In this document: positions 1-64,000 of the stretch, in pieces | How the letters are laid out: the number at the start of each line of letters is the position of its first letter | How positions within the stretch are numbered: the first letter of the stretch is position 1 | Assembly: GCF_026810505.1 (NCBI RefSeq) | Contig: NZ_CP101750.1 | Span: forward strand, 8,730,515-8,794,514 | Direction: 5' to 3' | Source: Streptomyces sp. Je 1-369 | GTDB taxonomy: Bacteria; Actinomycetota; Actinomycetes; Streptomycetales; Streptomycetaceae | Length of the DNA: 64,000 bases | Notes under the pieces: generated by a model | What the model saw: the letters and a program-made list of their open reading frames with translations, nothing else | Told to the model about the DNA's origin: nothing | Database searches by the model: none | Position numbers and translations under genes: made by a program

Positions 1-1281
1 GGCGACGGCGCGGCCTGGGAGCGCCTGCACGCGATGTGGGACGACGTCCGCCCCGCCCTGCTGGACGCCCTGTTCACCCCCTTCCCGCCGCTACGGGCCA
101 CCGCCAAGCTGGCCTACCGGCTCAAGACGGCCGGCGCGCTGCGCATGGCCCGCACCCTGCTGCTGCCGGTGCGCCGCCTGGGCGAGGAGGAGTTCACCGG
201 CGAGGGCGGCCGGCTCCTGCTGGCCGGCAACGCCCTGCACGCCGACCTGGCCCCCGAGGCGGCCGGCAGCGGCGGCTTCGGCTGGCTCATGGCGATGCTC
301 GGCCAGAGCTACGGCTTCCCCGTCCCGGTGGGCGGCGCCGGCGCCCTGACCGCCGCCCTGACCCGGCGCCTCCAGGCGCGCGGCGCGGCCGTGCACTGCG
401 GCCGCCGCGCCCAGCAGATCATCGTGCGCGGCGGGCGCGCGGTCGCCGTGCGCACCGCCGACGGCGAGACGGTGCCCGCCACGCGCGCCGTCCTGGCCGA
501 TGTGTCGCTGCCCGCCCTGTACGGCGGCCTCATCGCCCCCCAGCACCTGCCCGACCAGCTCCTTGCGGACCTGCGCCGCTTCCAGTGGGACTTCGCCACC
601 TTCAAGGTCGACTGGGCGCTGGAGGGGCCGGTGCCCTGGCAGGCCAAGGAGGCGGCCGGCGCGGGCACCGTGCACCTGGCCGACGGCGTCGACGAACTCA
701 CCCGCTTCGCCGCCCAGCTCGCCATGCGCCAGGTCCCCGACCGGCCCTTCCTGCTCTTCGGCCAGATGACGACCGCGGACGCCACCCGCTCACCGGCCGG
801 CACCGAGTCCGCCTGGGCCTACACCCACGTCCCCCAGGACATCCGCGCCGACGCCGGCCACGACCACATCTCCGGCGCCTGGCGGGCCGCGGAGCAGGAG
901 CGGATGGCCGACCGGATCGAGCAGCAGGTCGAACGCTTCGCCCCGGGCTTTCGCACCCTGATCCGGGCCCGCCGCATCCTGGCCCCGCCCACCTTGCAGG
1001 CCCTGGACCGCAACCTGCACGCCGGCGCCCTCAACGGCGGCACCACCTCCCTGCACCAGCAGCTGTTCTTCCGCCCCCTGCCGGGCACCGGGCGCCCCGA
1101 AACCCCCCTGCCGGGCCTCTACCTGGCCTCGGCCGCCGCCCACCCCGGCGGCGGCGTCCACGGCGCCCCCGGCGCCAACGCGGCCCGCGCCGCCCTGCGC
1201 CGCCGCCTCCCGCTCCCGCTGACCCGCACTCAACGCCACCTCACCCGCCGCGACCGCACCGGCACCCCGCCCCGCCCGTGA
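1..1281 (+). CDS. CrtI/phytoene-desaturase-like FAD oxidoreductase, 5' end outside window
   Basis: The reading frame is open from the first base, so the N-terminal FAD-binding Rossmann motif lies upstream of the window. The visible part resembles the substrate and C-terminal halves of CrtI-type NAD(P)/FAD-dependent oxidoreductases. It ends with the typical C-terminal FAD-contacting stretch: GLYLASAAAHPGGGVHGA followed by an Ala/Arg-rich helix. These enzymes desaturate, isomerise or oxidise lipophilic substrates; the substrate here cannot be read. The stop codon overlaps the GTG start of the next gene (short-chain dehydrogenase), so the two are probably co-translated. The last ~25 residues are Arg/Pro/Thr-rich and probably not part of the fold. 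Confidence 0.75.
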   Translation, partial: GDGAAWERLHAMWDDVRPALLDALFTPFPPLRATAKLAYRLKTAGALRMARTLLLPVRRLGEEEFTGEGGRLLLAGNALHADLAPEAAGSGGFGWLMAMLGQSYGFPVPVGGAGALTAALTRRLQARGAAVHCGRRAQQIIVRGGRAVAVRTADGETVPATRAVLADVSLPALYGGLIAPQHLPDQLLADLRRFQWDFATFKVDWALEGPVPWQAKEAAGAGTVHLADGVDELTRFAAQLAMRQVPDRPFLLFGQMTTADATRSPAGTESAWAYTHVPQDIRADAGHDHISGAWRAAEQERMADRIEQQVERFAPGFRTLIRARRILAPPTLQALDRNLHAGALNGGTTSLHQQLFFRPLPGTGRPETPLPGLYLASAAAHPGGGVHGAPGANAARAALRRRLPLPLTRTQRHLTRRDRTGTPPRP

Positions 1282-2186
1282 AGAGCCCGCGCACGCACCG
1301 CACGCGCCCCGGCCCCCTGCACCACCGCACCGTCGTGGTGACCGGCGCCGCCCGCGGCCTGGGCGCCGCACTCGCACGGGAGCTGGCGCACCGCGACGCC
1401 CGCCTCGCTCTGCTGGGCCTGGAGCAGGACGCGCTGGAACAGGTGGCGGCCGCCCTGCCCGCCCCCGCCCTGGCCCTGCCCGTCGACGTCACCGACCCCG
1501 CCGCCCTGCACACCGCCGCCCGCACGGTGCGCGAACGCCTGGGACCGCCCTCCGTCGTCATCGCCAATGCCGGCATCGCCCAGGCCGGCCCCCTGCAAAG
1601 CGCCGACCCGCACGCCTGGCGCCGGGTGATCGAGGTGAACCTGACCGGCAGCGCCCTGACCGCCCAAACCTTCCTGCCCGACCTGCTGCACACCCGCGGC
1701 TACCACCTGCAGATCGCCTCCCTGGCCGCCCTGGGCGCCGTGCCGATGCTGAGCGCCTACTGCGCCTCCAAGGCCGGCGTGGAGGCCTTCACCCACGCGC
1801 TGCGCGCCGAAACCGCCCACCGCGGCGTCGCGGTGGGCATCGCCTACCTCAACTGGCTGGACACCGGCATGCTGGACGAGGTGGACACCTACGCCGCGCT
1901 GCGCGAACCGCGCGCCCTGCTGCCGCCCTGCGCCCGCCGCATCCGCCCCCTCGCCCCGGTGGCCGCCCGCCTGGCCGACGCCGTCGAAGCGCGCCGCACC
2001 GCCGTCTACATCCCGGCCTGGACCCGGCTGGCCCAGGCCGGCCGCGGCCTGCTGCCGCCCCTGGTCACCCGCCTGGCCCGGGCCCGCTTCCACCGCCGCC
2101 CGCCGGGGGAGCCCATCGCCCAGACCGGCCCGCTGGGCGCCGGCGGCCGCGCCGCCCACCGCCCGAACCGACCACCGCCCCATTGA
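1278..2186 (+). CDS. short-chain dehydrogenase/reductase
   Basis: 302-aa protein starting at a GTG that shares bases with the TGA of the upstream oxidoreductase. It has the SDR nucleotide-binding motif TGAARGLG about 20 residues in, the NAG motif (VIANAGIA), a catalytic Ser region (QIASLAA) and the active-site YCASK. The C-terminus (after about residue 260) is a Pro/Arg-rich tail beyond the usual SDR length. It is likely an NAD(P)H-dependent oxidoreductase acting on the same lipid-like substrate as the CrtI-like neighbour. The pairing and overlap support a joint function, but the substrate is unknown. Confidence 0.8.
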   Translation: MKSPRTHRTRPGPLHHRTVVVTGAARGLGAALARELAHRDARLALLGLEQDALEQVAAALPAPALALPVDVTDPAALHTAARTVRERLGPPSVVIANAGIAQAGPLQSADPHAWRRVIEVNLTGSALTAQTFLPDLLHTRGYHLQIASLAALGAVPMLSAYCASKAGVEAFTHALRAETAHRGVAVGIAYLNWLDTGMLDEVDTYAALREPRALLPPCARRIRPLAPVAARLADAVEARRTAVYIPAWTRLAQAGRGLLPPLVTRLARARFHRRPPGEPIAQTGPLGAGGRAAHRPNRPPPH

Positions 2187-2271
2187 CCACCCACAGCGCG
2201 CCGCCCGCCGTGCCCCGGCCCGCCGCCTGCGCCAGGCTGGAACCCCGCACGCACGCCCGGCCGGAGGTGTC

Positions 2272-3303
2272 ATGGAGCCCGTGGAGGCACTGGAACGCAT
2301 CGCCTTCCTCCTGGAGCGGGGCCGCGCCCCCACCTACCGCGTGCGGGCCTTTCGCACCGCCGCCGAGGTGAGCGCAAACCTCTCCGGCCCCGAGCTGGCG
2401 CGCCGCGCCGGGGACGGCTCCCTGGAATCCCTCAAGGGCATCGGGCCCAAGACCGCCGCCGTGATCCGCGAGGCGCTGGCCGGCACCATGCCCGGCTACC
2501 TGCAACGCCTGGAGGAAGAGGCCCGCGCCCCGCTGGCCGAGGGCGCCGGCAGCGGGCTGCGGGCCCTGCTGCGCGGCGACTGCCATCTGCACTCCGACTG
2601 GTCCGACGGCGGCAGCCCCATCGAGGCGATGGGCCGCGCCGCCCGCGAGATCGGCCACGAATGGGCCGTACTCACCGACCACTCGCCCCGCCTGACGGTG
2701 GCCCGCGGCCTGTCACCCCAACGGCTGCGCGACCAGCTGGAGGTGGTGGCCGCCCTCAACGAGCAGTGGGCGCCCTTCCGGCTGCTGACCGGCATCGAGT
2801 GCGACATCCTCGACGACGGCTCCCTGGACCAGGAACCCGACCTGCTGGACCGCCTGGACGTCGTGGTGATCTCCGTGCACTCCAAACTGCGCATGGACGC
2901 CGCCGCGATGACACGCCGCCTCATCACCGCGGTCAGCAACCCCCGCGCCGACGTGCTCGGACACTGCACCGGCCGCCTGGTCACCGGCCGCGGCCGGCCC
3001 GAGTCGCAGTTCGACGCGGAAGCGGTCTTCGCCGCGTGCGCGGCCGCCCGCACCGCCGTGGAGATCAACAGCCGCCCCGAACGCCTCGACCCGCCCCGCC
3101 GCCTGCTGCGCCAGGCGGTCCGGGCCGGCACGCTGTTCGCCGTCGACACCGACGCCCACGCACCCGGCCAGCTCGACTGGCAGATCATCGGCTGCGCGCG
3201 CGCCGAGGAGTGCAAGGTGCCCGCCGAACGCGTGGTGAGCACCTGGACCGCGCCCGAGATCCTGTCCTGGACCCGCGAAAGCCGCGCCCGCACCGCCCCC
3301 TGA
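2272..3303 (+). CDS. PHP-domain metal-dependent hydrolase with N-terminal helix-hairpin-helix region (PolX-like C-terminal half)
   Basis: 343 aa. Residues ~1-75 hold a helix-hairpin-helix-like region (LKGIGPKTAAVIREAL) as in family X polymerases. Residues ~100-330 form a PHP phosphoesterase domain with its metal ligands visible: CHLHSDWSDG, LTDHS, GIECD, SVHSK, LGHCTGR and DTDAHA. The polymerase palm domain of bacterial PolX is absent, so this is a stand-alone HhH-PHP protein, probably a phosphoesterase or nuclease acting on DNA or nucleotides. The stop lies 11 nt from the convergent molybdenum hydroxylase gene. Nothing links it to the biosynthetic cluster downstream. Confidence 0.8.
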   Translation: MEPVEALERIAFLLERGRAPTYRVRAFRTAAEVSANLSGPELARRAGDGSLESLKGIGPKTAAVIREALAGTMPGYLQRLEEEARAPLAEGAGSGLRALLRGDCHLHSDWSDGGSPIEAMGRAAREIGHEWAVLTDHSPRLTVARGLSPQRLRDQLEVVAALNEQWAPFRLLTGIECDILDDGSLDQEPDLLDRLDVVVISVHSKLRMDAAAMTRRLITAVSNPRADVLGHCTGRLVTGRGRPESQFDAEAVFAACAAARTAVEINSRPERLDPPRRLLRQAVRAGTLFAVDTDAHAPGQLDWQIIGCARAEECKVPAERVVSTWTAPEILSWTRESRARTAP

Positions 3304-3314
3304 GCCGCCGGCGC

Positions 3315-5411
3315 CTACAGGGCGCCGGCCAGCACCCGGTCCGGGGTCAGCGGGAGTTCCCGCAGCCGTACCCCCGTCGCGTGGTGCACCGCGTTGCCGA
3401 TCGCCGCGGCCGTTCCCACGATCCCGATCTCGCCGATGCCCTTGCTGCCCATCGGGTTGAGATGCGGATCGTCCTCCTCGATCCAGTGCGCCTCGATGTC
3501 CGGCACATCCGCATGCGCCGGCACGTGATAGGAGGCCAGATCGCACTCGGTGAAGTCCCCGAAGGCGGCATCCACCGTGCTGCCCTCCATCAGCGCCATC
3601 CCCAGCCCCATCGTCATCGCGCCGACGAACTGCGAGCGGGCGGTACGGGAGTTGAGGATGCGCCCGGCGGCGTAGACGCCGAGCAGCCGGCGCACCCGGA
3701 CCTCACCGGAGACCGTGTCCACCGCGACCTCGGCGAAGTGCGCACCGAACGCGTGCCGCGCGTAGTCGCTGTCCGCATCGGCCCGCCCCGCCGTGTCGGC
3801 CGTGGCACTGACCCCCTCCGGCGGCAGCTGCCGGCCCTGCTGCTCGGCCAGGCGCCCGGCCAGCGCCGTACACGCCTCGTGCACCGCCCAGCCCCAGGAG
3901 GCCGTGCCCGAGGAGCCGCCGGCCAGCGGCGCCGCGGGCAGATCACTGCTGCCGATCTCGGTGCGCACCCGCTCCACCGGCACGCCCAGCGCGTCCGCGG
4001 CGACCTGCGCGAGCACGGTGCGCGCCCCCGTCCCGATGTCGGTGGCGTTGATCCGCACCACGAACGTGCCGTCCGGGCAGGCCTGCACGCCCGCCCGGGA
4101 CGGCCCCACCACGACCGGATAGGTGGCCGCCGCCATCCCGCTGCCCACCAGCCACGGCCCTTCCCGGCGGGTGCGCGGGCGCGGATCGCGCCCGGCCCAG
4201 CCAAAGCGCCGCGCCCCCTCGCGCAGGCACTCGGCCAGATGCCGGCTGCTGAAGGGCTTGCCGCTGTCCGGCTCGTGCCCGGTGTCGTTGCGCAGCCGCA
4301 GCTCGACGGGGTCGATGCCCAGCGCCTGGGCGAGCTCGTCCATCGCCGACTCCAGCGCGTACATGCCCGGCGCCTCGCCCGGGGCCCGCATCCAGGAGGG
4401 GCTCGGCACATCCAGCGGCACCGCCCGGTGCGTGGTGCGCGCGTGCGGCGAGGGATACATGACGCGGGTGGCGGCCGCCCCGGTCTCCATGAACTCCTTG
4501 ACGCGGGAGGTGTGCGCGGTCACCTCGTGGATCACCGAGGTGAGCGTGCCGTCCGTGCCCGCACCCAGCCGCACCCGGTGCAGGGTCGGCGCACGGTGCC
4601 CCACCACGGAGGGCAACTGCCGCCGCGGCAGCACGAGTTTGACCGGCCGGCCCGTGGCGCGGGCGGCCATGGCGGCCAGCACCACGTGCGGGCGCGGCGT
4701 CCCCTTGGAGCCGAACCCGCCGCCCACATGCTCGGAGACGACCGTCACCTGCTCCTTGCGCAGCCCGAACAGGCCGGCCAGCACATCGCGCACGGTGGTG
4801 GCGCCCTGGCTGGAGTCGTACACGCTCAAGTGCCCCTCCTGCCAGTGGGCGGTGGCCGCGTGCGGCTCCATGGGGTGGTTGTGCAGCGGCGGCACCCGGT
4901 AGCCGGTGTCCACCCGCACCGGCGCGGCCGCGAACGCCGCCTCCGCCTCGCCGCGCACGTGCTCGCCCGAGGTCCCGTCGGAGTCCTCGGGCACGTAGGC
5001 GTCGGGGTGCCCGGCCCGCAGGGTCACCTCGTGCGGCTCGGCGGCGTAGGTGACCTGTACGGCGGCTGCGCCCTCGCGGGCCGCCTCCAGGGTGTCGGCG
5101 ACCACCAGCGCCACGTACCAGCCGTAATGCGGGACGCGGGCGTCCTGCAGCACGGCCAGGGTGGCGTCGTCCGGCTCGGCCAGACGCGGCGCGTTGCGGT
5201 GGTGCAGCACCGCCACCACACCGGGCAGCGCCAGCGCCGCCCCCTCGTCCACCGCCCGCACCTGCCCGCGCGCCACGGTGGCCGCGACCGGCCACGCGTA
5301 CGCGCAGCCCTCAGGGGTGTGCTCGGCGGCGTAACGGGCGCTGCCGAGCACCTTGTCGGTGCCCTCCCGGCGCTCGAGGCCGGCCCCCAGCGCGTCGGCG
5401 GTCTGCGGCAT
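3315..5411 (-). CDS. xanthine dehydrogenase family molybdopterin-binding subunit (PaoC/YagR-like)
   Basis: 698-aa large subunit of a molybdenum hydroxylase. It carries the family signature blocks: VGGGFGSKG (pyranopterin/Mo region), MRAPGEAPGMYALESAMDE in the middle, and the C-terminal GIGEIGIVGTAAAIGNAV holding the catalytic Glu that activates Mo-OH. It is the last gene of a three-gene minus-strand operon coding the [2Fe-2S], FAD and Mo subunits. Such enzymes hydroxylate aldehydes or N-heterocycles using water and pass electrons from Mo through Fe-S to FAD. The 4Fe-4S insertion of the FAD partner points to the PaoABC aldehyde oxidoreductase branch rather than classical xanthine dehydrogenase. 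Confidence 0.88.
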   Translation of the reverse strand: MPQTADALGAGLERREGTDKVLGSARYAAEHTPEGCAYAWPVAATVARGQVRAVDEGAALALPGVVAVLHHRNAPRLAEPDDATLAVLQDARVPHYGWYVALVVADTLEAAREGAAAVQVTYAAEPHEVTLRAGHPDAYVPEDSDGTSGEHVRGEAEAAFAAAPVRVDTGYRVPPLHNHPMEPHAATAHWQEGHLSVYDSSQGATTVRDVLAGLFGLRKEQVTVVSEHVGGGFGSKGTPRPHVVLAAMAARATGRPVKLVLPRRQLPSVVGHRAPTLHRVRLGAGTDGTLTSVIHEVTAHTSRVKEFMETGAAATRVMYPSPHARTTHRAVPLDVPSPSWMRAPGEAPGMYALESAMDELAQALGIDPVELRLRNDTGHEPDSGKPFSSRHLAECLREGARRFGWAGRDPRPRTRREGPWLVGSGMAAATYPVVVGPSRAGVQACPDGTFVVRINATDIGTGARTVLAQVAADALGVPVERVRTEIGSSDLPAAPLAGGSSGTASWGWAVHEACTALAGRLAEQQGRQLPPEGVSATADTAGRADADSDYARHAFGAHFAEVAVDTVSGEVRVRRLLGVYAAGRILNSRTARSQFVGAMTMGLGMALMEGSTVDAAFGDFTECDLASYHVPAHADVPDIEAHWIEEDDPHLNPMGSKGIGEIGIVGTAAAIGNAVHHATGVRLRELPLTPDRVLAGAL

Positions 5412-5469
5412 GGTGTTTCTCCCTGCAAGCGGATACGGACGTACGAAAGACAGACGGCGGCCGGCCGGA

Positions 5470-6497
<1,028 letters not shown>

Positions 6498-6501
<4 letters not shown>

Positions 6502-7061
6502 CGCACCCCACCCCCCGCGGCGTCCTCGGCGGCCGCCAGGTCCTGGACGGCCTCGACGATGCGCGGATAGGCGCCGCACCGGCACAGGTTGCCGCTCAGC
6601 CGCTCCTGGATCTCCTCCCGGCTCAGCCGCACCGGCTCACCGCCCTCCGCCTTCGGATCCGTCACGTGCGAGGCATGGCCGGCCCGGGCCTCGGCCAGGA
6701 CGCCCAGGGCCGAACACAGCTGCCCCGGCGTGCAGTACCCGCACTGGAAGGCATCACGCTCCACGAACGCCCGCTGCAGGGGATGCGGCGGGTGGCCGTC
6801 GGCGGCGTGCAGCCCCTCGACCGTGGTGATGTCACATCCCTCGACGGCGACCGCCAGCAGCAGACAGCTGTTGGCCCGGCGCCCGTCCACCAGGACGGTG
6901 CAGGCACCGCACTGGCCGTGGTCACAGCCCTTCTTGGCGCCGGTCAGATCCAGCTGCTCCCGCAGGACGTCCAGCAGCGTCGCACGGTGATCGACGACCG
7001 GGCGGTGGGCCCTGCCGTTCACCCGCAGCGGCACTTGCGAATGGAACACATCGGTCCCCAT
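6498..7061 (-). CDS. [2Fe-2S] subunit of xanthine dehydrogenase family enzyme (PaoA-like)
   Basis: 187 aa. Two iron-sulfur domains are visible. The plant-type ferredoxin domain has CDHGQCGACTVLVDG plus the downstream NSCLLL cysteine. The helical domain has FQCGYCTPGQ and LSGNLCRCGAYP. This is the standard small subunit of a Mo hydroxylase and carries electrons from the Mo centre to FAD. It is the first gene of the minus-strand operon and its stop overlaps the next start. Unlike some PaoA proteins, no twin-arginine signal is seen at the start chosen, so cytoplasmic location is inferred. Confidence 0.9.
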
Positions 7062-7227
7062 GGCGCTCTGCTCCCTCGTCCCGGAGGCGGATCGGTGCCG
7101 GTATCAGCCCCTCCAGCCTGGGACAGGAGACACGTTCCGGCATGCCGAGCCGCTCCGGGACGACGCAGACCGGGAGAGGGGAGAGGGGAGAGGGGGCGGC
7201 GGGGGGGAAGAAGGAGCGGGGGCGGGG

Positions 7228-7482
7228 TCAGTCCGTGGGGCGGGAGGTCCCGACGTACCGCCACAGCACGTGCACCACCCGCAGCACCCCGAGCACGGTG
7301 CCGGCCCAGGCACCCGCGACCACCAGCACCCTTTCGGCGCCGGAGGGGAGCTGCCAGACGGCGGCCGGACCGGCGATCGCCCCGAACACGACGGCGCCCA
7401 GGAAGCAGGCGCTGAGCAGCGCGTAACCGATCTCCACGGTCATCGCGTCCCGCTCGGCCTGACTACGACGGCTGGTCCCCAT
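7228..7482 (-). CDS. small two-helix membrane protein, DUF6332-like
   Basis: 84 aa. The start ATG was chosen at MGTSRRSQAERDAM, which matches the typical beginning of this Streptomyces family; a longer reading frame upstream is Gly/Arg-rich and unlikely. Two hydrophobic helices (around IGYALLSACFLGAVVFG and VLVVAGAWAGTVLGVL) give an inner-membrane protein with short cytoplasmic ends. No function is known for the family. It stands alone between two minus-strand genes. Confidence 0.6.
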   Translation of the reverse strand: MGTSRRSQAERDAMTVEIGYALLSACFLGAVVFGAIAGPAAVWQLPSGAERVLVVAGAWAGTVLGVLRVVHVLWRYVGTSRPTD

Positions 7483-7572
7483 GACCGCAGAGCCTACCCA
7501 GCCCCGCGCCCGGCCCCGCCGTACCCCGCCAAGTCCCCCCCCCGGGCGCACCGCGGGACCGCCCCCGCACCG

Positions 7573-7878
7573 CTACCCGCCGCCGTGGACGCCGGCCGCG
7601 ACCCGCACGAACGAGCGGACCAGCACATCGGTGTTGCCCGCACCCCACGCGGCCACCAGCGGGCTGGGCGGCATGTCGCTCAGCGGCACCACCGCAAGGC
7701 CGGGGGAGGGCGGGTGGTCCAAAAGGGTCATGCCCACGGTGCCGTTCCACAGCACGGCCTGCCGGCACTCCACGACCGCACGCACCACCGGGCCCTCGCG
7801 GTGGTGACCGCCGCCCCAGTAGGCCTGCCACAGCGGGTCGGTGCCCGGCGGGAAGCGGAACCAGCGCCGTTGCGCCAC
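7573..7878 (-). CDS. stand-alone half of a LysR-type effector-binding domain
   Basis: 101 aa with a GTG start preceded by a strong ribosome site (AGGAGG, 8 nt spacing). The sequence resembles the C-terminal half of LysR substrate-binding domains found in Streptomyces: PPGTDPLWQAYWGG at the start, a VVECRQAVLWNGTVGMT middle, and VVPLSDMPPSPLVAAW with VRSFV at the end. There is no DNA-binding HTH and no N-terminal effector half. It may be a decayed LysR gene, or a small ligand-binding protein, given the good ribosome site. No LysR HTH is found nearby. Confidence 0.5.
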   Translation of the reverse strand: MAQRRWFRFPPGTDPLWQAYWGGGHHREGPVVRAVVECRQAVLWNGTVGMTLLDHPPSPGLAVVPLSDMPPSPLVAAWGAGNTDVLVRSFVRVAAGVHGGG

Positions 7879-7889
7879 ACGCCCCGCCT

Positions 7890-7946
7890 CCTAGGGCGCG
7901 TGCCGGGCGCCGCGGGGCAGGCGGGACTTCCGACACAGGCCCTAGG
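7890..7946. terminator. hairpin bounded by CCTAGGGC/GCCCTAGG at the 3' end of the ANTAR gene
   Basis: Perfect 8-nt arms at 7890-7897 and 7939-7946 enclose a GC-rich 41-nt segment. The right arm covers the stop codon of the minus-strand ANTAR gene. No T-run follows, so termination is an inference from position. Confidence 0.35.
7922..7942. repeat. GGGACTTCC-GACACAGGCCC repeat, copy 1
   Basis: A ~21-nt sequence lying just past the stop of the minus-strand ANTAR gene. It recurs with one extra C at about 9123-9144, just past the stop of the minus-strand DsbB-like gene. Both copies sit at the same place relative to the gene end, suggesting a shared 3'-end element. Confidence 0.5.
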
Positions 7947-9000
7947 CCTGCCCGGCCAGGGCGAGTTGGTGCAGGTCCTCCAGGGCGTCCAGGAGAACGG
8001 TCTCCTGGTGCCACCTGATCCACTCGCCCATGGTGCGGCCGGCGGCGTGCAGTTCGCGCAGCTGGGCCTGGGTGAAGCCGATCAGGGGCCGGGCGTGGTG
8101 GGAGGAGATGACGCCGTGCACGGTCCGGTGTTCGTCGACGAGCGGGATGCTGTGGCAGGCGCGGCTGCCGGAGGTGAGGATCACCCGGCGCGTCTCGTCG
8201 TCGAACCCGGCCGAGGAGGCCACCTCCTTGACGGTGACCTGGCTGCCGGCCTCGGCGGCCCGGGAGCAGGAGGTGTTGCCGTCGACGAAGGCGAAGTAGT
8301 CGGTGAAGTGCCGGGGGTGCCCCGCGTGTTTGGCCATGCGCAGCACGTCGTCCTCGAGCAGCTGCACGTTGCCCATGTCCGTGCCGGTGACGCTCAGCAC
8401 GCGGTGCAGCGCGGCGCCGAGCACCTCGCCCTGGTTGCGCACGTCCAGCGTGCCGGCCTCCAGCGCGGCCAGGCTGGGCAGGGCGTGCGGGGCCCGCTCG
8501 GGCAGCCACCTCTCGGCGCCCGGCGCGGGGCCGGGGGTGCGCACCACCGCGGCGGCCAGCTGGTGCAGCTTGATGTTGGCGTGCTGCGAGGCCCGGCGCA
8601 GCAGCACGAACGCCTCCTGGGCGTGGGCCAGCCGGTAGCGCTCGACCAGGATGCCCTCGGCCAGCGCGATCCGGGGCCGCGCCCGCGCCCGCACCTCCAG
8701 CTCGGCCACCTGCTCGCGCAGCCGCCCGGCGGTGGCGCGCAGCTGCTCCGCCTCCAGCTGGAGCGAGGAGATCTGCTCGGGCGAGGAGCGCGGACCGGGC
8801 GGCGAGAGCCGGTCGGATGAGGAAGTCCGTTCGGGTGAGGAGGTCCGGTCCTCCGGTGACGAGGACGCGGTCGGAATGCTGGTCAAACTCTCTCCCCTGG
8901 CCGCACCTGCTCCGGCCTCCTTTGCCGATCGGCCAAGGAGCAGCGGGCCGCGCCACCGGCCCCGGCGCGCCCGGTTCCTCCCGGCACGCCTGCTCCTCAC
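7942..9000 (-). CDS. ANTAR and GAF domain-containing regulator
   Basis: Up to 352 aa. A Ser/Pro/Glu-rich N-terminus leads into an ANTAR RNA-binding three-helix domain (ALAEGILVERYRLAHAQEAF then LLRRASQHANIKLHQLA). A GAF-like sensor domain then runs to the C-terminus (TGTDMGNVQLLEDD to LHAAGRTMGEWI). ANTAR proteins bind hairpins in mRNA leaders and prevent termination. In most actinomycete GAF-ANTAR proteins the ANTAR domain is C-terminal, so this order is reversed. The start is uncertain: ATG at 9000 gives a basic, low-complexity extension, and a TTG at about 8887 is possible. The signal sensed is unknown. Confidence 0.72.
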   Translation of the reverse strand: MRSRRAGRNRARRGRWRGPLLLGRSAKEAGAGAARGESLTSIPTASSSPEDRTSSPERTSSSDRLSPPGPRSSPEQISSLQLEAEQLRATAGRLREQVAELEVRARARPRIALAEGILVERYRLAHAQEAFVLLRRASQHANIKLHQLAAAVVRTPGPAPGAERWLPERAPHALPSLAALEAGTLDVRNQGEVLGAALHRVLSVTGTDMGNVQLLEDDVLRMAKHAGHPRHFTDYFAFVDGNTSCSRAAEAGSQVTVKEVASSAGFDDETRRVILTSGSRACHSIPLVDEHRTVHGVISSHHARPLIGFTQAQLRELHAAGRTMGEWIRWHQETVLLDALEDLHQLALAGQA

Positions 9001-9122
9001 CCACTTCGGCGACCGTATCCCGCCCGCTCCGCGGTGTCATGACCGCCCTGGCACGCATCGTCGACGACCCCACGCCGGACGGCGCACCGGACGCCGCGGG
9101 GCCCGCCCTCCGGGCGGACGAC

Positions 9123-9144
9123 GGGACTTCCCGACACAGGCCCC
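9123..9144. repeat. GGGACTTCCC-GACACAGGCCC repeat, copy 2
   Basis: Second copy of the element at 7922-7942, here immediately downstream of the minus-strand DsbB-like gene (stop at 9151). Confidence 0.5.
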
Positions 9145-9150
9145 AGGGGG

Positions 9151-9795
9151 CTACTTCTTCAGGATCTTGAGATCGTAGAAGAACTGGTAGCGGCCGGGGT
9201 CGTCGGGCAGGAACCAGTGGAAGCCCTCCAGCAGGAACACCGCGACCAGGTTCACCGCCGTCACCAGCGCCACGAAGGCGAACACCAGCTGTCCCGCGCG
9301 CCGGCACACCGGGGCGGGCAGGCCGGGCGCGGCCGTCCAGGGCGCGAAGGCCAAAAGGATGCCGATGGCCGCCACCGCCGCCATGAACAGGATCCACGCC
9401 CACACGTACAGGTGCAGGCCCAGCACCGGAGCGCCGTACCCCGCATCGCCCGGCAGGATGTGCAGCATCGTCTGCCGCCAGGAGGTGAAGGCGCCGGCCA
9501 TGCAGGCCACCAGGGCAAGGCCCCAGCCCGTCATGTAGTCACGGCCGCCGATCGTTCCGCGCATGCCCGCGCGGACGACGTGCAGCGCGCCCAGGGCGGC
9601 CAGCAGCATGAACATCCGCTGCACCATGCACAGGGGGCAGGGGTACTCCCAGGAGCCGAACTGCACGGCCAGGCCGCCGCAGACCACGCCCGTCCAGCCG
9701 GCCGCGAACAGACACGCGAACCAGAACTGCGCCTGCCCCAGCCACGGCGGCCCGCAGCCCCGGCGGGCCCCTTCCGCCTGCCGCGCGGTGGCCAT
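9151..9795 (-). CDS. disulfide bond formation protein B (DsbB)-like membrane protein
   Basis: 214 aa. About five hydrophobic segments are visible, and the motif YPCPLCMVQRMFM near residue 50 carries the CxxC and basic residue typical of DsbB/VKOR-like quinone reductases. A second pair of loop cysteines, as in enterobacterial DsbB, is not obvious. It probably reoxidises an extracytoplasmic thiol oxidase using quinone. The start ATG overlaps the stop of the upstream small membrane protein by one base (TGATG), which indicates translational coupling. Confidence 0.72.
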   Translation of the reverse strand: MATARQAEGARRGCGPPWLGQAQFWFACLFAAGWTGVVCGGLAVQFGSWEYPCPLCMVQRMFMLLAALGALHVVRAGMRGTIGGRDYMTGWGLALVACMAGAFTSWRQTMLHILPGDAGYGAPVLGLHLYVWAWILFMAAVAAIGILLAFAPWTAAPGLPAPVCRRAGQLVFAFVALVTAVNLVAVFLLEGFHWFLPDDPGRYQFFYDLKILKK

Positions 9796-9959
9796 CAGTA
9801 GGTCAGCCCGAGCGAGAGGCCGCTGGTGATGTGGTGCGCGAGCAGCACCGCGGTGGCGGCCAGGACCACCCACCACACCCCGAGCACCACCGCGGGGGAC
9901 CGCTCCCGGTACAGGGCGGCCAGCCCGGCGAGGAGCCCGGCGAAGATCAGGGTGTCCAT
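9795..9959 (-). CDS. small membrane protein of the DUF5993 type, partner of the DsbB-like protein
   Basis: 54 aa beginning MDTLIFAGLLAGLAALY. A longer start (MRAM...) three codons upstream is possible. It has two hydrophobic helices and the ending HHITSGLSLGLTY that I associate with DUF5993 proteins. It lies directly upstream of, and overlaps by one base, the DsbB-like gene. That conserved pairing suggests a role in the same membrane thiol-redox system, but no reaction is known. Confidence 0.6.
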   Translation of the reverse strand: MDTLIFAGLLAGLAALYRERSPAVVLGVWWVVLAATAVLLAHHITSGLSLGLTY

Positions 9960-10114
9960 GGCGCGCATCGTAGGAAGAGCCGCCGCCCGCACGGCCGGCC
10001 GCCACGCGCACGGCCGGTGCTCTACCTCCCAACGGACCAGCCCCCCCCCGCCCGCGGCGCCCGCAGCCCGTTATCGGGTTGCCGCCGCCCGGTCCGGCCG
10101 GGTAGGAAGCTCGC

Positions 10115-10642
10115 ATGCTCCAGGGCCGCACGGTCGCACTCCGGGCCCGGCACCCGCAGGACATCCCCCTGCTGCAGGCCGGTCTCTACGACGACGTCGC
10201 CACCCACGCGCGCGCTGATGCCCGCCCGTGGCGGCCGATCGTCCCCGGCTCCGGGGACACGCACTTCGCGGTGGACGACACCGAGCAGCGCCACGCCGCC
10301 TTCTCCGTGGTGGAGCGGGAGGGCGGCACGCTGCTGGGCGCCGCGGGCCTGTGGCACATCGACACCCACAACCGCACCGCGCACCTGGGCCTGGCCCTGC
10401 TGCCGGCCGCCCGCGGCCAGGGCCGGGGCGGCGACGCGGTCGCGGTGCTGTGCCACTACGCCTTCGTCGTACGCGGCCTGCAGCGGCTGCAGATCGAGAC
10501 GCTCGCGGACAACACCGCGATGCTGCGCTGCGCCGAGCGCAACGGCTTCGTGCGCGAGGGCGTGCTGCGCTCCTCGGCCTGGGTGATGGGCCGCTTCGCG
10601 GACGAGGTGGTACTCGGCCTCCTGGCCCAGGACTACCGCTGA
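10115..10642 (+). CDS. GNAT family N-acetyltransferase (RimJ/RimL-like)
   Basis: 175 aa with a ribosome site (AGGAAG) upstream of ATG. The fold is recognisable from LQGRTVALRARHPQDIPLL at the start, the acetyl-CoA pyrophosphate loop region LLPAARGQGRGGDAVAVL near residue 100, and NTAMLRCAERNGFVREGVLR near the end. This end is typical of RimJ/RimL-type acetyltransferases. These acetylate protein N-termini or small amines; the substrate here is unknown. It converges with the frameshifted membrane gene next to it. Confidence 0.85.
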   Translation: MLQGRTVALRARHPQDIPLLQAGLYDDVATHARADARPWRPIVPGSGDTHFAVDDTEQRHAAFSVVEREGGTLLGAAGLWHIDTHNRTAHLGLALLPAARGQGRGGDAVAVLCHYAFVVRGLQRLQIETLADNTAMLRCAERNGFVREGVLRSSAWVMGRFADEVVLGLLAQDYR

Positions 10643-10657
10643 CAGGCCCTCAGGCCC

Positions 10658-11279
10658 TCAGGCGGTGGCGGCATGGGTCGGCCGGCGCCGGGCGGCCCAC
10701 CGTGTCAGCAGCAGTGAACACAGCGCGGCGAACGCGCACCACGTGGAGACGTACTCGCTGCGCCACAGCACGAAGCACACCGCCGCGCCCGCCGCGACCA
10801 GCACGCCGAACAGGACCAGGGCCCGCTCGCCGGACAGGAGCAGGGAGCCGACGGTGGCCAGCAGGTAGCCGGCCACCAGCAGCCCGGCCTGCGGCAGTCC
10901 CAGCGAGTAGCCGACGGTGTGCCCGCGGATCTCGGCGCCGACCGGGCGCGTCGCCAGCGCGTACGCGAGGGCCGCCGCCGTCGCCGTCCCCGCCGCCAGT
11001 GGGACGAGCAGGCGGCGCCGGGCCGTGGGCGCCGCCGCGCACCAGACGGCCACCGGCACCCACAGTGCCAGCACCGGCAGTGCGATGACGGCCCAGGCCA
11101 GGGTGGCGGGGCCGGTGCCGCCAGATTGCGGCCTCGACGATCTGGTGGGCGCCCAGCAGCAGCGGCAGCGCGGCCAGCGGCAGGTCGCGGGGGCGGTGCG
11201 CCGCCAGGCTCACCGAGACGAGGCCCACCGCCGCGATGCCCGTTCCCGCCGCGAGATCGGCGGTGGCACTCCAGCACAT
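10658..11279 (-). pseudogene. DUF6629-like multi-helix membrane protein, interrupted by a frameshift
   Basis: The N-terminal part (MCWSATADLAAGTGIAAVG to GAHQIVEAAIW) is read from 11279. The remainder (AWAVIALPVLALWVPV to the stop at 10658) is in another frame. Joining the two near 11121, right after the TGG of EAAIW, restores a continuous ~205-aa protein with six or seven hydrophobic helices like Streptomyces DUF6629 proteins. One base appears lost (or two gained). This is either a genuine inactivation or a sequencing error in a GC-rich run. No function is known for the family. Confidence 0.65.
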
Positions 11280-11523
11280 GACAGCAACGCTAGGGCCGCC
11301 CCGGCACCGGAGCGCGTCATGCGTGTCATGTGCGCCGTGGGCGCCGTGTGCGTCATGTGCACGGATGGAAGTGTCAGCCCAGCCGGCTGTGGAGGGCCGC
11401 GGCGCCGACGGACAGCACGAGGAAACCCGTCAGGATCAGCGTGCCGGTGCCCGTGTGCAGGGCACGTTCCTGTTCGGCGTGTTTCCTCTGCAACTCGGGT
11501 GCGCCTGACCAGTCTTCGTACCC
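11280..11523. other. intergenic region with a possible remnant
   Basis: No convincing gene. On the minus strand a 48-codon open stretch ends at about 11374 and encodes one hydrophobic helix (TLILTGFLVLSVGAAAL). It has only a TTG as possible start and no clear ribosome site. It may be a short membrane peptide or a remnant. Confidence 0.3.
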
Positions 11524-12267
11524 TCAAACCTCACCGGCACCGGTCTGGGCGGCGGGGGCGGGTCCGGCGTGGAGGATGTCGCGGGCCTGTTCGGCGGCGC
11601 GGGCGGTGCTTTCGGAGACGAAGTCCAGGAACCGGGCGATGTTCTCCAGGCGGGTGGCGGCGGGCGTGCCGGGGCGCAGGACGGGGACACCCTGGCGTGC
11701 GGTGGCCACGACCTGGGCGGTGGCGCGGGCGGTGGCCATCATGGACTGGTAGTAGACGTCGTCGTCGACGACGTAGCGCTCGCGCCGGCCCTCGCCGCGC
11801 TCCCGGCGCACGAAGCCCTGGCTCTCCAGGAAGGCGATCGCCTTGGAGACGGCGGCCGGGCTGACCTGGAGGTGCTGGACGAGCTCGGCCGCGGTGAGGC
11901 TGCCGGAGTCGGTGAGGACGAGGGCGGCCACCACCCGGGACATCATCGTGGGCATGCCCGAGCCGATCATGACGGTGGTGAACACCTCCTCGTAGGCGCG
12001 TACTTCACCGGCGTCGCGCCCGTGCGGCTGCGGGGGTGTGCGCGGGGTGCGGGGCGCGCTCCGTGTGCGGCGGTGGGCACGGTGCTCGGTGGCGCGGTGG
12101 GCGACGTCGGCGCGGTAGCCGGCCGGGCCGCCGTTGCGCGTCACCTCGCGGGTGATCGTCGAGGTCGGCCGCTCCAGGCGCCGGGCGATCTCGGCGTAGG
12201 CGAGGTTGTCGGCAAGCCCCAGGGCGATCTGGCGGCGTTCCTGCTGGGTGAGTCTGCCTCCCGGCAT
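11524..12267 (-). CDS. GbsR/MarR-type transcriptional regulator with N-terminal IS30-like HTH
   Basis: 247 aa from MPGGRLTQQERR. Residues 1-50 form an HTH_38/IS30-type helix-turn-helix (IALGLADNLAYAEIARRLERP). After a basic linker, a winged-helix GbsR/MarR-like domain follows (ELVQHLQVSPAAVSKAIAFLESQGFVRRE, with the wing RRERYVV). The C-terminal helical tail probably mediates dimerisation. The gene is divergent from the DUF4097-DrrA-DrrB exporter operon, across a 276-nt intergenic region with two matching 13-nt palindromes, so it is likely the repressor of that operon. The double-HTH architecture is found next to such exporters in other streptomycetes. Confidence 0.8.
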   Translation of the reverse strand: MPGGRLTQQERRQIALGLADNLAYAEIARRLERPTSTITREVTRNGGPAGYRADVAHRATEHRAHRRTRSAPRTPRTPPQPHGRDAGEVRAYEEVFTTVMIGSGMPTMMSRVVAALVLTDSGSLTAAELVQHLQVSPAAVSKAIAFLESQGFVRRERGEGRRERYVVDDDVYYQSMMATARATAQVVATARQGVPVLRPGTPAATRLENIARFLDFVSESTARAAEQARDILHAGPAPAAQTGAGEV

Positions 12268-12351
12268 CGGCGGTCTCCTTCGTGGCCGGGGCCGGTGTCG
12301 GGCCCGCGGTGGTCGGCGAACGCCGCCGACTATAGCGTTCACGCCCATCTC

Positions 12352-12364
12352 ATTGCAATGCAAT
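12352..12364. promoter_or_regulatory. operator candidate 1 (RTTGC-AAY-GCAAY)
   Basis: ATTGCAATGCAAT: arms ATTGC and GCAAT around a central AAT. It has the same architecture as the site at 12435-12447 and lies between the GbsR-like regulator and the DUF4097/ABC operon. Confidence 0.6.
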
Positions 12365-12434
12365 GGGGTGGGGGTTGTTGCGTTAAGCGTGAGCCCATTG
12401 CTTCAACTTCCCCGCATCCACCTGCAATTATGGG

Positions 12435-12447
12435 GTTGCAACGCAAC
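12435..12447. promoter_or_regulatory. operator candidate 2 (RTTGC-AAY-GCAAY)
   Basis: GTTGCAACGCAAC: arms GTTGC and GCAAC around AAC. It begins 83 nt (about eight helical turns) from operator candidate 1 and ~97 nt before the DUF4097 start. A further half-site (ATGCAACG) lies near 12470. Confidence 0.6.
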
Positions 12448-12543
12448 AAGTTCGTTGTCAGATCAGTGAATGCAACGTAGCGTTTCTGTCATCGGAAAGC
12501 GCGGGCCGCACGGGGCACGCGACACCGGACCAAGGAGCACACG

Positions 12544-13212
12544 ATGCAGAAGTTCGACACCCCCGCCGCCGTCCGCACCGTCCTGGACATCCCCGCGGGC
12601 CGCATCCAGTTCATCGCCGCCGACCGCACCGACACCACCGTCGAGATCCGGCCCGCCGACCCCACCCGCGGCCGCGACGTGCAGGCGGCCGAGCAGACCC
12701 ACGTCGCCTACGCCGACGGCGTCCTGCGCATCCAGGCCCCCGAGGCCAAGAACCGCCTCCTGGGCAGCACCGGTTCCGTCGAGGTCACCGTCCAGCTGCC
12801 CGCGGGATCCGGCGTCCGGGCCACGTCCTCCGCCGCCGAGTTCCGCGGCGTGGGACGCCTGGGCGAGGTCGCCTTCGACGGCGGCCACGGCTCGGTCAAG
12901 CTGGACGAGGCCACCAGCGCCCGCCTGACCGGCCTCGACGCGGACATCTGGGTCGGCCGCCTGAACGACGGCGGCGAGATCCGCACCCTGCGCGGCGACG
13001 TGCACATCGCCGAGGCCGTGCGCGGCGCGCTCGCACTGAGCACCGAGCAGGGCGACATCACCGTCACCGCCGCCCGCGGAGTCAGCGCCGCCATGGACGC
13101 CGGCACCTCCTACGGCCGCATCGACAACGCGCTGTACAACACCGGCGGCGCGCCCGCCCTGACCATCAAGGCCACCGTCGCCCAGGGCGACATCACCGCC
13201 CGCAGTCTCTGA
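12544..13212 (+). CDS. DUF4097-family beta-strand repeat protein
   Basis: 222 aa (MQKFDTPAAVRTVLDIPAG). It is built of short beta strands with Gly/Asp/Thr turns (for example VQLPAGSGVRATSSAAEFRG), the pattern of DUF4097 putative adhesin-like proteins. There is no signal peptide, so it is probably cytoplasmic or membrane-peripheral. It leads an operon with the DrrA/DrrB-like ABC exporter and faces a GbsR-like regulator. Proteins of this family are often encoded with exporters of this type; their role there is unknown. Confidence 0.75.
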   Translation: MQKFDTPAAVRTVLDIPAGRIQFIAADRTDTTVEIRPADPTRGRDVQAAEQTHVAYADGVLRIQAPEAKNRLLGSTGSVEVTVQLPAGSGVRATSSAAEFRGVGRLGEVAFDGGHGSVKLDEATSARLTGLDADIWVGRLNDGGEIRTLRGDVHIAEAVRGALALSTEQGDITVTAARGVSAAMDAGTSYGRIDNALYNTGGAPALTIKATVAQGDITARSL

Positions 13213-13286
13213 CCCCGGGCCCCCTTCCCCCCTTCTGGCTTCCCCTCTTCTCCCTCCGCGGCCCCCGACACGAAGGAGCTCACCTC

Positions 13287-14246
13287 ATGACCGGCTTGGC
13301 CATCGCGGCACACGGGCTGCGCAAGTCCTACGGCGACAAGACCGTCCTGGACGGCATCGACCTGAGCGTCCCGGAAGGAACGGTCTTCGCCCTGCTGGGC
13401 CCCAACGGCGCCGGCAAGACCACCGCCGTCAAAATCCTCTCCACGCTCGTCCGCGCCGACGCCGGTGAGCTGTACGTCGCCGGCCACGACCTCGCCCACC
13501 AGGCCCAGGCCGCCCGCGCCTCGATCGGCGTCACCGGCCAGTTCTCCGCCGTCGACGGCCTGATCACCGGCGAGGAGAACATGCTCCTCATGGCGGACCT
13601 GCACCATCTGCCCCGGCGCGAGGGACGGTGGGTGGCCGCCGAACTCCTGGAACGCTTCGACCTCGTGGCGGCCGCGAAGAAACCCGCCGCCACCTACTCC
13701 GGCGGCATGAAACGCCGCCTGGACATCGCCATGACCCTGGTCGGCAGCCCCCGGATCATCTTCCTCGACGAACCCACCACCGGCCTGGACCCCCGCTCCC
13801 GCCACACCATGTGGGGCATCATCCGCGAACTGGTCACCGGCGGGGTGAGCGTCTTCCTCACCACCCAGTACCTGGAAGAGGCCGACGAACTCGCCGACCG
13901 CATCGCCGTACTCGACGACGGGAAGATCGCCGCCGAGGGCACCGCCCAGGAGCTGAAGCGCCTCGTCCCCGGCGGGCACGTGCGCCTGCGCTTCACCGAC
14001 CCGGCCGCCCACCGCGCCGCCGCCGCGTCCCTGTCCGAGGCCGTCAGCGACGAGGAGGCCCTCACCCTCCAACTCCCCAGCGACGGCAGCCAGCGCGCCC
14101 TGCGCGCCCTGCTTGACCGCCTCGACCTGGCCGGCGTCGAGGCCGACGAACTGACCGTGCACACCCCCGACCTGGACGACGTCTTCTTCGCCCTCACCGC
14201 CCACACCACCCCCCGGCCCGCCCCCGCCAAGGAGACCGTCCGATGA
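13287..14246 (+). CDS. daunorubicin-resistance-type ABC transporter ATPase (DrrA-like)
   Basis: 319 aa. Walker A LGPNGAGKTTAVKIL near residue 40, ABC signature TYSGGMKRRLDIA near 140, and Walker B IIFLDEPTTGLDP near 160 are all intact. The D-loop/H-loop region TTQYLEEADEL follows, with the DrrA-type C-terminal extension. It powers export of a hydrophobic drug or metabolite. The last 4 nt overlap the permease start. It is ~26 kb from the PKS, so it could export the polyketide, but the local GbsR-like regulator suggests an independent stress or drug response. Confidence 0.9.
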   Translation: MTGLAIAAHGLRKSYGDKTVLDGIDLSVPEGTVFALLGPNGAGKTTAVKILSTLVRADAGELYVAGHDLAHQAQAARASIGVTGQFSAVDGLITGEENMLLMADLHHLPRREGRWVAAELLERFDLVAAAKKPAATYSGGMKRRLDIAMTLVGSPRIIFLDEPTTGLDPRSRHTMWGIIRELVTGGVSVFLTTQYLEEADELADRIAVLDDGKIAAEGTAQELKRLVPGGHVRLRFTDPAAHRAAAASLSEAVSDEEALTLQLPSDGSQRALRALLDRLDLAGVEADELTVHTPDLDDVFFALTAHTTPRPAPAKETVR

Positions 14247-15019
14247 GCTCCCTCTCCCTCGCCGTGCGCGACTCCTCCACGATGCTGCGCCGCAACCTCC
14301 TGCACGCCCGCCGCTACCCCTCGCTCACCCTCAACCTGCTGATGACCCCGGTCATGCTGTTGCTGCTGTTCGTCTACATCTTCGGCGACACCATGAGCGC
14401 CGGCGCGGGCCGCTCCGCCTACACCGCCTACATCGTGCCCGGCATCCTGCTGATGACCATCGGCTCCACCGTCATCGGCACCGCCGTCTCCATCTCCACC
14501 GACATGAACGAGGGCATCATCGCCCGCTTCCGCACCATGGCCATCCACCGCGGCTCCATCCTCTTCGGCCATGTCGTCGGCAGCGTCCTGCAGATCCTCA
14601 TCAGCGTCGTCCTGGTCGGCGCCGTCGCCGTGGCGATGGGTTTTCGCTCCACCGACGCCACCGTCCGGGAATGGCTCGCGGCCTTCGGCCTGCTCGCCCT
14701 GGTCGCGCTGGCCTTCACCTGGATCGCGGTCGGCATGGGCCTGGGCAGCCCCAACGCGGAGGCGGCCGGCAACAACGCCATGCCGCTGATCCTGCTGCCG
14801 CTCATCTCCAGCGCCTTCGTCCCGCTGCACTCGATGCCGGGCTGGTTCCAGCCGATCGCCGAGTACCAGCCCTTCACACCCGCCATCGAGACCCTGCGCG
14901 GCCTGCTCCTGGGCACCTCGATCGGCAACAACGGCTGGCTCGCGCTGGGCTGGTGCCTGGCCCTGACCGTGCTGGGCTACTGCTGGTCCACCGCCCAGTT
15001 CAACCGCGACCCCAAGTAA
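14243..15019 (+). CDS. ABC-2 type transporter permease (DrrB-like)
   Basis: 258 aa. Six hydrophobic segments are visible, starting with LTLNLLMTPVMLLLLFVYIFG. It has the family stretch YIVPGILLMTIGSTVIGTAV and the ABC-2 motif AFVPLHSMPGWFQPIAEYQP near the C-terminus. It is the membrane half of the exporter, translationally coupled (ATGA overlap) to the DrrA-like ATPase. Confidence 0.9.
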   Translation: MSSLSLAVRDSSTMLRRNLLHARRYPSLTLNLLMTPVMLLLLFVYIFGDTMSAGAGRSAYTAYIVPGILLMTIGSTVIGTAVSISTDMNEGIIARFRTMAIHRGSILFGHVVGSVLQILISVVLVGAVAVAMGFRSTDATVREWLAAFGLLALVALAFTWIAVGMGLGSPNAEAAGNNAMPLILLPLISSAFVPLHSMPGWFQPIAEYQPFTPAIETLRGLLLGTSIGNNGWLALGWCLALTVLGYCWSTAQFNRDPK

Positions 15020-15022
15020 CCC

Positions 15023-15054
15023 CCCGCCCGCGTGCCCTTCGGTGCGCGGGCGGG
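15023..15054. terminator. bidirectional GC-rich hairpin between convergent genes
   Basis: CCCGCCCGCG (15023-15032) pairs with CGCGGGCGGG (15045-15054) across a 12-nt loop containing TTCG. It lies between the DrrB-like stop (15019) and the end of the convergent YdeI-like gene (15066). Confidence 0.6.
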
Positions 15055-15065
15055 CGGTCCGGGGG

Positions 15066-15512
15066 CTAGGCGAACGCCTCGTCGCGCAGCGTCGCCACCG
15101 CCTTCTCGATGCGCCGCCGGCGCGTCTCGGGCTTCTTCGCGCTCTCGATGGCGTGCACGTGTGCCCGCTTGCGGCTGGGTGACAGCCGGTCGTACACCTT
15201 GCGGGCGATCGCATCGGCGTCCAGCGCCTGGGTGAAGTCCTCCGGCTCGACCAGGACGCGGGGCTCGGTGTCCAGGGCGAGGTCGACCTCGACCTCCTCG
15301 CCGGTCTCGACCCCGGCCGCCTCCCGGTTGGCCTTGCTGAAGCCGATCAGGTGGCGGCCGCGCATGATGGCCAGCCGGCTGTTCCAGGAGTGCCCGTTGA
15401 TGGTGATGGTCACGGCCGGCCGTTTGCCTCCGTCGAGCTTCTCCACGACCTCCGGAGGAACTTCCAGGCCCCGCATGGGCTCGGGAGGCTCGACGTAGGT
15501 TCGGAACTTCAT
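15066..15512 (-). CDS. DUF1905/YdeI-type (OmpD-associated) protein
   Basis: 148 aa. The second of two adjacent ATGs is preferred because AGGAG lies 6 nt before it. The N-terminal DUF1905 beta-barrel shows VTINGHSWNSRLAIMRGRHLIGFSKANR. The C-terminal YdeI-like helical region is KRAHVHAIESAKKPETRRRRIEKAVATL. The family is annotated as bacteriocin-protection or OmpD-associated, but no biochemical role is established. It is transcribed alone and converges on the ABC exporter operon. Confidence 0.75.
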   Translation of the reverse strand: MKFRTYVEPPEPMRGLEVPPEVVEKLDGGKRPAVTITINGHSWNSRLAIMRGRHLIGFSKANREAAGVETGEEVEVDLALDTEPRVLVEPEDFTQALDADAIARKVYDRLSPSRKRAHVHAIESAKKPETRRRRIEKAVATLRDEAFA

Positions 15513-15600
15513 CATCTGCTCCTGTCGAAGTGAGTGACCGTGCTGGGTCACATCCTGACCGGGGCGGGGCCCCTGGGGGCAGGGATCGGCGCCATCCGTG

Positions 15601-15628
15601 TGGCGGCAGACGGATGGCGGCAGACGGA
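15601..15628. repeat. two tandem 14-nt units (TGGCGGCAGACGGA) plus degenerate copies
   Basis: Two perfect head-to-tail copies, followed to ~15656 by shorter degenerate units (GGCAGACGG, GGCAGGCGG). They fill the 171-nt gap between two minus-strand genes. Confidence 0.7.
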
Positions 15629-15683
15629 AGGCAGACGGCAGGCAGGCGGCAGGCGGCCCGGGGAACGCGGCCCGCGGAACGCG

Positions 15684-16292
15684 TCAGCCGAAGTCCGGCT
15701 TGCGGTCCCGCGTGCGCTTGAGTTCGAAGAACCCGTCCGTCGCGGTGACCAGCAGCACCCCGTCCCACAGCCTGGCCGCGGCCTCGCCGCGCGGCACCGG
15801 GGTCACCACAGGACCGAAGAACGCGTTGCCGTCCACGGCGATCACCGGGGTGCCCACGTCGTAGCCGACCCGGTCCATGCCGGCGTGGTGCGAGGCGCGC
15901 AGCGCCGTGTCGTACTCGGTCGAGTCCATCGCCGCGGCCAGCTCCGCATCCAGCCCGGCCGCTCCCAGCGCCGCCTCCAGGGTGGCCCGGTCCTTGGGCG
16001 CCTTCTCGTGGTGGTAGCGCAGGCCCAGTTCGGTGTAGAGGCGGCCCAGCACCTGGGGCCCGTACTTCTGCTCGGCGGCGATACACACCCGCACCGGCCC
16101 GAAGCCCAGCCCCACCCGGTACTTGTGCGGCACGTCGCGCCCCTCGTTCAGGACGGCCAGGCTCATCACGTGCCAGCGGACACTGATCGGCCGCAGCTCC
16201 TGCACCTCGTTGATCCACCGCGAGGCGATCCACGCCCACGGGCACTGCGGGTCGAACCAGAAGTCGACGGCGCTCACGCTCTCCCCGGACAC
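15684..16292 (-). CDS. DsbA-family protein, mycothiol-dependent nitroreductase (Rv2466c)-like
   Basis: 202 aa from a GTG with GGGAGG 6 nt upstream. The thioredoxin-like active site is FWFDPQCPWAW near residue 10; the second cysteine of the CPWC motif of Rv2466c is Ala here. The helical insertion (VLNEGRDVPHKYR to LGLRYHH) and the cis-Pro region (VGTPVIAVDGNAFFGPVV) follow the family. It probably reduces or conjugates small substrates with mycothiol. It lies 41 nt downstream of hemG on the same strand. Confidence 0.8.
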   Translation of the reverse strand: MSGESVSAVDFWFDPQCPWAWIASRWINEVQELRPISVRWHVMSLAVLNEGRDVPHKYRVGLGFGPVRVCIAAEQKYGPQVLGRLYTELGLRYHHEKAPKDRATLEAALGAAGLDAELAAAMDSTEYDTALRASHHAGMDRVGYDVGTPVIAVDGNAFFGPVVTPVPRGEAAARLWDGVLLVTATDGFFELKRTRDRKPDFG

Positions 16293-16333
16293 GCCGGCCT
16301 CCCTTCCCTCGCCATCGTGGACCTCTCTCCCGG

Positions 16334-17797
16334 TCACGCGGGGCCGGCCAAGGTGGTGGTGCGCAGCTCGCCGAGCACCTCCTCGGCGGCTTTGAGGGCG
16401 CCGGCCACGCACTGGCCGACCCCGACCCCGTCGTAGGCGGCGCCGCACACCGCGAGGCCGGGCTGGGCGGCGACCCCGGCCCGGATGCGCGCCACCCGCT
16501 CCAGATGCCCCACCGTGTACTGCGGCACCGCCCTCTCCCACCGGCTCACCCGGGAGGCCAGCGGCGTGCCGCTCACCCCGGTGACCTCGGCGAGTTCGGC
16601 GGCGGCGAGCGCGACGAGGTCGGCCTCGTCGCGGGCCAGCAGGTCCTCGCCGCCGCTGCCGCCGCCCTGGCAGCGCACGATGTCCACCTCGCCCGCCAGG
16701 TGCGGCCACTTCATGGTGGAGAACGTGACCACCTTCATCGCCCGCCCGTCCACCGCCGGCACCCGGTAGCCGCTGTGCCCCAGGCCGCGTACCGCATCAA
16801 GTGCCCTACGGGGAAAGGCGAGCGTGACGATGACGGAACCGGCGTGGGGGATCTCGGCGAGCGCGGTGGTGGCCCGGCCGGTCCCGGGAAGGCCGGCGAG
16901 CAGCGGGCCGGCCTGCGCCGCGGGCACGGCGACGATGACGGCGTCCGCGTCGAGGTGCTCGTCCCCGGCGGCGCCGTGCACGCTCACCCGCCAGCCGTCC
17001 TCGCGGCGTTCGAGCCCGCGCACCCTGCTCCCGGTGCGCACGGCCGAGCCGGGCGAGGCGGCGAGCAGGCCGTCCGCGAGGACCTGCGGCAGCGAGCCGA
17101 GCCCGCCGGTCAGGGTGGAGATGCCGGTGGTGGGCTCCTGCCCCGGCGGCAGCGGCTCCGGCAGCAGCGCGCCCGCCGCTTGTGCCAGCGAGGCGCGCCG
17201 CCGGGAGGCGCTCACCAGCGGGGTGAGGGTGGCCTCGAAGGACAGCTCGTCGGCGCGCCCGAAGTAGGCGTCCGACAGGAACGGGTCCACCAGGCGCTCC
17301 ACGACCTCGCGGCCCAGGCGCCCGCCGACGACGTCCGCCACCGACCGGTCCTCCTCCCGCCCGGCCCGCGGCAGCGTCAGGTCCTCGCGGGCGCGGGCCA
17401 CGCCCTCCTCGGAGAGGATGCCGGACTTGGCGAGCTCGTCCAGGTCGCAGGGCACGCCCATGAACTGACGCTCCAGCGGCGGCCGCAGCCGGCCCCCGCT
17501 CCACACCGCCATCGACTTGGTGCCCGCCGCCACGACGCGCTCCTCCAGGCCGGCGGCCTTGAGCAGCCGGGCGGTCTTGGGACGCCGGGCGTACGTCGAC
17601 TCCGCGCCCTCGTCGATGACGACGCCCGCCAGCTCCGAGACGGCCAGCTGCCCGCCCAGCCGCCCGGCGCCCTCCAGGACGGTCACCCGCACCGGCTCCT
17701 CGCGCAGGAAGAACGCCGCCGCCAGGCCCGCGACGCCGCCCCCGACGACGACGACATGCGGAGCCGTGCCCGACCGAGCCATTCCGTTGTCCGCCAT
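16334..17797 (-). CDS. hemG: protoporphyrinogen/coproporphyrinogen III oxidase HemG/HemY type
   Basis: 487 aa from the ATG of MADNGMARSG. The FAD Rossmann motif is VVVVGGGVAGLAAAFFL. The mid-region LVDPFLSDAYFGRADELSFEATLTPL and the C-terminal VCGAAYDGVGVGQCVAGALKAA match Gram-positive HemG/HemY oxidases. In actinobacteria this enzyme oxidises coproporphyrinogen III in the coproporphyrin-dependent haem pathway. It is a normal full-length copy. It is followed 41 nt later by the DsbA-like gene on the same strand, so the two may be co-transcribed. Confidence 0.88.
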   Translation of the reverse strand: MADNGMARSGTAPHVVVVGGGVAGLAAAFFLREEPVRVTVLEGAGRLGGQLAVSELAGVVIDEGAESTYARRPKTARLLKAAGLEERVVAAGTKSMAVWSGGRLRPPLERQFMGVPCDLDELAKSGILSEEGVARAREDLTLPRAGREEDRSVADVVGGRLGREVVERLVDPFLSDAYFGRADELSFEATLTPLVSASRRRASLAQAAGALLPEPLPPGQEPTTGISTLTGGLGSLPQVLADGLLAASPGSAVRTGSRVRGLERREDGWRVSVHGAAGDEHLDADAVIVAVPAAQAGPLLAGLPGTGRATTALAEIPHAGSVIVTLAFPRRALDAVRGLGHSGYRVPAVDGRAMKVVTFSTMKWPHLAGEVDIVRCQGGGSGGEDLLARDEADLVALAAAELAEVTGVSGTPLASRVSRWERAVPQYTVGHLERVARIRAGVAAQPGLAVCGAAYDGVGVGQCVAGALKAAEEVLGELRTTTLAGPA

Positions 17798-18033
17798 ACG
17801 ACCTGCTCCTTCGTGGATACGGTGTCGCATCAGTTTTGAAGGGCTGCCGATAGTCTCGGTTGAGCGGGAGTGGATCGGGCAACCCTCCCGCAACCCGCCT
17901 TATTCCAGGGCGACTTGGCTGCCGCGACGGCGCTCGGGTGCACCCGATTCATCCTCCACCCGCCGTCAACCGGAGCGCTGGACATTACCGCTGCGCACAA
18001 CACACCCCGTGACAACATGAGGAGAGTGGTGGC

Positions 18034-18810
18034 ATGCGGAAGGTCGTTTCCCAGGACGGCACAACGATCGCCTGTCGCAGCACCGGCGACGGCCCGCCGA
18101 TCGTGCTGATGAACGGCGCGTTCCGCGACCACACCATCTTCGACGCCCTGGTCCCGGAGCTGGAGCCGCACTGCACCGTCCACGTCTACGACCGCCGGGG
18201 CAGGGGACAGAGCGGCGACGCCCCGCAGTACGCCGTCGAGCGCGAGATCGAGGACCTCGCGGCCATCATCGACGACGCCGGTGGCCAGGCGGTCGTGTTC
18301 GCCGGTTCCACCGGCGCGAACCTTGCCCTCGAAGCGGCCCTGGCCGGCGTGCCGATCACCAAACTCGCCCTGCACGAGCCCTACTTCCGCATCGCCCCCC
18401 ACCCCAAGCCGCCCGCCGACTGCATGGACACCCTCAAGGCGCTGCTCGCCCAGGACCGGCGCGGGGAGACCGCGGAGTACTGGCTGCGCGAACTGCTCGG
18501 CCTGAGCGCCGAGACCATCGCCGACTGGCGCAAGGCGCCCCTGTGGGCGACGAACGAGGCCAACGCCCACACCCTGCTCTACGACACGACCATCCTCGGC
18601 GACTTCGAGGTGCCCGCCGCCCGCCTGGCGACCCTGCGGACACCGGCCCTGATCGTCAACAGCGACGCGACCGGCGACTGGCTGCGCGACGCGGCCCGCG
18701 CCACCGCGGCCGTCCTGCCCAACGGCTGGGGCATGCAGCTGCCCGGCTCCTGGCACCGCATCGACACCGACATCCTGGGCCGCGTCCTCGCCGGCTTCAC
18801 CACCACCTGA
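18034..18810 (+). CDS. alpha/beta hydrolase
   Basis: 258 aa. The oxyanion region is PPIVLMNGAFRD, the nucleophile elbow AGSTGANLA (Ser) lies near residue 92, and the C-terminal GSWHRID supplies the His. An Asp in VNSDATGDW is a candidate third triad member. It is a typical single-domain esterase- or lactonase-like hydrolase with unknown substrate. A ribosome site (GAGGAGAG) precedes the ATG. The 236-nt region upstream is divergent with hemG and contains no other gene. Confidence 0.85.
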   Translation: MRKVVSQDGTTIACRSTGDGPPIVLMNGAFRDHTIFDALVPELEPHCTVHVYDRRGRGQSGDAPQYAVEREIEDLAAIIDDAGGQAVVFAGSTGANLALEAALAGVPITKLALHEPYFRIAPHPKPPADCMDTLKALLAQDRRGETAEYWLRELLGLSAETIADWRKAPLWATNEANAHTLLYDTTILGDFEVPAARLATLRTPALIVNSDATGDWLRDAARATAAVLPNGWGMQLPGSWHRIDTDILGRVLAGFTTT

Positions 18811-18825
18811 AGGCCGCCGACGCCA

Positions 18826-18869
18826 GGCACCGCCCGAGGACTTGGTCCCCGGGCGGTACGGTGCTGCCT
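18826..18869. terminator. convergent terminator hairpin
   Basis: ACCGCCCG (18829-18836) pairs with CGGGCGGT (18850-18857), extended by GGCA/TGCC outside. It lies between the plus-strand alpha/beta hydrolase and the minus-strand NmrA-like gene. Confidence 0.5.
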
Positions 18870-19734
18870 AGGCCACCGGAACCGTCCAGTTCTCGCCCAG
18901 CCACGCCTCCAGGGCGACCACGTCGGGGCGGATGCGGCGCAGTTCGGCCATGTCCGCGCTGTAGCCCTCCGTGTCGAGCCAGTCGAACATCGCGGCCAGG
19001 TCCGGGCGGGCCGCGCGCAGCGGTTCGAAGGACCGCTGCGCGTAGCGGACCGGGACGCCCGCCACCCGCCCGAACGCCTCGGCGATCTGCGGGCCGGTCA
19101 GCTCGGCACTGGCGATCTCGACCCGCCGGCCCAGCCACGCCTGCGGATCGCCGAAGGCGTCCGCGGCGAACGCCCCGATGTCGCTGGTCGCGATCACCTG
19201 GACCGGGACCTCGGGGCGCAGCCACAGGCCCAGGACCAGTTCGCCGCCGGCCGGCTTGGGGCCGAGGTCCAGGAGGATGTCGTAGAACATGGTCGGCCGC
19301 AGCACCGTCGCCGGCAGGCCGAGCTTGTCGATGTGCTGCTCGATGTGCCATTTGCTGCGGAAGTGCGGGATGACCTCGCAGCGGTCCGCGCCGCCCACCG
19401 AGCTGTACACGAAGTGGGCCACGCCCGCCTCGGCGGCCGCGTCCGCCACCGCCTTGCCCTGGCGCTCCTCCGCGGCCACCCCGCCCGGGCCCCGGAACGT
19501 CTGGACGCTGAAAACGCCCTGGACGCCCCGCATCGCCGCCCGCAGCGACGCCGTGTCCTCCAGGTCCCCGCGCACGAGCACCGCACCCGCCTCGGCGAGC
19601 GCGCGCGCCGCGGGAGCCTGCGGATCGCGCACCAGCGCCTGCACGCGGCGTCCCCGGCCCAGCAGAGCGCGGGCCGTCGCACCTCCCTGCCGGCCGGTTC
19701 CGCCCAGCACCAGGACCGTTCCGTCTACCGCCAC
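18868..19734 (-). CDS. NmrA-like NAD(P)-binding protein
   Basis: 288 aa from a GTG preceded by GGAGGA (5-6 nt). The Rossmann motif is VLVLGGTGRQGGATARALL at the N-terminus, followed by VRDPQAPAARALAEAG. The NmrA-like centre shows FVYSSVGGADR. There is no SDR Tyr-Lys pair, which fits a redox-sensing or atypical reductase protein of this family. It is the last gene of the minus-strand accessory operon (SDR, Rieske, amidotransferase-like, flavin hydroxylase). Similar proteins reduce quinones or epoxides in polyketide pathways, but this role is inferred only from position. Confidence 0.75.
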   Translation of the reverse strand: MAVDGTVLVLGGTGRQGGATARALLGRGRRVQALVRDPQAPAARALAEAGAVLVRGDLEDTASLRAAMRGVQGVFSVQTFRGPGGVAAEERQGKAVADAAAEAGVAHFVYSSVGGADRCEVIPHFRSKWHIEQHIDKLGLPATVLRPTMFYDILLDLGPKPAGGELVLGLWLRPEVPVQVIATSDIGAFAADAFGDPQAWLGRRVEIASAELTGPQIAEAFGRVAGVPVRYAQRSFEPLRAARPDLAAMFDWLDTEGYSADMAELRRIRPDVVALEAWLGENWTVPVA

Positions 19735-19860
19735 CGTATTCCTCCGTCGTGAAAGATGTGCCGCCAAAGGTGCCGTGCAAAAAAGGAGGGGCGGCCGCCG
19801 CCGGTCCGGCTCGTGCGGCCGCCCTTTCCGCCCCGCCTGTTCCAAATCCCGTTTTGGGAA

Positions 19861-19902
19861 GGGGAATTCAGGAAGGGGAATTCAGGAAGCGGAATTCAGG
19901 AA
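19861..19902. repeat. three tandem 14-nt units (GGGGAATTCAGGAA)
   Basis: Copies at 19861-19874, 19875-19888 and 19889-19902 (third begins GC). The array overlaps the stop codon and last codons of the minus-strand flavin hydroxylase and extends into its 3' flank. Confidence 0.85.
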
Positions 19903-21674
19903 GCGGAACCCTCGGTGACACGCTGATCGAGAATGCGGGAGACCGCGTTCGCCAGCAGCTGCGCCGCCTGGTCGGCGCCGCCCATGCTGCGCCACGCCAC
20001 ATGGTTGTCGGGCCGCACCAGGATCGCGCCGTCCGGGGCGATCTCGCGCACCCGCGCCCAGCCGCCCTCGGCGTCGGTGAACTCCGCGCCCGCGCCGATC
20101 CGGACCGGCCGGATGGGCAGCGACAGCTTCTCCGCCACCTGCGCGGCCGCCTCCGCCCACGCGCCGCCCTCGGCCCCGGTGATCAGGACGAACCCGGCCG
20201 GGGAGCCGGTCAGGTCGTGGGTCGACAGGCGCCGGCCGTCCTGCTCGAGCCAGGCGTGCGGAAGGCGGTGCCCGGGCCGCGTCGTGGGCTGGTACACATC
20301 GCGCATCGCCACCCGCGCGGGCGGCTCGCTGCCGTCGGGCACCAGCGCGCCCTGCTCGTAGTGGAAGCCGATCTCGAAGTCGTGCGCCTGGCAGCCGGCC
20401 CGGTGGGTGTCCAGGATCTCCGCGGTCCGGGCCCGCACCACCTCACCGATGGGGGAGGGGTCGAAGTACGAGGCGAACATCCGCTGACGGCGCTGCGCGG
20501 GGGCGTGCGGGCCAAGGCCCACCGCGTCCAGCACGGCCTGGTGGTGGGAGGCGGCCGAGACCGCCCAGTCGACGTTCAGCTGGCACACCGGGCGCCGCTC
20601 CGCCTCGTAGGTGTCAAGGAGGCTGTCGTCGGCGCGGCCGTCCAGGACCGCGGCCAGCTTCCACGCCAGGTTGTGCGCGTCCTGGATGCCGGAGTTCAGG
20701 CCCAGGCCCACGGTGGGCGGCTGGCGGTGCGCGGAGTCGCCGGCCAGCAGCACCCGCCCCTTGCGGTAGCGCTCGGCGACCAGCGCCTGCACCGTCCAGT
20801 TCGTCACGTGGTGCAGCTCCAGCTCCAGCTCGGGCAGGCCGAGCAGTTCACGGACCCGGGCCACCACCGACTCCTCGTCCAGGTGGTCGGCGTCCATCGG
20901 CGGGAAGTGCAGCACCCACTCCTCGCAGGCCTTGCCCCAGCTGGGCCCCATCTCGATGAGGTTGCTGCACAGGTCCGGGTCGTGGGCGTTGAGGAAGTGG
21001 GTGAGCAGGGTGCCCTCCTGCCACCACTGCGACAGGTCGGCGGTGAAGTACGCGGTCGTCACGTCGAGCAGCGCGGGCACGCCCCGCATCTCCACGCCCA
21101 ACGCGCCGCCGACCGTGCGGCCGCCGTCGGCGCCGATCATGTAGCGGGCGGTGACCGTGGTGGTCTCGCCGGTGGCCCGCTCGCGGACCTCGGCGACCAC
21201 CCGGTCGCCCTCGTCAGTGAAGCCGGTCATCTCGTGGCCGAACAGGATGCGCCCGGGGCGGCGCTGTTCGGCGGTGGCGCGCAGGATCGGCTCCAGGCGG
21301 ACCTGCGGCAGCTTCACCGGCAGGACGGGCCCGGCCGCCGCGTACCGCGCGCGCAGCGAACCGCCGCCGAAGGCGTCGATCTCGTGGAGGTGCTGCGCGT
21401 CCATCGGCCCGTCGCCGGCCAGCGAGGTCAGCCAGCGCAGCTTCCCGAACAGCTCCAGGGGCGCGCCCTGTTCCACCATCGGCCCGTCGAGCCCGTGCTG
21501 ACGGAAGATCTCCATCGTGCGCTGGTTGAGGTAGTGCGCCTTGGGCACGTGCGCGGTGTCCGCGTGCCGTTCGACGAGCAGGTGGTCCACACCGTGGTCG
21601 GACAGGAAGTTGGAGGCGGCAAGACCGCATCCGCCGCCGCCCACGATAAGAACCGGAACCTCGACTGTTCCCAT
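19896..21674 (-). CDS. FAD-dependent aromatic hydroxylase (592 aa, phenol-hydroxylase/TfdB type)
   Basis: 592 aa from MGTVEVPVLIVGGGGCGLAAS (FAD GxGxxG). The DG motif is YMIGADGGRTV near 185 and the GD motif is VLLAGDSAHRQPPTVGLGLN near 310. A thioredoxin-like C-terminal domain of ~150 residues follows, ending in IAPDGAILVRPDNHVAWR, which is characteristic of full-length PgaE/TfdB-type hydroxylases. It uses NAD(P)H and O2 to hydroxylate a phenol or quinone. It is longer than the five ~500-aa hydroxylases elsewhere in the window and differs from them in sequence. It belongs to the minus-strand operon with the Rieske ferredoxin. Confidence 0.88.
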   Translation of the reverse strand: MGTVEVPVLIVGGGGCGLAASNFLSDHGVDHLLVERHADTAHVPKAHYLNQRTMEIFRQHGLDGPMVEQGAPLELFGKLRWLTSLAGDGPMDAQHLHEIDAFGGGSLRARYAAAGPVLPVKLPQVRLEPILRATAEQRRPGRILFGHEMTGFTDEGDRVVAEVRERATGETTTVTARYMIGADGGRTVGGALGVEMRGVPALLDVTTAYFTADLSQWWQEGTLLTHFLNAHDPDLCSNLIEMGPSWGKACEEWVLHFPPMDADHLDEESVVARVRELLGLPELELELHHVTNWTVQALVAERYRKGRVLLAGDSAHRQPPTVGLGLNSGIQDAHNLAWKLAAVLDGRADDSLLDTYEAERRPVCQLNVDWAVSAASHHQAVLDAVGLGPHAPAQRRQRMFASYFDPSPIGEVVRARTAEILDTHRAGCQAHDFEIGFHYEQGALVPDGSEPPARVAMRDVYQPTTRPGHRLPHAWLEQDGRRLSTHDLTGSPAGFVLITGAEGGAWAEAAAQVAEKLSLPIRPVRIGAGAEFTDAEGGWARVREIAPDGAILVRPDNHVAWRSMGGADQAAQLLANAVSRILDQRVTEGSAS

Positions 21675-21774
21675 TTTCGTCCTTCCGGAAGGTGACAGTC
21701 CCACGCTCACGGAAACTGCCGAATGTGCCGGGAATGAAAGTGCGTTGAGCTGTCCGGAGATGCTTTCGCGTGTC

Positions 21775-22488
21775 TCACCGGCGCCGGGCGGCGTCCGCCA
21801 GCGCGCGGTGCAGACGCTCGTCCTCGGTCTGGCCGGCCTCCCACTGCACGCCGAGGGCGAAGGGGTGGCCCACCGCCTCGACCGCCTCGACGACGCCGTC
21901 CGGCGTGCGGGCGGTGGCGGCCAGGTGCTCGCCGATGCGGTCCACGGCCTGGTGGTGGTGGCAGGCGGTCTTGGGGGTGTCGTCGCCGTAGACCCGCGCG
22001 ATACGGCTGCCGGATCGAAGGTCAAGGACGTGCCGGCCGAACTCGAAGCCGGCGCCCTGCGGGCGGTGGGCGTCGGTGCCGGTGACCTCCGGCAGATGCT
22101 GGTGCAGGGTGCCCCCGCAGCGCACGTTGAGCAGCTGCATGCCCCGGCAGATGGCCAGCAGCGGCAGCTCGGCCGCCAACGCCGCGCCGATCAGCGCGAG
22201 TTCGGCGCGGTCCAGCTCCGTGCTCGCGACCCGGGTCAGCGGGTGGCGCTCCTGCCCGTACAGCGCCGGATCGATGTCCGGGCCGCCCGGCACGAGCAGC
22301 CCCTGCAGACCGTCGAGCAGCTGCTCGACGCCGGGCCGCACCGGCAGCACGACCGGGACGCAGCCCGCCGCGGCCAGGAAGTCCACGTGCGACTGGAGCG
22401 AGAGGCTGACGACCATGTCGGTGCCCTGCAAGGTGACCGGGACCGTGCGTGCGGTGATCCCGACCACCGGCGGCTTCGCTGCGTTCAT
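21775..22488 (-). CDS. class I glutamine amidotransferase-like / gamma-glutamyl hydrolase (PuuD family) with altered triad
   Basis: 237 aa (MNAAKPPVVGITAR). It has the PuuD-type glycine loop VPGGPDIDPALYG, the nucleophile elbow LAICRGMQLLNV (Cys near 115), and ACHHHQAV. The usual catalytic GVQWHPE is here GVQWEAG, so the family His and Glu are both replaced. Family members cleave gamma-glutamyl amides. In a cluster that makes a glutamyl-carried hydrazine, a glutamyl-hydrazide hydrolase is an attractive role, and an amidotransferase (FlsN3) has been reported for the related fluostatin pathway. Whether this copy is active is unclear. It sits between the Rieske and hydroxylase genes. Confidence 0.75.
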   Translation of the reverse strand: MNAAKPPVVGITARTVPVTLQGTDMVVSLSLQSHVDFLAAAGCVPVVLPVRPGVEQLLDGLQGLLVPGGPDIDPALYGQERHPLTRVASTELDRAELALIGAALAAELPLLAICRGMQLLNVRCGGTLHQHLPEVTGTDAHRPQGAGFEFGRHVLDLRSGSRIARVYGDDTPKTACHHHQAVDRIGEHLAATARTPDGVVEAVEAVGHPFALGVQWEAGQTEDERLHRALADAARRR

Positions 22489-22530
22489 GTCCACCTGTCC
22501 CTGGTTCTCAGTAGTCCCTGGTCCTGGTTC

Positions 22531-22872
22531 TCAGTCCGCGGGGTCCGGCTCGGGGTCCGGCTCGGGGTCCGGCGACACGTGGACGAAGCCGTCCTCGACC
22601 TTCACCCGGTAGGTGGCGATCGGCCGGGTCGCCGGCGGGTTCACGGGCTGCCCGGTGCGCAGGTCGAAGCACGAGCCGTGCAGCCAGCACTCGATGGTGG
22701 TGCCGTAGACCTCCCCCTCGGCGAGGGAGACCTCGGCGTGCGAGCACAGGTCGCTGACCGCGTACACGGTGTCGTCCCTGCGTACCAGTGCGACCGGCGC
22801 GTCCCCGACCTCCACCGCGAGCGCGCCGCCGGCCGGGATCTTGTCCACCGGACAAACCTTGATGAAGCTCAT
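22531..22872 (-). CDS. Rieske [2Fe-2S] ferredoxin
   Basis: 113 aa. The Rieske ligands are DLCSHAEVSL (CxH) and IECWLHGSCFDL (CxxH), ~20 residues apart, in a NirD/BphF-type small ferredoxin fold (CPVDKIPAGGALAV at the start, KVEDGFVHVS at the end). The C-terminus is a (Pro-Asp-Pro-Glu)n repeat encoded by 12-nt tandem repeats. It probably donates electrons to an oxygenase. No Rieske terminal oxygenase is present, so the partner may be one of the cluster enzymes. The next gene on the operon begins 43 nt downstream. Confidence 0.88.
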   Translation of the reverse strand: MSFIKVCPVDKIPAGGALAVEVGDAPVALVRRDDTVYAVSDLCSHAEVSLAEGEVYGTTIECWLHGSCFDLRTGQPVNPPATRPIATYRVKVEDGFVHVSPDPEPDPEPDPAD

Positions 22873-22914
22873 CGCTCCCGCTCTCCTCCACACTCGGGGA
22901 TCCGGCATCGGGGT

Positions 22915-22971
22915 CCGGAAACAGGGGCCCGGAAACAGGGGCCCGAAAAACAGGGGCCCGGAATCAGGAGT
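22915..22971. repeat. four tandem ~14-nt units (CCGGAAACAGGGGC)
   Basis: Units at 22915-22928, 22929-22942, 22943-22957 (15 nt) and 22958-22971 (degenerate). They lie in the 212-nt gap between the SDR and Rieske genes, which otherwise holds no gene. Confidence 0.85.
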
Positions 22972-23084
22972 CCGGTCTCTGCCGGATCTCCACGCGCCGG
23001 GCCACACGTTCCGCTGCGGCTCTTGAGGATGACCCGAGCTCAGGACGAGGTTCATCGGAGCCCGCGGCGCCCGCGGCGCACCTG

Positions 23085-23822
23085 CTACCAGGGCACCGGC
23101 CCGTCCTCCGACAGGGAGGCACCCGTGGGCCCCGCCGCGTCCAGGAGCGCCAGCCGTACCGCGATCACGGCGCCCTGGGCGGGCGTGCGCTGCCCCCGGT
23201 GGCCGTTGATGTCGGTGGCCACCACGCCGGGGTGGGCCGCGTTCACCTTGATCGGCGTGTCCCGCAGCTCCTTGGCGTAGGCGAGGGTGAGCGCGTTCAG
23301 CGCGGTCTTGGAGGACTGGTAGGCGAGCATGTTGACGTGGGCCATGGGGGAGGCCGGGTCGGCGTTGAGGGCGAGTGATCCCAGGTGGCTGGACATGTTG
23401 ACGATGCGCCCGGCCGGCGCGCGGCGCAGCAGCGGCAGCATCGCGTTGGTCACCGTGACCACGCCGAAGACGTTGGTCTCGTACACCTCCCGCAGGTCGC
23501 CCGCGGCCGCCAGGCTGGGCGCGCCGGTGAACCGCCCGGCGATCCCGGCGTTGTTGACCAGGATGTCCAGGCGGCCGTAGCGCTCTTCGATGAGGGCGGC
23601 GGCCTCGGCCACGCAGGCCTCGTCGCGCACGTCGATACGCAGCGGCACCGCCGTGATGCCGCACTCCGCCAGCGCGGTGCTCGCCTGCTTGCCGCGCACC
23701 TCGTCCCGGGCGCCGACCAGGACGACGGCTCCCCGCTCGCCCAGCTGCCGTGCGGTCTCCTGCCCGATGCCCTTGTTGGCGCCGGTGATGAGCGCGATCT
23801 TCTCGAGGGGCACGTCTGTCAT
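23085..23822 (-). CDS. short-chain dehydrogenase/reductase (carbonyl-reductase-like)
   Basis: 245 aa from MTDVPLEKIALITGANKGIG. It has the NADP motif TGANKGIG, NNAG at about residue 90, catalytic Ser (VNMSSHLG) and Tyr-Lys (AYQSSKTALNALT). It resembles plant/animal-type carbonyl reductases common in antibiotic clusters. It is the promoter-proximal gene of the minus-strand accessory operon. A StrR/NovG-type inverted repeat lies ~130 nt upstream (23953-23981). It is a likely tailoring ketoreductase for the polyketide (inference). Confidence 0.85.
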   Translation of the reverse strand: MTDVPLEKIALITGANKGIGQETARQLGERGAVVLVGARDEVRGKQASTALAECGITAVPLRIDVRDEACVAEAAALIEERYGRLDILVNNAGIAGRFTGAPSLAAAGDLREVYETNVFGVVTVTNAMLPLLRRAPAGRIVNMSSHLGSLALNADPASPMAHVNMLAYQSSKTALNALTLAYAKELRDTPIKVNAAHPGVVATDINGHRGQRTPAQGAVIAVRLALLDAAGPTGASLSEDGPVPW

Positions 23823-23952
23823 CCCTTCTGTCGTCAAGGGGGTTCCGTCGTAAAGGAAGGGGTGGGGGTGGGTCACGCCATGCGCGGTGAGCCCACCGAA
23901 GAGTCACACAGTTCGCCCGGCACTCCCCGACGCCGTCGTGAACGCCGGGGAT

Positions 23953-23981
23953 GTTCAACTGCGGACACGGCGCGGTCGAAC
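23953..23981. promoter_or_regulatory. StrR/NovG-type binding site (full consensus match)
   Basis: GTTCAACTG (23953-23961), 11 nt, CGGTCGAAC (23973-23981). It matches the NovG/StrR consensus GTTCRACTG-N11-CRGTYGAAC at every position. It lies between the minus-strand SDR operon and the plus-strand AhpD-like gene. The presumed binder is the ParB-fold activator at 36178. Confidence 0.75.
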
Positions 23982-24159
23982 ACCGGGCGTACGCCGCCCT
24001 GTTCGCCCGGCACTTGCACGGACGCCCGGGGCGGCGGCAGCCTGGTGGGCCGGCACTCGCCGCCGCCCGCCCCGCCCTACCTCCGTGCCCCCGTGCCCCC
24101 TGTCGCCGGGCGGCGCCGGAGCGGTGACGGCGCGGGCCCGACTCACAGGAGACGCCCCG

Positions 24160-24606
24160 ATGCCACCCCGGATGAACAACCCTTCGCTGGTCGTGCCCGA
24201 CGCCCTGCAGCCCCTGCTCGACCTGACCGCGGTCATCGGCAAGGTCGGCGTCCCCCAGCGGACGCTCGACCTCATCCGGCTGCGGGTGAGCCAGATCAAC
24301 GGCCGCATCTACACGATCCCCGACGACCTGGGGCAGGCCGCCGAGGCCGACACCCGCCTGCCCCAGGTCGCCGAGTGGCGCGAGGCGACCTGCTTCACCC
24401 CCGCCGAGCGCGCCGCGCTGGCGCTGGCCGAGGACGCCACCGAGCTCAGCGGCCGGGAGGACGCGGTGCCCGACGAGGTCTGGCAGGACGCGGCCGCCCA
24501 CTACACCGAGGAGGAACTGGCCTCCCTGGTCGTCCACATCGGCCTGGTCAACTGCTGGAACCGCATCAACGTCGCCACCCGGCAGGTGCCCGCGGCCTGG
24601 CGCTGA
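24160..24606 (+). CDS. carboxymuconolactone decarboxylase/AhpD-like protein lacking the CxxC
   Basis: 148 aa, with AGGAG 8 nt before the ATG. It has the all-helical CMD/AhpD fold: LDLIRLRVSQINGRIYTIPDD, VAEWREATCFTPAERAAL and LVVHIGLVNCWNRINVA. The position that carries the redox-active CxxC in AhpD-like proteins is R-I-Y-T here, while the second copy at 54292 keeps CSPC. The conserved WREA and the late helix are intact. It is therefore unlikely to be a peroxidase of the AhpD type; a non-redox role is possible. It is followed by an ECF41-type promoter and a sulfotransferase. Confidence 0.82.
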   Translation: MPPRMNNPSLVVPDALQPLLDLTAVIGKVGVPQRTLDLIRLRVSQINGRIYTIPDDLGQAAEADTRLPQVAEWREATCFTPAERAALALAEDATELSGREDAVPDEVWQDAAAHYTEEELASLVVHIGLVNCWNRINVATRQVPAAWR

Positions 24607-24677
24607 CCCGCCCGCACGCCGCCCCGGGCCCGCCCGTGGCGCTGACCCGTCCCGCACGCCGCCCCGGACCCGGCCCG
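24598..24677. repeat. ~40-nt imperfect direct duplication covering the AhpD-like stop codon
   Basis: Units 24598-24636 and 24637-24677 both begin TGGCGCTGACCCG and differ at a few positions. The first contains the end of the AhpD-like gene including its TGA; the second is non-coding. Confidence 0.8.
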
Positions 24678-24681
24678 TGCG

Positions 24682-24732
24682 GTGACGAGGGCCTGTCACA
24701 TCTGCGCGCCGCCGGGCGTCATAGCAGTGACG
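24682..24732 (+). promoter_or_regulatory. ECF41-type promoter in front of the sulfotransferase
   Basis: -35 TGTCACA (24694-24700), 16-nt spacer, -10 CGTC (24717-24720), matching the known ECF41 promoter (TGTCACA/CGTC). Two nested inverted repeats are visible: GTGAC-N8-GTCAC over the -35, and CGTCA-N6-TGACG over the -10/+1 region. The GTG start of the sulfotransferase is ~66 nt further on. Confidence 0.75.
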
Positions 24733-24785
24733 GCCGGCCCCTCATGCACCACCTGACCACCCCGCCGCAGGGAAGGAACCGCACC

Positions 24786-25457
24786 GTGTTGAAGCTCATC
24801 AACGCCGGTCTCGGCAGGACCGGGACCACGTCACTGCAGGTGGCGCTGGAACAGCTCGGTTACGGCCCCTGCTACCACATGTTCGACATCGTGGGCGACG
24901 AGAAGCGCCTGGAGCAGTGGGAACGCATCATCTGCGAGGGACAGCAGCCCGACTGGGACGCGGTGTTCGAGGGCTACACCTCCGCGGTGGACGGCCCGCC
25001 CTCCTTCTACTACGACCAGATCATCAAGGCCTTCCCCCAAGCCAAGGTCGTCCTGACGGTGCGCGACGCGGACGGCTGGTACGAGAGCACGTACAACACG
25101 CTGTACCAGTTCGTCCTGAAGAACAAGGAGACCCCGCCCGAGCAGGGGACCCGCCAGGCCCGGGTCTTCCGCATGACCAACGTCATGACCTGGGAGGGGC
25201 TGTTCAAGGGCCGGTTCTCCGACAAGGACCACGCCATCGAGGTCTACCACCGCCGCAACCAGGAGATCATCGACGCGGTCCCCGCGGACAACCTCCTGGT
25301 CTACGACGTCACCCAGGGCTGGGAACCGCTGTGCACGTTCCTGGGCACCGACACCCCGGCGACGGAGTTCCCGCACGCCAACACCACCGCGAACATGCGC
25401 GAGCGGATGCAGCAGATGGCCGCCGGCGGCCCGCCCGCCCCCGGCAGCGCGCGATAA
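24786..25457 (+). CDS. sulfotransferase family protein
   Basis: 223 aa from GTG (VLKLINAGLGRTGTTSL) with AAGGA upstream. The N-terminal LGRTGTTSL is the 5'-phosphosulfate-binding loop of PAPS-dependent sulfotransferases, and KVVLTVRDADGWYES holds the 3'-phosphate-binding Arg/Ser region. It belongs to the Sulfotransfer_4 type. It would transfer sulfate from PAPS to a hydroxyl. The PAPS-synthesis genes cysC-cysD-cysN lie 5-8 kb downstream, which supports a real sulfation step. It has its own ECF41-type promoter and is followed by a strong terminator, so it is monocistronic. Confidence 0.82.
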   Translation: MLKLINAGLGRTGTTSLQVALEQLGYGPCYHMFDIVGDEKRLEQWERIICEGQQPDWDAVFEGYTSAVDGPPSFYYDQIIKAFPQAKVVLTVRDADGWYESTYNTLYQFVLKNKETPPEQGTRQARVFRMTNVMTWEGLFKGRFSDKDHAIEVYHRRNQEIIDAVPADNLLVYDVTQGWEPLCTFLGTDTPATEFPHANTTANMRERMQQMAAGGPPAPGSAR

Positions 25458-25487
25458 CACCACCCGCACCGCACCCTTTTCTTTCCT

Positions 25488-25531
25488 TTCCCCCGCGGAC
25501 AGCCCATTACCGGCTGACCGCGGGGGCTTTT
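25488..25531 (+). terminator. intrinsic terminator after the sulfotransferase
   Basis: CCCCCGCGG (25488-25496) and CCGCGGGGG (25516-25524) form a perfect 9-bp stem, followed by CTTTTTTC. It is the clearest rho-independent terminator in the window. Confidence 0.9.
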
Positions 25532-25605
25532 TTCGTGTGCGGCGGACAAGTCCCGCTGTTCCGGCCCGATACCGCCGTTCCAGCCCCGCTCGACCGCCGG
25601 TCATT

Positions 25606-25614
25606 GTTCAACCG
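25606..25614. promoter_or_regulatory. StrR/NovG-type half-site upstream of the secreted hydrolase
   Basis: GTTCAACCG, identical to one arm of the sites at 27325 and 55355, 131 nt before the hydrolase GTG. No second arm is present at the 10-11 nt spacing. Confidence 0.35.
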
Positions 25615-25744
25615 TAGTTGTTTTCACGCCACTTCCCGCACCCGATAGTCTCGCGCCGCCCCCTGGACCCGCCCGAGAAAATCGGCTTCGCCGGCCTGCC
25701 CGCATATCGGCCCGGCGGCGTATCTGCCTCAAGAAGGGGATTAC

Positions 25745-27283
25745 GTGAGGAAGTTCCTAGCAATTACGGCGGCGGCCGCCACTGCCCTGGCGGGAACGGT
25801 CGCCGCGGCGCCCGCGAAAGCCTCGCCCGAGCGGCCGGTGTCCACCATTGCCTGGTCGCCCTGCCCGGACAACGACCCCGTCGTCGGCGGCCTGCTCAAG
25901 GGCCTCGAATGCGGCACGCTCGCCGTCCCGCTCGACCACACCAAGCCCCGGGGCCGCACGCTCGAGCTGGCGCTGACCCGCGCCCGGCACACCGCCCCCG
26001 ACGCGCAGTACCAGGGCATCGTGCTGCTCAACCGCGGCCAGTGGCCCGGCCAGTTCGGCCGCGACCTGCCCACCCGGTTCGCCAAGGGCACCTCCGGACT
26101 CTCCCCGGCCGTCGGCGCCACCTACGACTGGATCGGCTTCGACCCGCGCGGCACCGGCGCCAGCGAACCGCAGATCACCTGCGCGCCGGAGTACGTCTGG
26201 CCCGGCCGGGCCCGCGCCGACCTGGTGCCCCGCACCGCCGCCGAGGAAAACGCCTGGCGCACCAAGGCCCGCGCCTTCGCCGCCAGCTGCGGCCGCGCCC
26301 ACGGCGACACCCTCAACTACTTGAGCACCAAGGACACCGCCCGCGACCTGGACCTGATCCGCAGCGCCCTGGGCCAGGAGCAACTGACCTACTTCGGCTG
26401 GGACTACGGCACCTACCTCGGCTCGGTCTACGCCTCGATGTTCCCCCACCGGGTGCGCCGGATGGTCCTGGACACCGTGATGCTGCCCGGCGACGGCTGG
26501 TACAAGAACGTCCTGGACCAGAACGCGACCTTCGAGAAGAGCGCCGAGAACTACTTCTCCTGGATCGCCCGCAACGATGCGACCTACCACCTGGGCACCA
26601 CCCGCGCCGCCGTCGAGGCGAAGTACTACGAGGGCATGGACAGGCTGCGCACGGCCCCCCTGGACGGCAAGATCGGCCCGGCCGAGTACACCGAGGTCTT
26701 CCTCATCGACCTCTACCGCCGCTCCGCCTGGAGCGGCCACACCAAGGCCCTGGCCGACTGGGTGCTGCGCGGCGACGCCACCGGCCTGAAGGCCGCCTTC
26801 AACGAGCCGGGCTACCCCACCCAGAACAAGCAGGCCATGTACAACGCGGTGCAGTGCACCGACACGCCCTGGCCGCGCGACTGGCAGCGCTGGCACCGCG
26901 ACTACAGCCGCGACTACCGCTCCGGCAACACCTTCCTGACCTGGTATAACGCCTGGTACAACGCGCCGTGCGCGTTCTGGCCGGCGCCCGCGGGCACCCC
27001 GCAGAAGATCGGCGCCGAGAACGTCGACGCCCTGGTCGTGCAGGGCGAGCACGTCGCCGGGTCCCCGCTGGCCGGCGCCCGCGACATGCACCGCAGGTTC
27101 CCCGACTCCCGGCTGCTGGTGGAGCAGGGCGGCTACGAGCACGAGACGTCCCTGTCCCGCAACGCCAACACCTGCATCAACACCGTGGTCGACGCCTACC
27201 TCAAGGACGGCAGCCGCCCGGCCGCCGCCAGGGGCGCCGACGCCGTCTGCCAGGCGGGCCCGCCGCCGGACCCCGCCCCGTAG
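25745..27283 (+). CDS. secreted TAP/SlpD-type alpha/beta hydrolase with Asp nucleophile (putative epoxide hydrolase)
   Basis: 512 aa from a GTG with AAGGGG upstream. A Sec signal peptide (MRKFLAITAAAATALAG, cleavage near AKA-SP) marks it as exported. The fold follows tripeptidyl-aminopeptidase-like hydrolases, with the TAP C-terminal domain at ~410-505. The nucleophile elbow reads YFGWDYGTYLG: residue 220 is Asp where peptidases have Ser. The triad-Asp segment (GDLDP in the family) is GEHVAG, and a His remains in GGYEHET. An Asp nucleophile is the mark of epoxide hydrolases and dehalogenases. Kinamycin and lomaiviticin pathways use alpha/beta-hydrolase epoxide hydrolases (Alp1U, Lom6), so this protein may act on the product or its epoxide outside the cell. 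Confidence 0.75.
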   Translation: MRKFLAITAAAATALAGTVAAAPAKASPERPVSTIAWSPCPDNDPVVGGLLKGLECGTLAVPLDHTKPRGRTLELALTRARHTAPDAQYQGIVLLNRGQWPGQFGRDLPTRFAKGTSGLSPAVGATYDWIGFDPRGTGASEPQITCAPEYVWPGRARADLVPRTAAEENAWRTKARAFAASCGRAHGDTLNYLSTKDTARDLDLIRSALGQEQLTYFGWDYGTYLGSVYASMFPHRVRRMVLDTVMLPGDGWYKNVLDQNATFEKSAENYFSWIARNDATYHLGTTRAAVEAKYYEGMDRLRTAPLDGKIGPAEYTEVFLIDLYRRSAWSGHTKALADWVLRGDATGLKAAFNEPGYPTQNKQAMYNAVQCTDTPWPRDWQRWHRDYSRDYRSGNTFLTWYNAWYNAPCAFWPAPAGTPQKIGAENVDALVVQGEHVAGSPLAGARDMHRRFPDSRLLVEQGGYEHETSLSRNANTCINTVVDAYLKDGSRPAAARGADAVCQAGPPPDPAP

Positions 27284-27315
27284 AAAAAAGCCCGTAGAAA
27301 TCGCCTATGAAGTCC

Positions 27316-27362
27316 GCCCGCCGCGTTCAACCGTGGAAAATCAGCGGTTGAACGCGCGGGCG
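27316..27362. terminator. long hairpin overlapping the StrR-type site
   Basis: CGCGTTCAACCG (27322-27333) and CGGTTGAACGCG (27345-27356) pair perfectly, extended outward by GCCCGC/GCGGGC. It lies 33 nt after the secreted hydrolase stop. No T-run follows, so it may act mainly as the operator, with termination secondary. Confidence 0.4.
27325..27353. promoter_or_regulatory. StrR/NovG-type binding site upstream of the oxygenase-sulfate operon
   Basis: GTTCAACCG (27325-27333), 11 nt, CGGTTGAAC (27345-27353): perfect 9-nt arms with the N11 spacing of the StrR/NovG consensus, one position different in each arm. It is ~110 nt before the first flavin hydroxylase ATG. Confidence 0.75.
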
Positions 27363-27464
27363 GGCGCCCCGACTTATGAATTCAGTACCGTCATTGCAGC
27401 CGAACATGCTGATGTGTAGTTTGACATCGACGATTCCTCAGCCGCCCCGCGTGGAAGGTCAACA

Positions 27465-28967
27465 ATGGAAACTGGCGTAATAATTGTCGGTGCCGGTCCG
27501 GTCGGATTGATGCTGGCCGGCGAACTCCACCTGGGCGGTGTGAATGTCACCGTCTTCGACAAACTCCCCGCCCCCTCCGGGGAATCCCGTGCGCTCGGCT
27601 TCAACCGGCGCGCGGCGGAAACCCTCGACCAGCGCGGACTCCTGGCCGGGCTCGGTGCGTTCCGGTGGGGCCCGATGGGCCACTTCGGCGGCGTCCGTTT
27701 CGACCTGGGCATGCTGGAGGAGGACCACAGCGGCGTCCTGGGACTCTCCCAGGCCCGCACCGAGGACATGCTGGCCGCCCGGCTCACCGAGCTGGGGGTG
27801 GTGGTGCACCGCGGGGTCGAGGTCACCGGGGTGCACGAGGAGAGCGACGGCGTCGTCGTCACCTGCCAGGGGCCCGAGGGCCCCGGCGAACACCGCGCCC
27901 GCTACGTGGTGGGCTGCGACGGCCCGCACAGCACCGTCCGCGCGGCCGCCAACATCCCCGCCCGCCACTGGGAGGCCACCCGCGGCATGTACACCGCGGA
28001 GCTCACCGGGGTCACGCTGCGCCCGCGGCCCATCGGGGAACGCCTGCCCGGCGGCCACATGGTGGTGTGCACCCCGCTGGGCGAGGGCCGCTGCCGCATC
28101 GTCGTCCACGACAAGGACCTGCCCCCACACCAGGACCCCGCCACACTGACGTTCCCCCAGATCGCCGACGCCTGGCAGAAGTTGACCGGCGAGGACATCC
28201 ACCACGCGAGCGCGCAGTGGATGTGGGCCTGCAACAACGCGGCCGCCCTGGCCACGGAGTACCGGCGCGGGCGGGTGCTGCTGGCGGGCGATGCCGCACA
28301 CGCCATGCCGCCGCTGGCCGCCTGGGGACTGAGCGCCGGGCTGCAGGACGCGGCGAACCTGGGCTGGAAGCTGGCCGCGCACCTGGCCGGCCGGGCGCCG
28401 GAGCACCTGCTGGACACCTACCACGGCGAACGCCACCCCGTCGGGGAGCAGTTGATCCGCAACGCGCAGGCGGCGTCGATGCTCTACCTCGGCGACGCCG
28501 CCATGGATCCGCTGCGCGGCGTGCTGGGCGAGCTGATGGAGCACAAGGAGGCCGCCGGGCAGCTGGCCGGCATCGTCAGCGGGCTGGGCATCGGCTACGA
28601 CCTGGGGCCGGGGGAGCACCCCCTGCTGGGCCGGCGCATGCCGCCGCAGCAGGAACTGACCCGCCCCGAGGGCACCCGCACCCGCGTCGCGGAGCTGCTG
28701 CACAGCGCCCGCGGCGTCCTCATCCTCACCGAAGGCACCGCCGCCGCGGACAAGACGGCCCACCTGGCCGCCGACTGGAGCGACCGCGTCGACGTCGTCA
28801 CCGCCACCTGGACCACGAAAGCGGCCACAGCGACCGAGGCGGTCCTCATCCGCCCCGACGGCTACGTCGCCTGGACCGCGCCGGGCAGCGACCGCGACCT
28901 GACCGACGTCCTTGGCCACTGGTTCGGCACCCCCGGCACCACCCACCGAACAGGAGCGCGAGCATGA
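27465..28967 (+). CDS. FAD-dependent aromatic hydroxylase (PgaE/JadH type), tandem copy 1
   Basis: 500 aa. FAD motif VIIVGAGPVGLMLAGEL, DG motif YVVGCDGPHSTVR near 150, GD motif RVLLAGDAAHAMPPLAAWG near 275, and the C-terminal thioredoxin-like domain ending DGYVAWTAPGSDRDL. In related enzymes the GD motif continues GGQGLN or AQGMS; here it is A-A-W-G, so the flavin-proximal loop differs. It is a paralogue of the next gene and overlaps it by 4 nt (ATGA). It leads the operon that continues through cysC, cysD, cysN and the sulfonate-type transporter. It is probably a polyketide-tailoring oxygenase. Confidence 0.88.
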   Translation: METGVIIVGAGPVGLMLAGELHLGGVNVTVFDKLPAPSGESRALGFNRRAAETLDQRGLLAGLGAFRWGPMGHFGGVRFDLGMLEEDHSGVLGLSQARTEDMLAARLTELGVVVHRGVEVTGVHEESDGVVVTCQGPEGPGEHRARYVVGCDGPHSTVRAAANIPARHWEATRGMYTAELTGVTLRPRPIGERLPGGHMVVCTPLGEGRCRIVVHDKDLPPHQDPATLTFPQIADAWQKLTGEDIHHASAQWMWACNNAAALATEYRRGRVLLAGDAAHAMPPLAAWGLSAGLQDAANLGWKLAAHLAGRAPEHLLDTYHGERHPVGEQLIRNAQAASMLYLGDAAMDPLRGVLGELMEHKEAAGQLAGIVSGLGIGYDLGPGEHPLLGRRMPPQQELTRPEGTRTRVAELLHSARGVLILTEGTAAADKTAHLAADWSDRVDVVTATWTTKAATATEAVLIRPDGYVAWTAPGSDRDLTDVLGHWFGTPGTTHRTGARA

Positions 28968-30457
28968 GCAGGGACGTGATCGTCGTCGGCGCGGGCCCGG
29001 TCGGACTGATGATGGCCGGCGAACTGCGCCTGGTCGGCGCGGATGTCGTCGTCTACGAGAAGCTGCCCGCCCCGGCCCGCGAGTCCCGCGGCGCCAGCCT
29101 CACCCGCCGCGCCGTCGAGAGCTTCGACCAGCGCGGCCTGCTCGCCCGGCTCGGCGCCACCGAGCCCGCCGACGCCCACTTCGGCGGGGTGCCCATCGAC
29201 CTGGACCTCCTGGAGGAGGACCACAGCGGCGCCCGGGGCGTCTCGCAGTTCCGCACCGAGCGGATGCTGGAGGACTGGGCGGGCGACCTCGGCGTGCCCA
29301 TCCGCCGCGGATACGAGGTCACCGACCTGGACCAGAGCCCCGACGGCGTCGAGGTGACCCTGAAGGGGCCACAGGGACCCGGCCGCGACAGCGCCCGCTA
29401 CCTGATCGGCTGCGACGGCGGGCGCAGCACCGTCCGCAAGCTGGCCGGCATCGACTTCACCGGCCCCGAGCCCACCCGCGGCTTCTACACGGCCGATGTG
29501 ACCGGCATCGAGACCCGCCGCCGGCGCATCGGGGAGAACCTCCCCGACGGCAGCATGATCATGGCGATGGACCTGGAGGACGGCGTCACCCGGGTGGTCG
29601 CCTACGAGCGCGGCATGCGCCCCAAGGACCGCGAGGCCCTCTCCTACGCCGAACTGGCCGACGCCTGGCAGCGGCTGACCGGCGAGTCCATCCACCACGG
29701 GCAGTGCCGCTGGATCAGCTGCTTCACCGACGCCTCCCGGGTGGCCGCCCACTACCGGCGCGGCCGGATCTTCCTGGCGGGCGATGCCACCCACGTCCAG
29801 CCGCCCGCCATGGCCCAGGGGCTGAGCGTGGGCGTGCAGGACGCGGTGAACCTGGGCTGGAAACTGGCCGCGGTGCTGGCCGGCCACGCCCCCGACACCC
29901 TCCTGGACACCTACCACGCCGAGCGCCACCCGATCGGAGAGCAACTGGCGCGCAACGCCCGCGCCGCGATCGAACTGCGCCTGACCGGCCAGGAGATGGC
30001 CCCGCTGCGCGAGGTACTGGGCGAACTGCTCACCCACAAGGACGCGGCCGCCCACCTGGCCGGCGTCCTCAGCGGCCTGGGCATCCGCTACGACATGGGC
30101 CCGGGCGCCCACCCCCTGCTGGGCCGGCGCATGCCGCCGCGGCAGGAACTGACCCGCCCCGACGGCACCCGCACCCGCGTCGCCGAACTGCTGCATCCCG
30201 CCCGCGGCGTACTGATCACCACCGACGGCGCGGACGGCACCGGCGGCAAGGCGGCCCAGCTCGCCAAGGACTGGACGCACCGCATCGACCTCGTCACCGC
30301 CACCTGGAGCACCCACCCCGCAGGCCCGGCCCCGCAGGCCCTCCTCATCCGGCCCGACGGCTACGTCGCCTGGACCGCGCCCGGCAGCGACAGCGACCTC
30401 ACCGACGCACTGACCCGCTGGTTCGGCGCCCCGCACCCGCCCGCCCGGCCGCTCTGA
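28964..30457 (+). CDS. FAD-dependent aromatic hydroxylase (PgaE/JadH type), tandem copy 2
   Basis: 497 aa. FAD motif VIVVGAGPVGLMMAGEL, DG motif YLIGCDGGRSTVRK, GD motif RIFLAGDATHVQPPAMAQG. It is closely similar to copy 1 along the whole length, for example LLEEDHSGARG and the shared RMPP-QELTRP-GTRTRVAELLH region, so the pair arose by tandem duplication. Unlike copy 1 it keeps the AQG form of the GD-motif loop. It uses NAD(P)H, O2 and FAD to hydroxylate an aromatic polyketide. The pair may carry out sequential or alternative oxidations. Confidence 0.88.
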   Translation: MSRDVIVVGAGPVGLMMAGELRLVGADVVVYEKLPAPARESRGASLTRRAVESFDQRGLLARLGATEPADAHFGGVPIDLDLLEEDHSGARGVSQFRTERMLEDWAGDLGVPIRRGYEVTDLDQSPDGVEVTLKGPQGPGRDSARYLIGCDGGRSTVRKLAGIDFTGPEPTRGFYTADVTGIETRRRRIGENLPDGSMIMAMDLEDGVTRVVAYERGMRPKDREALSYAELADAWQRLTGESIHHGQCRWISCFTDASRVAAHYRRGRIFLAGDATHVQPPAMAQGLSVGVQDAVNLGWKLAAVLAGHAPDTLLDTYHAERHPIGEQLARNARAAIELRLTGQEMAPLREVLGELLTHKDAAAHLAGVLSGLGIRYDMGPGAHPLLGRRMPPRQELTRPDGTRTRVAELLHPARGVLITTDGADGTGGKAAQLAKDWTHRIDLVTATWSTHPAGPAPQALLIRPDGYVAWTAPGSDSDLTDALTRWFGAPHPPARPL

Positions 30458-30509
30458 CCCGCGCACCCCGCCCCGGCGACCACCCCCGACCCCCCCCCAG
30501 GAGATGCCC

Positions 30510-31046
30510 GTGAGGACCGGAGTCACCGTCTGGCTCACCGGCCTGCCCAGCGCCGGCAAGACCACCATCGCCTACGAGCTGGCCGCCCGGCTCCGCGCGG
30601 AGGGCCACCGCGTGGAGGTCCTGGACGGCGACGAGATCCGCGAGGCGCTCTCGGCCGGCCTCGGCTTCTCGCGCACCGACCGCCACACCAACGTGCAGCG
30701 CATCGGCTACGTCGCCGAACTCCTGGCCCGCAACGGCATCCTGGCGCTGGCCCCGGTGATCGCGCCGTACACCGACAGCCGCGAAGCGGTGCGCAAACGC
30801 CACGACAGCAACCACACCCCCTACCTCGAAGTGCACGTCGCCACCCCCCTGGAGGTGTGCAGCGCACGCGACGTGAAGGGCCTGTACGCGAAGCAGGCCG
30901 CCGGCCACCTGACCGGCCTGACCGGCGTGGACGACCCCTACGAGGAGCCCGCGGCACCCGACCTGCGCCTGCACGCCCAGCACCAGAGCGTTCAGGAGTC
31001 CGCCGCCGCCGTGCACGCCCTGCTCACCGAAAGGGGACTGTTATGA
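30510..31046 (+). CDS. cysC: adenylylsulfate kinase (APS kinase)
   Basis: 178 aa from GTG, chosen over the ATG two codons upstream because AGGAG abuts that ATG but lies 6 nt before the GTG. P-loop LTGLPSAGKTTIAYEL, DGDEIREAL, and the APS-kinase motif GFSRTDRHTNVQRIGYVA are intact. It phosphorylates adenylyl sulfate to PAPS, the donor for sulfotransferases. It overlaps cysD by 4 nt. A dedicated stand-alone APS kinase inside an oxygenase operon suggests that PAPS itself is wanted for product sulfation, not only sulfate reduction. Confidence 0.92.
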   Translation: MRTGVTVWLTGLPSAGKTTIAYELAARLRAEGHRVEVLDGDEIREALSAGLGFSRTDRHTNVQRIGYVAELLARNGILALAPVIAPYTDSREAVRKRHDSNHTPYLEVHVATPLEVCSARDVKGLYAKQAAGHLTGLTGVDDPYEEPAAPDLRLHAQHQSVQESAAAVHALLTERGLL

Positions 31047-31990
31047 CACCGGCCCTCGATGCGGTGACGGCCGCCGGCGGGGGCGGCGAGAGCCCTTACG
31101 CCCTCTCGCACCCCGACGCCCTGGAATCCGAGGCGGTGCACATCCTGCGCGAGGTGGCGGGCGAGTTCGACAACCCGGTGCTCCTCTTCTCCGGCGGCAA
31201 GGACTCCATCGTCATGCTGCACCTGGCGCTGAAGGCGTTCACCCCCGCGCCGGTGCCCTTCGCGCTGCTGCACGTGGACACCGGCCACAACTTCCCCGAG
31301 GTGCTTGCCTTCCGCGACCGCGTCGTCGCCGAGCACGGCCTGCGCCTGCACGTCGCCCTGGTGCAGGACTACATCGACCGCGGCGTGCTCAAGGAGCGCC
31401 CCGACGGCACCCGCAACCCACTGCAGACCCGCCCGCTGACCGACACCATCCAGCGCGAACGGTTCGACGCGGTCTTCGGCGGCGGCCGCCGCGACGAGGA
31501 AAAGGCCCGCGCCAAGGAACGCGTGTTCTCCCTGCGCGACGAGTTCTCCCAGTGGGACCCGCGCCGCCAGCGCCCCGAGCTGTGGAACCTGTACAACGGC
31601 CGCCACCTGCCCCGCGAGCATGTGCGGGTCTTCCCGCTGTCCAACTGGACCGAGCTGGACGTGTGGCAGTACATCGCCCGCGAACGCATCGAGCTGCCCG
31701 CCATCTACTTCGCCCACGAACGCGAGGTGTTCCAGCGCCACCACATGTGGCTGACCGCCGGCCCCTGGGGCGGCCCCGAAGAGGGGGAGCGGGCCGAGAA
31801 GCGCCGGGTGCGCTACCGCACCGTCGGCGACATGTCCTGCACCGGCGCGGTGGACTCCGACGCCGACACCATCGACAAGGTCATCACGGAGATCGCCGCG
31901 TCCCGCCTCACCGAGCGCGGCGCCACCCGCGCCGACGACAAGCTCTCCGAGGCCGCGATGGAAGACCGCAAGCGCGAGGGGTACTTCTGA
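31043..31990 (+). CDS. cysD: sulfate adenylyltransferase subunit 2
   Basis: 315 aa. The PP-loop ATP-pyrophosphatase motif is LLFSGGKDSIVMLHLALKA near residue 50. The family blocks LHVDTGHNFPE, FGGGRRDEEKARAKER and NWTELDVWQYI follow, and the C-terminus EDRKREGYF is typical of CysD. With the CysN GTPase it makes adenylyl sulfate (APS) from ATP and sulfate. Its start overlaps the cysC stop, and its stop shares a base with the cysN ATG. Confidence 0.94.
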   Translation: MTPALDAVTAAGGGGESPYALSHPDALESEAVHILREVAGEFDNPVLLFSGGKDSIVMLHLALKAFTPAPVPFALLHVDTGHNFPEVLAFRDRVVAEHGLRLHVALVQDYIDRGVLKERPDGTRNPLQTRPLTDTIQRERFDAVFGGGRRDEEKARAKERVFSLRDEFSQWDPRRQRPELWNLYNGRHLPREHVRVFPLSNWTELDVWQYIARERIELPAIYFAHEREVFQRHHMWLTAGPWGGPEEGERAEKRRVRYRTVGDMSCTGAVDSDADTIDKVITEIAASRLTERGATRADDKLSEAAMEDRKREGYF

Positions 31991-33315
31991 TGAGCGTTCT
32001 GAGCGACACCGCCGCCGACACACTGCGCTTCGCCACCGCCGGCTCCGTCGACGACGGCAAATCCACCCTGGTCGGACGGCTGTTGCACGACTCCAAGTCG
32101 GTCCTGGCCGACCAGCTGGAGGCCGTCGCCCACGCCTCCCGCAACCGCGGGCAGGCCGCCCCCGACCTGGCGCTGCTCACCGACGGCCTGCGCGCCGAAC
32201 GCGAGCAGGGCATCACCATCGACGTCGCCTACCGCTACTTCGCCACCCCCAGGCGCCGCTTCATCCTCGCCGACACCCCCGGCCACGTGCAGTACACCCG
32301 CAACATGGTCACCGGCGCCTCCACCGCGGAACTGACGATCATCCTGGTCGACGCCCGCAACGGCGTCGTCGAACAGACCCGCCGCCACACCGCCATCGCC
32401 GCCCTGCTGCGCGTCCCGCAGATCGTCCTGGCCGTCAACAAGATGGACCTCGTCGGCTACCAGGAGCCCGCCTTCGCGGCGATCGCCGAGCAGTACACGG
32501 CCTACGTCAAGGAGCTGGGCGGCCCGGAGGTCACCGTCATCCCCATCTGCGCGCTGGCCGGCGACAACGTCGTGGACTCCTCCGCGCACATGGACTGGTA
32601 CAGCGGCCCCACCGTCCTGGAACACCTGGAGACCGTGCCGCTCAGCGACCACCTGGCGCCCCTGACGGCCCGGCTGCCCGTGCAGTACGTGATCCGCCCG
32701 CAGAGCCCCGGCCACCCCGACTACCGCGGCTACGCCGGCCGCATCGCCGAGGGCACCTTCCGCACCGGCCAGCAGGTGCGCGTACTGCCCTCGGGCCGCA
32801 CCTCCACCATCACCGCCATCGAACGCCTGGGCCGCCCCGTCGAGACGGCCTGGGCCCTGCAGTCGGTGACCGTGCTGCTCCACGACGACCTCGACATCTC
32901 CCGCGGCGACCTGATCGTGCCGGCCGCCGACGCACCCGCCACCACCCGCGAGGTGACCGCGACCGTCTGCCACGTCGCCGACCAGCCGCTGACCACCGGC
33001 CACCGGGTGCTCCTCAAACACGGCACCCGCACCGTCAAGGCCCTGGTCACCGACATCCCCTCCCGCCTCACCCTGGAGGACCTCTCGCCCTACCCGCACC
33101 CCGGGCAGCTCGTCGCCAACGACATCGGCCAAGTGCGCCTGCGCACCGCCGAACCGCTGCCCCTGGACACCTACGCCCACTCCCGGCGCACCGGCTCGTT
33201 CATCCTCATCGACCCGGCCGACGGCACCACCCTGACCGCGGGCATGGTCGGCGAGTCCTTCGCCCTGCCGGACCCGGCCGCCCACGCCGCCAAGGACGAG
33301 GGATGGGACTTCTGA
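31990..33315 (+). CDS. cysN: sulfate adenylyltransferase subunit 1 (GTPase)
   Basis: 441 aa. GTPase motifs: GSVDDGKSTLVGRLL (G1), ADTPGHVQYTRNMVTGAS (G3) and AVNKMDLV (G4), followed by EF-Tu-like beta-barrel domains 2 and 3. The length is normal for an unfused CysN; the APS kinase is a separate gene here. GTP hydrolysis drives APS formation by CysD. The end overlaps the lipoprotein start by 13 nt. Three perfectly packed cys genes form a complete PAPS synthesis module. Confidence 0.94.
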   Translation: MSVLSDTAADTLRFATAGSVDDGKSTLVGRLLHDSKSVLADQLEAVAHASRNRGQAAPDLALLTDGLRAEREQGITIDVAYRYFATPRRRFILADTPGHVQYTRNMVTGASTAELTIILVDARNGVVEQTRRHTAIAALLRVPQIVLAVNKMDLVGYQEPAFAAIAEQYTAYVKELGGPEVTVIPICALAGDNVVDSSAHMDWYSGPTVLEHLETVPLSDHLAPLTARLPVQYVIRPQSPGHPDYRGYAGRIAEGTFRTGQQVRVLPSGRTSTITAIERLGRPVETAWALQSVTVLLHDDLDISRGDLIVPAADAPATTREVTATVCHVADQPLTTGHRVLLKHGTRTVKALVTDIPSRLTLEDLSPYPHPGQLVANDIGQVRLRTAEPLPLDTYAHSRRTGSFILIDPADGTTLTAGMVGESFALPDPAAHAAKDEGWDF

Positions 33316-34415
33316 CCCGGCGCGCCGCCCCCGCCCTGCTGGCCGCACTGCTGCTGCTGGCGCCCGCCGGCTGCGGCTACGGCTCGCAGGCCAAGGACGA
33401 GGACACCGTGCGGATCGCCGCCGGCGCACAAAAGATCGACGGCCTGGACTCGGTACGGATCGGCTACTTCGCCAACCTCACCCACGCCACCGCCCTGGTC
33501 GGCAACCGGCAGGGCTTCTTCCAAAAGGCGCTGGGCGCCACCCGCGCCCGGTACGCCACCTTCAACGCGGGCCCCTCCGAGATCGAGGCCCTGAACTCCG
33601 GCTCCCTCGACATCGGCTGGATCGGCCCCTCCCCGGCGATCAACGGGTTCACCAAGTCGGGCGGCACGAACCTGCGGATCATCGGCGGCTCCGCCTCCGG
33701 CGGCGTGAAACTCGTCGTGAACCCGAAGAGGATCACCTCCCTGGACGACGTCAGAGGCAAGAGGATCGCCACCCCGCAGCTCGGCAACACCCAGGACGTC
33801 GCCTTCCTCAACTGGGCCTCCCAGCAGGGCTGGCAGGTCGACGCGCAGAGCGGCACGGGCGAGGTGACCGTGGTGCGCAGCGACAACAAGGTCACCCCCG
33901 ACGCCTACCGGTCCGGCTCCATCGACGGCGCGTGGGTGCCGGAGCCGACCGCCTCCAAGATCGTCGCCCAGGGCGGCAGGGTCCTGCTGGACGAGAAGAG
34001 CCTGTGGCCCGGCCACACCTTCGTCATCACCAACATCATCGTGTCGCAGAAGTTCCTCACCCGGCATCCCCGGGTCGTCGAGGCGGTGCTGAAGGCGTCG
34101 GTGGACACCAACCGGTGGATCGAGGAGCACCCCGGCCGGGCCAAACGCGCGGCCAACCGCCAGCTGGAGGCCGACGCCGGCAAGGCCCTGCCCCCGCAGG
34201 TCCTGGACCCGGCCTGGCAGTCCATCGACTTCACCGACGACCCGCTGGCCGCCACCTTGCGCACCGAGGCCGCACACGCCGTGCGGGCCGGCCTGCTCAA
34301 GCGCCCCGACCTGTCCGGCATCTACGACCTCACCCTGCTCAACAAGGTCCTCAAAACCGCCGGGCACCGCCCGGTGGACGACGCCAACCTCGGCGTGCGC
34401 CAACCCCCTCGCTGA
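33303..34415 (+). CDS. ABC transporter substrate-binding lipoprotein (SsuA/TauA-like, sulfonate/nitrate type)
   Basis: 370 aa. The N-terminal lipoprotein signal ends in LAPAGC (Cys24), so it is anchored on the outer face of the membrane. The periplasmic-binding fold of the SsuA/TauA/NrtA family is visible: IGYFANLTHATALVGNRQGFF, FNAGPSEIEALNSGSLDIGWIGPSPAI, KRIATPQLGNTQDVAF. In this operon, downstream of cysN, its ligand is most likely an alkanesulfonate, taurine or sulfate ester. Nitrate or thiamine-precursor binding cannot be excluded from sequence alone. Confidence 0.85.
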   Translation: MGLLTRRAAPALLAALLLLAPAGCGYGSQAKDEDTVRIAAGAQKIDGLDSVRIGYFANLTHATALVGNRQGFFQKALGATRARYATFNAGPSEIEALNSGSLDIGWIGPSPAINGFTKSGGTNLRIIGGSASGGVKLVVNPKRITSLDDVRGKRIATPQLGNTQDVAFLNWASQQGWQVDAQSGTGEVTVVRSDNKVTPDAYRSGSIDGAWVPEPTASKIVAQGGRVLLDEKSLWPGHTFVITNIIVSQKFLTRHPRVVEAVLKASVDTNRWIEEHPGRAKRAANRQLEADAGKALPPQVLDPAWQSIDFTDDPLAATLRTEAAHAVRAGLLKRPDLSGIYDLTLLNKVLKTAGHRPVDDANLGVRQPPR

Positions 34416-34434
34416 GTTCCTGGAGGTGACCACC

Positions 34435-35223
34435 ATGACCGCGACCCTCGACAAGGCCACCGGCGCCGCCGCGACGGCCCGCCACGCCGCCCGCCTCGAG
34501 CACGTCTCCAAGTCGTTCACGGGCCCCGCCGGGCCACAGCTCGTCCTGGACGACATCAGCCTCGCCGTCGCACCCGGCGAGTTCGTCACCCTCCTGGGAG
34601 CCTCCGGCTGCGGCAAATCCACCCTGCTCAACCTCGTCGCCGGCCTGGACGAGCCCACCACCGGCGAGATCACCACCGACGGCCGGCCCGCCCTGATGTT
34701 CCAGGAACACGCCCTGTTCCCCTGGCTGACCGCCGGCAAGAACATCGAACTCGCCCTGAAACTGCGCGGCATCGCCCCCAAACGGCGCCGCGAACGCGCC
34801 GAGGAGCTCCTGGCACTCGTGCGCCTCAAGGGCGCCCACCACAAGCGGGTGCACGAACTGTCCGGCGGCATGCGCCAGCGGGTCGCGCTGGCCCGCGCCC
34901 TGGCCCAGGAGAGCCGCCTGCTGCTCATGGACGAGCCCTTCGCCGCCCTGGACGCCATCACCCGCGACGTGCTGCACGACGAACTGACCCGCATCTGGAG
35001 CGAGACACAGCTCTCCGTCCTGTTCGTCACCCACAACGTGCGCGAGGCCGCCCGCCTGGCCCAGCGCGTGATCCTGCTGTCCTCCCGCCCCGGGCGCATC
35101 GCCCGCGAATGGGCCGTGGACATCCCCCAGCCGCGCCGCATCGAGGACAGTGCCGTCGCCGAACTCTCCATCGAGATCACCGAACAGCTGCGGGGGGAGA
35201 TCCGCCGACATGGCCAGTACTGA
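34435..35223 (+). CDS. ABC transporter ATPase (SsuB/TauB-like)
   Basis: 262 aa. An upstream in-frame GTG lies within the ribosome site, so the ATG 7 nt after GGAGG is preferred. Walker A LGASGCGKSTLLNLVAG, Q-loop LMFQEHALFPWLT, signature LSGGMRQRVALARAL, and Walker B LLLMDEPFAALDAITR. It energises import with the adjacent permease and lipoprotein. Its 3' end overlaps the permease by 14 nt. Confidence 0.9.
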   Translation: MTATLDKATGAAATARHAARLEHVSKSFTGPAGPQLVLDDISLAVAPGEFVTLLGASGCGKSTLLNLVAGLDEPTTGEITTDGRPALMFQEHALFPWLTAGKNIELALKLRGIAPKRRRERAEELLALVRLKGAHHKRVHELSGGMRQRVALARALAQESRLLLMDEPFAALDAITRDVLHDELTRIWSETQLSVLFVTHNVREAARLAQRVILLSSRPGRIAREWAVDIPQPRRIEDSAVAELSIEITEQLRGEIRRHGQY

Positions 35224-36097
35224 GACCGGCGCCCACAAGGACGGCAGCGACAACGACCTCGCCGGCCTGGACGCCCTGGAGACCCCCCAGCCCATCCGCA
35301 CGCCCTTCACCCTCACCCTGAAGGAGAAGGTCCTGCCCCCGCTCACCGCCATCGCGCTGGTCCTCGCGGTGTGGCAGGGCCTCATCTCCTTCCACATCGT
35401 GGAGGACCCCAGCAAACTGCCCGCCCCCGGCGCCGTGTGGGACGTGGCCCGCCAGGCCTGGCTGGAGGGCGAACTCCTGGGCTACATCTGGACGTCCGTC
35501 TCGCGCGGCCTGTCCGGCTTCCTGCTCGCCCTGCTCATCGGCACCCCGCTGGGCCTGCTCGTGGCCCGCCTGAAGTTCCTGCGCGCGGCGATCGGCCCGA
35601 TCCTGTCCGGCCTGCAGTCCCTGCCCTCGGTGGCCTGGGTGCCGCCCGCGGTGATCTGGCTGGGCCTGAACAACTCGATGATGTACGCGGTGATCCTGCT
35701 CGGCGCGGTCCCCTCCATCGCCAACGGCCTGGTCTCCGGCGTCGACCAGGTACCGCCGCTGTTCCTGCGGGCCGGCCGCACCATGGGCGCCACCGGCCTC
35801 AAAGGCACCTGGCACGTGGTGCTGCCGGCCGCCCTGCCCGGCTACGTCGCCGGCCTCAAACAGGGCTGGGCCTTCGCCTGGCGCTCCCTGATGGCCGCCG
35901 AGATCATCGCCTCCTTCCCCGACCTGGGCCTGGGCCTGGGCCAGCTCCTGGAGAACGGCCGCAACGCCAGCGACATGGCCATGGTCTTCGAGGCCATCCT
36001 GCTGATCCTGCTGGTCGGCGTCGCCATCGACCTGCTGGTCTTCAGCCCCCTGGAGCGCTGGGTCCTGCGCAGCCGCGGCCTGCTCGTACACCGCTGA
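35210..36097 (+). CDS. ABC transporter permease (SsuC/TauC-like)
   Basis: 295 aa. Six membrane segments are visible from LPPLTAIALVLAVWQGLISF onward, and the BPD-type EAA loop is present near GATGLKGTWHVVLPAALPGYVAGLKQ (shown in part). It is the membrane subunit of the sulfonate/nitrate-type importer and the last gene of the operon begun by the two flavin hydroxylases. A 7-nt inverted repeat (CCGCAGT/ACTGCGG, 36110-36147) follows before the regulator gene. Confidence 0.9.
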   Translation: MASTETGAHKDGSDNDLAGLDALETPQPIRTPFTLTLKEKVLPPLTAIALVLAVWQGLISFHIVEDPSKLPAPGAVWDVARQAWLEGELLGYIWTSVSRGLSGFLLALLIGTPLGLLVARLKFLRAAIGPILSGLQSLPSVAWVPPAVIWLGLNNSMMYAVILLGAVPSIANGLVSGVDQVPPLFLRAGRTMGATGLKGTWHVVLPAALPGYVAGLKQGWAFAWRSLMAAEIIASFPDLGLGLGQLLENGRNASDMAMVFEAILLILLVGVAIDLLVFSPLERWVLRSRGLLVHR

Positions 36098-36177
36098 AAC
36101 CCGCCCCAACCGCAGTCCGACGACCATCGACCCACCCTCTACTGCGGCTAGAGAAACCGCTGCGACGCTCATCCGGA

Positions 36178-37320
36178 ATGGCAGCAGAAAGGGCACACCG
36201 GATGGCTTTCAAAGACGGGCGGGCTACGGTGATCGCAGACAGTTTGAGTTCCGCCGCATTACGGTACGGGGAACCGGCGGCCGGTGAAGGAACCGGCCCG
36301 AGAATCGGCCCCCAGAACATCGAGAAGACACCGGCACAGGAACTCCCGGTCCATGCACTGTCGCCCGGACTGCACCTGCGCCAGGGCGGAATCAACACCG
36401 CCTATCTCCAATTGCTCGTCGAAGCGTCGGGCCGTACGGAATTACCGCCCGTACTCGTCCAGAAAGACGGCTGGCGGATCATCGACGGACTCCACAGGCT
36501 GGAGGCCGCGAAACTCTGCGGCGACCACAGCATAAAAGCACGGCTCGTCGAGTGCACCGACGCCGAAGCACTCGTACTCGCCATGAAGGCCAACAGTTCC
36601 CACGGACTTCCGCTCTCACGGGCCGACCGCATCGCCGGAGCCGAACGCGTCCTTCTCGCCCACCCCGAATGGTCCGACCGCGCCATCGCCAGCGTCACCG
36701 GACTGAGCGCCAAGACGATCGCCGTCCTGCGCGAACGCTCCGCGTGCGCCACCCCGCCCGGCGGCCAGCGCCTGGGCCTGGACGGCAAACTGCGCTCGGT
36801 CGGCGCCGGCGAGGGCCGCCGCCGCGCCGCCGCCTACATCCACGCCCACCCCGAGGCCACCCTGCGCGAAGTCGCCCGGGAGACCGAGGTGTCCCTGGGC
36901 ACCGTCCACGACGTCAGCGCCCGCCTGCGCCGCGGGGTCAGCCCCGAACGCAACGGCCTGCGCGCACCCGGCGCGCACCTGACCCTGCACCCCGCCGACC
37001 GGCCCGCCGACACCCCGCCCACCGCGCACCCGGCCCCGCGCCCGGACCGGCACGCCCCGCCGCAGGCCGCCGAGGCGGCGCCCGCCTGGGAGACGGTCGC
37101 CGCCAAGGTCGCAGGCGACCCGTGCATCCGCTACACCGCGGGCGGCAAGGAGTTCCTGCAGTGGATGGCGCTGCACGCCGGCGACCCGGACGGCTGGCGC
37201 GAGCTCGTCAACGCCGTCCCCGCCCACTGGGTCGGCGTCATCGCGCCCATCGCGGAGAGCGTCGGCAGGGAGTGGAGCCAGTTCGCCGAGCGGCTGCGCA
37301 GCCGCCAGGAAGCCGTCTGA
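36178..37320 (+). CDS. StrR/NovG-like pathway activator (ParB N-terminal domain and HTH)
   Basis: 380 aa from ATG 36178; an in-frame ATG at 36202 is an alternative. Residues ~40-125 form the ParB/Srx-like domain (LRQGGINTAYLQLL, LPPVLVQKDGWRIIDGLHRLEAAKL). An HTH region follows (LSRADRIAGAERVLLAHPEWSDRAIASVTGLSAKTI, shown in part by position 142-178), with a second helical segment near 230. StrR and NovG, of this family, activate antibiotic clusters by binding GTTCRACTG-N11-CRGTYGAAC. Matching sites occur at 23953, 27325 and (N10) 55355, so this gene is the probable cluster-wide activator. Confidence 0.82.
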   Translation: MAAERAHRMAFKDGRATVIADSLSSAALRYGEPAAGEGTGPRIGPQNIEKTPAQELPVHALSPGLHLRQGGINTAYLQLLVEASGRTELPPVLVQKDGWRIIDGLHRLEAAKLCGDHSIKARLVECTDAEALVLAMKANSSHGLPLSRADRIAGAERVLLAHPEWSDRAIASVTGLSAKTIAVLRERSACATPPGGQRLGLDGKLRSVGAGEGRRRAAAYIHAHPEATLREVARETEVSLGTVHDVSARLRRGVSPERNGLRAPGAHLTLHPADRPADTPPTAHPAPRPDRHAPPQAAEAAPAWETVAAKVAGDPCIRYTAGGKEFLQWMALHAGDPDGWRELVNAVPAHWVGVIAPIAESVGREWSQFAERLRSRQEAV

Positions 37321-37348
37321 ACCCCCACCGCCCACCCCCGCACGGCCT

Positions 37349-37585
37349 TCAGGGCCCGGCCTCCAGCTGCCGCTTGAGGGCCCGCTCCACCGGGGACAGG
37401 GCGACCTCCGGACACAGCCGCTCCGGATGACCCGCGGGCGGCCCGCCCCGCGGCGCGGCCTCGGGCGGCGCGGTGCCGGGCGGGGGAGTGTGCTCGGCGG
37501 GCTGCGCCCCCGAGATGTAGATGGCGCCATAGGCCTGCAAGGCCGCGTACACCTCGCGCCACACACGCCTGATCAAGCTGGCCAT
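37349..37585 (-). CDS. small DUF6059-like protein
   Basis: 78 aa: MASLIRRVWREVYAALQAYG at the N-terminus, a Pro/Gly-rich middle, and PPAGHPERLCPEVALSPVER near the end. This is the pattern of a small Streptomyces family (DUF6059) often found next to antibiotic regulators. It has no known function and no membrane helix. It is convergent with the StrR-like gene, 28 nt apart. Confidence 0.6.
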   Translation of the reverse strand: MASLIRRVWREVYAALQAYGAIYISGAQPAEHTPPPGTAPPEAAPRGGPPAGHPERLCPEVALSPVERALKRQLEAGP

Positions 37586-37825
37586 GAATCTCCCTCCACA
37601 GGGGCGTGGCCGCGTGGCGGCGCCGGCTCGGGTGCGCCAGGAGCCGTCACTGTGCGGGCCGCCGGTCGCACCGGGTTCGAAGCCGACTCAAGCGCCGCGG
37701 TGCGGTGTCGAGGCGGACTCGAGCCGCCCCTCCGCCCGGCCTCCAGAGCGCTTTGCCAACGTGGGCGGGTGGAGCAAGCCGGCTCCGCAGCCCCGCGGGG
37801 CGCACGGTCGCGGAAGGACAGGCCC

Positions 37826-37954
37826 ATGGACGAGGCCGAACGTGAGCGGCAGACACGCGGTGTCGAGGGAGTCGCGCCGGTGCTCCGGCTGGCCGGGGTG
37901 GACGAGGAGGAGGACGATCCCGCGGAGTGCAACGTGGTCCGCGGAATCGACTGA
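37826..37954 (+). CDS. short acidic hypothetical peptide (42 aa)
   Basis: An ATG with GAAGGA 8 nt upstream opens a 42-codon frame starting MDEAERERQTRGVEG and ending DDPAECNVVRGID. It is strongly acidic with one Cys and no homology that I recognise. The start-site quality suggests it is expressed, but it could be a chance frame in the 422-nt gap between the DUF6059-like gene and the flavin/F420-type oxidoreductase. Confidence 0.35.
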   Translation: MDEAERERQTRGVEGVAPVLRLAGVDEEEDDPAECNVVRGID

Positions 37955-38007
37955 CCGGGTGCCGGGGCGCGCGTTGCGCCGGTGAGACGAACAAGGAGTC
38001 CAAGACG

Positions 38008-38424
38008 ATGACGCTCTCCCCGCAGCGCGCCGGCGCGACGGCGATGTCCCCCGCGGCACGCCGGTTCCTCACCGCGCCGCACACCGGCGTGCTGAGCACG
38101 CTGCGGCCCGACGGCTCGCCCCACCTGACCCCGGTGCGCTTCACCTGGGACGCACCGGCCGGCCTGGCCCGCGTCCTGACCGTGAACACGACCCGCAAGG
38201 TCAAGAACGTGCTGGCCACCCCGCACGCACGCGTCGCGCTGTGCCAGGTGGACGGCTTCGCCTGGGTCTGCCTGGAGGGCACCGCCCGGATCCTCGATGC
38301 CCCCGAACGCATCGCCGAAGGGGTCCGCCGCTACACCGAGCGCTACTTCTCCGGGCCGCCGAACCCGCCCGGCCGCGTGGTCGTGGAGATCACCGTCGAC
38401 CGGGTGCTGAGCCTCAACTGCTGA
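38008..38424 (+). CDS. PPOX-class flavin/F420-dependent oxidoreductase
   Basis: 138 aa. It has the split-barrel fold of the pyridoxamine-phosphate-oxidase-like family: RRFLTAPHTGVLSTLRPDGSPHLTPV at the start (positions 22-47), VNTTRKVKNVLATPHARVAL, and RYFSGPPNPPGRVVVEI. Members bind FMN or F420 and reduce quinones, enones or nitro compounds. With AAGGAG upstream the start is good. It may reduce a polyketide intermediate, but could equally be a housekeeping detoxification enzyme. Confidence 0.8.
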   Translation: MTLSPQRAGATAMSPAARRFLTAPHTGVLSTLRPDGSPHLTPVRFTWDAPAGLARVLTVNTTRKVKNVLATPHARVALCQVDGFAWVCLEGTARILDAPERIAEGVRRYTERYFSGPPNPPGRVVVEITVDRVLSLNC

Positions 38425-38453
38425 CCCCCCGCCCGCGGCAGGCCCCCGGGCCA

Positions 38454-38921
38454 TCAGCCGCGGGCGCCGGGCGGTACCCCGTCCACCCAGATCAGCCCGA
38501 ACGAGAGCCGGGCCAGGCGCCAGCCGCCCGGAGTGCGGCGGGCCGCGCCGCTCACCGAGGTGCCGGTGGTGAACAACTCCGGGCCCGGGCCGCCGGGATG
38601 GTGCACGTGGGTGGAGAGCAGATTGGCGCGCAGGCTCGCCCCGTCACCCGCCAGCTCCACCACCGCAGGCGAGTTCAGATGCTGGGTGCGCGCGAAATTC
38701 TCCAGCGCGTCCCGGTGCCATGCGGCGAGCCCGGCCATTCCCTCGTGCCGGCTCAGCGGGAATGCGACCACCGCGTCCTCGGTGAACAGGGTGCGCGCCC
38801 ACGCGTCATCGAGCTTTTCGGTGTCCAACGCCAGCAGATAACGGTCCAGCAGACCGCGCACGGTAAAGGCGTCCACCATGGCCGTGTCCGGAGTGAAGGA
38901 TTCAGCTTCAGTCGAGGTCAT
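38454..38921 (-). CDS. SnoaL/NTF2-like polyketide cyclase-like protein
   Basis: 155 aa from MTSTEAESFTPDTAM. It has the SnoaL-like alpha+beta cone: VRGLLDRYLLALDTEKLDDAW, LFTEDAVVAFPL, RTQHLNSPAVVELAG, ending GGWRLARLSFGLIWVDG. The family contains ring cyclases, hydroxylases without cofactors and ketosteroid isomerases. It is divergent from the PKS hydroxylase gene, and the two share a 175-nt promoter region. It is a candidate tailoring or cyclisation enzyme. Confidence 0.72.
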   Translation of the reverse strand: MTSTEAESFTPDTAMVDAFTVRGLLDRYLLALDTEKLDDAWARTLFTEDAVVAFPLSRHEGMAGLAAWHRDALENFARTQHLNSPAVVELAGDGASLRANLLSTHVHHPGGPGPELFTTGTSVSGAARRTPGGWRLARLSFGLIWVDGVPPGARG

Positions 38922-38964
38922 GCTTGAGAATGGGCCCACACACCCGCCCCGACCAACCCCGCCT

Positions 38965-38978
38965 GTCAAAGATCTGAC
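38965..38978. promoter_or_regulatory. imperfect palindrome in the SnoaL/PKS divergent promoter region
   Basis: GTCAAAGATCTGAC, with arms GTCA/TGAC around the palindrome AGATCT. It lies between the divergent SnoaL-like gene and the first gene of the PKS operon, so it is a possible operator. Weak evidence. Confidence 0.25.
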
Positions 38979-39096
38979 GTTGCCCGCACATTTCTGTAGT
39001 GGACTGCAAAAGCTGTGTACCGGCGTCCCTTTACCGGCCGCTCGGGCGCTGTCCATACTCGTAAAACATCAACCACAAGACGGCGGATGGGCGACG

Positions 39097-40572
39097 ATGG
39101 ACAATTATGACGCGGACGTGATCATCGTAGGTGCAGGACCCACCGGCCTTATGCTCGCCGGTGAGTTGGGCCAGCACGGAATTTCCGTTCTCGTGCTCGA
39201 CAGGCTCGCCGAACCGATGCGGCAGTCACGCGCCCTCGGCTTCTCCGCGCGCACCATCGAGGAATTCGCACAGCGCGGACTGCTGACCCGCCTCGGCGAG
39301 GTCGACACCATCCCCGGCGGGCACTTCGGCGGCGTACCGCTGGACTACCAGGTGCTCAGCGGCGGTTCCTACGGCGCACGCGGCATCCCCCAGTCCCGCA
39401 CCGAGGCGATGCTGGCCGGCCACGCCACCGAACAGGGCGCCCGCATCCGCCGCTCGGTGGAGGTCACCGGCCTCGGCCAGGACGAGCACGGGGTGACCCT
39501 GCACACGAGCGGCACCGGGACACAGGACGGCGGCCAGGAACTGCGCGCCCGGTACGTCATCGGGTGCGACGGCGCCCGCAGCCAGGTGCGCGCCGCCGCC
39601 GGCATCGACTTCCCCGGCACCGAACCGGCCATCGAGCTGCGCTTCGCCGACATCAGCGGGGTGCGGCTGCGGCCCCGCTTCGCCGGGGAACGGGTACCCG
39701 GCGGCATGATCATGGTGCTGCCGCTGGGCCCGGACCGCTGCCGCATCATCTACTACGACCGCAGCGAGCCGCTGCGCAAGAGCACCGAGCCGATCACCTT
39801 CGACGAGGTCGCCGACACCTTCCAGAAGCTGTCGGGCGAGGACATCCACGCGGCCACCCCGCTGTGGGTGAGCTCGACCACCGACGTGAGCCGACAGGCC
39901 GAGCGGTACCGGCACGGCCGGGTGTTCCTGGCCGGCGACGCCGCACACATCCACCTGCCCATCGGCGCCCAGGGCATGAGCGCCGGCGTGCAGGACGCGG
40001 TCAACCTCGGCTGGAAACTCGCCCTCGTCCTCAAGGACCTGGCCCCCGACACCCTGCTGGACACCTACCACAGCGAACGCCACCCGGTCGGCGCCCGCAT
40101 CCTGACCAACACCCTGGCCCAGCGCATCCTCTACCTCGGCGGCGAGGAGATCACCCCGCTGCTCGACGTCTTCACCGAACTCACCCGCTACGACTCGGTC
40201 CAGCGCCACCTGGTCGGCATGGTCACCGGCCTGGACATCCGCCACGACGTCGGCGCGGGGGAGCACCCCCTGCTCGGCCGGCGCCTTCAGGACGGCGACC
40301 TGACCTGCGAGGGCCGGCCCACCCGCGTCCACGCCCTGCTGCACACCGGCCGCGGCGTACTGCTCGACCTCGGCGCCGACAGCGCGCTGCCGGCCGCCGC
40401 CAAGGCCTGGTCGGACCGCGTCGACATCGTCACCGCACGCCCCGGCCCCACCCTGCCCGCCGCCGAGGCGATCCTGCTGCGCCCCGACGGCTACATCGCC
40501 TGGATCGCGCCCGACCCGGACGCGCTGCCCCTGCCCGCCGCCCTGGAGCGCTGGTTCGGCCCCGCCGCCTGA
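39097..40572 (+). CDS. FAD-dependent aromatic hydroxylase (angucycline PgaE/UrdE-position)
   Basis: 491 aa from MDNYDADVIIVGAGPTGLML. DG motif YVIGCDGARSQVR near 155, GD motif RVFLAGDAAHIHLPIGAQG near 285, and a C-terminal domain ending DGYIAWIAPDPDALPL. In angucycline clusters (pga, urd, jad) an oxygenase of this family precedes the cyclase and minimal PKS. The position here is the same except for the intervening ring-opening oxygenase. Its likely role is hydroxylation of the nascent benz[a]anthracene (C-12/C-12b type oxidation). Confidence 0.88.
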   Translation: MDNYDADVIIVGAGPTGLMLAGELGQHGISVLVLDRLAEPMRQSRALGFSARTIEEFAQRGLLTRLGEVDTIPGGHFGGVPLDYQVLSGGSYGARGIPQSRTEAMLAGHATEQGARIRRSVEVTGLGQDEHGVTLHTSGTGTQDGGQELRARYVIGCDGARSQVRAAAGIDFPGTEPAIELRFADISGVRLRPRFAGERVPGGMIMVLPLGPDRCRIIYYDRSEPLRKSTEPITFDEVADTFQKLSGEDIHAATPLWVSSTTDVSRQAERYRHGRVFLAGDAAHIHLPIGAQGMSAGVQDAVNLGWKLALVLKDLAPDTLLDTYHSERHPVGARILTNTLAQRILYLGGEEITPLLDVFTELTRYDSVQRHLVGMVTGLDIRHDVGAGEHPLLGRRLQDGDLTCEGRPTRVHALLHTGRGVLLDLGADSALPAAAKAWSDRVDIVTARPGPTLPAAEAILLRPDGYIAWIAPDPDALPLPAALERWFGPAA

Positions 40573-40605
40573 CCGCCCCTCGCCCGACCGCGCCCGCGGC
40601 GGCCC

Positions 40606-40697
40606 GACCGCGCTCCGGCCAAAGGACCGCGCTCCGGCCAAAGGACCGACCGCGCTCCGGCCAAAGGCCCGCGCCCCGGCTAAAGGACCGACCGCGG
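40606..40697. repeat. four tandem 19-23-nt units (GACCGCGCTCCGGCCAAAG)
   Basis: Units 40606-40624, 40625-40643 (perfect), 40644-40666 (GACC duplicated) and 40667-40685 (degenerate), then a partial copy. They fill most of the 218-nt gap between the hydroxylase and the tandem-ABM oxygenase, which holds no gene. Confidence 0.85.
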
Positions 40698-40790
40698 CCC
40701 GCACGGCCGCCGCCCGGCCCCGTGCCGCGGCCCCGGCCCCGCCCGCCGCGCACCCGCCCCTGACAGCCCGACAGGAAGAGACCCGACGCC

Positions 40791-41486
40791 ATGCCCTACA
40801 TCTCCACCCAGGACAAGCACCTGACCGTCCTCAACCTGTTCACCACCGACCAGCCGGAGAAGCAGGACAAGCTGATCCAGGAGATGCGGAAGATCGTCGA
40901 CACCGCGGCGTTCGACGGCTGGATCTCCTCCACCGTGCACGCCGGACAGGACAGCCCCGGCACCGCCAACTTCATCCAGTGGCGCAGCGGCGAGGACCTG
41001 GAGAAGCGGTATGCGGGCGAGGAGTTCAAGCACCGCACGCTGCCCGTCTTCCAGGACATCACCACCTCGATCCGGCTGCTGCAGAGCGAGATCGTCCATA
41101 CCCAGCGCCACCCCTCCCAGGGCGAGGCCACCGAGGTCTCGCCCGACCGCGACGACCACACCGTCATCGAGATCTTCAAGGTCTCCCAGAGCAACCAGGA
41201 CGAGCTGATCGCCGAACTCGGCGAGGGCCAGTCCTGGCTCCTGGAGGTCGACGGCTACCGCTCGCACAGCGTCTTCAAGGGCCTGCGCGCCCGCTTCCTG
41301 GAAGGCCCCTTCGTCGTCGTCTACTCCCAGTGGGCGAGCAAGGCCGACTACGACGCCCACCGCCACCAGGCCACCGCGCGGCAGTCCGAGGCCCGCCAGA
41401 AGTCCGAGGCGCGCATCAACGCCCTGAAGACCGAGAGCGACTGGAACTCCTACCGGGTGATCCACAGCCGCGCCGCCGGCGCGTGA
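40791..41486 (+). CDS. tandem antibiotic-biosynthesis-monooxygenase (ABM) protein, AlpJ/JadG/GilOII-like ring-opening oxygenase
   Basis: 231 aa with two ABM ferredoxin-like domains (residues ~10-100 and ~118-215). The first shows [18 protein letters not shown] and [17 protein letters not shown]. The second shows [17 protein letters not shown] and [17 protein letters not shown]. Two-domain ABM proteins of this length in angucycline clusters (AlpJ, JadG, GilOII) open the B ring of dehydrorabelomycin oxidatively. That leads to the benzo[b]fluorene of kinamycin, or to jadomycin or gilvocarcin skeletons. Its place between the PgaE-like hydroxylase and the cyclase fits. This gene is the best sign that the product is an atypical, ring-contracted angucycline. 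Confidence 0.8.
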
Positions 41487-41575
41487 GCCGCCCGGCCGGC
41501 CGCGCGGGCCCCGCCCGCCGGCCGGTCCCGCCCCCTTCGACCACGGCGCACGGCGCCCACCGCAAGGAGCGAGGT

Positions 41576-41905
41576 ATGCACAGCACGCTGATCGTGGCCC
41601 GGATGGCGATCGACTCCAGCCGCAGCGTCGCCGAACTGTTCACCGACTTCGACGCCACCGACATGCCCCACCGCATGGGCACCCGCCGCCGCCAGCTCTT
41701 CGCCTACCGCGGCCTGTACTTCCACCTCCAGGACTTCGACTCCGACGACGGAGGCGCCCGCATCGAACGCGCCAAGGACGATGCCCGCTTCGTGCGGATC
41801 AGCGACGACCTCAAGCCGCACATCGAGGCCTACGACCCGGCCACCTGGCGCTCCCCGGCCGACGCGATGGCCCAGCGCTTCTACTCCTGGGAGGCCGGCG
41901 CATGA
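41576..41905 (+). CDS. TcmI-family polyketide cyclase
   Basis: 109 aa from [15 protein letters not shown], with AAGGAG-like sequence upstream. It has the PF04673-type dimeric alpha/beta barrel: [44 protein letters not shown] and [19 protein letters not shown]. JadI, PgaF and TcmI of this family close later rings of aromatic polyketides. Here it immediately precedes and overlaps KS-alpha by 4 nt, the standard angucycline order. Confidence 0.9.
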
Positions 41906-43173
41906 CGCAGCGCCGCGTCGTCATCACCGGCCTGGAGGTCCTGGCCCCCGGCGGCCTGGGCCGCAAGGAGTTCTGGCAGCTCATCAGCGAGGGCCGCACC
42001 GCGACCCGCGGCATCACCTTCTTCGACCCCGCCCCCTTCCGCTCCAAGGTGGCCGCCGAGGCCGACTTCTGCGGCCTGGAGCACGGGCTGAGCCCGCAGG
42101 AGGTGCGGCGCATGGACCGCGCCGCCCAGTTCGCCGTGGTCACCGCCCGCGCCGCCGTCCAGGACAGCGGCGCCGAGCTGAGCGAGCACGCCCCGCACCG
42201 CATCGGCGTGGTCGTGGGCAGCGCGGTGGGCGCCACCATGGGCCTGGACGACGAATACCGCGTCGTCAGCGACGGCGGCCGCCTGGACCTGGTCGACCAC
42301 CGCTACGCGGTGCCGCACCTGTACAACTACCTGGTGCCCAGCTCCTTCGCGGCGGAGGTGGCCTGGGCGGTCGGCGCGGAAGGCCCCTCCACGGTCGTCT
42401 CCACCGGCTGCACCTCGGGCATCGACGCGGTCGGCTACGCGGTGGAGCTGGTGCGCGAGGGCTCCGTCGACGTCATGGTCGCCGGGGCGTCCGACGCGCC
42501 GATCTCCCCGATCACCATGGCGTGCTTCGACGCGATCAAGGCGACCACGCCGCGCCACGACGCACCCGAACAGGCCTCACGGCCCTTCGACAGCACCCGC
42601 AACGGCTTCGTGCTGGGCGAGGGCGCCGCCTTCTTCGTCCTGGAGGAGCTCGAGAGCGCCCGGCGCCGCGGCGCCCACATCTACGCCGAGATCGCCGGCT
42701 ACGCCACCCGCTCCAACGCCTACCACATGACCGGACTGCGCCGGGACGGCGCGGAGATGGCCGAGGCCATCCGCCTGGCCCTGGACGAGGCACGGATGAT
42801 CCCCGAGCAGATCGACTACATCAACGCCCACGGCTCGGGCACCAAGCAGAACGACCGGCACGAGACGGCCGCGTTCAAACGGGCGCTGGGCGAGCACGCC
42901 TACCGCACCCCGGTCAGCTCCATCAAGTCGATGGTGGGCCACTCGCTGGGCGCCATCGGCTCCATCGAGATCGCCGCCTCCGCGCTGGCCATGGAGTACG
43001 ACGTGGTGCCGCCGACCGCCAACCTGCACACCCCCGACCCCGAATGCGACCTGGACTACGTGCCGTTGACGGCCCGCGACCAGCAGGTCGATGCGGTCCT
43101 GACGGTCGGCAGCGGCTTCGGCGGATTCCAGAGCGCGATGGTGCTCGCCCCGGCGCGAAGGAGCACCGTATGA
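41902..43173 (+). CDS. ketosynthase alpha subunit of type II PKS
   Basis: 423 aa. The catalytic triad is visible: Cys170 in [16 protein letters not shown], His310 in [16 protein letters not shown], and His347 in [13 protein letters not shown]. It condenses malonyl units on the ACP with the chain-length partner encoded next (4-nt overlap). The overall sequence is that of angucycline-type KS-alpha (JadA/PgaA/AlpA position), expected to build a decaketide. Chain length cannot be proved from sequence reading alone. Confidence 0.95.
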
Positions 43174-44381
43174 CTGCCGTCGCGGTCACCGGCATGGGCA
43201 TCGCCGCCCCCAACGGCCTGGGCGCGGCCGACTACTGGGCGGCCACCCTCGGCGCGAAGAGCGGCATCGGCCGCATCACCCGCTTCGACCCCTCGAGCTA
43301 CCCCGCCCAACTGGCCGGGGAGATCCCCGGGTTCGAGGCGGCGGAGCACCTGCCGGGCCGGCTGCTGCCGCAGACCGACCGCGTCACCCGGCTCTCGCTG
43401 GCCGCCGCGGACTGGGCGCTGGCCGACGCCGGGGTGGACGTGGCCGCCTTCGACCCGCTGGACATGGGGGTGGTCACCGCAAGCCACGCCGGCGGCTTCG
43501 AGTTCGGCCAGGACGAACTGCAGAAACTGTGGGCCAAGGGCAGCCAGTTCGTCTCCGCCTACCAGTCCTTCGCCTGGTTCTACGCGGTCAACAGCGGCCA
43601 GATCTCCATCCGGCACGGCATGAAGGGGCCCAGCGGCGTCGTCGTCAGCGACCAGGCCGGCGGCCTGGACGCCCTTGCGCAGGCCCGCCGCCTCATCCGC
43701 AAGGGCACCCCGCTGATCGTGGGCGGCGCCGTGGACGCCTCGGTGTGCCCCTGGGGCTGGGTGGCCCAGCTCGCCGGCGGCCGCATGAGCGACAGCGACG
43801 AACCCACCCGCGCCTACCTGCCCTTCGACCGCGACGCCCGCGGCTACGTGCCCGGCGAGGGCGGCGCCCTGCTCACCCTGGAACCCACCGAGGCCGCCCG
43901 CGCCCGCGGCGCCACCCTCTACGGCGAACTCGCCGGCTACGGAGCGACCATCGACCCGCCCCCGCACAGCGGCCGCCCCTCCACCCTGCGCACCGCGATG
44001 CGCACCGCACTGCAGGACGCCGCCGCCGCGCCCGGCGACATCGACGTGGTCTTCGCCGACGGCGCGGGCGTACCCGACCTGGACCGGGCCGAGGCCGCGG
44101 CGATCAGCGAGGTGTTCGGCCCGGGCCGCGTCCCGGTCACCGTGCCCAAGACGATGACCGGCCGCCTGCACTCCGGCGCCGCGCCCCTGGACGTGGCCTG
44201 CGCGCTCCTGGCGATGCGCGCCGGCCTCATCCCGCCCACCGTCCACATCGACCCCTGTCCCGAGTACGACCTGGACCTGGTCCTGTACCAGGCGCGCCCG
44301 GCCGCGCTGCGCACCGCGCTGGTGCTGGCCCGCGGCCACGGCGGGTTCAACTCCGCGATGGTCGTGCGCGCCGGACAGTGA
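43170..44381 (+). CDS. ketosynthase beta subunit / chain length factor
   Basis: 403 aa. It is KS-like, but the active-site Cys is replaced by Gln162 in [15 protein letters not shown], the hallmark of chain length factors; the His pair of KS is also lost. It forms the heterodimer with KS-alpha, decarboxylates malonyl-ACP for priming, and sets chain length. Start overlaps KS-alpha by 4 nt. Confidence 0.95.
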
Positions 44382-44454
44382 ACCGCCCCGCGGCACACCG
44401 GCGGCGCCCTGCCGCCTTGCCGGCCGGGCCCGAGACGAAGGAAGCAGACCAACC

Positions 44455-44724
44455 ATGAGCGAGCAGCCCTTCACCCTGGACGACCTCACGCGCATCCTCG
44501 TCGAGGCCGCGGGCGCCGACGAGGCCGCCCCGCTGGACGACGACATCCTGGACACCGCCTTCGGCCTGCTGGGCTATGAGTCGCTGGCCCTGCTGGAGAC
44601 CGGCGGCTGCATCGAGCGCGAGTACGGCATCGCGCTGGACGACGACACGCTGAGCGACGACCTGACCCCGAGGGAACTGATCCACACCGTCAACGAGCGG
44701 CTGGCCGCCGCCCGCGTGGCCTGA
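44455..44724 (+). CDS. acyl carrier protein of type II PKS
   Basis: 89 aa. Ser43 in FGLLGYESLALLETG is the phosphopantetheine attachment site (DSL/ESL motif), followed by the usual REYGIALDDDTL helix III region. It holds the growing poly-beta-keto chain. It lies 73 nt after the chain length factor and 13 nt before the ketoreductase. Confidence 0.95.
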   Translation: MSEQPFTLDDLTRILVEAAGADEAAPLDDDILDTAFGLLGYESLALLETGGCIEREYGIALDDDTLSDDLTPRELIHTVNERLAAARVA

Positions 44725-44737
44725 GAGGACACCCGCC

Positions 44738-45523
44738 ATGACACAGACCGCCCCCCGCCTCGCCCTGGTCACCGGCGCCACCAGCGGCATCGGCCTGGCC
44801 GCCGCCCGCCTGCTCGCCCAGCAGGGCCACCGAATCTTCCTGGGCGCCCGCACCGACAGCGACGTCGTCGCCACCGTCAAGTCCCTGCGCAACGACGGCC
44901 TGGAGGCCGAGGGCCAGGTCCTCGACGTGCGCGACGGCGCCTCCGTCACCGCGTTCGTGGCCGCCGCCGTGGAGCGGTTCGGGCCCGTGGACGTGCTGGT
45001 CAACAACGCCGGCCGGTCCGGCGGCGGGGTGACCGCGCAGCTCACCGACGAACTGTGGGACGACGTCATCGACACCAACCTCAACAGCGTCTTCCGCATG
45101 ACCCGCGCCGTCCTGACCACCGGCCGCATGCAGGAGGGCGGCCGCGGCCGCATCATCAACGTCGCCTCCACCGCCGGCAAGCAGGGCGTCGTGCTCGGCG
45201 CCCCCTACTCCGCCTCCAAACACGGCGTCGTCGGCTTCACCAAGGCGCTCGGCAACGAGCTCGCGCCCAGCGGCATCACTGTCAACGCCGTATGCCCCGG
45301 CTACGTGGAGACCCCCATGGCCCAGCGCGTGCGCCAGGGCTACGCCGCCGCCTACGACACCACCGAGGAGGCGATCCTCACCAAGTTCCAGGCCAAGATC
45401 CCCCTGGGCCGCTACAGCACCCCCGAGGAAGTCGCCGGCCTCATCGGCTACCTCGCCTCCGACACCGCCGCCTCCATCACCTCCCAGGCCCTCAACGTCT
45501 GCGGCGGACTCGGCAACTTCTGA
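44738..45523 (+). CDS. polyketide ketoreductase (C-9 KR type)
   Basis: 261 aa. SDR fold: NADPH motif TGATSGIGLAAARLL, NNAGRSGGGVT, catalytic Ser144 (NVASTAGKQG), Tyr157 and Lys161 (APYSASKHGVVGF). It has the type II KR ending LASDTAASITSQALNVCGGLGNF. It reduces the C-9 carbonyl of the nascent chain after first-ring closure, as act KR and JadE do. Confidence 0.95.
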   Translation: MTQTAPRLALVTGATSGIGLAAARLLAQQGHRIFLGARTDSDVVATVKSLRNDGLEAEGQVLDVRDGASVTAFVAAAVERFGPVDVLVNNAGRSGGGVTAQLTDELWDDVIDTNLNSVFRMTRAVLTTGRMQEGGRGRIINVASTAGKQGVVLGAPYSASKHGVVGFTKALGNELAPSGITVNAVCPGYVETPMAQRVRQGYAAAYDTTEEAILTKFQAKIPLGRYSTPEEVAGLIGYLASDTAASITSQALNVCGGLGNF

Positions 45524-45565
45524 CCGCCCCGATCGCCCCGCCCCGATCGCCCCGCCCCGCCCGCC
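45524..45565. repeat. three 14-nt units (CCGCCCCGATCGCC) after the KR stop
   Basis: 45524-45537 and 45538-45551 are identical; a third is degenerate. They fill the start of the 62-nt gap before the aromatase/cyclase. Confidence 0.8.
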
Positions 45566-45585
45566 CCGTACGAGGAGCACCTGCC

Positions 45586-46530
45586 ATGACGACGCGTCAG
45601 GTCGAGCACGAGATCACCATCGGCGCGCCCGCGGCCACGGTCTACCGCCTGCTGGCGGACGTGAGCCACTGGCCGCAGATCTTCCCGCCCACCATCCACG
45701 TCGAGCGCGAGGAGACGGGCGAGCACCAGGAGCGCATCCGCATCTGGGCCACCGCCAACGGCGAGCCCAAGAACTGGACCTCGCGCCGCACCCTGGACCC
45801 CGAGGGCCTGCGCATCGTCTTCCGCCAGGAGGTCACCACCGCGCCCGTCGCCGCGATGGGCGGCACCTGGATCGTCGAGCCGCAGGGCCAGGACACCTCC
45901 CGGGTGCGGCTGCTGCACGACTACCGGGCCATCGACGACGACCCGGCGGACCTGCGGTGGATCGAGAGGGCCGTGGACACCAACAGCACCGCGGAACTGG
46001 CCGCCCTCAAGGACAACGTCGAACACGCCCACGCCGCCGAGCGCGAGGACCTGGTCTTCTCCTTCACCGACACCGTGGAGATCAACGGCGCCGCCAAGGA
46101 CGCCTTCGACTTCGTCAACGAGGCCGGGCGCTGGCCCGAACGGCTGCCGCACGTGGCCACCGTACGCTTCGAAGAACCCGCCCCCGGCCTGCAGATCCTG
46201 GAGATGGACACCCGCGCCAAGGACGGCTCGGTGCACACCACCAAGTCCTACCGGGTCGCCCTGGACACCCGCAAAATCGCCTACAAGCAGGTCACCCTGC
46301 CCGCCCTGATGACCCTGCACACCGGCTACTGGACCTTCACCGACACCGGCCGGGGCACCACCGAGGCCGCCTCCCAGCACACCGTGTCGATCAACACCGC
46401 CAACATCGCCAAGATCCTCGGCGACCGGGCCACCGCCGCCGACGCCCGCGCCTACGTGCACAGCGCGCTGTCCACCAACAGCCGCGCCACGCTGGGCCAT
46501 GCCAAGGACTACGCGGAGCGGACCCACTGA
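45586..46530 (+). CDS. didomain aromatase/cyclase (SRPBCC)
   Basis: 314 aa with GAGGAG upstream of ATG. It has two START/SRPBCC domains. The first (~1-140) shows EHEITIGAPAATVYRLLADVSHWPQIFPPT. The second (~160-300) begins TVEINGAAKDAFDFVNEAGRWPERLP. Such didomain enzymes (JadD, PgaL, ActVII position) cyclise and aromatise the first ring of KR-reduced polyketides, consistent with the KR gene immediately upstream. Confidence 0.93.
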   Translation: MTTRQVEHEITIGAPAATVYRLLADVSHWPQIFPPTIHVEREETGEHQERIRIWATANGEPKNWTSRRTLDPEGLRIVFRQEVTTAPVAAMGGTWIVEPQGQDTSRVRLLHDYRAIDDDPADLRWIERAVDTNSTAELAALKDNVEHAHAAEREDLVFSFTDTVEINGAAKDAFDFVNEAGRWPERLPHVATVRFEEPAPGLQILEMDTRAKDGSVHTTKSYRVALDTRKIAYKQVTLPALMTLHTGYWTFTDTGRGTTEAASQHTVSINTANIAKILGDRATAADARAYVHSALSTNSRATLGHAKDYAERTH

Positions 46531-46531
46531 C

Positions 46532-48076
<1,545 letters not shown>

Positions 48077-48125
48077 CGCACTGACGAGCACCCGACATCC
48101 GCGAGCAAGGAGAGGCAGGACAATC

Positions 48126-49721
48126 ATGGCGGGGACAGCGGCGGACACCGACAACACCCACGAAACCCACCACGCCCACGACACCCATGACACCCACGAC
48201 ACCCATGACACCGACGTCATCGTGGTCGGCGCCGGCCCGGCGGGCCTGATGCTCGCGGGCGAACTGCGCCTGGGCGGGGCACGCGTCACCCTCCTGGAGC
48301 GGCTCGCCGAGCCGACAGGGCAGTCGCGGGGACTTGGTTTCACCGCCCGGGCCATGGAGGTCTTCGACCAGCGCGGACTGCTGCCCCGCTTCGGTCAGGG
48401 CGAAAGCCTGGAGGTCAGCCCGCTGGGCCACTTCGGCGGAGTGCAGTTCGACTACACCGCGCTGGAGGACGCCCACTTCGGGGCCCGCGGCATCCCGCAG
48501 AACGAGACCGAGGCGGTCCTGGAGACCTGGGCCAGGGAGCTCGGTGCGGACATCCGGCGCGGCTGGCAGGTGACGGAGCTGGCCGAGGGCTTCCTGGACG
48601 GCGACCACGTCGAGGTCACCGCCCGCACCCCCGAGGGGCCCCGCCGGCTGCGCGCGGCCTACCTGGTGGGCTGCGACGGCGGACAGAGCAGCATCCGCAA
48701 GGCGGCCGGCTTCGACTTCCCCGGCCTGCCCGCCACCCGCACCATGTACCTGGCCGACGTCGTGGGCTGTGGCCTCAAGCCCCGCTTCCTGGGCGAACGG
48801 CTGCCCAACGGCATGGTGATGGCGGCCCCGCTCAAGGAGGGCGTGGACCGCATCATCGTCTGCCCGCACGGCGTCCCGGCCCAGGAGCGCGACGAGGACA
48901 TCACCTTCGCCGAAGTCGCCGCCGCCTGGCAGCACATCACCGGCGAGGACATCAGCGCCGGCGGCGCGCAGTGGGTCAGCTCCTTCAGCGACGCCACCCG
49001 CCAGGCCGACACCTACCGGCGCGGACGGGTGCTGCTGGCGGGCGACGCGGCGCACATCCACCTGCCCGCGGGCGGGCAGGGGCTGAGCACCGGCGTGCAG
49101 GACGCGGTCAACCTCGGCTGGAAACTGGCCGCCACGGTCCGCGGCACCGCCCCGGCGGGCCTGCTGGACACCTACCACGCGGAGCGGCACCCGGTCGGGC
49201 AGCGGCTGCTGATGAACACCCGCGCGCAGGGCATCGTCTTCCTGGGCGGCGCACAGTCGGACCCGCTGCGCGCCCTGTTCACCGAACTCCTCGCACACGA
49301 CGAGGTCAGACGCCACCTGGCCGGCATCGTCAGCCACCTGGACATCCACTACGACATGACCCCGCCCGGCACGGAGCCGCCGCCGTCCCCCCACCCCCTG
49401 CTCGGCCGCCGCCTGCCCAAGCGCCCCCTGACCGGCGCCGACGGCGAGAGCGACACCGCCCGCCTGCTGCACCCCGCCCGCGGCATCCTGCTCGACCTGG
49501 CCGACGACCCCGCCCTGCGCGCCGCAGCCGCCCCCTGGACCGACCGCGTCCACACGGTGACGGCCACCGCCAAACCGGCGGAGGGCACCACCGACGTCCT
49601 GACCCCCCTGGACGCCCTCCTGATACGCCCCGACGGCCACGTGGCCTGGACCAGCAAGGACACCCCCGCCGCCCTGACCGCCGCCCTGACCCGGTGGTTC
49701 GGCCCGGAACGGACGGCGTAG
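48126..49721 (+). CDS. FAD-dependent aromatic hydroxylase with His/Asp/Thr-repeat leader
   Basis: 531 aa. Residues ~5-30 are a low-complexity leader built of repeated HDT units (coded by an 18-nt repeat at ~48177-48212), ending at DVIVVGAGPAGLMLAGEL. DG motif YLVGCDGGQSSIRK, GD motif RVLLAGDAAHIHLPAGGQG, and C-terminal DGHVAWTSKDTPAALT. It resembles the hydroxylase at 39097 more than the one at 46532. The leader could bind metal ions, but repeat slippage is an equally simple origin. It is translated together with the next hydrolase (stop and start share a base). Confidence 0.87.
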   Translation: MAGTAADTDNTHETHHAHDTHDTHDTHDTDVIVVGAGPAGLMLAGELRLGGARVTLLERLAEPTGQSRGLGFTARAMEVFDQRGLLPRFGQGESLEVSPLGHFGGVQFDYTALEDAHFGARGIPQNETEAVLETWARELGADIRRGWQVTELAEGFLDGDHVEVTARTPEGPRRLRAAYLVGCDGGQSSIRKAAGFDFPGLPATRTMYLADVVGCGLKPRFLGERLPNGMVMAAPLKEGVDRIIVCPHGVPAQERDEDITFAEVAAAWQHITGEDISAGGAQWVSSFSDATRQADTYRRGRVLLAGDAAHIHLPAGGQGLSTGVQDAVNLGWKLAATVRGTAPAGLLDTYHAERHPVGQRLLMNTRAQGIVFLGGAQSDPLRALFTELLAHDEVRRHLAGIVSHLDIHYDMTPPGTEPPPSPHPLLGRRLPKRPLTGADGESDTARLLHPARGILLDLADDPALRAAAAPWTDRVHTVTATAKPAEGTTDVLTPLDALLIRPDGHVAWTSKDTPAALTAALTRWFGPERTA

Positions 49722-50839
49722 TGCCAACGGCCCCTGGGGCGCCGGAGGCTGCGCCAACGGCTCCCGGGGCGGGCGGGGCGGCCGCCGCACGCGAGAGACC
49801 GACGCCGCGGGCCCGGCGGGAGGCGGGCGAAGGAGTGCCAACGGCCCCCGGCGCGGCTGAGCCCGCCACGTGTGCGGCGCCGGTGCCTGCGCCGGTGGCC
49901 CGGCGCGGGGCGGGCCGGGCAGTGCCGACGCCAACAACCCCTGCCCCGGCCGCCGTTGCCCCGTGCGGGGGGCAGCCGGGCGAAGTCCGCGCGGTCGTCC
50001 TGGACGCCGCCGGGCTCTCTCTGTCCGGCCTGCTGTGCGAACCCGCGGGGCCCCCGCGCGCACTGGTCGTAGCAGTGCACGGCGGCGGCATGAGCGCCGG
50101 GTACTTCAACGGGCAGGCCCGCCCCGAGCTGTCCCTGCTGCGCCTGGGGGCCCGGCTCGGCTGCACCGTGCTGGCCCTCGACCGGCCCGGCTACGGCCGG
50201 TCGAGGGCCGCGCTGCCCGAGGGCCTGCCGCTGGCGGAGCAGACGCCGCTGCTGCGCGCGGCCCTCGCCGACTTCGCCCGCCGCCACCCGGTGGGCGCAG
50301 GCCACTTCCTGCTGGCGCACTCCTTCGGCGGCAAGCTGGCCCTCTCCCTCGCCGCGCACGCCCAGGACGGCGAGGGGCTGCTCGGCGTGGACATCTCGGG
50401 CTGCGGACGGCGGTACGCGCCGGGCGCCGAGGACGAGGTGCGCCACGACCGTCCCGCCGCCCGGCGCCGGCACTGGGGGCCGCTGCGGCTGTACCCGCCG
50501 GGCACCTTTAGGGCCAGCGCGGACACGGTCGCGCCGATGCCGCCCCGGGAGGCGGCCGATCTCACCGCCTGGCCGGGGACGTTCGACCGCCTCGCGCCGC
50601 GGGTGCGGGTGCCGGTGCGGTTCACCTTCGCCGAGCATGAGCTGTGGTGGCGCAGGCAGGAGGCCGACCTGGCAGCGCTGGCGGCCGGTTTCACCGCCGC
50701 GCCCCGCGTCCTGCTGGAGCACCAGCCGGGCGCGGGGCACAACATCAGCCTGGGCTGGGCGGCCCGCGCCTACCACCTGCGGGCCCTGGCGTTCCTGGAG
50801 GAGTGCCTGCCCCCGGGCGCCACCGCGCCCGGGAGCTGA
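49721..50839 (+). CDS. alpha/beta hydrolase with Ala/Pro-rich N-terminal extension
   Basis: Up to 372 aa from a GTG that shares a base with the TAG of the preceding hydroxylase. The first ~85 residues are an Ala/Pro/Arg-rich segment with VPTAPGA repeats; internal GTGs (for example near 49834) could be the true start. The hydrolase domain (~90-365) has ALVVAVHGGGMSAGYF, nucleophile FLLAHSFGGKLALSL (Ser) and the His in QPGAGHNISLGW. It is the last gene of the PKS operon and a candidate thioesterase/esterase or tailoring hydrolase. Confidence 0.75.
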   Translation: MPTAPGAPEAAPTAPGAGGAAAARERPTPRARREAGEGVPTAPGAAEPATCAAPVPAPVARRGAGRAVPTPTTPAPAAVAPCGGQPGEVRAVVLDAAGLSLSGLLCEPAGPPRALVVAVHGGGMSAGYFNGQARPELSLLRLGARLGCTVLALDRPGYGRSRAALPEGLPLAEQTPLLRAALADFARRHPVGAGHFLLAHSFGGKLALSLAAHAQDGEGLLGVDISGCGRRYAPGAEDEVRHDRPAARRRHWGPLRLYPPGTFRASADTVAPMPPREAADLTAWPGTFDRLAPRVRVPVRFTFAEHELWWRRQEADLAALAAGFTAAPRVLLEHQPGAGHNISLGWAARAYHLRALAFLEECLPPGATAPGS

Positions 50840-50846
50840 CCGCGGC

Positions 50847-51722
50847 TCAGGCGTCCAGGACCACGATGTCCAGTTCCCGCAGCCGCTCGGGCCCGGCCAC
50901 CAGGTCGATCGCGGCGATCCTCCCGTCCTCGATGGTGAAGTTGAAGACCACGATGGGGCGGACCTTGGACTGCCACACCGCTCCCACCGACCCGTCGATG
51001 AGCGCGATGCGCGCCGCTTCCGCCCCGCCGGAGAAGATGCTCGCCACGCCCTCGGCGCCCTCGGTCAGCGGCGCGGCCCCGATGCGCACCGCCGTGTCGT
51101 CGGCATGCATGGAGGCGTCGGGGGCCAGCAGGGTGAGCAGCCGCTCGAACTCCCCGTTGCGCGCGGCGGTCAGGAAGGCGTCCACGACCTTGTGCTGGCG
51201 CTGCAGGTCGGGCAGGGGAGAGGCGCCGTGCACCCGCCGGCGGGCCCGGCTGGCCAGCTGCCGGGTGGCCGCCGGACTGCGCCCGATGATTGCGGCGATG
51301 TCGGCGAACGGCACGGCGAAGGTGTCGTGCAGGACGAAGGCGAGGCGCTCGTCGGGGTCGAGGGTGTCCAGGACCACCAGCATCGCCAGGCCCACCGAGT
51401 CGGCGAGCACGGCCGCCTGCTCGGGATCGGAGGTGTCCTCGGTACGGGGCTCGTCCGAGGGCTCGGCGTGCTCGGCCAGGAACTCCTCACGCCGGTTGCG
51501 GGCGCGCAGCATGTCCAGGCAGACCCGGCTCACCACCGTGGTGAGCCAGCCGTCGAGGTTCTCCACACTGTCGGTCTCGGTGCGGTGCAGCCGGATCCAG
51601 GCCTCCTGCACGGCGTCCTCGGCCTCATCGGTCGCGCCGAGCATGCGGTGGGCCACGGCCTGCAGCCGCGGCCGCTTCTCCTCGAACGCGCGCGCCAACC
51701 GTTCGTTTTCCTGCATGACCAC
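50847..51722 (-). CDS. ECF sigma factor of the SigJ/ECF41 type with C-terminal SnoaL-like domain
   Basis: 291 aa from GTG 51722 (AAGGGG 6 nt before); ATG 51716 is an alternative. Sigma region 2 is visible as LQAVAHRMLGATDEAEDAVQEAWIRLH, and region 4 as FVLHDTFAVPFADIAAIIGRSPAATRQLASRARRR, by position 25-51 and 129-163. A C-terminal NTF2/SnoaL-like domain (~180-290) replaces an anti-sigma factor, as in ECF41. The DGGGK motif of that domain is degenerate (ADDTAVRIG). Three ECF41-type promoters in this window, two flanking this gene's neighbourhood, are its likely targets. Confidence 0.88.
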   Translation of the reverse strand: MVMQENERLARAFEEKRPRLQAVAHRMLGATDEAEDAVQEAWIRLHRTETDSVENLDGWLTTVVSRVCLDMLRARNRREEFLAEHAEPSDEPRTEDTSDPEQAAVLADSVGLAMLVVLDTLDPDERLAFVLHDTFAVPFADIAAIIGRSPAATRQLASRARRRVHGASPLPDLQRQHKVVDAFLTAARNGEFERLLTLLAPDASMHADDTAVRIGAAPLTEGAEGVASIFSGGAEAARIALIDGSVGAVWQSKVRPIVVFNFTIEDGRIAAIDLVAGPERLRELDIVVLDA

Positions 51723-51750
51723 CGTCGTCCCCTTCGATCCCGGTCGGTGT

Positions 51751-51801
51751 GTGACAAACGCCTGTCACATCTTCGCGCTGCCGGGCGTCATAGCAGTGAC
51801 G
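51751..51801 (+). promoter_or_regulatory. ECF41-type promoter between the sigma factor and MMPL genes
   Basis: -35 TGTCACA (51763-51769), 16 nt, -10 CGTC (51786-51789), reading toward the MMPL gene ~148 nt away. It has the same nested repeats as at 24682: GTGAC-N8-GTCAC and CGTCA-N6-TGACG. An inverted -35 copy (TGTGACA, 51750-51756) faces the sigma gene, but without a clear -10 on that side. Confidence 0.75.
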
Positions 51802-51936
51802 AACGGGACCACCCGCGTGTGACGGGATGCGGCCGCGCAGGCTTCGACCAGGCGCCGCGCCCCTGGTCGCGCTCTCCCCAAATTTTTCAAGAGCGGAGCT
51901 GTCCGAAGCAGGCTCCCTGACCCTTTGCGAGCAACC

Positions 51937-54120
51937 ATGACAACGCTACGTCGTCGACCAGACACCCACAGTGACAGTCCAGGCGCCGCAGCCGGATTCC
52001 TGGCCCGCTATGCCCGCATGGTCAGCGGACGCCGCTCCAAGTGGGCCGTACTCCTCATCTGGCTCGTGCTCATCTCCGCCGGCGGCTCCCTCGCCGCCAA
52101 ACTGGGCGACGTCCAGGACAACGACCCCGAGACCTGGCTGCCCTCCAGCGCCCAGTCCACCCACGCCGTCGAACTGGCCGAGAAGCACTTCGCCGACAAG
52201 GACAGCAGCACCGCGATCATCATCTACGCCCGCGGCGGCGGACTCACCGACGCCGACCGGGACAAGATCGCAGCCGACCGCGCCGCCCTCCAGGACGACA
52301 TCGCCGTCGGCGACGTCGCCAAACCCCAGGTCTCCAAGGACGACAAGGCCGCCTTCCTCAGCTACCCGCTGCGCACCAGCCCCAGCGACAACAAAGTACT
52401 CACCGACGCCGTCGGCGACTCCGAGGACATCGTCAAGAAAGACGCACCCGACGGCCTGGACATCCGCATCGCCGGCGAGGCCGGCAGCGTCCGCGACTTC
52501 GCCGAGGTCTACAGCGGCATGGACGGCGCCCTGCTCGGCGCGGCCCTCGGCGTCGTCGCCCTGCTGCTCCTGCTGACCTACCGCAGCCCCGTCCTGTGGA
52601 TCGTCCCGCTGCTCACCGTCTTCCTGGCCAGCCAGGTCGCCAGCGGCGTGGTCTACCTCCTGGCCAAACACGCCGGCCTGCTCGTCAACGGACTCAGCGC
52701 GTACATCCTGATGATCCTGTGCGTGGGCGTCGGCACCGACTACGCCCTGCTGCTCATCGCCCGATACCGCGAGGAACTGCACCGCCACGCCGACCGCCAC
52801 GAAGCGATGCAGATCGCCGTACGCCGCTCCCTGCCCGCACTCGCCGCCTCCGCGGCCACCGTCGGCGTGGCCACGCTCTGCCTGGTCTTCGGCAGCATGA
52901 ACTCCACCCAGGGCCTGGGCCCGGTCGTGGCCATCGGCATCGCGGTGGTCTTCCTGGCGATGACCTCCCTGCTGCCCGCCCTGCTGGTCATCCTGGGCCG
53001 CTGGACGTTCTGGCCCTTCGTGCCGCGCCACACCCCCGGCTACGACGCCAGCGCGGAGAACGAGCACGGCACCTGGGCCCGCGTGGCAGGCGCCGTGGGC
53101 CGCAGGCCCCGCGTCATCTGGGCCGCCTCCATCGGCGTCCTGGCCGTCCTGGCCCTTGGCACCGCCACAGTGGAGACCGGCCAGACCCAGGCCGAGCAGT
53201 TCACCAAGTCCGTCGACTCCGTGGAGGGCCAGCACCTGCTGGCCAAGCACTTCCCCGCCGGCTCCTCCGCACCCGCCGACATCTACGTGCCCGCCGCCGG
53301 AGCCGACACCGCACTGCGGACCGTCAAGGACGTCCCCGGCGTCGAATCCGCCGCCACCCAGCGCACCGCGGGCGGCTGGACCCACCTGACCGCCGTCTTC
53401 GCGGACGCCCCCGACACCGCCGGGGCCAAGGACACCGTCGAGCGGATGCGCACCGCCCTGGACAGGACACAAGGTGAGAGCGCCGAGGCGGTCGTGGGCG
53501 GCCAGACCGCGATCGTCCTGGACACCTCCGACGCCCAGAAGGACGAGGAGATGCTCCTCATCCCGCTGATCCTCGCGGTCGTCCTGCTCATGCTGATCCT
53601 GGTGCTGCGCGCGGTGGTCGCCCCGCTGGTCCTGCTGGCCTCGGTGGTCGTCTCCTTCGCCGCCGCCGTCGGCGCGGCCTCCCTGCTCTTCCACGCCATC
53701 GACTACCCCCGCATCGACCGCGGACTGCTGCTGATCGGCTTCCTGTTCCTGGTCGCCCTCGGGGTGGACTACACGATCTTCCTGATGGCCCGGGTCCGCG
53801 AAGAGGTCAAACTCCGCGGCCACCGCGAGGGCACCCTCACCGGCCTCACCGTCACCGGCGGCGTCATCACCTCCGCGGGCGTCGTCCTGGCCGCCACCTT
53901 CTGCGTGCTGGCCGCCATCCCCACCGTGGCCTCCCTGCAGCAGGGCCTGCTCATCGCGATCGGCATCCTCCTGGACACCTTCCTGGTGCGCAGCCTGCTC
54001 ATCCCCGCCCTCTCCCTCAGCATCGGCCCGCGCATCTGGCGCCCGGGCCACCCCGAGGACGAGGCGCCGCTGCCCGGCGAGCGCCCCGCACAGACCGCCC
54101 GCGTCGACGTCGGCACCTGA
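51937..54120 (+). CDS. MMPL/RND family transporter
   Basis: 727 aa. It has two repeats of six membrane helices with large extracytoplasmic loops. Helix 1 is WAVLLIWLVLISAGGSLAAK, followed by a soluble loop (DNDPETWLPSSAQSTHAVELAEKHF in part). Helices 2-6 include ILMILCVGVGTDYALLLIARYREEL with the conserved Asp-Tyr, and the second half repeats this with FLVALGVDYTIFLMARVREEV. It probably exports the polyketide or lipids using proton motive force. Its position between the PKS and the hydrazine genes makes it the likely self-resistance exporter. It is preceded by an ECF41-type promoter. Confidence 0.92.
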   Translation: MTTLRRRPDTHSDSPGAAAGFLARYARMVSGRRSKWAVLLIWLVLISAGGSLAAKLGDVQDNDPETWLPSSAQSTHAVELAEKHFADKDSSTAIIIYARGGGLTDADRDKIAADRAALQDDIAVGDVAKPQVSKDDKAAFLSYPLRTSPSDNKVLTDAVGDSEDIVKKDAPDGLDIRIAGEAGSVRDFAEVYSGMDGALLGAALGVVALLLLLTYRSPVLWIVPLLTVFLASQVASGVVYLLAKHAGLLVNGLSAYILMILCVGVGTDYALLLIARYREELHRHADRHEAMQIAVRRSLPALAASAATVGVATLCLVFGSMNSTQGLGPVVAIGIAVVFLAMTSLLPALLVILGRWTFWPFVPRHTPGYDASAENEHGTWARVAGAVGRRPRVIWAASIGVLAVLALGTATVETGQTQAEQFTKSVDSVEGQHLLAKHFPAGSSAPADIYVPAAGADTALRTVKDVPGVESAATQRTAGGWTHLTAVFADAPDTAGAKDTVERMRTALDRTQGESAEAVVGGQTAIVLDTSDAQKDEEMLLIPLILAVVLLMLILVLRAVVAPLVLLASVVVSFAAAVGAASLLFHAIDYPRIDRGLLLIGFLFLVALGVDYTIFLMARVREEVKLRGHREGTLTGLTVTGGVITSAGVVLAATFCVLAAIPTVASLQQGLLIAIGILLDTFLVRSLLIPALSLSIGPRIWRPGHPEDEAPLPGERPAQTARVDVGT

Positions 54121-54196
54121 CCGGCGCGCCGGACGGAAGGGGGCGCCGCGCCGAATCCCCCGCGGCGCGCGCCCCCGCCCCACCCCCGCAGCCCCG

Positions 54197-54247
54197 GTGA
54201 CCTGCCGCTGTCACACTCACCCGCCCCCGATCGTCATAGAAGTGACG
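54197..54247 (+). promoter_or_regulatory. ECF41-type promoter in front of the AhpD-like gene
   Basis: -35 TGTCACA (54209-54215), 16 nt, -10 CGTC (54232-54235), with GTGAC-N8-GTCAC and CGTCA-N6-TGACG. The spacer differs from the other two copies while the motifs are conserved. The AhpD-like ATG is ~57 nt downstream. Confidence 0.78.
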
Positions 54248-54291
54248 CTGCCTGAAAGCGGCGTCGATGTTGATCCAAGAGAGGAAAAATC

Positions 54292-54744
54292 ATGGAAGCG
54301 CGCCTGCAGAACCCGGCGATGATCCTTGACGCCACCCAGCCTGTGCAGGACATGTACAAGGCGATCTACTCCGGTGGAGTCCCGAAGACGACCCTGGACC
54401 TGGTCCACCTGCGCGCGAGCCAGATCAACGGCTGCAGCCCCTGTGTGGACTCCGGGGCCCGCGGCGCCCGCAAGGCCGGCGAGACCGAGGAGCGCCTGTT
54501 CGCCGTCGCCGCCTGGCGGGAGACCTCCTACTTCACCGACGCCGAGCGCGCCGCGCTGGAGCTGTCCGAGTGCGCCACCCGCCTCGCCGACCGCTCCGAC
54601 CCGGTGCCGGACGACGTGTGGGAGCGCGCCAAGGCCCACTACGACGAGAAGGGCCTGGCGGCCCTGATCCTCATGGTCTCCCTGACCAACTTCTTCAACC
54701 GCCTGAACGTGACCACCAAGGCGATCGCCGGCGCCTGGGGCTGA
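54292..54744 (+). CDS. carboxymuconolactone decarboxylase/AhpD-like protein with CxxC
   Basis: 150 aa with GAGAGGA upstream of ATG. It has the CMD/AhpD fold: LVHLRASQINGCSPCVDSGAR (redox CxxC near residue 46), VAAWRETSYFTDAERAALEL and LILMVSLTNFFNRLNVT. It is probably a thiol-dependent peroxidase or oxidoreductase. CMD-domain proteins are the best-known targets of ECF41 sigma factors, and this gene has such a promoter. Its paralogue at 24160 has lost the CxxC. Confidence 0.88.
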   Translation: MEARLQNPAMILDATQPVQDMYKAIYSGGVPKTTLDLVHLRASQINGCSPCVDSGARGARKAGETEERLFAVAAWRETSYFTDAERAALELSECATRLADRSDPVPDDVWERAKAHYDEKGLAALILMVSLTNFFNRLNVTTKAIAGAWG

Positions 54745-54762
54745 CCGGCACCGCACCGCACA

Positions 54763-54806
54763 CGGCTGAGGCCGGCCCCCTCCACGAGGCGGGCCGGCCT
54801 CAGCCG
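54763..54806. terminator. bidirectional terminator hairpin, 16-bp perfect stem
   Basis: CGGCTGAGGCCGGCCC (54763-54778) pairs with GGGCCGGCCTCAGCCG (54791-54806) around a 12-nt loop. It lies between the convergent AhpD-like (stop 54744) and VOC (end 54817) genes. Confidence 0.85.
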
Positions 54807-54816
54807 CATGCAGCGC

Positions 54817-55281
54817 TCACCGGCCGCGCGAGCCCCTGGACGGCACGAGGTTGATGCGCCACGACACCCCGAACCGGTCGGTCAGCCACGCGAACCGGGC
54901 ACTGAATTCATACCCGCCCGCCGGCATGATGACCTCGCCCTTCTCGGAAAGCGCCGTGTAGAAACGATCGAATTCACTTTCCGATTCGCACTGCACGTAT
55001 ATCGCGGTCGCGGGGGAGAACTCATACGAATCCCACGGCGCAAGATCGTATCCAACGGCCCCCGGCGGCGGCATGTTCGTACACATGAACATCTGCCCGT
55101 CGAGCGTGAAGAGAGCATGCTGCAGCACCCCTTCCTCCCACCCCGGCTCCCCGGCGCGGGCCCGGATCATCCGGTGCACCTCACTGTTGTCGAAGAGCGA
55201 GGTGTAGAACTGCAGCGCCTCCTCGGCCTGGCTCCTGAAGGTCAGGAACGTCATCAGTTTCGGCGCCGGCGTCGCAGGCAT
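54817..55281 (-). CDS. VOC family protein (PhnB/3-demethylubiquinone-methyltransferase-like)
   Basis: 154 aa from MPATPAPKLMTFLTF. It has a PhnB-type glyoxalase/bleomycin-resistance fold: FRSQAEEALQFYTSLFDNSEV, QHALFTLDGQMFMCTNM, AIYVQCESESEFDRFYTALS, and the ending FAWLTDRFGVSWRINL. It could be an antibiotic-binding resistance protein or a dioxygenase-like enzyme. It is divergent from the hydrazine operon; the shared 199-nt region carries a StrR-type inverted repeat. No metal ligands can be assigned with certainty. Confidence 0.78.
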   Translation of the reverse strand: MPATPAPKLMTFLTFRSQAEEALQFYTSLFDNSEVHRMIRARAGEPGWEEGVLQHALFTLDGQMFMCTNMPPPGAVGYDLAPWDSYEFSPATAIYVQCESESEFDRFYTALSEKGEVIMPAGGYEFSARFAWLTDRFGVSWRINLVPSRGSRGR

Positions 55282-55354
55282 CGTGGCAGCTCCTGTTCGT
55301 GGTCGGACCCCCTGGGGGCGGTTCGTGGGCACGACGGTAGAACCGCCCGTCACT

Positions 55355-55382
55355 GTTCAACCGAGCAATTCACCGGTTGAAC
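55355..55382. promoter_or_regulatory. StrR/NovG-type inverted repeat (N10) upstream of the hydrazine operon
   Basis: GTTCAACCG (55355-55363), 10 nt, CGGTTGAAC (55374-55382): the same perfect arms as at 27325 but with 10 rather than 11 nt between them. It lies between the VOC gene and the ferredoxin gene, ~100 nt before the latter. Confidence 0.65.
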
Positions 55383-55480
55383 AAAGCAGTCGAGTACGCC
55401 ACCACCGAAGCTCATGGAGTGGTCGAGACACCGTCGTAACGATGTGGGCGTCTCGAACCGACCCGAAGGGTGAGTGTTCC

Positions 55481-55807
55481 GTGAGCGAGAACGCATTGCC
55501 GGCGGCGAAATCCGCCCGTTCCGAGCGGATCGCCGCGCGAACTCGCGGCGAGAACTGGAAGAAGCCACCGCGCCGCATAGAAACCTCGGAGTGCATCACC
55601 TGCGACAGCTGCCTGCGCGGCTGCCCCGAGGAGTTCGGCGCCATATTCGACCGCGGTCTTGACGTCATCATCATTCCCGAACTGTGCTCGGGCTGCCCCG
55701 CCTGCGTCCTGGAGTGCCCCGTCGACTGCATCTACGTCGACGAGGACTGGGAGTCCACCGACGCGAGCCTGTGGAGCCACATCGACCTGTCCGCGGGCAC
55801 CTCATGA
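55481..55807 (+). CDS. 2[4Fe-4S] ferredoxin of the hydrazine-synthon operon
   Basis: 108 aa from GTG (VSENALPAAKSARSER); an in-frame ATG at 55442 would add 13 residues. Both clusters are complete: CITCDSCLRGCP and CSGCPACVLECPVDC. A ~45-residue basic leader precedes them. It supplies electrons for a reductive step in the pathway. Ferredoxins accompany the N-N-forming gene set of the kinamycin/fosfazinomycin type; reduction during N-N bond formation is the likely role, but this is an inference. The stop overlaps the next gene by 4 nt. Confidence 0.88.
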   Translation: MSENALPAAKSARSERIAARTRGENWKKPPRRIETSECITCDSCLRGCPEEFGAIFDRGLDVIIIPELCSGCPACVLECPVDCIYVDEDWESTDASLWSHIDLSAGTS

Positions 55808-57774
55808 CCGGGCCCGCCGAAACGAACGGGCCCGCCGAAACGACCGGGCCCGCCGAACGCGAGAGCCGCCGCGCCGCCAACGCCAGAAAACGCCTCAGCC
55901 GCCGCCCCAGCCGCCTGGGCACCACCGCGGGCACCGCACCGGGCCCCGACCGCACCCGCGAGCCCGGCGCCGGCTTCCCCGCCCTCCTGGAACGGGTCTG
56001 GCAGCGCGCCCGCACCGCCGCCGACCTGCGCACGAGCGTCGACATCCTCCTCAACCTGGACGGCCACGTACCGCCCCAGGTACAGCTGCGGGCCCTGAGC
56101 ACCACCGAGGAAGCCGCCTTTCACGCCCTGTGGGGCCTGACCTGGCGCGAGGACACCACCACCGCCACCGCACACGAGAGCACCGACACCGCCGAACCGG
56201 CCGTCGTCGACCTCATCGAAGCCGCCGCCGAGGAACCCGTCTTCGTCGGCGAACTCGCCCTGGCCACCACCGGCCGCATCGTCCTGCGCGGCCCCACCCA
56301 GGGCCCCCTGGACCGCCGCCACCTGGTCGGCGGCGTCCTGCGCGTGCCCTGGTCCCTGCAGGCCGCCCGCGCCTACCACGCCCACATGAGCCGCGCCGCC
56401 GCCCGCACCGCCCACACCCTGGCCGACTGCCGCGCCTGGCTGGAGCGCCAGGGCGAGAAGGGCCGCGACGAACTCCTGGACCAGGCCAAGGAAGCGGCCC
56501 TGCGCACCGCCCCCTTCGTGCTCTACCAAGAACACCGCCAGTACACCAACTTCCGGGAGCAGAACAGCCTCACCGGCAAGACCCTGTGGCCCGGACACCC
56601 CGACTGCGTCCTGAGCAGCCTGCAGCAACTGCCCCTGGAACTCTGGTCGGACCACGACGTGCAGCTGGTCATCGCCCTGACCCTGCTCATCCGCTCCGCC
56701 GGCGCCGGCCGGGTGGAGGAGGCCAACGGCACCCAGCTGAGCATCGACCACGTCGCCGCCATGCTGGAACGCATCCGCCACACCTACGACAGCGTCCCCG
56801 GCGAGCCGATCGCCCCCGCCGCCTCCCACGGCGTGGAGGACCTCAAGACCCTCGCCGAAGCGCTCGGCGCACGCCGCCGCCAGGTGATCCGCCAGGTCCC
56901 CCTCTACCGCGAGATCCACGGCACCCTGATGCACAAGGTGGAACGCATCGCCGCCGACACCGACGGGGTACGACACCACGACGAGGAACTCAGCCGCCGC
57001 CTGACCGGCCGCCTGCCGCTGACCGGCACCACCCTGGACGAACTCGGGCACAGCACGGCCGCCGACCCCGCCTGGCTCGCCCGCCCGCACGGCACCCACG
57101 CCACCGGCCTGGAAGCACTCGTCCACGAAAGCGTCACGGCCGTCGCCGACGTGTTCGCCGCCGACTTCGCCATGAGCCGCGGCATGCGCTCCCTGCCCGC
57201 GCTGATCACCGCGCTGCGCACCGAGAGCTGGGCGGAGATCTGCGGCTGGGACATCACCCACTACTTCTGCTGCGTGGTGCCCCGCCCCCAGGCGCGCACC
57301 CACTTCGGCGGCTCGGTCGAGGCGATGGCGGACGCGGCCTGGGCGATGTCCTCCCGCATGCAGTACAACTCCTGGCACTTCGTGCCCGGCAACCTGCCCC
57401 GCCACCCCGCCGTGGTGGCCCGCGACCACTTCGTGCCGCCCACCATCCCCGACATCGCCTTCTTCTCCGACCAGCACCACCACGGGCACGTCAGCAACCA
57501 GGTGCGCTTCTCCATCCGCTCCCCCCAGCCCGTCGAGGTCGCCGGACGCACCTTCAACGGCTTCGTCGACCTGCGCCTGCTGCGCTGCGCCGGCACCCCC
57601 TTCACCGAACCCGACCTGCTCGCCGCCCACCGCGCCTCCCGCTTCATCGCCCGCGCCACCACCCTGGCCGCCGAACTCACCCTCACCGGCACCCCCGTCG
57701 AGGTCACCGCCTTCGACGCCCCCTGGCACTGGCAGACCATCACCCACCCCGCCCCCCAGGGCACCCCACGATGA
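55804..57774 (+). CDS. conserved protein of unknown function in the hydrazine operon (656 aa)
   Basis: 656 aa beginning MTGPAETNGPAETTGPAE, a short repeat. No standard domain is recognised. Conserved-looking stretches include FVLYQEHRQYTNFREQNSLTG (by position 237-257), EICGWDITHYFCCVVPRP near 480, RMQYNSWHFVPGNLPRHP near 520, and the His-rich FFSDQHHHGHVSNQVRF near 555. The His/Cys-rich C-terminal third suggests a metal or haem site. Its place between the ferredoxin and amidase, with overlapping starts, makes it the best candidate for the N-N bond-forming or nitrite-handling enzyme. This is inference only. Confidence 0.7.
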   Translation: MTGPAETNGPAETTGPAERESRRAANARKRLSRRPSRLGTTAGTAPGPDRTREPGAGFPALLERVWQRARTAADLRTSVDILLNLDGHVPPQVQLRALSTTEEAAFHALWGLTWREDTTTATAHESTDTAEPAVVDLIEAAAEEPVFVGELALATTGRIVLRGPTQGPLDRRHLVGGVLRVPWSLQAARAYHAHMSRAAARTAHTLADCRAWLERQGEKGRDELLDQAKEAALRTAPFVLYQEHRQYTNFREQNSLTGKTLWPGHPDCVLSSLQQLPLELWSDHDVQLVIALTLLIRSAGAGRVEEANGTQLSIDHVAAMLERIRHTYDSVPGEPIAPAASHGVEDLKTLAEALGARRRQVIRQVPLYREIHGTLMHKVERIAADTDGVRHHDEELSRRLTGRLPLTGTTLDELGHSTAADPAWLARPHGTHATGLEALVHESVTAVADVFAADFAMSRGMRSLPALITALRTESWAEICGWDITHYFCCVVPRPQARTHFGGSVEAMADAAWAMSSRMQYNSWHFVPGNLPRHPAVVARDHFVPPTIPDIAFFSDQHHHGHVSNQVRFSIRSPQPVEVAGRTFNGFVDLRLLRCAGTPFTEPDLLAAHRASRFIARATTLAAELTLTGTPVEVTAFDAPWHWQTITHPAPQGTPR

Positions 57775-59177
57775 CCGCCGGGGCGACCGGGGCGATCGGG
57801 GAGCTCACCGGGCGGCTGCGGCGGGGCGAGACGACCGTCGTCGAGCACGTGCAGGCCGTGCTGAGCGCCGTACGCGAACGAGACACCCTCGGCGCGTTCG
57901 TCACCGCCGCCGGCGACGAAGCGCTGCGCGCCGCCGAGCAGGCCGACCGCCGCATCCGCGAACGCGGCACGCAGGCCTGGCAGGGCACCCCGCTGCTCGG
58001 CGTCACGGTCTCCGTCAAGGACCTCCTGCAGACCCGCGACCTGCCCACCACCCGCGGCTCCCTGCTGCCCAACCACCGCCCCCGACAGGACGCCCCGGCC
58101 GTCGCCCGGCTGCGCGCCGCCGGCGCCGTCATCATCGGCAAGACCACGACCAGCGAGTACGGCTGGAGCGCCACCACCCTGGGCCGCACCGCCGCGCCCA
58201 CCGCCAACCCCTACGCCCCCCACCTGAGCGCGGGCGGCTCCAGCGGCGGGGCCGCCGCCGCGGTCGCCACCCACCTGGGCGAGGGCGCCCTGGCCACCGA
58301 CGGAGCCGGCTCCATCCGCATCCCCGCCGCGTTCTGCGGCGTGGCCGGCTACAAACCCTCCTACGGACGCGTCCCCTACGTCCCCAACGGCGTCGACCGC
58401 CTCGCCCACCAGGGCACCCTGGCCCGCACCGTCACCGACGCCGCAGCGCTCGCCGCCGTCATCGCAGGCCCCCACCCCGCCGACCCCGACTCCGGCCTCG
58501 GCTCCATCGACCTGCCCTCCCACCGCCGCCGCCAGCACATCGGATGGATCGAGTACGAGGGCACCACCGACGAGATCCGCAAAGTCACCGAACAGGCGAT
58601 GCACGCCCTCCGGGGCCAGGGCCACCACATCGAACGCATCCAGGTGCGCTGCAAGGACCTCTACCCCGCCCTCGTCGACATCCTGGCCGCCGCCGAAGCC
58701 GCCGGCACCACCCGCCAGGACGAAGAACACTGCGACCCGGGCCGCCTGGAAATCGTCCGCTACGGCCGCACCCTGAGCGGCACCGCCCTGATGCGCGCCG
58801 AAGAGGTCCGCCAGCAACTGCGCACCCGGCTGCGCTCGGTGATGCGCCGCCACCACCTGCTGGCCATGGCCACCGTCCCCATCGAACCCTTCGACCTGCA
58901 CGCCATCGCCCCGCCCTGGGCGGCCGACCCCCGCGACCTGCTCTGGCTGGCCTGGTCACCCGCCTCCTACCCCTTCAACATGACCGGCCAGCCCGCGGTG
59001 ACCCTCCCGGCCGGCCTGACCGGCTCCGGACTGCCCGCCGGCATCCAGCTCGTGGGCCCCGTCGGCGCCGACGAACTGGTCCTGACGGTGGCCCACCGCC
59101 TGGAAAGGGAGCTGGGAGCCCTGCCCCCGCCCCGCCCCGGGCACGCGCTCGTCCCCGCCACCGAAAGGACCCCCTGA
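57771..59177 (+). CDS. amidase-signature family hydrolase (FzmO/KinK-like)
   Basis: 468 aa. The amidase signature triad is visible: Lys83 (VSVKDLL), cis-Ser157/158 (SAGGSSGGAAAA) and nucleophile Ser181 (TDGAGSIRIPAAFCG). It hydrolyses or transfers amide-like bonds. In the gene set shared by fosfazinomycin and kinamycin pathways, hydrazine is carried as a glutamyl (acetyl)hydrazide, and an amidase is expected to release or transfer it. The start overlaps the 656-aa gene by 4 nt. Confidence 0.85.
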   Translation: MTAGATGAIGELTGRLRRGETTVVEHVQAVLSAVRERDTLGAFVTAAGDEALRAAEQADRRIRERGTQAWQGTPLLGVTVSVKDLLQTRDLPTTRGSLLPNHRPRQDAPAVARLRAAGAVIIGKTTTSEYGWSATTLGRTAAPTANPYAPHLSAGGSSGGAAAAVATHLGEGALATDGAGSIRIPAAFCGVAGYKPSYGRVPYVPNGVDRLAHQGTLARTVTDAAALAAVIAGPHPADPDSGLGSIDLPSHRRRQHIGWIEYEGTTDEIRKVTEQAMHALRGQGHHIERIQVRCKDLYPALVDILAAAEAAGTTRQDEEHCDPGRLEIVRYGRTLSGTALMRAEEVRQQLRTRLRSVMRRHHLLAMATVPIEPFDLHAIAPPWAADPRDLLWLAWSPASYPFNMTGQPAVTLPAGLTGSGLPAGIQLVGPVGADELVLTVAHRLERELGALPPPRPGHALVPATERTP

Positions 59178-59180
59178 CCC

Positions 59181-60677
59181 ATGTACACCCGCGCATGGCG
59201 CTCCGTAGCCGCCCAGGACGCCGTCGGCACGCCGTCCTTCGTCGCCGACCACCACCTGTGGAGCGAGGAGCAGTTCGCCGCCGCCGAACAGATCGAGGCC
59301 GACCTCGCCCACCTCGACTTCGTCCGCCTGGTCTTCTGCGACCCGCACGGCCTGGCCCGCTCCAAGACCCTGACCGCGGACACCTTCGCCTCCGTCCTGC
59401 GCAACGGCATGAACTTCAGCCCCGGCCCCTTCCTCTTCGACACCGGCCACGCCCTCGCCGTCGACCTGGGCGACCCCGGCCTGGGCGTCGAAGAACTCAC
59501 CGGCGCCGGCAACTTCATCCTCGTACCCGACCCGCTGACCTTCCAGCTCCTGCCCGACACCCAGCCGCGCACCGCCTGGGTCATCGGCGACGAATACCTG
59601 CGCGAGGGCACCCGCCACCCGCTGTCCTCCCGCGCCGTGCTGCGCCGCCTGAGCGACCAGTACACCGCCCACGGCTACACCCCGGTCACCGGCCTGGAAG
59701 TCGAGTGGTACCTCACCCGCCTCCTGCAGGAGACGCCCGGCAACACGGGCAACGGCTTCGGCCTGCAAGGCCAAGCCCCCCCGGTGGCCGCGATGAACGC
59801 CGGCTACCAGTTCAACCTCGACGCCCGCTACGACTCCGTCGCCCACATCACCGACCCCCTGGCGATGCACCTGGCCGCGCTCGGCCTGCCGCTGCGCTCC
59901 ATGGAACACGAATCGGGCCCCGGCCAGGTCGAATCCACCTTCAGCCCGATGTCCGCCCTGGACACCGCGGACGCGATGCTGCTGTTCCGCACCGCCACCA
60001 AACGCTGGTGCGCCCGCCGCGGCCACCACGCCTCCTTCATGTCACAGCCGCGCCTGGACGCCTTCGACCCCAGCGGCTGGCACCTGCACCAGTCCGTCCT
60101 GGACACTGAAAGCGGCCGCAACCTCTTCGCCGCCGACGGCCCCGCGGGCGGCCTGTCCCCGCAGGCCAAGGCCTACGCGGACGGCCTGCTCGCCTACAGC
60201 AGGGAGCTGTTCCTGCTCTCGGTGCCCACCGTCAACGGCTACCGCAGGCTCAACTCCCGCCACGCGCTGGCCCCCACCCGCATGGACTGGTCCATGGAGG
60301 ACCGCAGCGTCATGCTCCGCATGGTCGGCGGCGGCACCGGCGCCCACATCGAAAACCGCAGCGGCGAACCGTGCGCCAACCCCTACCTCGCCATCGCCGC
60401 CCAGCTCTTCGCCGGCCTCACCGGCCTGACCGGCACCCCGGACGCCGAACGCCCCGCCCCGGCCACCGGCCAACACGTGCCGCAGTCCCTGGGCGAAGCC
60501 CTCACCGCCTTCACCGCCGGCCGCGCCGACCAGCTCCTGGGCCGCCCGCTGGCCACCTGCCTCACCCGGCTCAAGGAGAGCGAACTGCGCCGCTACGAAA
60601 CCTGGTGCGCCACCACCGGCACCAGCCCGGACCAGGTCACCGCCTGGGAACAGCGCGAGTACTTCGAGGCGTACTGA
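59181..60677 (+). CDS. glutamine synthetase-like ligase (glutamylhydrazine synthetase, FzmN/KinJ-like)
   Basis: 498 aa. The GS beta-grasp N-terminus is ADLAHLDFVRLVFCDPHGLARSKTL (positions ~40-64). The catalytic domain shows VTGLEVEWYL, MEHESGPGQVESTFSP, ASFMSQPRLD, GWHLHQSVLD, and ENRSGEPCANPYLAIAAQL. It is of the GlnT/PuuA-like branch rather than primary GlnA. Homologues in fosfazinomycin and kinamycin pathways ligate hydrazine to the side chain of glutamate with ATP. It is the key gene that places this locus in the hydrazide/diazo group. The ATG is 4 nt after the amidase stop. Confidence 0.87.
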   Translation: MYTRAWRSVAAQDAVGTPSFVADHHLWSEEQFAAAEQIEADLAHLDFVRLVFCDPHGLARSKTLTADTFASVLRNGMNFSPGPFLFDTGHALAVDLGDPGLGVEELTGAGNFILVPDPLTFQLLPDTQPRTAWVIGDEYLREGTRHPLSSRAVLRRLSDQYTAHGYTPVTGLEVEWYLTRLLQETPGNTGNGFGLQGQAPPVAAMNAGYQFNLDARYDSVAHITDPLAMHLAALGLPLRSMEHESGPGQVESTFSPMSALDTADAMLLFRTATKRWCARRGHHASFMSQPRLDAFDPSGWHLHQSVLDTESGRNLFAADGPAGGLSPQAKAYADGLLAYSRELFLLSVPTVNGYRRLNSRHALAPTRMDWSMEDRSVMLRMVGGGTGAHIENRSGEPCANPYLAIAAQLFAGLTGLTGTPDAERPAPATGQHVPQSLGEALTAFTAGRADQLLGRPLATCLTRLKESELRRYETWCATTGTSPDQVTAWEQREYFEAY

Positions 60678-60679
60678 AC

Positions 60680-60734
60680 GTGCCGACCAGCCGCGTGCCG
60701 AACACCCGCGTGCCGACAGCCACCCGCGTGCCGA
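60680..60734. repeat. four GCGTGCCGA repeats in the gap before the lyase gene
   Basis: CGTGCCGA/CGCGTGCCGA recurs about every 15 nt (60679-60686, 60692-60701, 60707-60716, 60725-60734) in the 82-nt gap between the ligase and lyase genes. Probably slippage-derived; no gene in it. Confidence 0.7.
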
Positions 60735-60759
60735 TACCCCGCAGAACAGAGGTCGTTGC

Positions 60760-62049
60760 ATGATCGCCCGATACACCCTGCCCGAGATGGCGGACCTCTT
60801 CAGCGACCAGACCCGCTACGCCACCTGGGTCCGCGTCGAGATCCTCGCCACCGAGGCACAAGTACGCCTGGGACGCGTCCCCGAGGACGCCGTGCGCGAC
60901 ATGCGCCGCGCCCCCGTACCGCTCGCGCACCGCATCGCCGAGATCGAGAAGGACCGCGACCACGAAGTCCTCTCCTTCCTGGCCGCCTACTGCGAGAACA
61001 TCCCCGAAACCACCGCACGCTGGGTCCACCTGGGCATGACCAGCTACGACCTGGTCGACACCGCGCTGGGCCACACCCTGGCCCGCGCCACCGACCTGCT
61101 GAGCGGGGCCGCCCGCCGCCTGCGCCGCACCCTGGTGGCCCGCGCCCTGGAGCACTTCGACACCCTCATGGTCGGCCGCACCCACGGCATCCACGCCGAG
61201 CCGACCACCTTCGGCCACAAACTCGCCGGCTACGCCTTCGCCGTCGACCGCTCCCTGACCCGCCTGGCGGCCGCCCGCGAAGCCGTCGCGGTGGGCACCG
61301 TCTCCGGCTCGGTGGGCACCTACGCCCTCATCGACCCCTACGTCGAACAGTACGTGTGCCAGTCCCTGGGCCTTGGCATCGAGCCCGCGCCCAGCCAGGT
61401 CGTCGCCCGCGACCGCCACGCCCAACTCGTACAGGCAGTGGCCGCGTTGGGGGCCTGCGTCGAACAGATCGCCCTGGAGATGCGGCTGTTGCAGCGCACC
61501 GAGGTCGCCGAGGTCGAAGAACAGCGCGCCCCGGCCTACCAGGGCTCCAGCGCCATGCCCCACAAACGCAACCCCACCACCAGCGAACGGCTGTGCGGCC
61601 TGGCCCGCCTGCTGCGCGGCTACGCCACCACCGCCCTGGAGGACGTCGCGCTGTGGCACGAGCGGGACCTGGCCCACCAGTGCGTCGAGCGGGTCATCCT
61701 GCCCGACAGCCTGGCCGTGGCCCACTTCCAGGCCACCAAGGCCGAAGAGCTGCTGACCCACCTCACCGTACGGCCCGAGACGATGCGCGCCGCACTGGAG
61801 CGCACCCACGGCCTCATCTACAGTTCGGCCGTCCTGGTCGACCTGCTCGGCGACGGCACCGAGCGCGAGCACGCCTACCGCTCGGCGCAGGCCGCCGCCA
61901 ACCGGACGGCGGCCACCGCCACCCCCTTCCGGGACACCCTGGCCACCGAGGGCGTCGAGCTGCGCGAAGAGCTGCGGCCCGAGCGCTTCCTCGTCCACCA
62001 CGACGTCATACGGCGGCGATTGGAGATGCTCGATGAACTGGAAGACTGA
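60760..62049 (+). CDS. adenylosuccinate lyase-like enzyme (hydrazinosuccinate lyase, FzmR/KinM-like)
   Basis: 429 aa, highly PurB-like. Motifs are GRTHGIHAEPTTFG (catalytic His ~142), GTVSGSVGTYALIDPYVEQY, and the superfamily signature YQGSSAMPHKRNP (~260-272) with the loop Ser. True PurB is a housekeeping gene; a copy inside this operon is best explained as the lyase that releases hydrazine and fumarate from hydrazinosuccinate. A nitrosuccinate lyase (CreD) role is the alternative, but the strong PurB likeness favours the former. The 3' end overlaps the acetyltransferase by 17 nt. Confidence 0.85.
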   Translation: MIARYTLPEMADLFSDQTRYATWVRVEILATEAQVRLGRVPEDAVRDMRRAPVPLAHRIAEIEKDRDHEVLSFLAAYCENIPETTARWVHLGMTSYDLVDTALGHTLARATDLLSGAARRLRRTLVARALEHFDTLMVGRTHGIHAEPTTFGHKLAGYAFAVDRSLTRLAAAREAVAVGTVSGSVGTYALIDPYVEQYVCQSLGLGIEPAPSQVVARDRHAQLVQAVAALGACVEQIALEMRLLQRTEVAEVEEQRAPAYQGSSAMPHKRNPTTSERLCGLARLLRGYATTALEDVALWHERDLAHQCVERVILPDSLAVAHFQATKAEELLTHLTVRPETMRAALERTHGLIYSSAVLVDLLGDGTEREHAYRSAQAAANRTAATATPFRDTLATEGVELREELRPERFLVHHDVIRRRLEMLDELED

Positions 62050-62473
62050 ACGCGTCAACGGAGGCGACCTCGACCTGGACGAGGTCCTGGCCGTCTACCA
62101 CGCCTCCGGCCTGGGCGAGCGACGCCCCGTCCAGGACCGCGAGCGGATGGCCGCGATGGTGCGCGAGGCCAACCTCGTCGTCGTCGCCCGCGAGGCGGAC
62201 GGCACCCTGATCGGCATCGCCCGCAGCATCTCCGACTTCTCCTACGTCACCTACCTCTCCGACATCGCCGTGGTCCTGGACCACCAGCGCTCGGGAGTGG
62301 GCATCGCCCTGATGGAGGAGACCCGCCGCCAGGCCCCCGACGCCAAGGTGGTGCTCCTGTCGGCGCCCGCCGCCGCCGGCTACTACCCGCGCGTGGGCTT
62401 CACCCGGCACGACTCCGCGTGGGTCCTGAACCCCGCGGCGCCCCTCCAGGGCCCACCGGCCACGAAACCGTAG
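62033..62473 (+). CDS. GNAT N-acetyltransferase of the hydrazine operon (FzmQ/KinN-like)
   Basis: 146 aa. The acetyl-CoA loop is DHQRSGVGIALMEETRR near 88, with beta-strand VVVAREADGTLIGIARS before it and YYPRVGFTRHDSAW after it. In fosfazinomycin/kinamycin-type pathways a GNAT enzyme acetylates the free nitrogen of (glutamyl)hydrazine. It is the final gene of the hydrazine operon and is translationally coupled to the lyase (17-nt overlap). Confidence 0.85.
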   Translation: MNWKTERVNGGDLDLDEVLAVYHASGLGERRPVQDRERMAAMVREANLVVVAREADGTLIGIARSISDFSYVTYLSDIAVVLDHQRSGVGIALMEETRRQAPDAKVVLLSAPAAAGYYPRVGFTRHDSAWVLNPAAPLQGPPATKP

Positions 62474-62555
62474 GCGGACCCGCACCGCGGCGCGGCCGGC
62501 CGGCCCGCACCGGCCGGCGGCCCGCCCGGGCACCGCACACCCAACGGGGGAAGGC

Positions 62556-63317
62556 ATGAGCCACATACCGTCACCGGCACTGCTGGAGCCCTTGACCGCC
62601 CTGCCCGAGACCGCCCGCCCCACCGAGCCGGGCACCCCGGCCCCGGCCCGCGCACCCACCGGCCAGCGCATCCTGGTGGTGGACGGCGACGCCGCCCTGG
62701 CCGGCTCCCTCACCGCCCAGCTGCGCCGCCACGGCCACGACCCCGTCGGCGTCCGGCACGGCCAAGCGGCCCTGCACGCCTACGAGGACGCCGAACTGGT
62801 CCTCCTCGACCTGGACCTGCCCGACCTGGACGGCCTGGAGGTGTGCCGCGCCATCCGCGAGGTCAGCCGCATCCCCATCATCATCGTCACCGCCCGCCGC
62901 TGCGAACTCGACTGCGTGCTCGGCCTGCACGCGGGCGCCGACGACTACGTCACCAAGCCCTACGGGCTGCGCGAACTCATCGCCCGTATCGAAGCGGTCA
63001 TGCGCCGCACCCGCTGGCAGCCCGCCGCGGCCCGGGAGATGGACCTGGGCCGGCTGCGCATCGACGTCGACTCCCGCCAGGTCACCGTCGACGACGAGCC
63101 CGTCGCCCTGACCCGCAAGGAATTCGACCTGCTGTGCCTGCTGGCCGCCCAGCCCGACACGGTCATCCCGCGCAAGCAGCTCCTGCAACAGGTGTGGGGC
63201 GACTCCTGGTCGCGCCGCACCATCGACACCCACGTCAGCAGCCTGCGCGGAAAACTCGGCGGCAACGGCTGGGTCGTCACCGTACGCGGCGTCGGCTTCC
63301 GACTCGGCACCGGCTGA
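62556..63317 (+). CDS. OmpR/PhoB-type response regulator (JadR1/AlpT-like, atypical acidic pocket)
   Basis: 253 aa with a ~35-residue Pro/Thr leader. Receiver domain: ILVVDGDAALAGSL (the DD acidic pair reads D43-G44-D45), phospho-acceptor Asp85 in LVLLDLDLPDLDG, Thr112 and Lys134 (YVTKPYG). The C-terminal winged helix shows LTRKEFDLLCLLAAQPDTVI and VWGDSWSRRTIDTHVSSLRGKL. No histidine kinase is encoded next to it. JadR1-type regulators of angucycline clusters are atypical and bind the end product. This is the second likely pathway regulator. Confidence 0.88.
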   Translation: MSHIPSPALLEPLTALPETARPTEPGTPAPARAPTGQRILVVDGDAALAGSLTAQLRRHGHDPVGVRHGQAALHAYEDAELVLLDLDLPDLDGLEVCRAIREVSRIPIIIVTARRCELDCVLGLHAGADDYVTKPYGLRELIARIEAVMRRTRWQPAAAREMDLGRLRIDVDSRQVTVDDEPVALTRKEFDLLCLLAAQPDTVIPRKQLLQQVWGDSWSRRTIDTHVSSLRGKLGGNGWVVTVRGVGFRLGTG

Positions 63318-63743
63318 CCCCAACCCCACCCACACCCCACACCGCCCGAGCCCGCGCCCGCCCGAGCCCGCACCACACCCCACACCCGCCCGCCCGAGCC
63401 CGCCCGCCGCACCCCACTCGCACTGACCGCACCGTCCGAGCCCGCGGCCCGCCCCGCCCGAGCCCGCACAGCACCGAACCCGCACTGACCGCACCGCACC
63501 GCACGCACCGCGCGAGCACGCGGCACGCACCCGCACAGCACCACACCCGCACCGCGCGAGCCTTGCGAGCACGCGGCCCGCACCCCGCGACTACGCCGCC
63601 CACGAGCACGCCACCCACACCCCGCGAGTACGCCGAACCCACGCCCGAACCCGCACCGCGCCCGAACCCGAACCTGCACCGCCCCGCCCCGCACAAGCCC
63701 TCCCACCCCGCCGGCAGCGGCGCCGAACAGCCCTGGAGCACCC
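63318..63743. repeat. C-rich low-complexity region with CCCGAGCCCGC/GCACGC repeats
   Basis: 426 nt without a gene. The plus strand is dominated by short degenerate units (CCCGCCCGAGCCCGCAC and GCACGCGGCCCGCAC types) and has few G-runs, giving marked strand asymmetry. It separates the response regulator from the multicopper oxidase. No promoter could be recognised in it. Confidence 0.7.
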
Positions 63744-64000
63744 ATGATCACCCGACGCAGTGCCCTGAGCGTCACGCTCGCCACCGGCGGAGCGGCGCTC
63801 ACCGGCGCCGGCCTCACCCCGCTGCTCGCCGCCCACGTCCGCGCCCAGCCCACCACCGCCAACGCCCCCGCGCCACCGGGGACCGTGGCCAAGTTCCAGC
63901 GCCCCATGCCCCTGCTCCCCGAGAAGAAACCCGCGGGCCGCACCGGAACATCCGACGTGTACGTGATGACCATGAAGCCCGCCCGCGCCCAGATCCTGCC
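63744..64000 (+). CDS. multicopper oxidase, N-terminal part with Tat signal (3' end outside window)
   Basis: The frame is open from an ATG (GGAG upstream) to the end of the window: 85 residues. The N-terminus MITRRSALSVTLATGGAALT has the twin-arginine pattern followed by a hydrophobic stretch, so export in folded form is expected. The mature start (VAKFQRPMPLLPEKKPAG, then SDVYVMTMKPARAQIL) matches the N-terminus of CotA/bilirubin-oxidase/phenoxazinone-synthase-like multicopper oxidases. The copper ligands lie beyond the window. Such enzymes can couple or oxidise phenols outside the cell, for example in polyketide dimerisation. Confidence 0.72.
   Translation, partial: MITRRSALSVTLATGGAALTGAGLTPLLAAHVRAQPTTANAPAPPGTVAKFQRPMPLLPEKKPAGRTGTSDVYVMTMKPARAQIL

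Follow-up and report, generated by a model that had tools for sequence, protein, structure and literature searches.

A putative lomaiviticin-type diazobenzofluorene cluster with sulfotransferase and PAPS genes in the terminal inverted repeats of Streptomyces sp. Je 1-369

Cluster extent and overall assignment

The linear chromosome of this Streptomyces carries a complete-looking diazo-compound gene set near both of its ends. Very probably it is a diazobenzofluorene cluster of the kinamycin/lomaiviticin family, belonging to the lomaiviticin-type branch and devoid of deoxysugar genes. In the numbering of the window (the whole stretch of 64,000 nucleotides analysed), it extends from ~15.7 to ~71.5 kb, with the final 7.5 kb past the window end, and lying within a terminal inverted repeat it exists in two copies. 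The original prediction had bounded the locus at 38878..62473, which proved too narrow, and had called it a kinamycin/lomaiviticin/fluostatin relative; that reading is supported by the comparisons of the glutamine synthetase (GS)-like, lyase and ABM proteins given below, with the late genes favouring the lomaiviticin-type branch. Gene starts come from a codon-bias gene caller made for this analysis, used with open reading frames and with Pfam, NCBIfam and PDB matches.

Polyketide core and hydrazine operon

The core of the cluster consists of the following genes:

39151..40572, + strand: g42, AlpK-type FAD oxygenase (694 bits to PDB 6j0z, 615 bits to FlsO1)
40791..41486, + strand: g43, AlpJ-family ring-opening ABM oxygenase (298 bits to PDB 5f9p, 212 bits to 9kdp, full length)
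41576..46530, + strand: g44-g49 (gene calls, Pfam, NCBIfam), made up of the next six
41576-41905, + strand: TcmI cyclase
41902-43173, + strand: KSalpha
43170-44381, + strand: KSbeta
44455-44724, + strand: ACP
44738-45523, + strand: KR
45586-46530, + strand: aromatase/cyclase
46532-48076 and 48126-49721, + strand: g50 and g51, angucycline FAD oxygenases (PgaE/CabE-type matches, 462 and 623 bits)
55481..55807, + strand: g57, KinI-type 2[4Fe-4S] ferredoxin (Fer4 dicluster domains; 62-95% identity in 62 of 66 KinJ loci)
55804..57774, + strand: g58, KinJ-type heme enzyme, predicted to form the N-N bond (65% identical to SAM23877_7494)
57771..62473, + strand: g59-g62 (Pfam, identities, order), made up of the next four
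57771-59177, + strand: KinK amidase
59181-60677, + strand: KinL GS-like ligase
60760-62049, + strand: KinM lyase
62033-62473, + strand: KinN GNAT acetyltransferase
62556..63317, + strand: g63, OmpR-type regulator (66-85% identical beside KinN in many Streptomyces loci)

Open reading frames, gene calls, Pfam and PDB matches agree with the earlier reading of an angucycline minimal PKS with KR, aromatase/cyclase and TcmI cyclase, all on the + strand, and the g44-g49 order is also found in two other loci (L023, L191). The start of g42 probably lies ~18 codons (~54 nt) upstream of 39151, since its first residue aligns with residue 19 of 6j0z. The g43 protein matches two-domain oxygenases end to end, among them 5f9p, which we take to be AlpJ, so the proposed ring-opening grouping stands. 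An ActVA-Orf6-type identity was rejected for this protein, with E = 0.044 against the full-length matches to 5f9p and 9kdp. By analogy, the PKS with its KR, aromatase and cyclase, along with the FAD oxygenases, would make dehydrorabelomycin, and the AlpJ/AlpK-type enzymes would open and contract its ring B to give a benzofluorene.

The ferredoxin gene begins 5.8 kb beyond the PKS/oxygenase block. Gene calls and Pfam bear out the ferredoxin, 656-aa protein, amidase, GS-like, lyase and GNAT genes, all on the + strand. They had been described as one tightly overlapping operon; the spacing from ferredoxin to GNAT (-4, -4, +3, +82 and -17 nt) is indeed tight, with two junctions that do not overlap (+3 and +82 nt). 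We assign the 656-aa protein as a putative KinJ-type heme enzyme, KinJ having been reported as a heme enzyme in 2025 (PMC12154649), and the proposed active-site residues are conserved (C489, M519, H525, H562, R518, R572 and R591). When the S. ambofaciens KinJ (P0039) was searched against 392 Streptomyces genomes, a set outside which S. ambofaciens itself lies, 15 genomes, including the one studied here, had a match at E<=1e-150, the best being 75% identical.

Alignment of KinJ recovered 66 loci in named genomes. KinL relatives (60-88% identity) occur in 55 of these, and the KinI-to-KinN order recurs in many of them. From the recurrence of KinL and the ferredoxin, together with this order, the association of the operon genes is beyond chance. 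For the KinM lyase, 55 loci gave a long match and identity reaches 55% or more in 54 of them (best 82%), while the closest other genes in its own genome reach at most 35% to the GS-like protein and 37% to the lyase. A primary-metabolism origin of these two genes, which would have undermined the original prediction, was rejected on these identities; against this, by name only, the lyase exceeds the NCBIfam purB cut-off (387.1 versus 326.2 bits).

Past the window edge lie genes for AlpH, for the nitrosuccinate lyase CreD and for an enzyme resembling CreE. AlpH, which is O-methyltransferase-like and performs no methyl transfer (PMC10477347), scores 514 bits to PDB 8h3t and has K266, H267, H270 and D271 at identical numbering; these catalytic residues are present in 41 of 41 matches, and the CxGxG cysteine, present here, in 16 of the 41. 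CreD exceeds its NCBIfam equivalog cut-off (764 versus 650) and scores 579 bits to PDB CreD, while the CreE-like assignment comes from PF13454, length and the neighbouring gene, with no curated model. The cluster combines an angucycline minimal PKS and AlpJ-family oxygenase with, as judged by sequence, a KinI-KinN cassette including a KinJ-type enzyme, an AlpH-type coupling enzyme and a CreD/CreE nitrite source. CreE and CreD would release nitrite from aspartate, KinI and KinJ would join nitrite and aspartate into hydrazinosuccinate, and KinN, KinM, KinL and KinK would convert this to glutamylhydrazine, which AlpH would couple to the benzofluorene, the hydrazine becoming the diazo group. These steps, up to and including coupling, and the benzofluorene steps above have been published for relatives of the enzymes and may be expected here by analogy. 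The product of the operon had been described as a glutamyl-carried acetylhydrazine; glutamyl carriage holds, and the acetyl group does not, as PMC6133997 gives the synthon as glutamylhydrazine, arising by deacetylation of glutamylacetylhydrazine. The same paper describes a five-gene hydrazine set common to the kin and fosfazinomycin clusters; the latter, likened here through the literature and not through the loci compared by name, differs in its phosphonate product.

Late genes and branch assignment

Upstream of the core, and largely on the two sides of the sulfotransferase gene (g28), are the candidate late genes:

15684..16292, - strand: g19, mycothiol-dependent nitroreductase-like (DsbA family), conserved late-gene neighbour (PF22234, 266 bits; 63-65% in S. 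pacifica L060 and S. jeddahensis L107)
16334..17797, - strand: g20, FAD amine-oxidase/protoporphyrinogen-oxidase-like (PF01593; 61-62% in S. pacifica and S. jeddahensis)
18034..18810, + strand: g21, Lom6/FlsH-type alpha/beta hydrolase, candidate A-ring epoxide hydrolase/deacylase (60% in Micromonospora rosaria, 70% in S. pacifica)
18868..19581, - strand: g22, NmrA-family, Lom19-like candidate (PF05368; 69% in S. pacifica L109)
19896..21590, - strand: g23, FAD monooxygenase (PF01494; 68% in S. pacifica L109)
21775..22488, - strand: g24, peptidase C26/glutamine amidotransferase-like, Alp1W-like candidate (PF07722; 63% in S. pacifica, 38% in the kinamycin-type plasmid)
22531..22872, - strand: g25, Rieske ferredoxin (PF00355; 67% in S. 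pacifica L110)
23085..23813, - strand: g26, short-chain dehydrogenase (SDR) (PF00106; 74% in S. pacifica L109)
24160..24606, + strand: g27, carboxymuconolactone-decarboxylase-like (PF02627), adjoining the sulfotransferase gene here and in L104, L107, L109, L111 and L113
25838..27283, + strand: g29, TAP-like alpha/beta hydrolase (PF08386, PF00561; 60% in S. pacifica L110 and S. jeddahensis L106)
27510..30457, + strand: g30 and g31, FAD aromatic-ring hydroxylases, candidate A-ring oxygenases (PF01494, PF21274; the pair 69-72% in S. jeddahensis L107 and S. wedmorensis L112, g30 65% in S. pacifica)

The late genes are common to S. pacifica, S. jeddahensis and S. coelicoflavus. In S. pacifica CNR114 (L060, L109, L110) the core and the hydrazine operon recur together with an AlpH-type gene and the late genes g19-g30, at the identities listed and with 58% for the sulfotransferase; that cluster differs in gene order, in matching five of eight sugar queries, none of which match here, and in having no CysN near KinJ. 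The plasmid NZ_CP024990 of Streptomyces sp. AMCC400023 shares the PKS, AlpH (69%), KinI-KinN (62-80%), CreD (74%) and CreE (68%), but has an Alp1S-T-U-V-like late block and lacks the sulfotransferase, the Lom6-type hydrolase and cys genes. The late genes match the lomaiviticin-type (Salinispora) rather than the kinamycin-type cluster, the label lom for Salinispora and the label kinamycin-type for NZ_CP024990 having been assigned in this analysis and not by alp, kin, lom, fls or nes reference records. The g21 hydrolase has S92, E115 and H241 at the positions mutated in FlsH; its Lom6-type label derives from family relatives and not from direct comparison with the Lom6 sequence.

An ordinary kinamycin-type cluster, making a kinamycin with the extra late genes doing the work of alp1S-alp1V, is nonetheless conceivable, since the core is closer to the plasmid (KinJ 62%, AlpH 69%) than to S. 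pacifica (57% and 55%) and the alp cluster of S. ambofaciens likewise lies in terminal repeats (PMC12181624). We consider it very unlikely, as no plasmid gene finds its best match in g19-g23, g26-g29 or g32-g37, and an Alp1U-like hydrolase occurs on the KinJ contig in only 3 of the 45 other genomes queried, all without the sulfotransferase. The lomaiviticin-type assignment is departed from in one respect, in that eight deoxysugar and glycosyltransferase queries gave no match in 122 kb; NBC_01244 is likewise without sugar genes in 140 kb.

The nearest clusters are those of Streptomyces sp. CNH099 (L016, L104; 71-86%) and S. atriruber NRRL B-24165 (L015; 82-97%). Both share a sigma factor-MMPL-CMD insert, and CNH099 also the sulfotransferase and g21 hydrolase. 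They differ in their short or broken contigs and in having no multicopper oxidase gene between the OmpR and MFS genes, and the single CysN of CNH099 is on a different contig.

In 12 of the 45 loci the 10 kb around KinJ hold no PKS, cyclase or ABM marker; treating these as a separate class was dropped. The class test (29 of 33 versus 1 of 12) was not used because three of the 12 that were re-examined (L017, L019 and L067, as L197, L198 and L199) all had PKS genes farther out than 10 kb. No PKS gene was seen in L202, which flanks the locus of a genome with markers.

Sulfotransferase and PAPS genes

The sulfation module, which did not figure in the original prediction, comprises:

24744..25457, + strand: g28, predicted PAPS-type sulfotransferase (PF17784, 212 bits; PDB 9kf1, 162 bits; SgdX2 8y9p, 145 bits)
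30510..33315, + strand: g32-g34, cysC (APS kinase), cysD and cysN, predicted to make PAPS (PF01583, PF01507, GTP_EFTU)
33303..36097, + strand: g35-g37, SsuABC-like importer, candidate for sulfonate/sulfate (NMT1-like binding protein)

The g28 protein fits the PF17784 family profile and matches SgdX2 and other sulfotransferases of that family over residues 14-215. SgdX2 belongs to another pathway, presumably that of sungeidine, and an open-licence literature search found no paper on it. All 23 matches, two of which are the genome's own copies, retain the P-loop, H45, R107 and S115 that make up the PAPS-binding residues. At the identity thresholds used, which were chosen after the results were seen, 30 of 45 KinJ genomes have both a sulfotransferase and a Lom6-type hydrolase gene (the latter at 67-92%) and the other 15 have neither, with no exception, a count that covers 45 of the 66 KinJ loci and includes related, non-independent genomes. 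In 26 of the 30 the sulfotransferase shares a contig with KinJ and is no more than 60 kb from it, and the six plasmids with a match of at least 60% are all KinJ plasmids, of which there are seven.

The cysC-cysD-cysN genes are separated by -4 and -1 nt, with cysC 52 nt after g31; in six records cysC lies 74-151 nt behind the Lom6-type hydrolase gene. The cysCDN-ssuABC order is repeated in L132, L136, L141, L190 and L192. CysN sequences fall in separate lineages, and the PAPS-making genes have been acquired by such clusters several times. They are near KinJ in just 6 of 45 genomes, and CNH099, among the two closest relatives, gave none near KinJ. This capture and the sulfotransferase/hydrolase co-occurrence are new here. 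Judged by paper titles, open-licence searches found no description of sulfation in the kinamycin/lomaiviticin family, for which published gene tables in supplements may list the gene, and nothing on cryptic sulfation; the searched text of PMC4506494, PMC5970136, PMC5867631 and PMC9391479 has no mention of a sulfotransferase or of 'sulf'.

A possible sulfation step

From family membership, the g30/g31 FAD pair, the g26 SDR and the Lom6-type hydrolase g21 may carry out the oxidation of ring A and the opening of the epoxide on it. We hypothesise that cysC, cysD and cysN would then supply PAPS with which g28 would sulfate an A-ring hydroxyl, perhaps cryptically, and that loss of the sulfate would bring about the elimination on which a lomaiviticin-type A ring depends. 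Extended to the branch, lomaiviticin-type pathways would use hidden sulfation after Lom6-type epoxide opening, departure of the sulfate being the 'dehydration' that separates their A rings from those of kinamycins, and some clusters would repeatedly have captured the PAPS-making half of sulfate assimilation as a supply; we advance this tentatively, at somewhat less than an even chance. According to PMC4506494, Lom6 may itself couple ring opening and dehydration, which speaks against a sulfation step.

Rather doubtful, in our judgement, is that no sulfation takes place, the sulfotransferase-like protein having another role and the cys genes merely raising cysteine or mycothiol for detoxification. 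AlpH is a precedent for an enzyme that has abandoned its family's transfer reaction (PMC10477347), the alp cluster has a mycothiol/detoxification subregion (PMC4506494), and g19 is mycothiol-nitroreductase-like; yet no cysH or cysI match was found within the recruited cys stretches, the PAPS-binding residues are invariant, and the gene tracks the Lom6-type hydrolase. It is unlikely, too, that the sulfate stays on, giving a sulfated diazobenzofluorene for export or self-protection. A sulfotransferase, PAPS supply and importer do sit in a single cluster, and with no sugar genes sulfate could substitute for sugar as the polar group, but the PAPS operon is also present in clusters with sugar genes and the sulfotransferase is found in Salinispora clusters, where, to our knowledge, the lomaiviticins carry no sulfate.

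Under the hidden-sulfation hypothesis, the sulfotransferase and PAPS genes are a directly testable candidate for a missing A-ring step. Lomaiviticins and kinamycins are potent cytotoxic compounds of an antitumour family, in which A-ring steps and dimerisation are only partly understood. As a lomaiviticin/kinamycin-type cluster without sugar genes on a complete chromosome, the one described here may have a product that is easier to study.

Core genes, late genes and chromosomal location

The original prediction of an angucycline core, AlpK- and AlpJ-type oxygenases and a six-gene hydrazine operon (KinI-KinN) was borne out by gene calls, with starts taken from our in-house gene caller, and by profile and structure-database matches. 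The 656-aa predicted heme enzyme of this operon (KinJ) matched no profile in Pfam and NCBIfam searches, but shares 65% identity with S. ambofaciens SAM23877_7494. Passages of PMC12154649 show hydrazinosuccinate formation by KinI/KinJ from aspartate and nitrite and link seven residues to the KinJ active site. With numbering transferred from there via a constant, inferred offset of 21, the seven map onto positions invariant in 17 sequences and are kept in 79 of 79 locus matches, a count to which the strain's own copies contribute and one genome contributes several loci. An insert of hydrolase, sigma factor, MMPL transporter and CMD genes (window 50090-54744) between the PKS and the hydrazine operon is common to S. 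atriruber (L015) and Streptomyces sp. CNH099 (L016); in three further loci (L031, L033, L068) KinJ likewise has sigma factor and MMPL genes nearby. Beyond the window, in its numbering, lie the following genes:

63744-65201 (L010:9312-10769, minus strand), multicopper oxidase
65198-66760, MFS exporter
66851-67936, minus strand, AlpH
68003-69394, minus strand, CreD
69439-71454, minus strand, CreE-like protein

AlpH joins glutamylhydrazine to the polyketide in a SAM-independent reaction (PMC10477347). The multicopper oxidase gene is placed between OmpR and MFS genes, with none at that position in CNH099, and other such genes are present in the S. coelicoflavus (L190) and NBC_01244 (L192) clusters. 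Multicopper oxidases are capable of phenol coupling. A phenol-coupling oxidase is sought for lomaiviticin dimers in passages of PMC4506494.

Streptomyces plasmid NZ_CP024990 carries core, AlpH, hydrazine and CreDE genes together with a FAD-NmrA-hydrolase-FAD block that we take as alp1S-T-U-V, matched to the description in part of PMC4506494; KinJ of this plasmid and KinJ of S. ambofaciens share 72% identity. None of its genes best-matches window genes g19-g23, g25-g29 or g32-g37, and most Je 1-369 late genes are also found in S. pacifica CNR114, S. jeddahensis, S. coelicoflavus and NBC_01244, a distribution that argues for a lomaiviticin-type cluster. The Salinispora clusters are those we presume to be lom. 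Eight sugar proteins of S. coelicoflavus, used as deoxysugar queries, had no match in the Je 1-369 122 kb, nor in CNH099 (42 kb), NBC_01244 (140 kb) or NZ_CP024990; five of the eight were matched in S. pacifica and all eight in S. jeddahensis. Since NBC_01244 and CNH099 also lack matches over these lengths, Je 1-369 is not alone in having a lomaiviticin-type cluster free of sugar genes. Gene content suggests that ours is a new sugar-free cluster of this type, within a family already known.

The window corresponds to G000:C1:25513-89512 (minus strand) of the 8.82-Mb single-contig chromosome, and a second, mirrored copy of the KS genes and kinJ lies at the opposite end. The two ends are identical in four stretches compared as mirror images (19001-75000 and 103001-122000, counted from each end) and in probes of 2 kb taken at 125 and 150 kb, which places the cluster within a terminal inverted repeat. 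As far as the probing went, this repeat spans at least 152 kb; the 200-kb probe differs (0.28). The kinamycin (alp) cluster of S. ambofaciens likewise lies within terminal repeats, according to sections of PMC12181624.

Distribution of KinJ clusters

KinJ alignment recovered 66 loci in named genomes. The nearest relatives are S. atriruber (82-97% identity, known from a 12-kb contig) and CNH099 (71-86%). A KinJ relative is present in 15 of 392 Streptomyces genomes, our own included, and in seven of 72 556 plasmid records, all from Streptomyces (NZ_CP109001, NZ_CP024990, NZ_CP107835, NZ_CP108489, NZ_CP045549, NZ_CP108220 and NZ_CP107979); the pathway therefore appears to move between replicons. 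In seven loci from Nocardia and one Streptomyces (L053, L061-L065, L069), KinJ/ferredoxin genes lie near a 39-41% relative of a 391-aa protein encoded upstream of the window on our chromosome (-21255 to -20080 in window numbering). KinJ-like proteins beyond Actinomycetota occur in Bacillus glycinifermentans (26%) and Hydrogenophilus thiooxidans (40%, partial) (L079, L080).

A predicted sulfotransferase accompanies Lom6-type hydrolases

Window gene g28 encodes a predicted sulfotransferase of family PF17784, as judged from profile and structure-database matches. Our co-occurrence survey covered 45 genomes, carrying 45 of the 66 KinJ loci. Relatives of g28 were found at 54-94% identity in 30 genomes (Streptomyces, Actinomadura, Salinispora, Actinoallomurus, Thermomonospora, Kibdelosporangium, Kineosporia and Phytoactinopolyspora) and at only 42% in one, with 14 genomes having none. 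Exactly the same 30 carry a relative of the Lom6/FlsH-type hydrolase g21 at 67-92%; seven more, M. rosaria (60%) among them, have it at 42-60%, and it is absent from eight. This co-occurrence gives 3e-12 in Fisher's exact test, with thresholds set post hoc and related genomes not independent. The sulfotransferase gene lies on the KinJ contig, at most 60 kb away, in 26 of the 30 and on another contig in four. It is absent from the kinamycin-type plasmid NZ_CP024990 and from M. rosaria, a species known to produce fluostatin (PMC5970136).

Among 15 plasmid records matching g28, the six at 60% or more all belong to the seven KinJ plasmids, and the other nine (at most 45%) carry no KinJ. Five of the six also encode the hydrolase at 66% or more; in the sixth strain it is on a sister plasmid. 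An Alp1U-like hydrolase occurs in 11 of the 45 genomes; in three of them (G032 at 92%, G004 at 59%, G005 at 52%), all without a sulfotransferase at 54%, it shares a contig with KinJ.

PAPS supply genes were probably captured in some clusters

Domain matches identify g32-g37 as cysC, cysD, cysN and an SsuABC-like importer, directly downstream of the A-ring oxygenase candidates g30-g31 (gaps of -4 and 52 nt). The genome has two additional CysN genes (81% and 76%), and the one at 6.95 Mb has genes for PAPS reductase (PF01507) and sulfite reductase (PF01077) beside it; these two proteins served as queries. Across our 122 kb and the nine recruited stretches (L132-L138, L190, L192), the PAPS reductase matched only cysD genes (25-28%), while no match was obtained with the sulfite reductase, so the cluster copies retain the PAPS-making half of the pathway. 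In six stretches (L132, L133, L136, L138, L190, L192; L132 and L190 come from one species, S. coelicoflavus), cysC lies 74-151 nt behind the Lom6-type hydrolase gene on the same strand; in L134 and L135 cysD-cysN adjoin the hydrolase gene, the L134 CysN being fused to an APS kinase domain.

A CysN gene lies within 60 kb of KinJ in only six of the 45 genomes, all sulfotransferase-positive (the sixth interrupted by a contig end), and on at least five of the seven KinJ plasmids, among the best 20 of 22 matching records. By this distribution, the PAPS genes are an optional addition and the sulfotransferase the constant part. The CysN tree joins the window copy to an S. atriruber copy (100/100) that adjoins an NRPS-like gene; the cluster and chromosomal copies of S. 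coelicoflavus form a second pair (100/98) and the copies from Kibdelosporangium and JOAA a third (100/100); and three other Streptomyces cluster copies form one, weaker group (94/81). Since the cluster copies fall in separate pairings, we read the tree as suggesting three or four separate captures. A further cysC-cysD-cysN set has similar neighbours in our genome (L140, G000:C1:7048000-7066000) and S. atriruber (L139), with a 660-aa CysC-containing protein in the former and a 1095-aa protein with P450, AMP-binding and carrier domains in the latter.

Proposed role of sulfation

Passages of PMC4506494 predict dehydration after epoxide opening for the lomaiviticin and fluostatin A rings, not for kinamycins; they leave the dehydratase unnamed and allow for Lom6 coupling opening and dehydration. 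The sulfotransferase is present alongside Lom6-type hydrolases, and is lacking in M. rosaria and on NZ_CP024990. As alternatives to the role proposed below, the sulfate may be retained in the product, or the module may serve thiol supply. Within the literature searched, a sulfation module is undescribed for kinamycin/lomaiviticin-type clusters. In our proposal, sulfation of the A ring followed by loss of sulfate would constitute the dehydration step of the lomaiviticin-type A ring.
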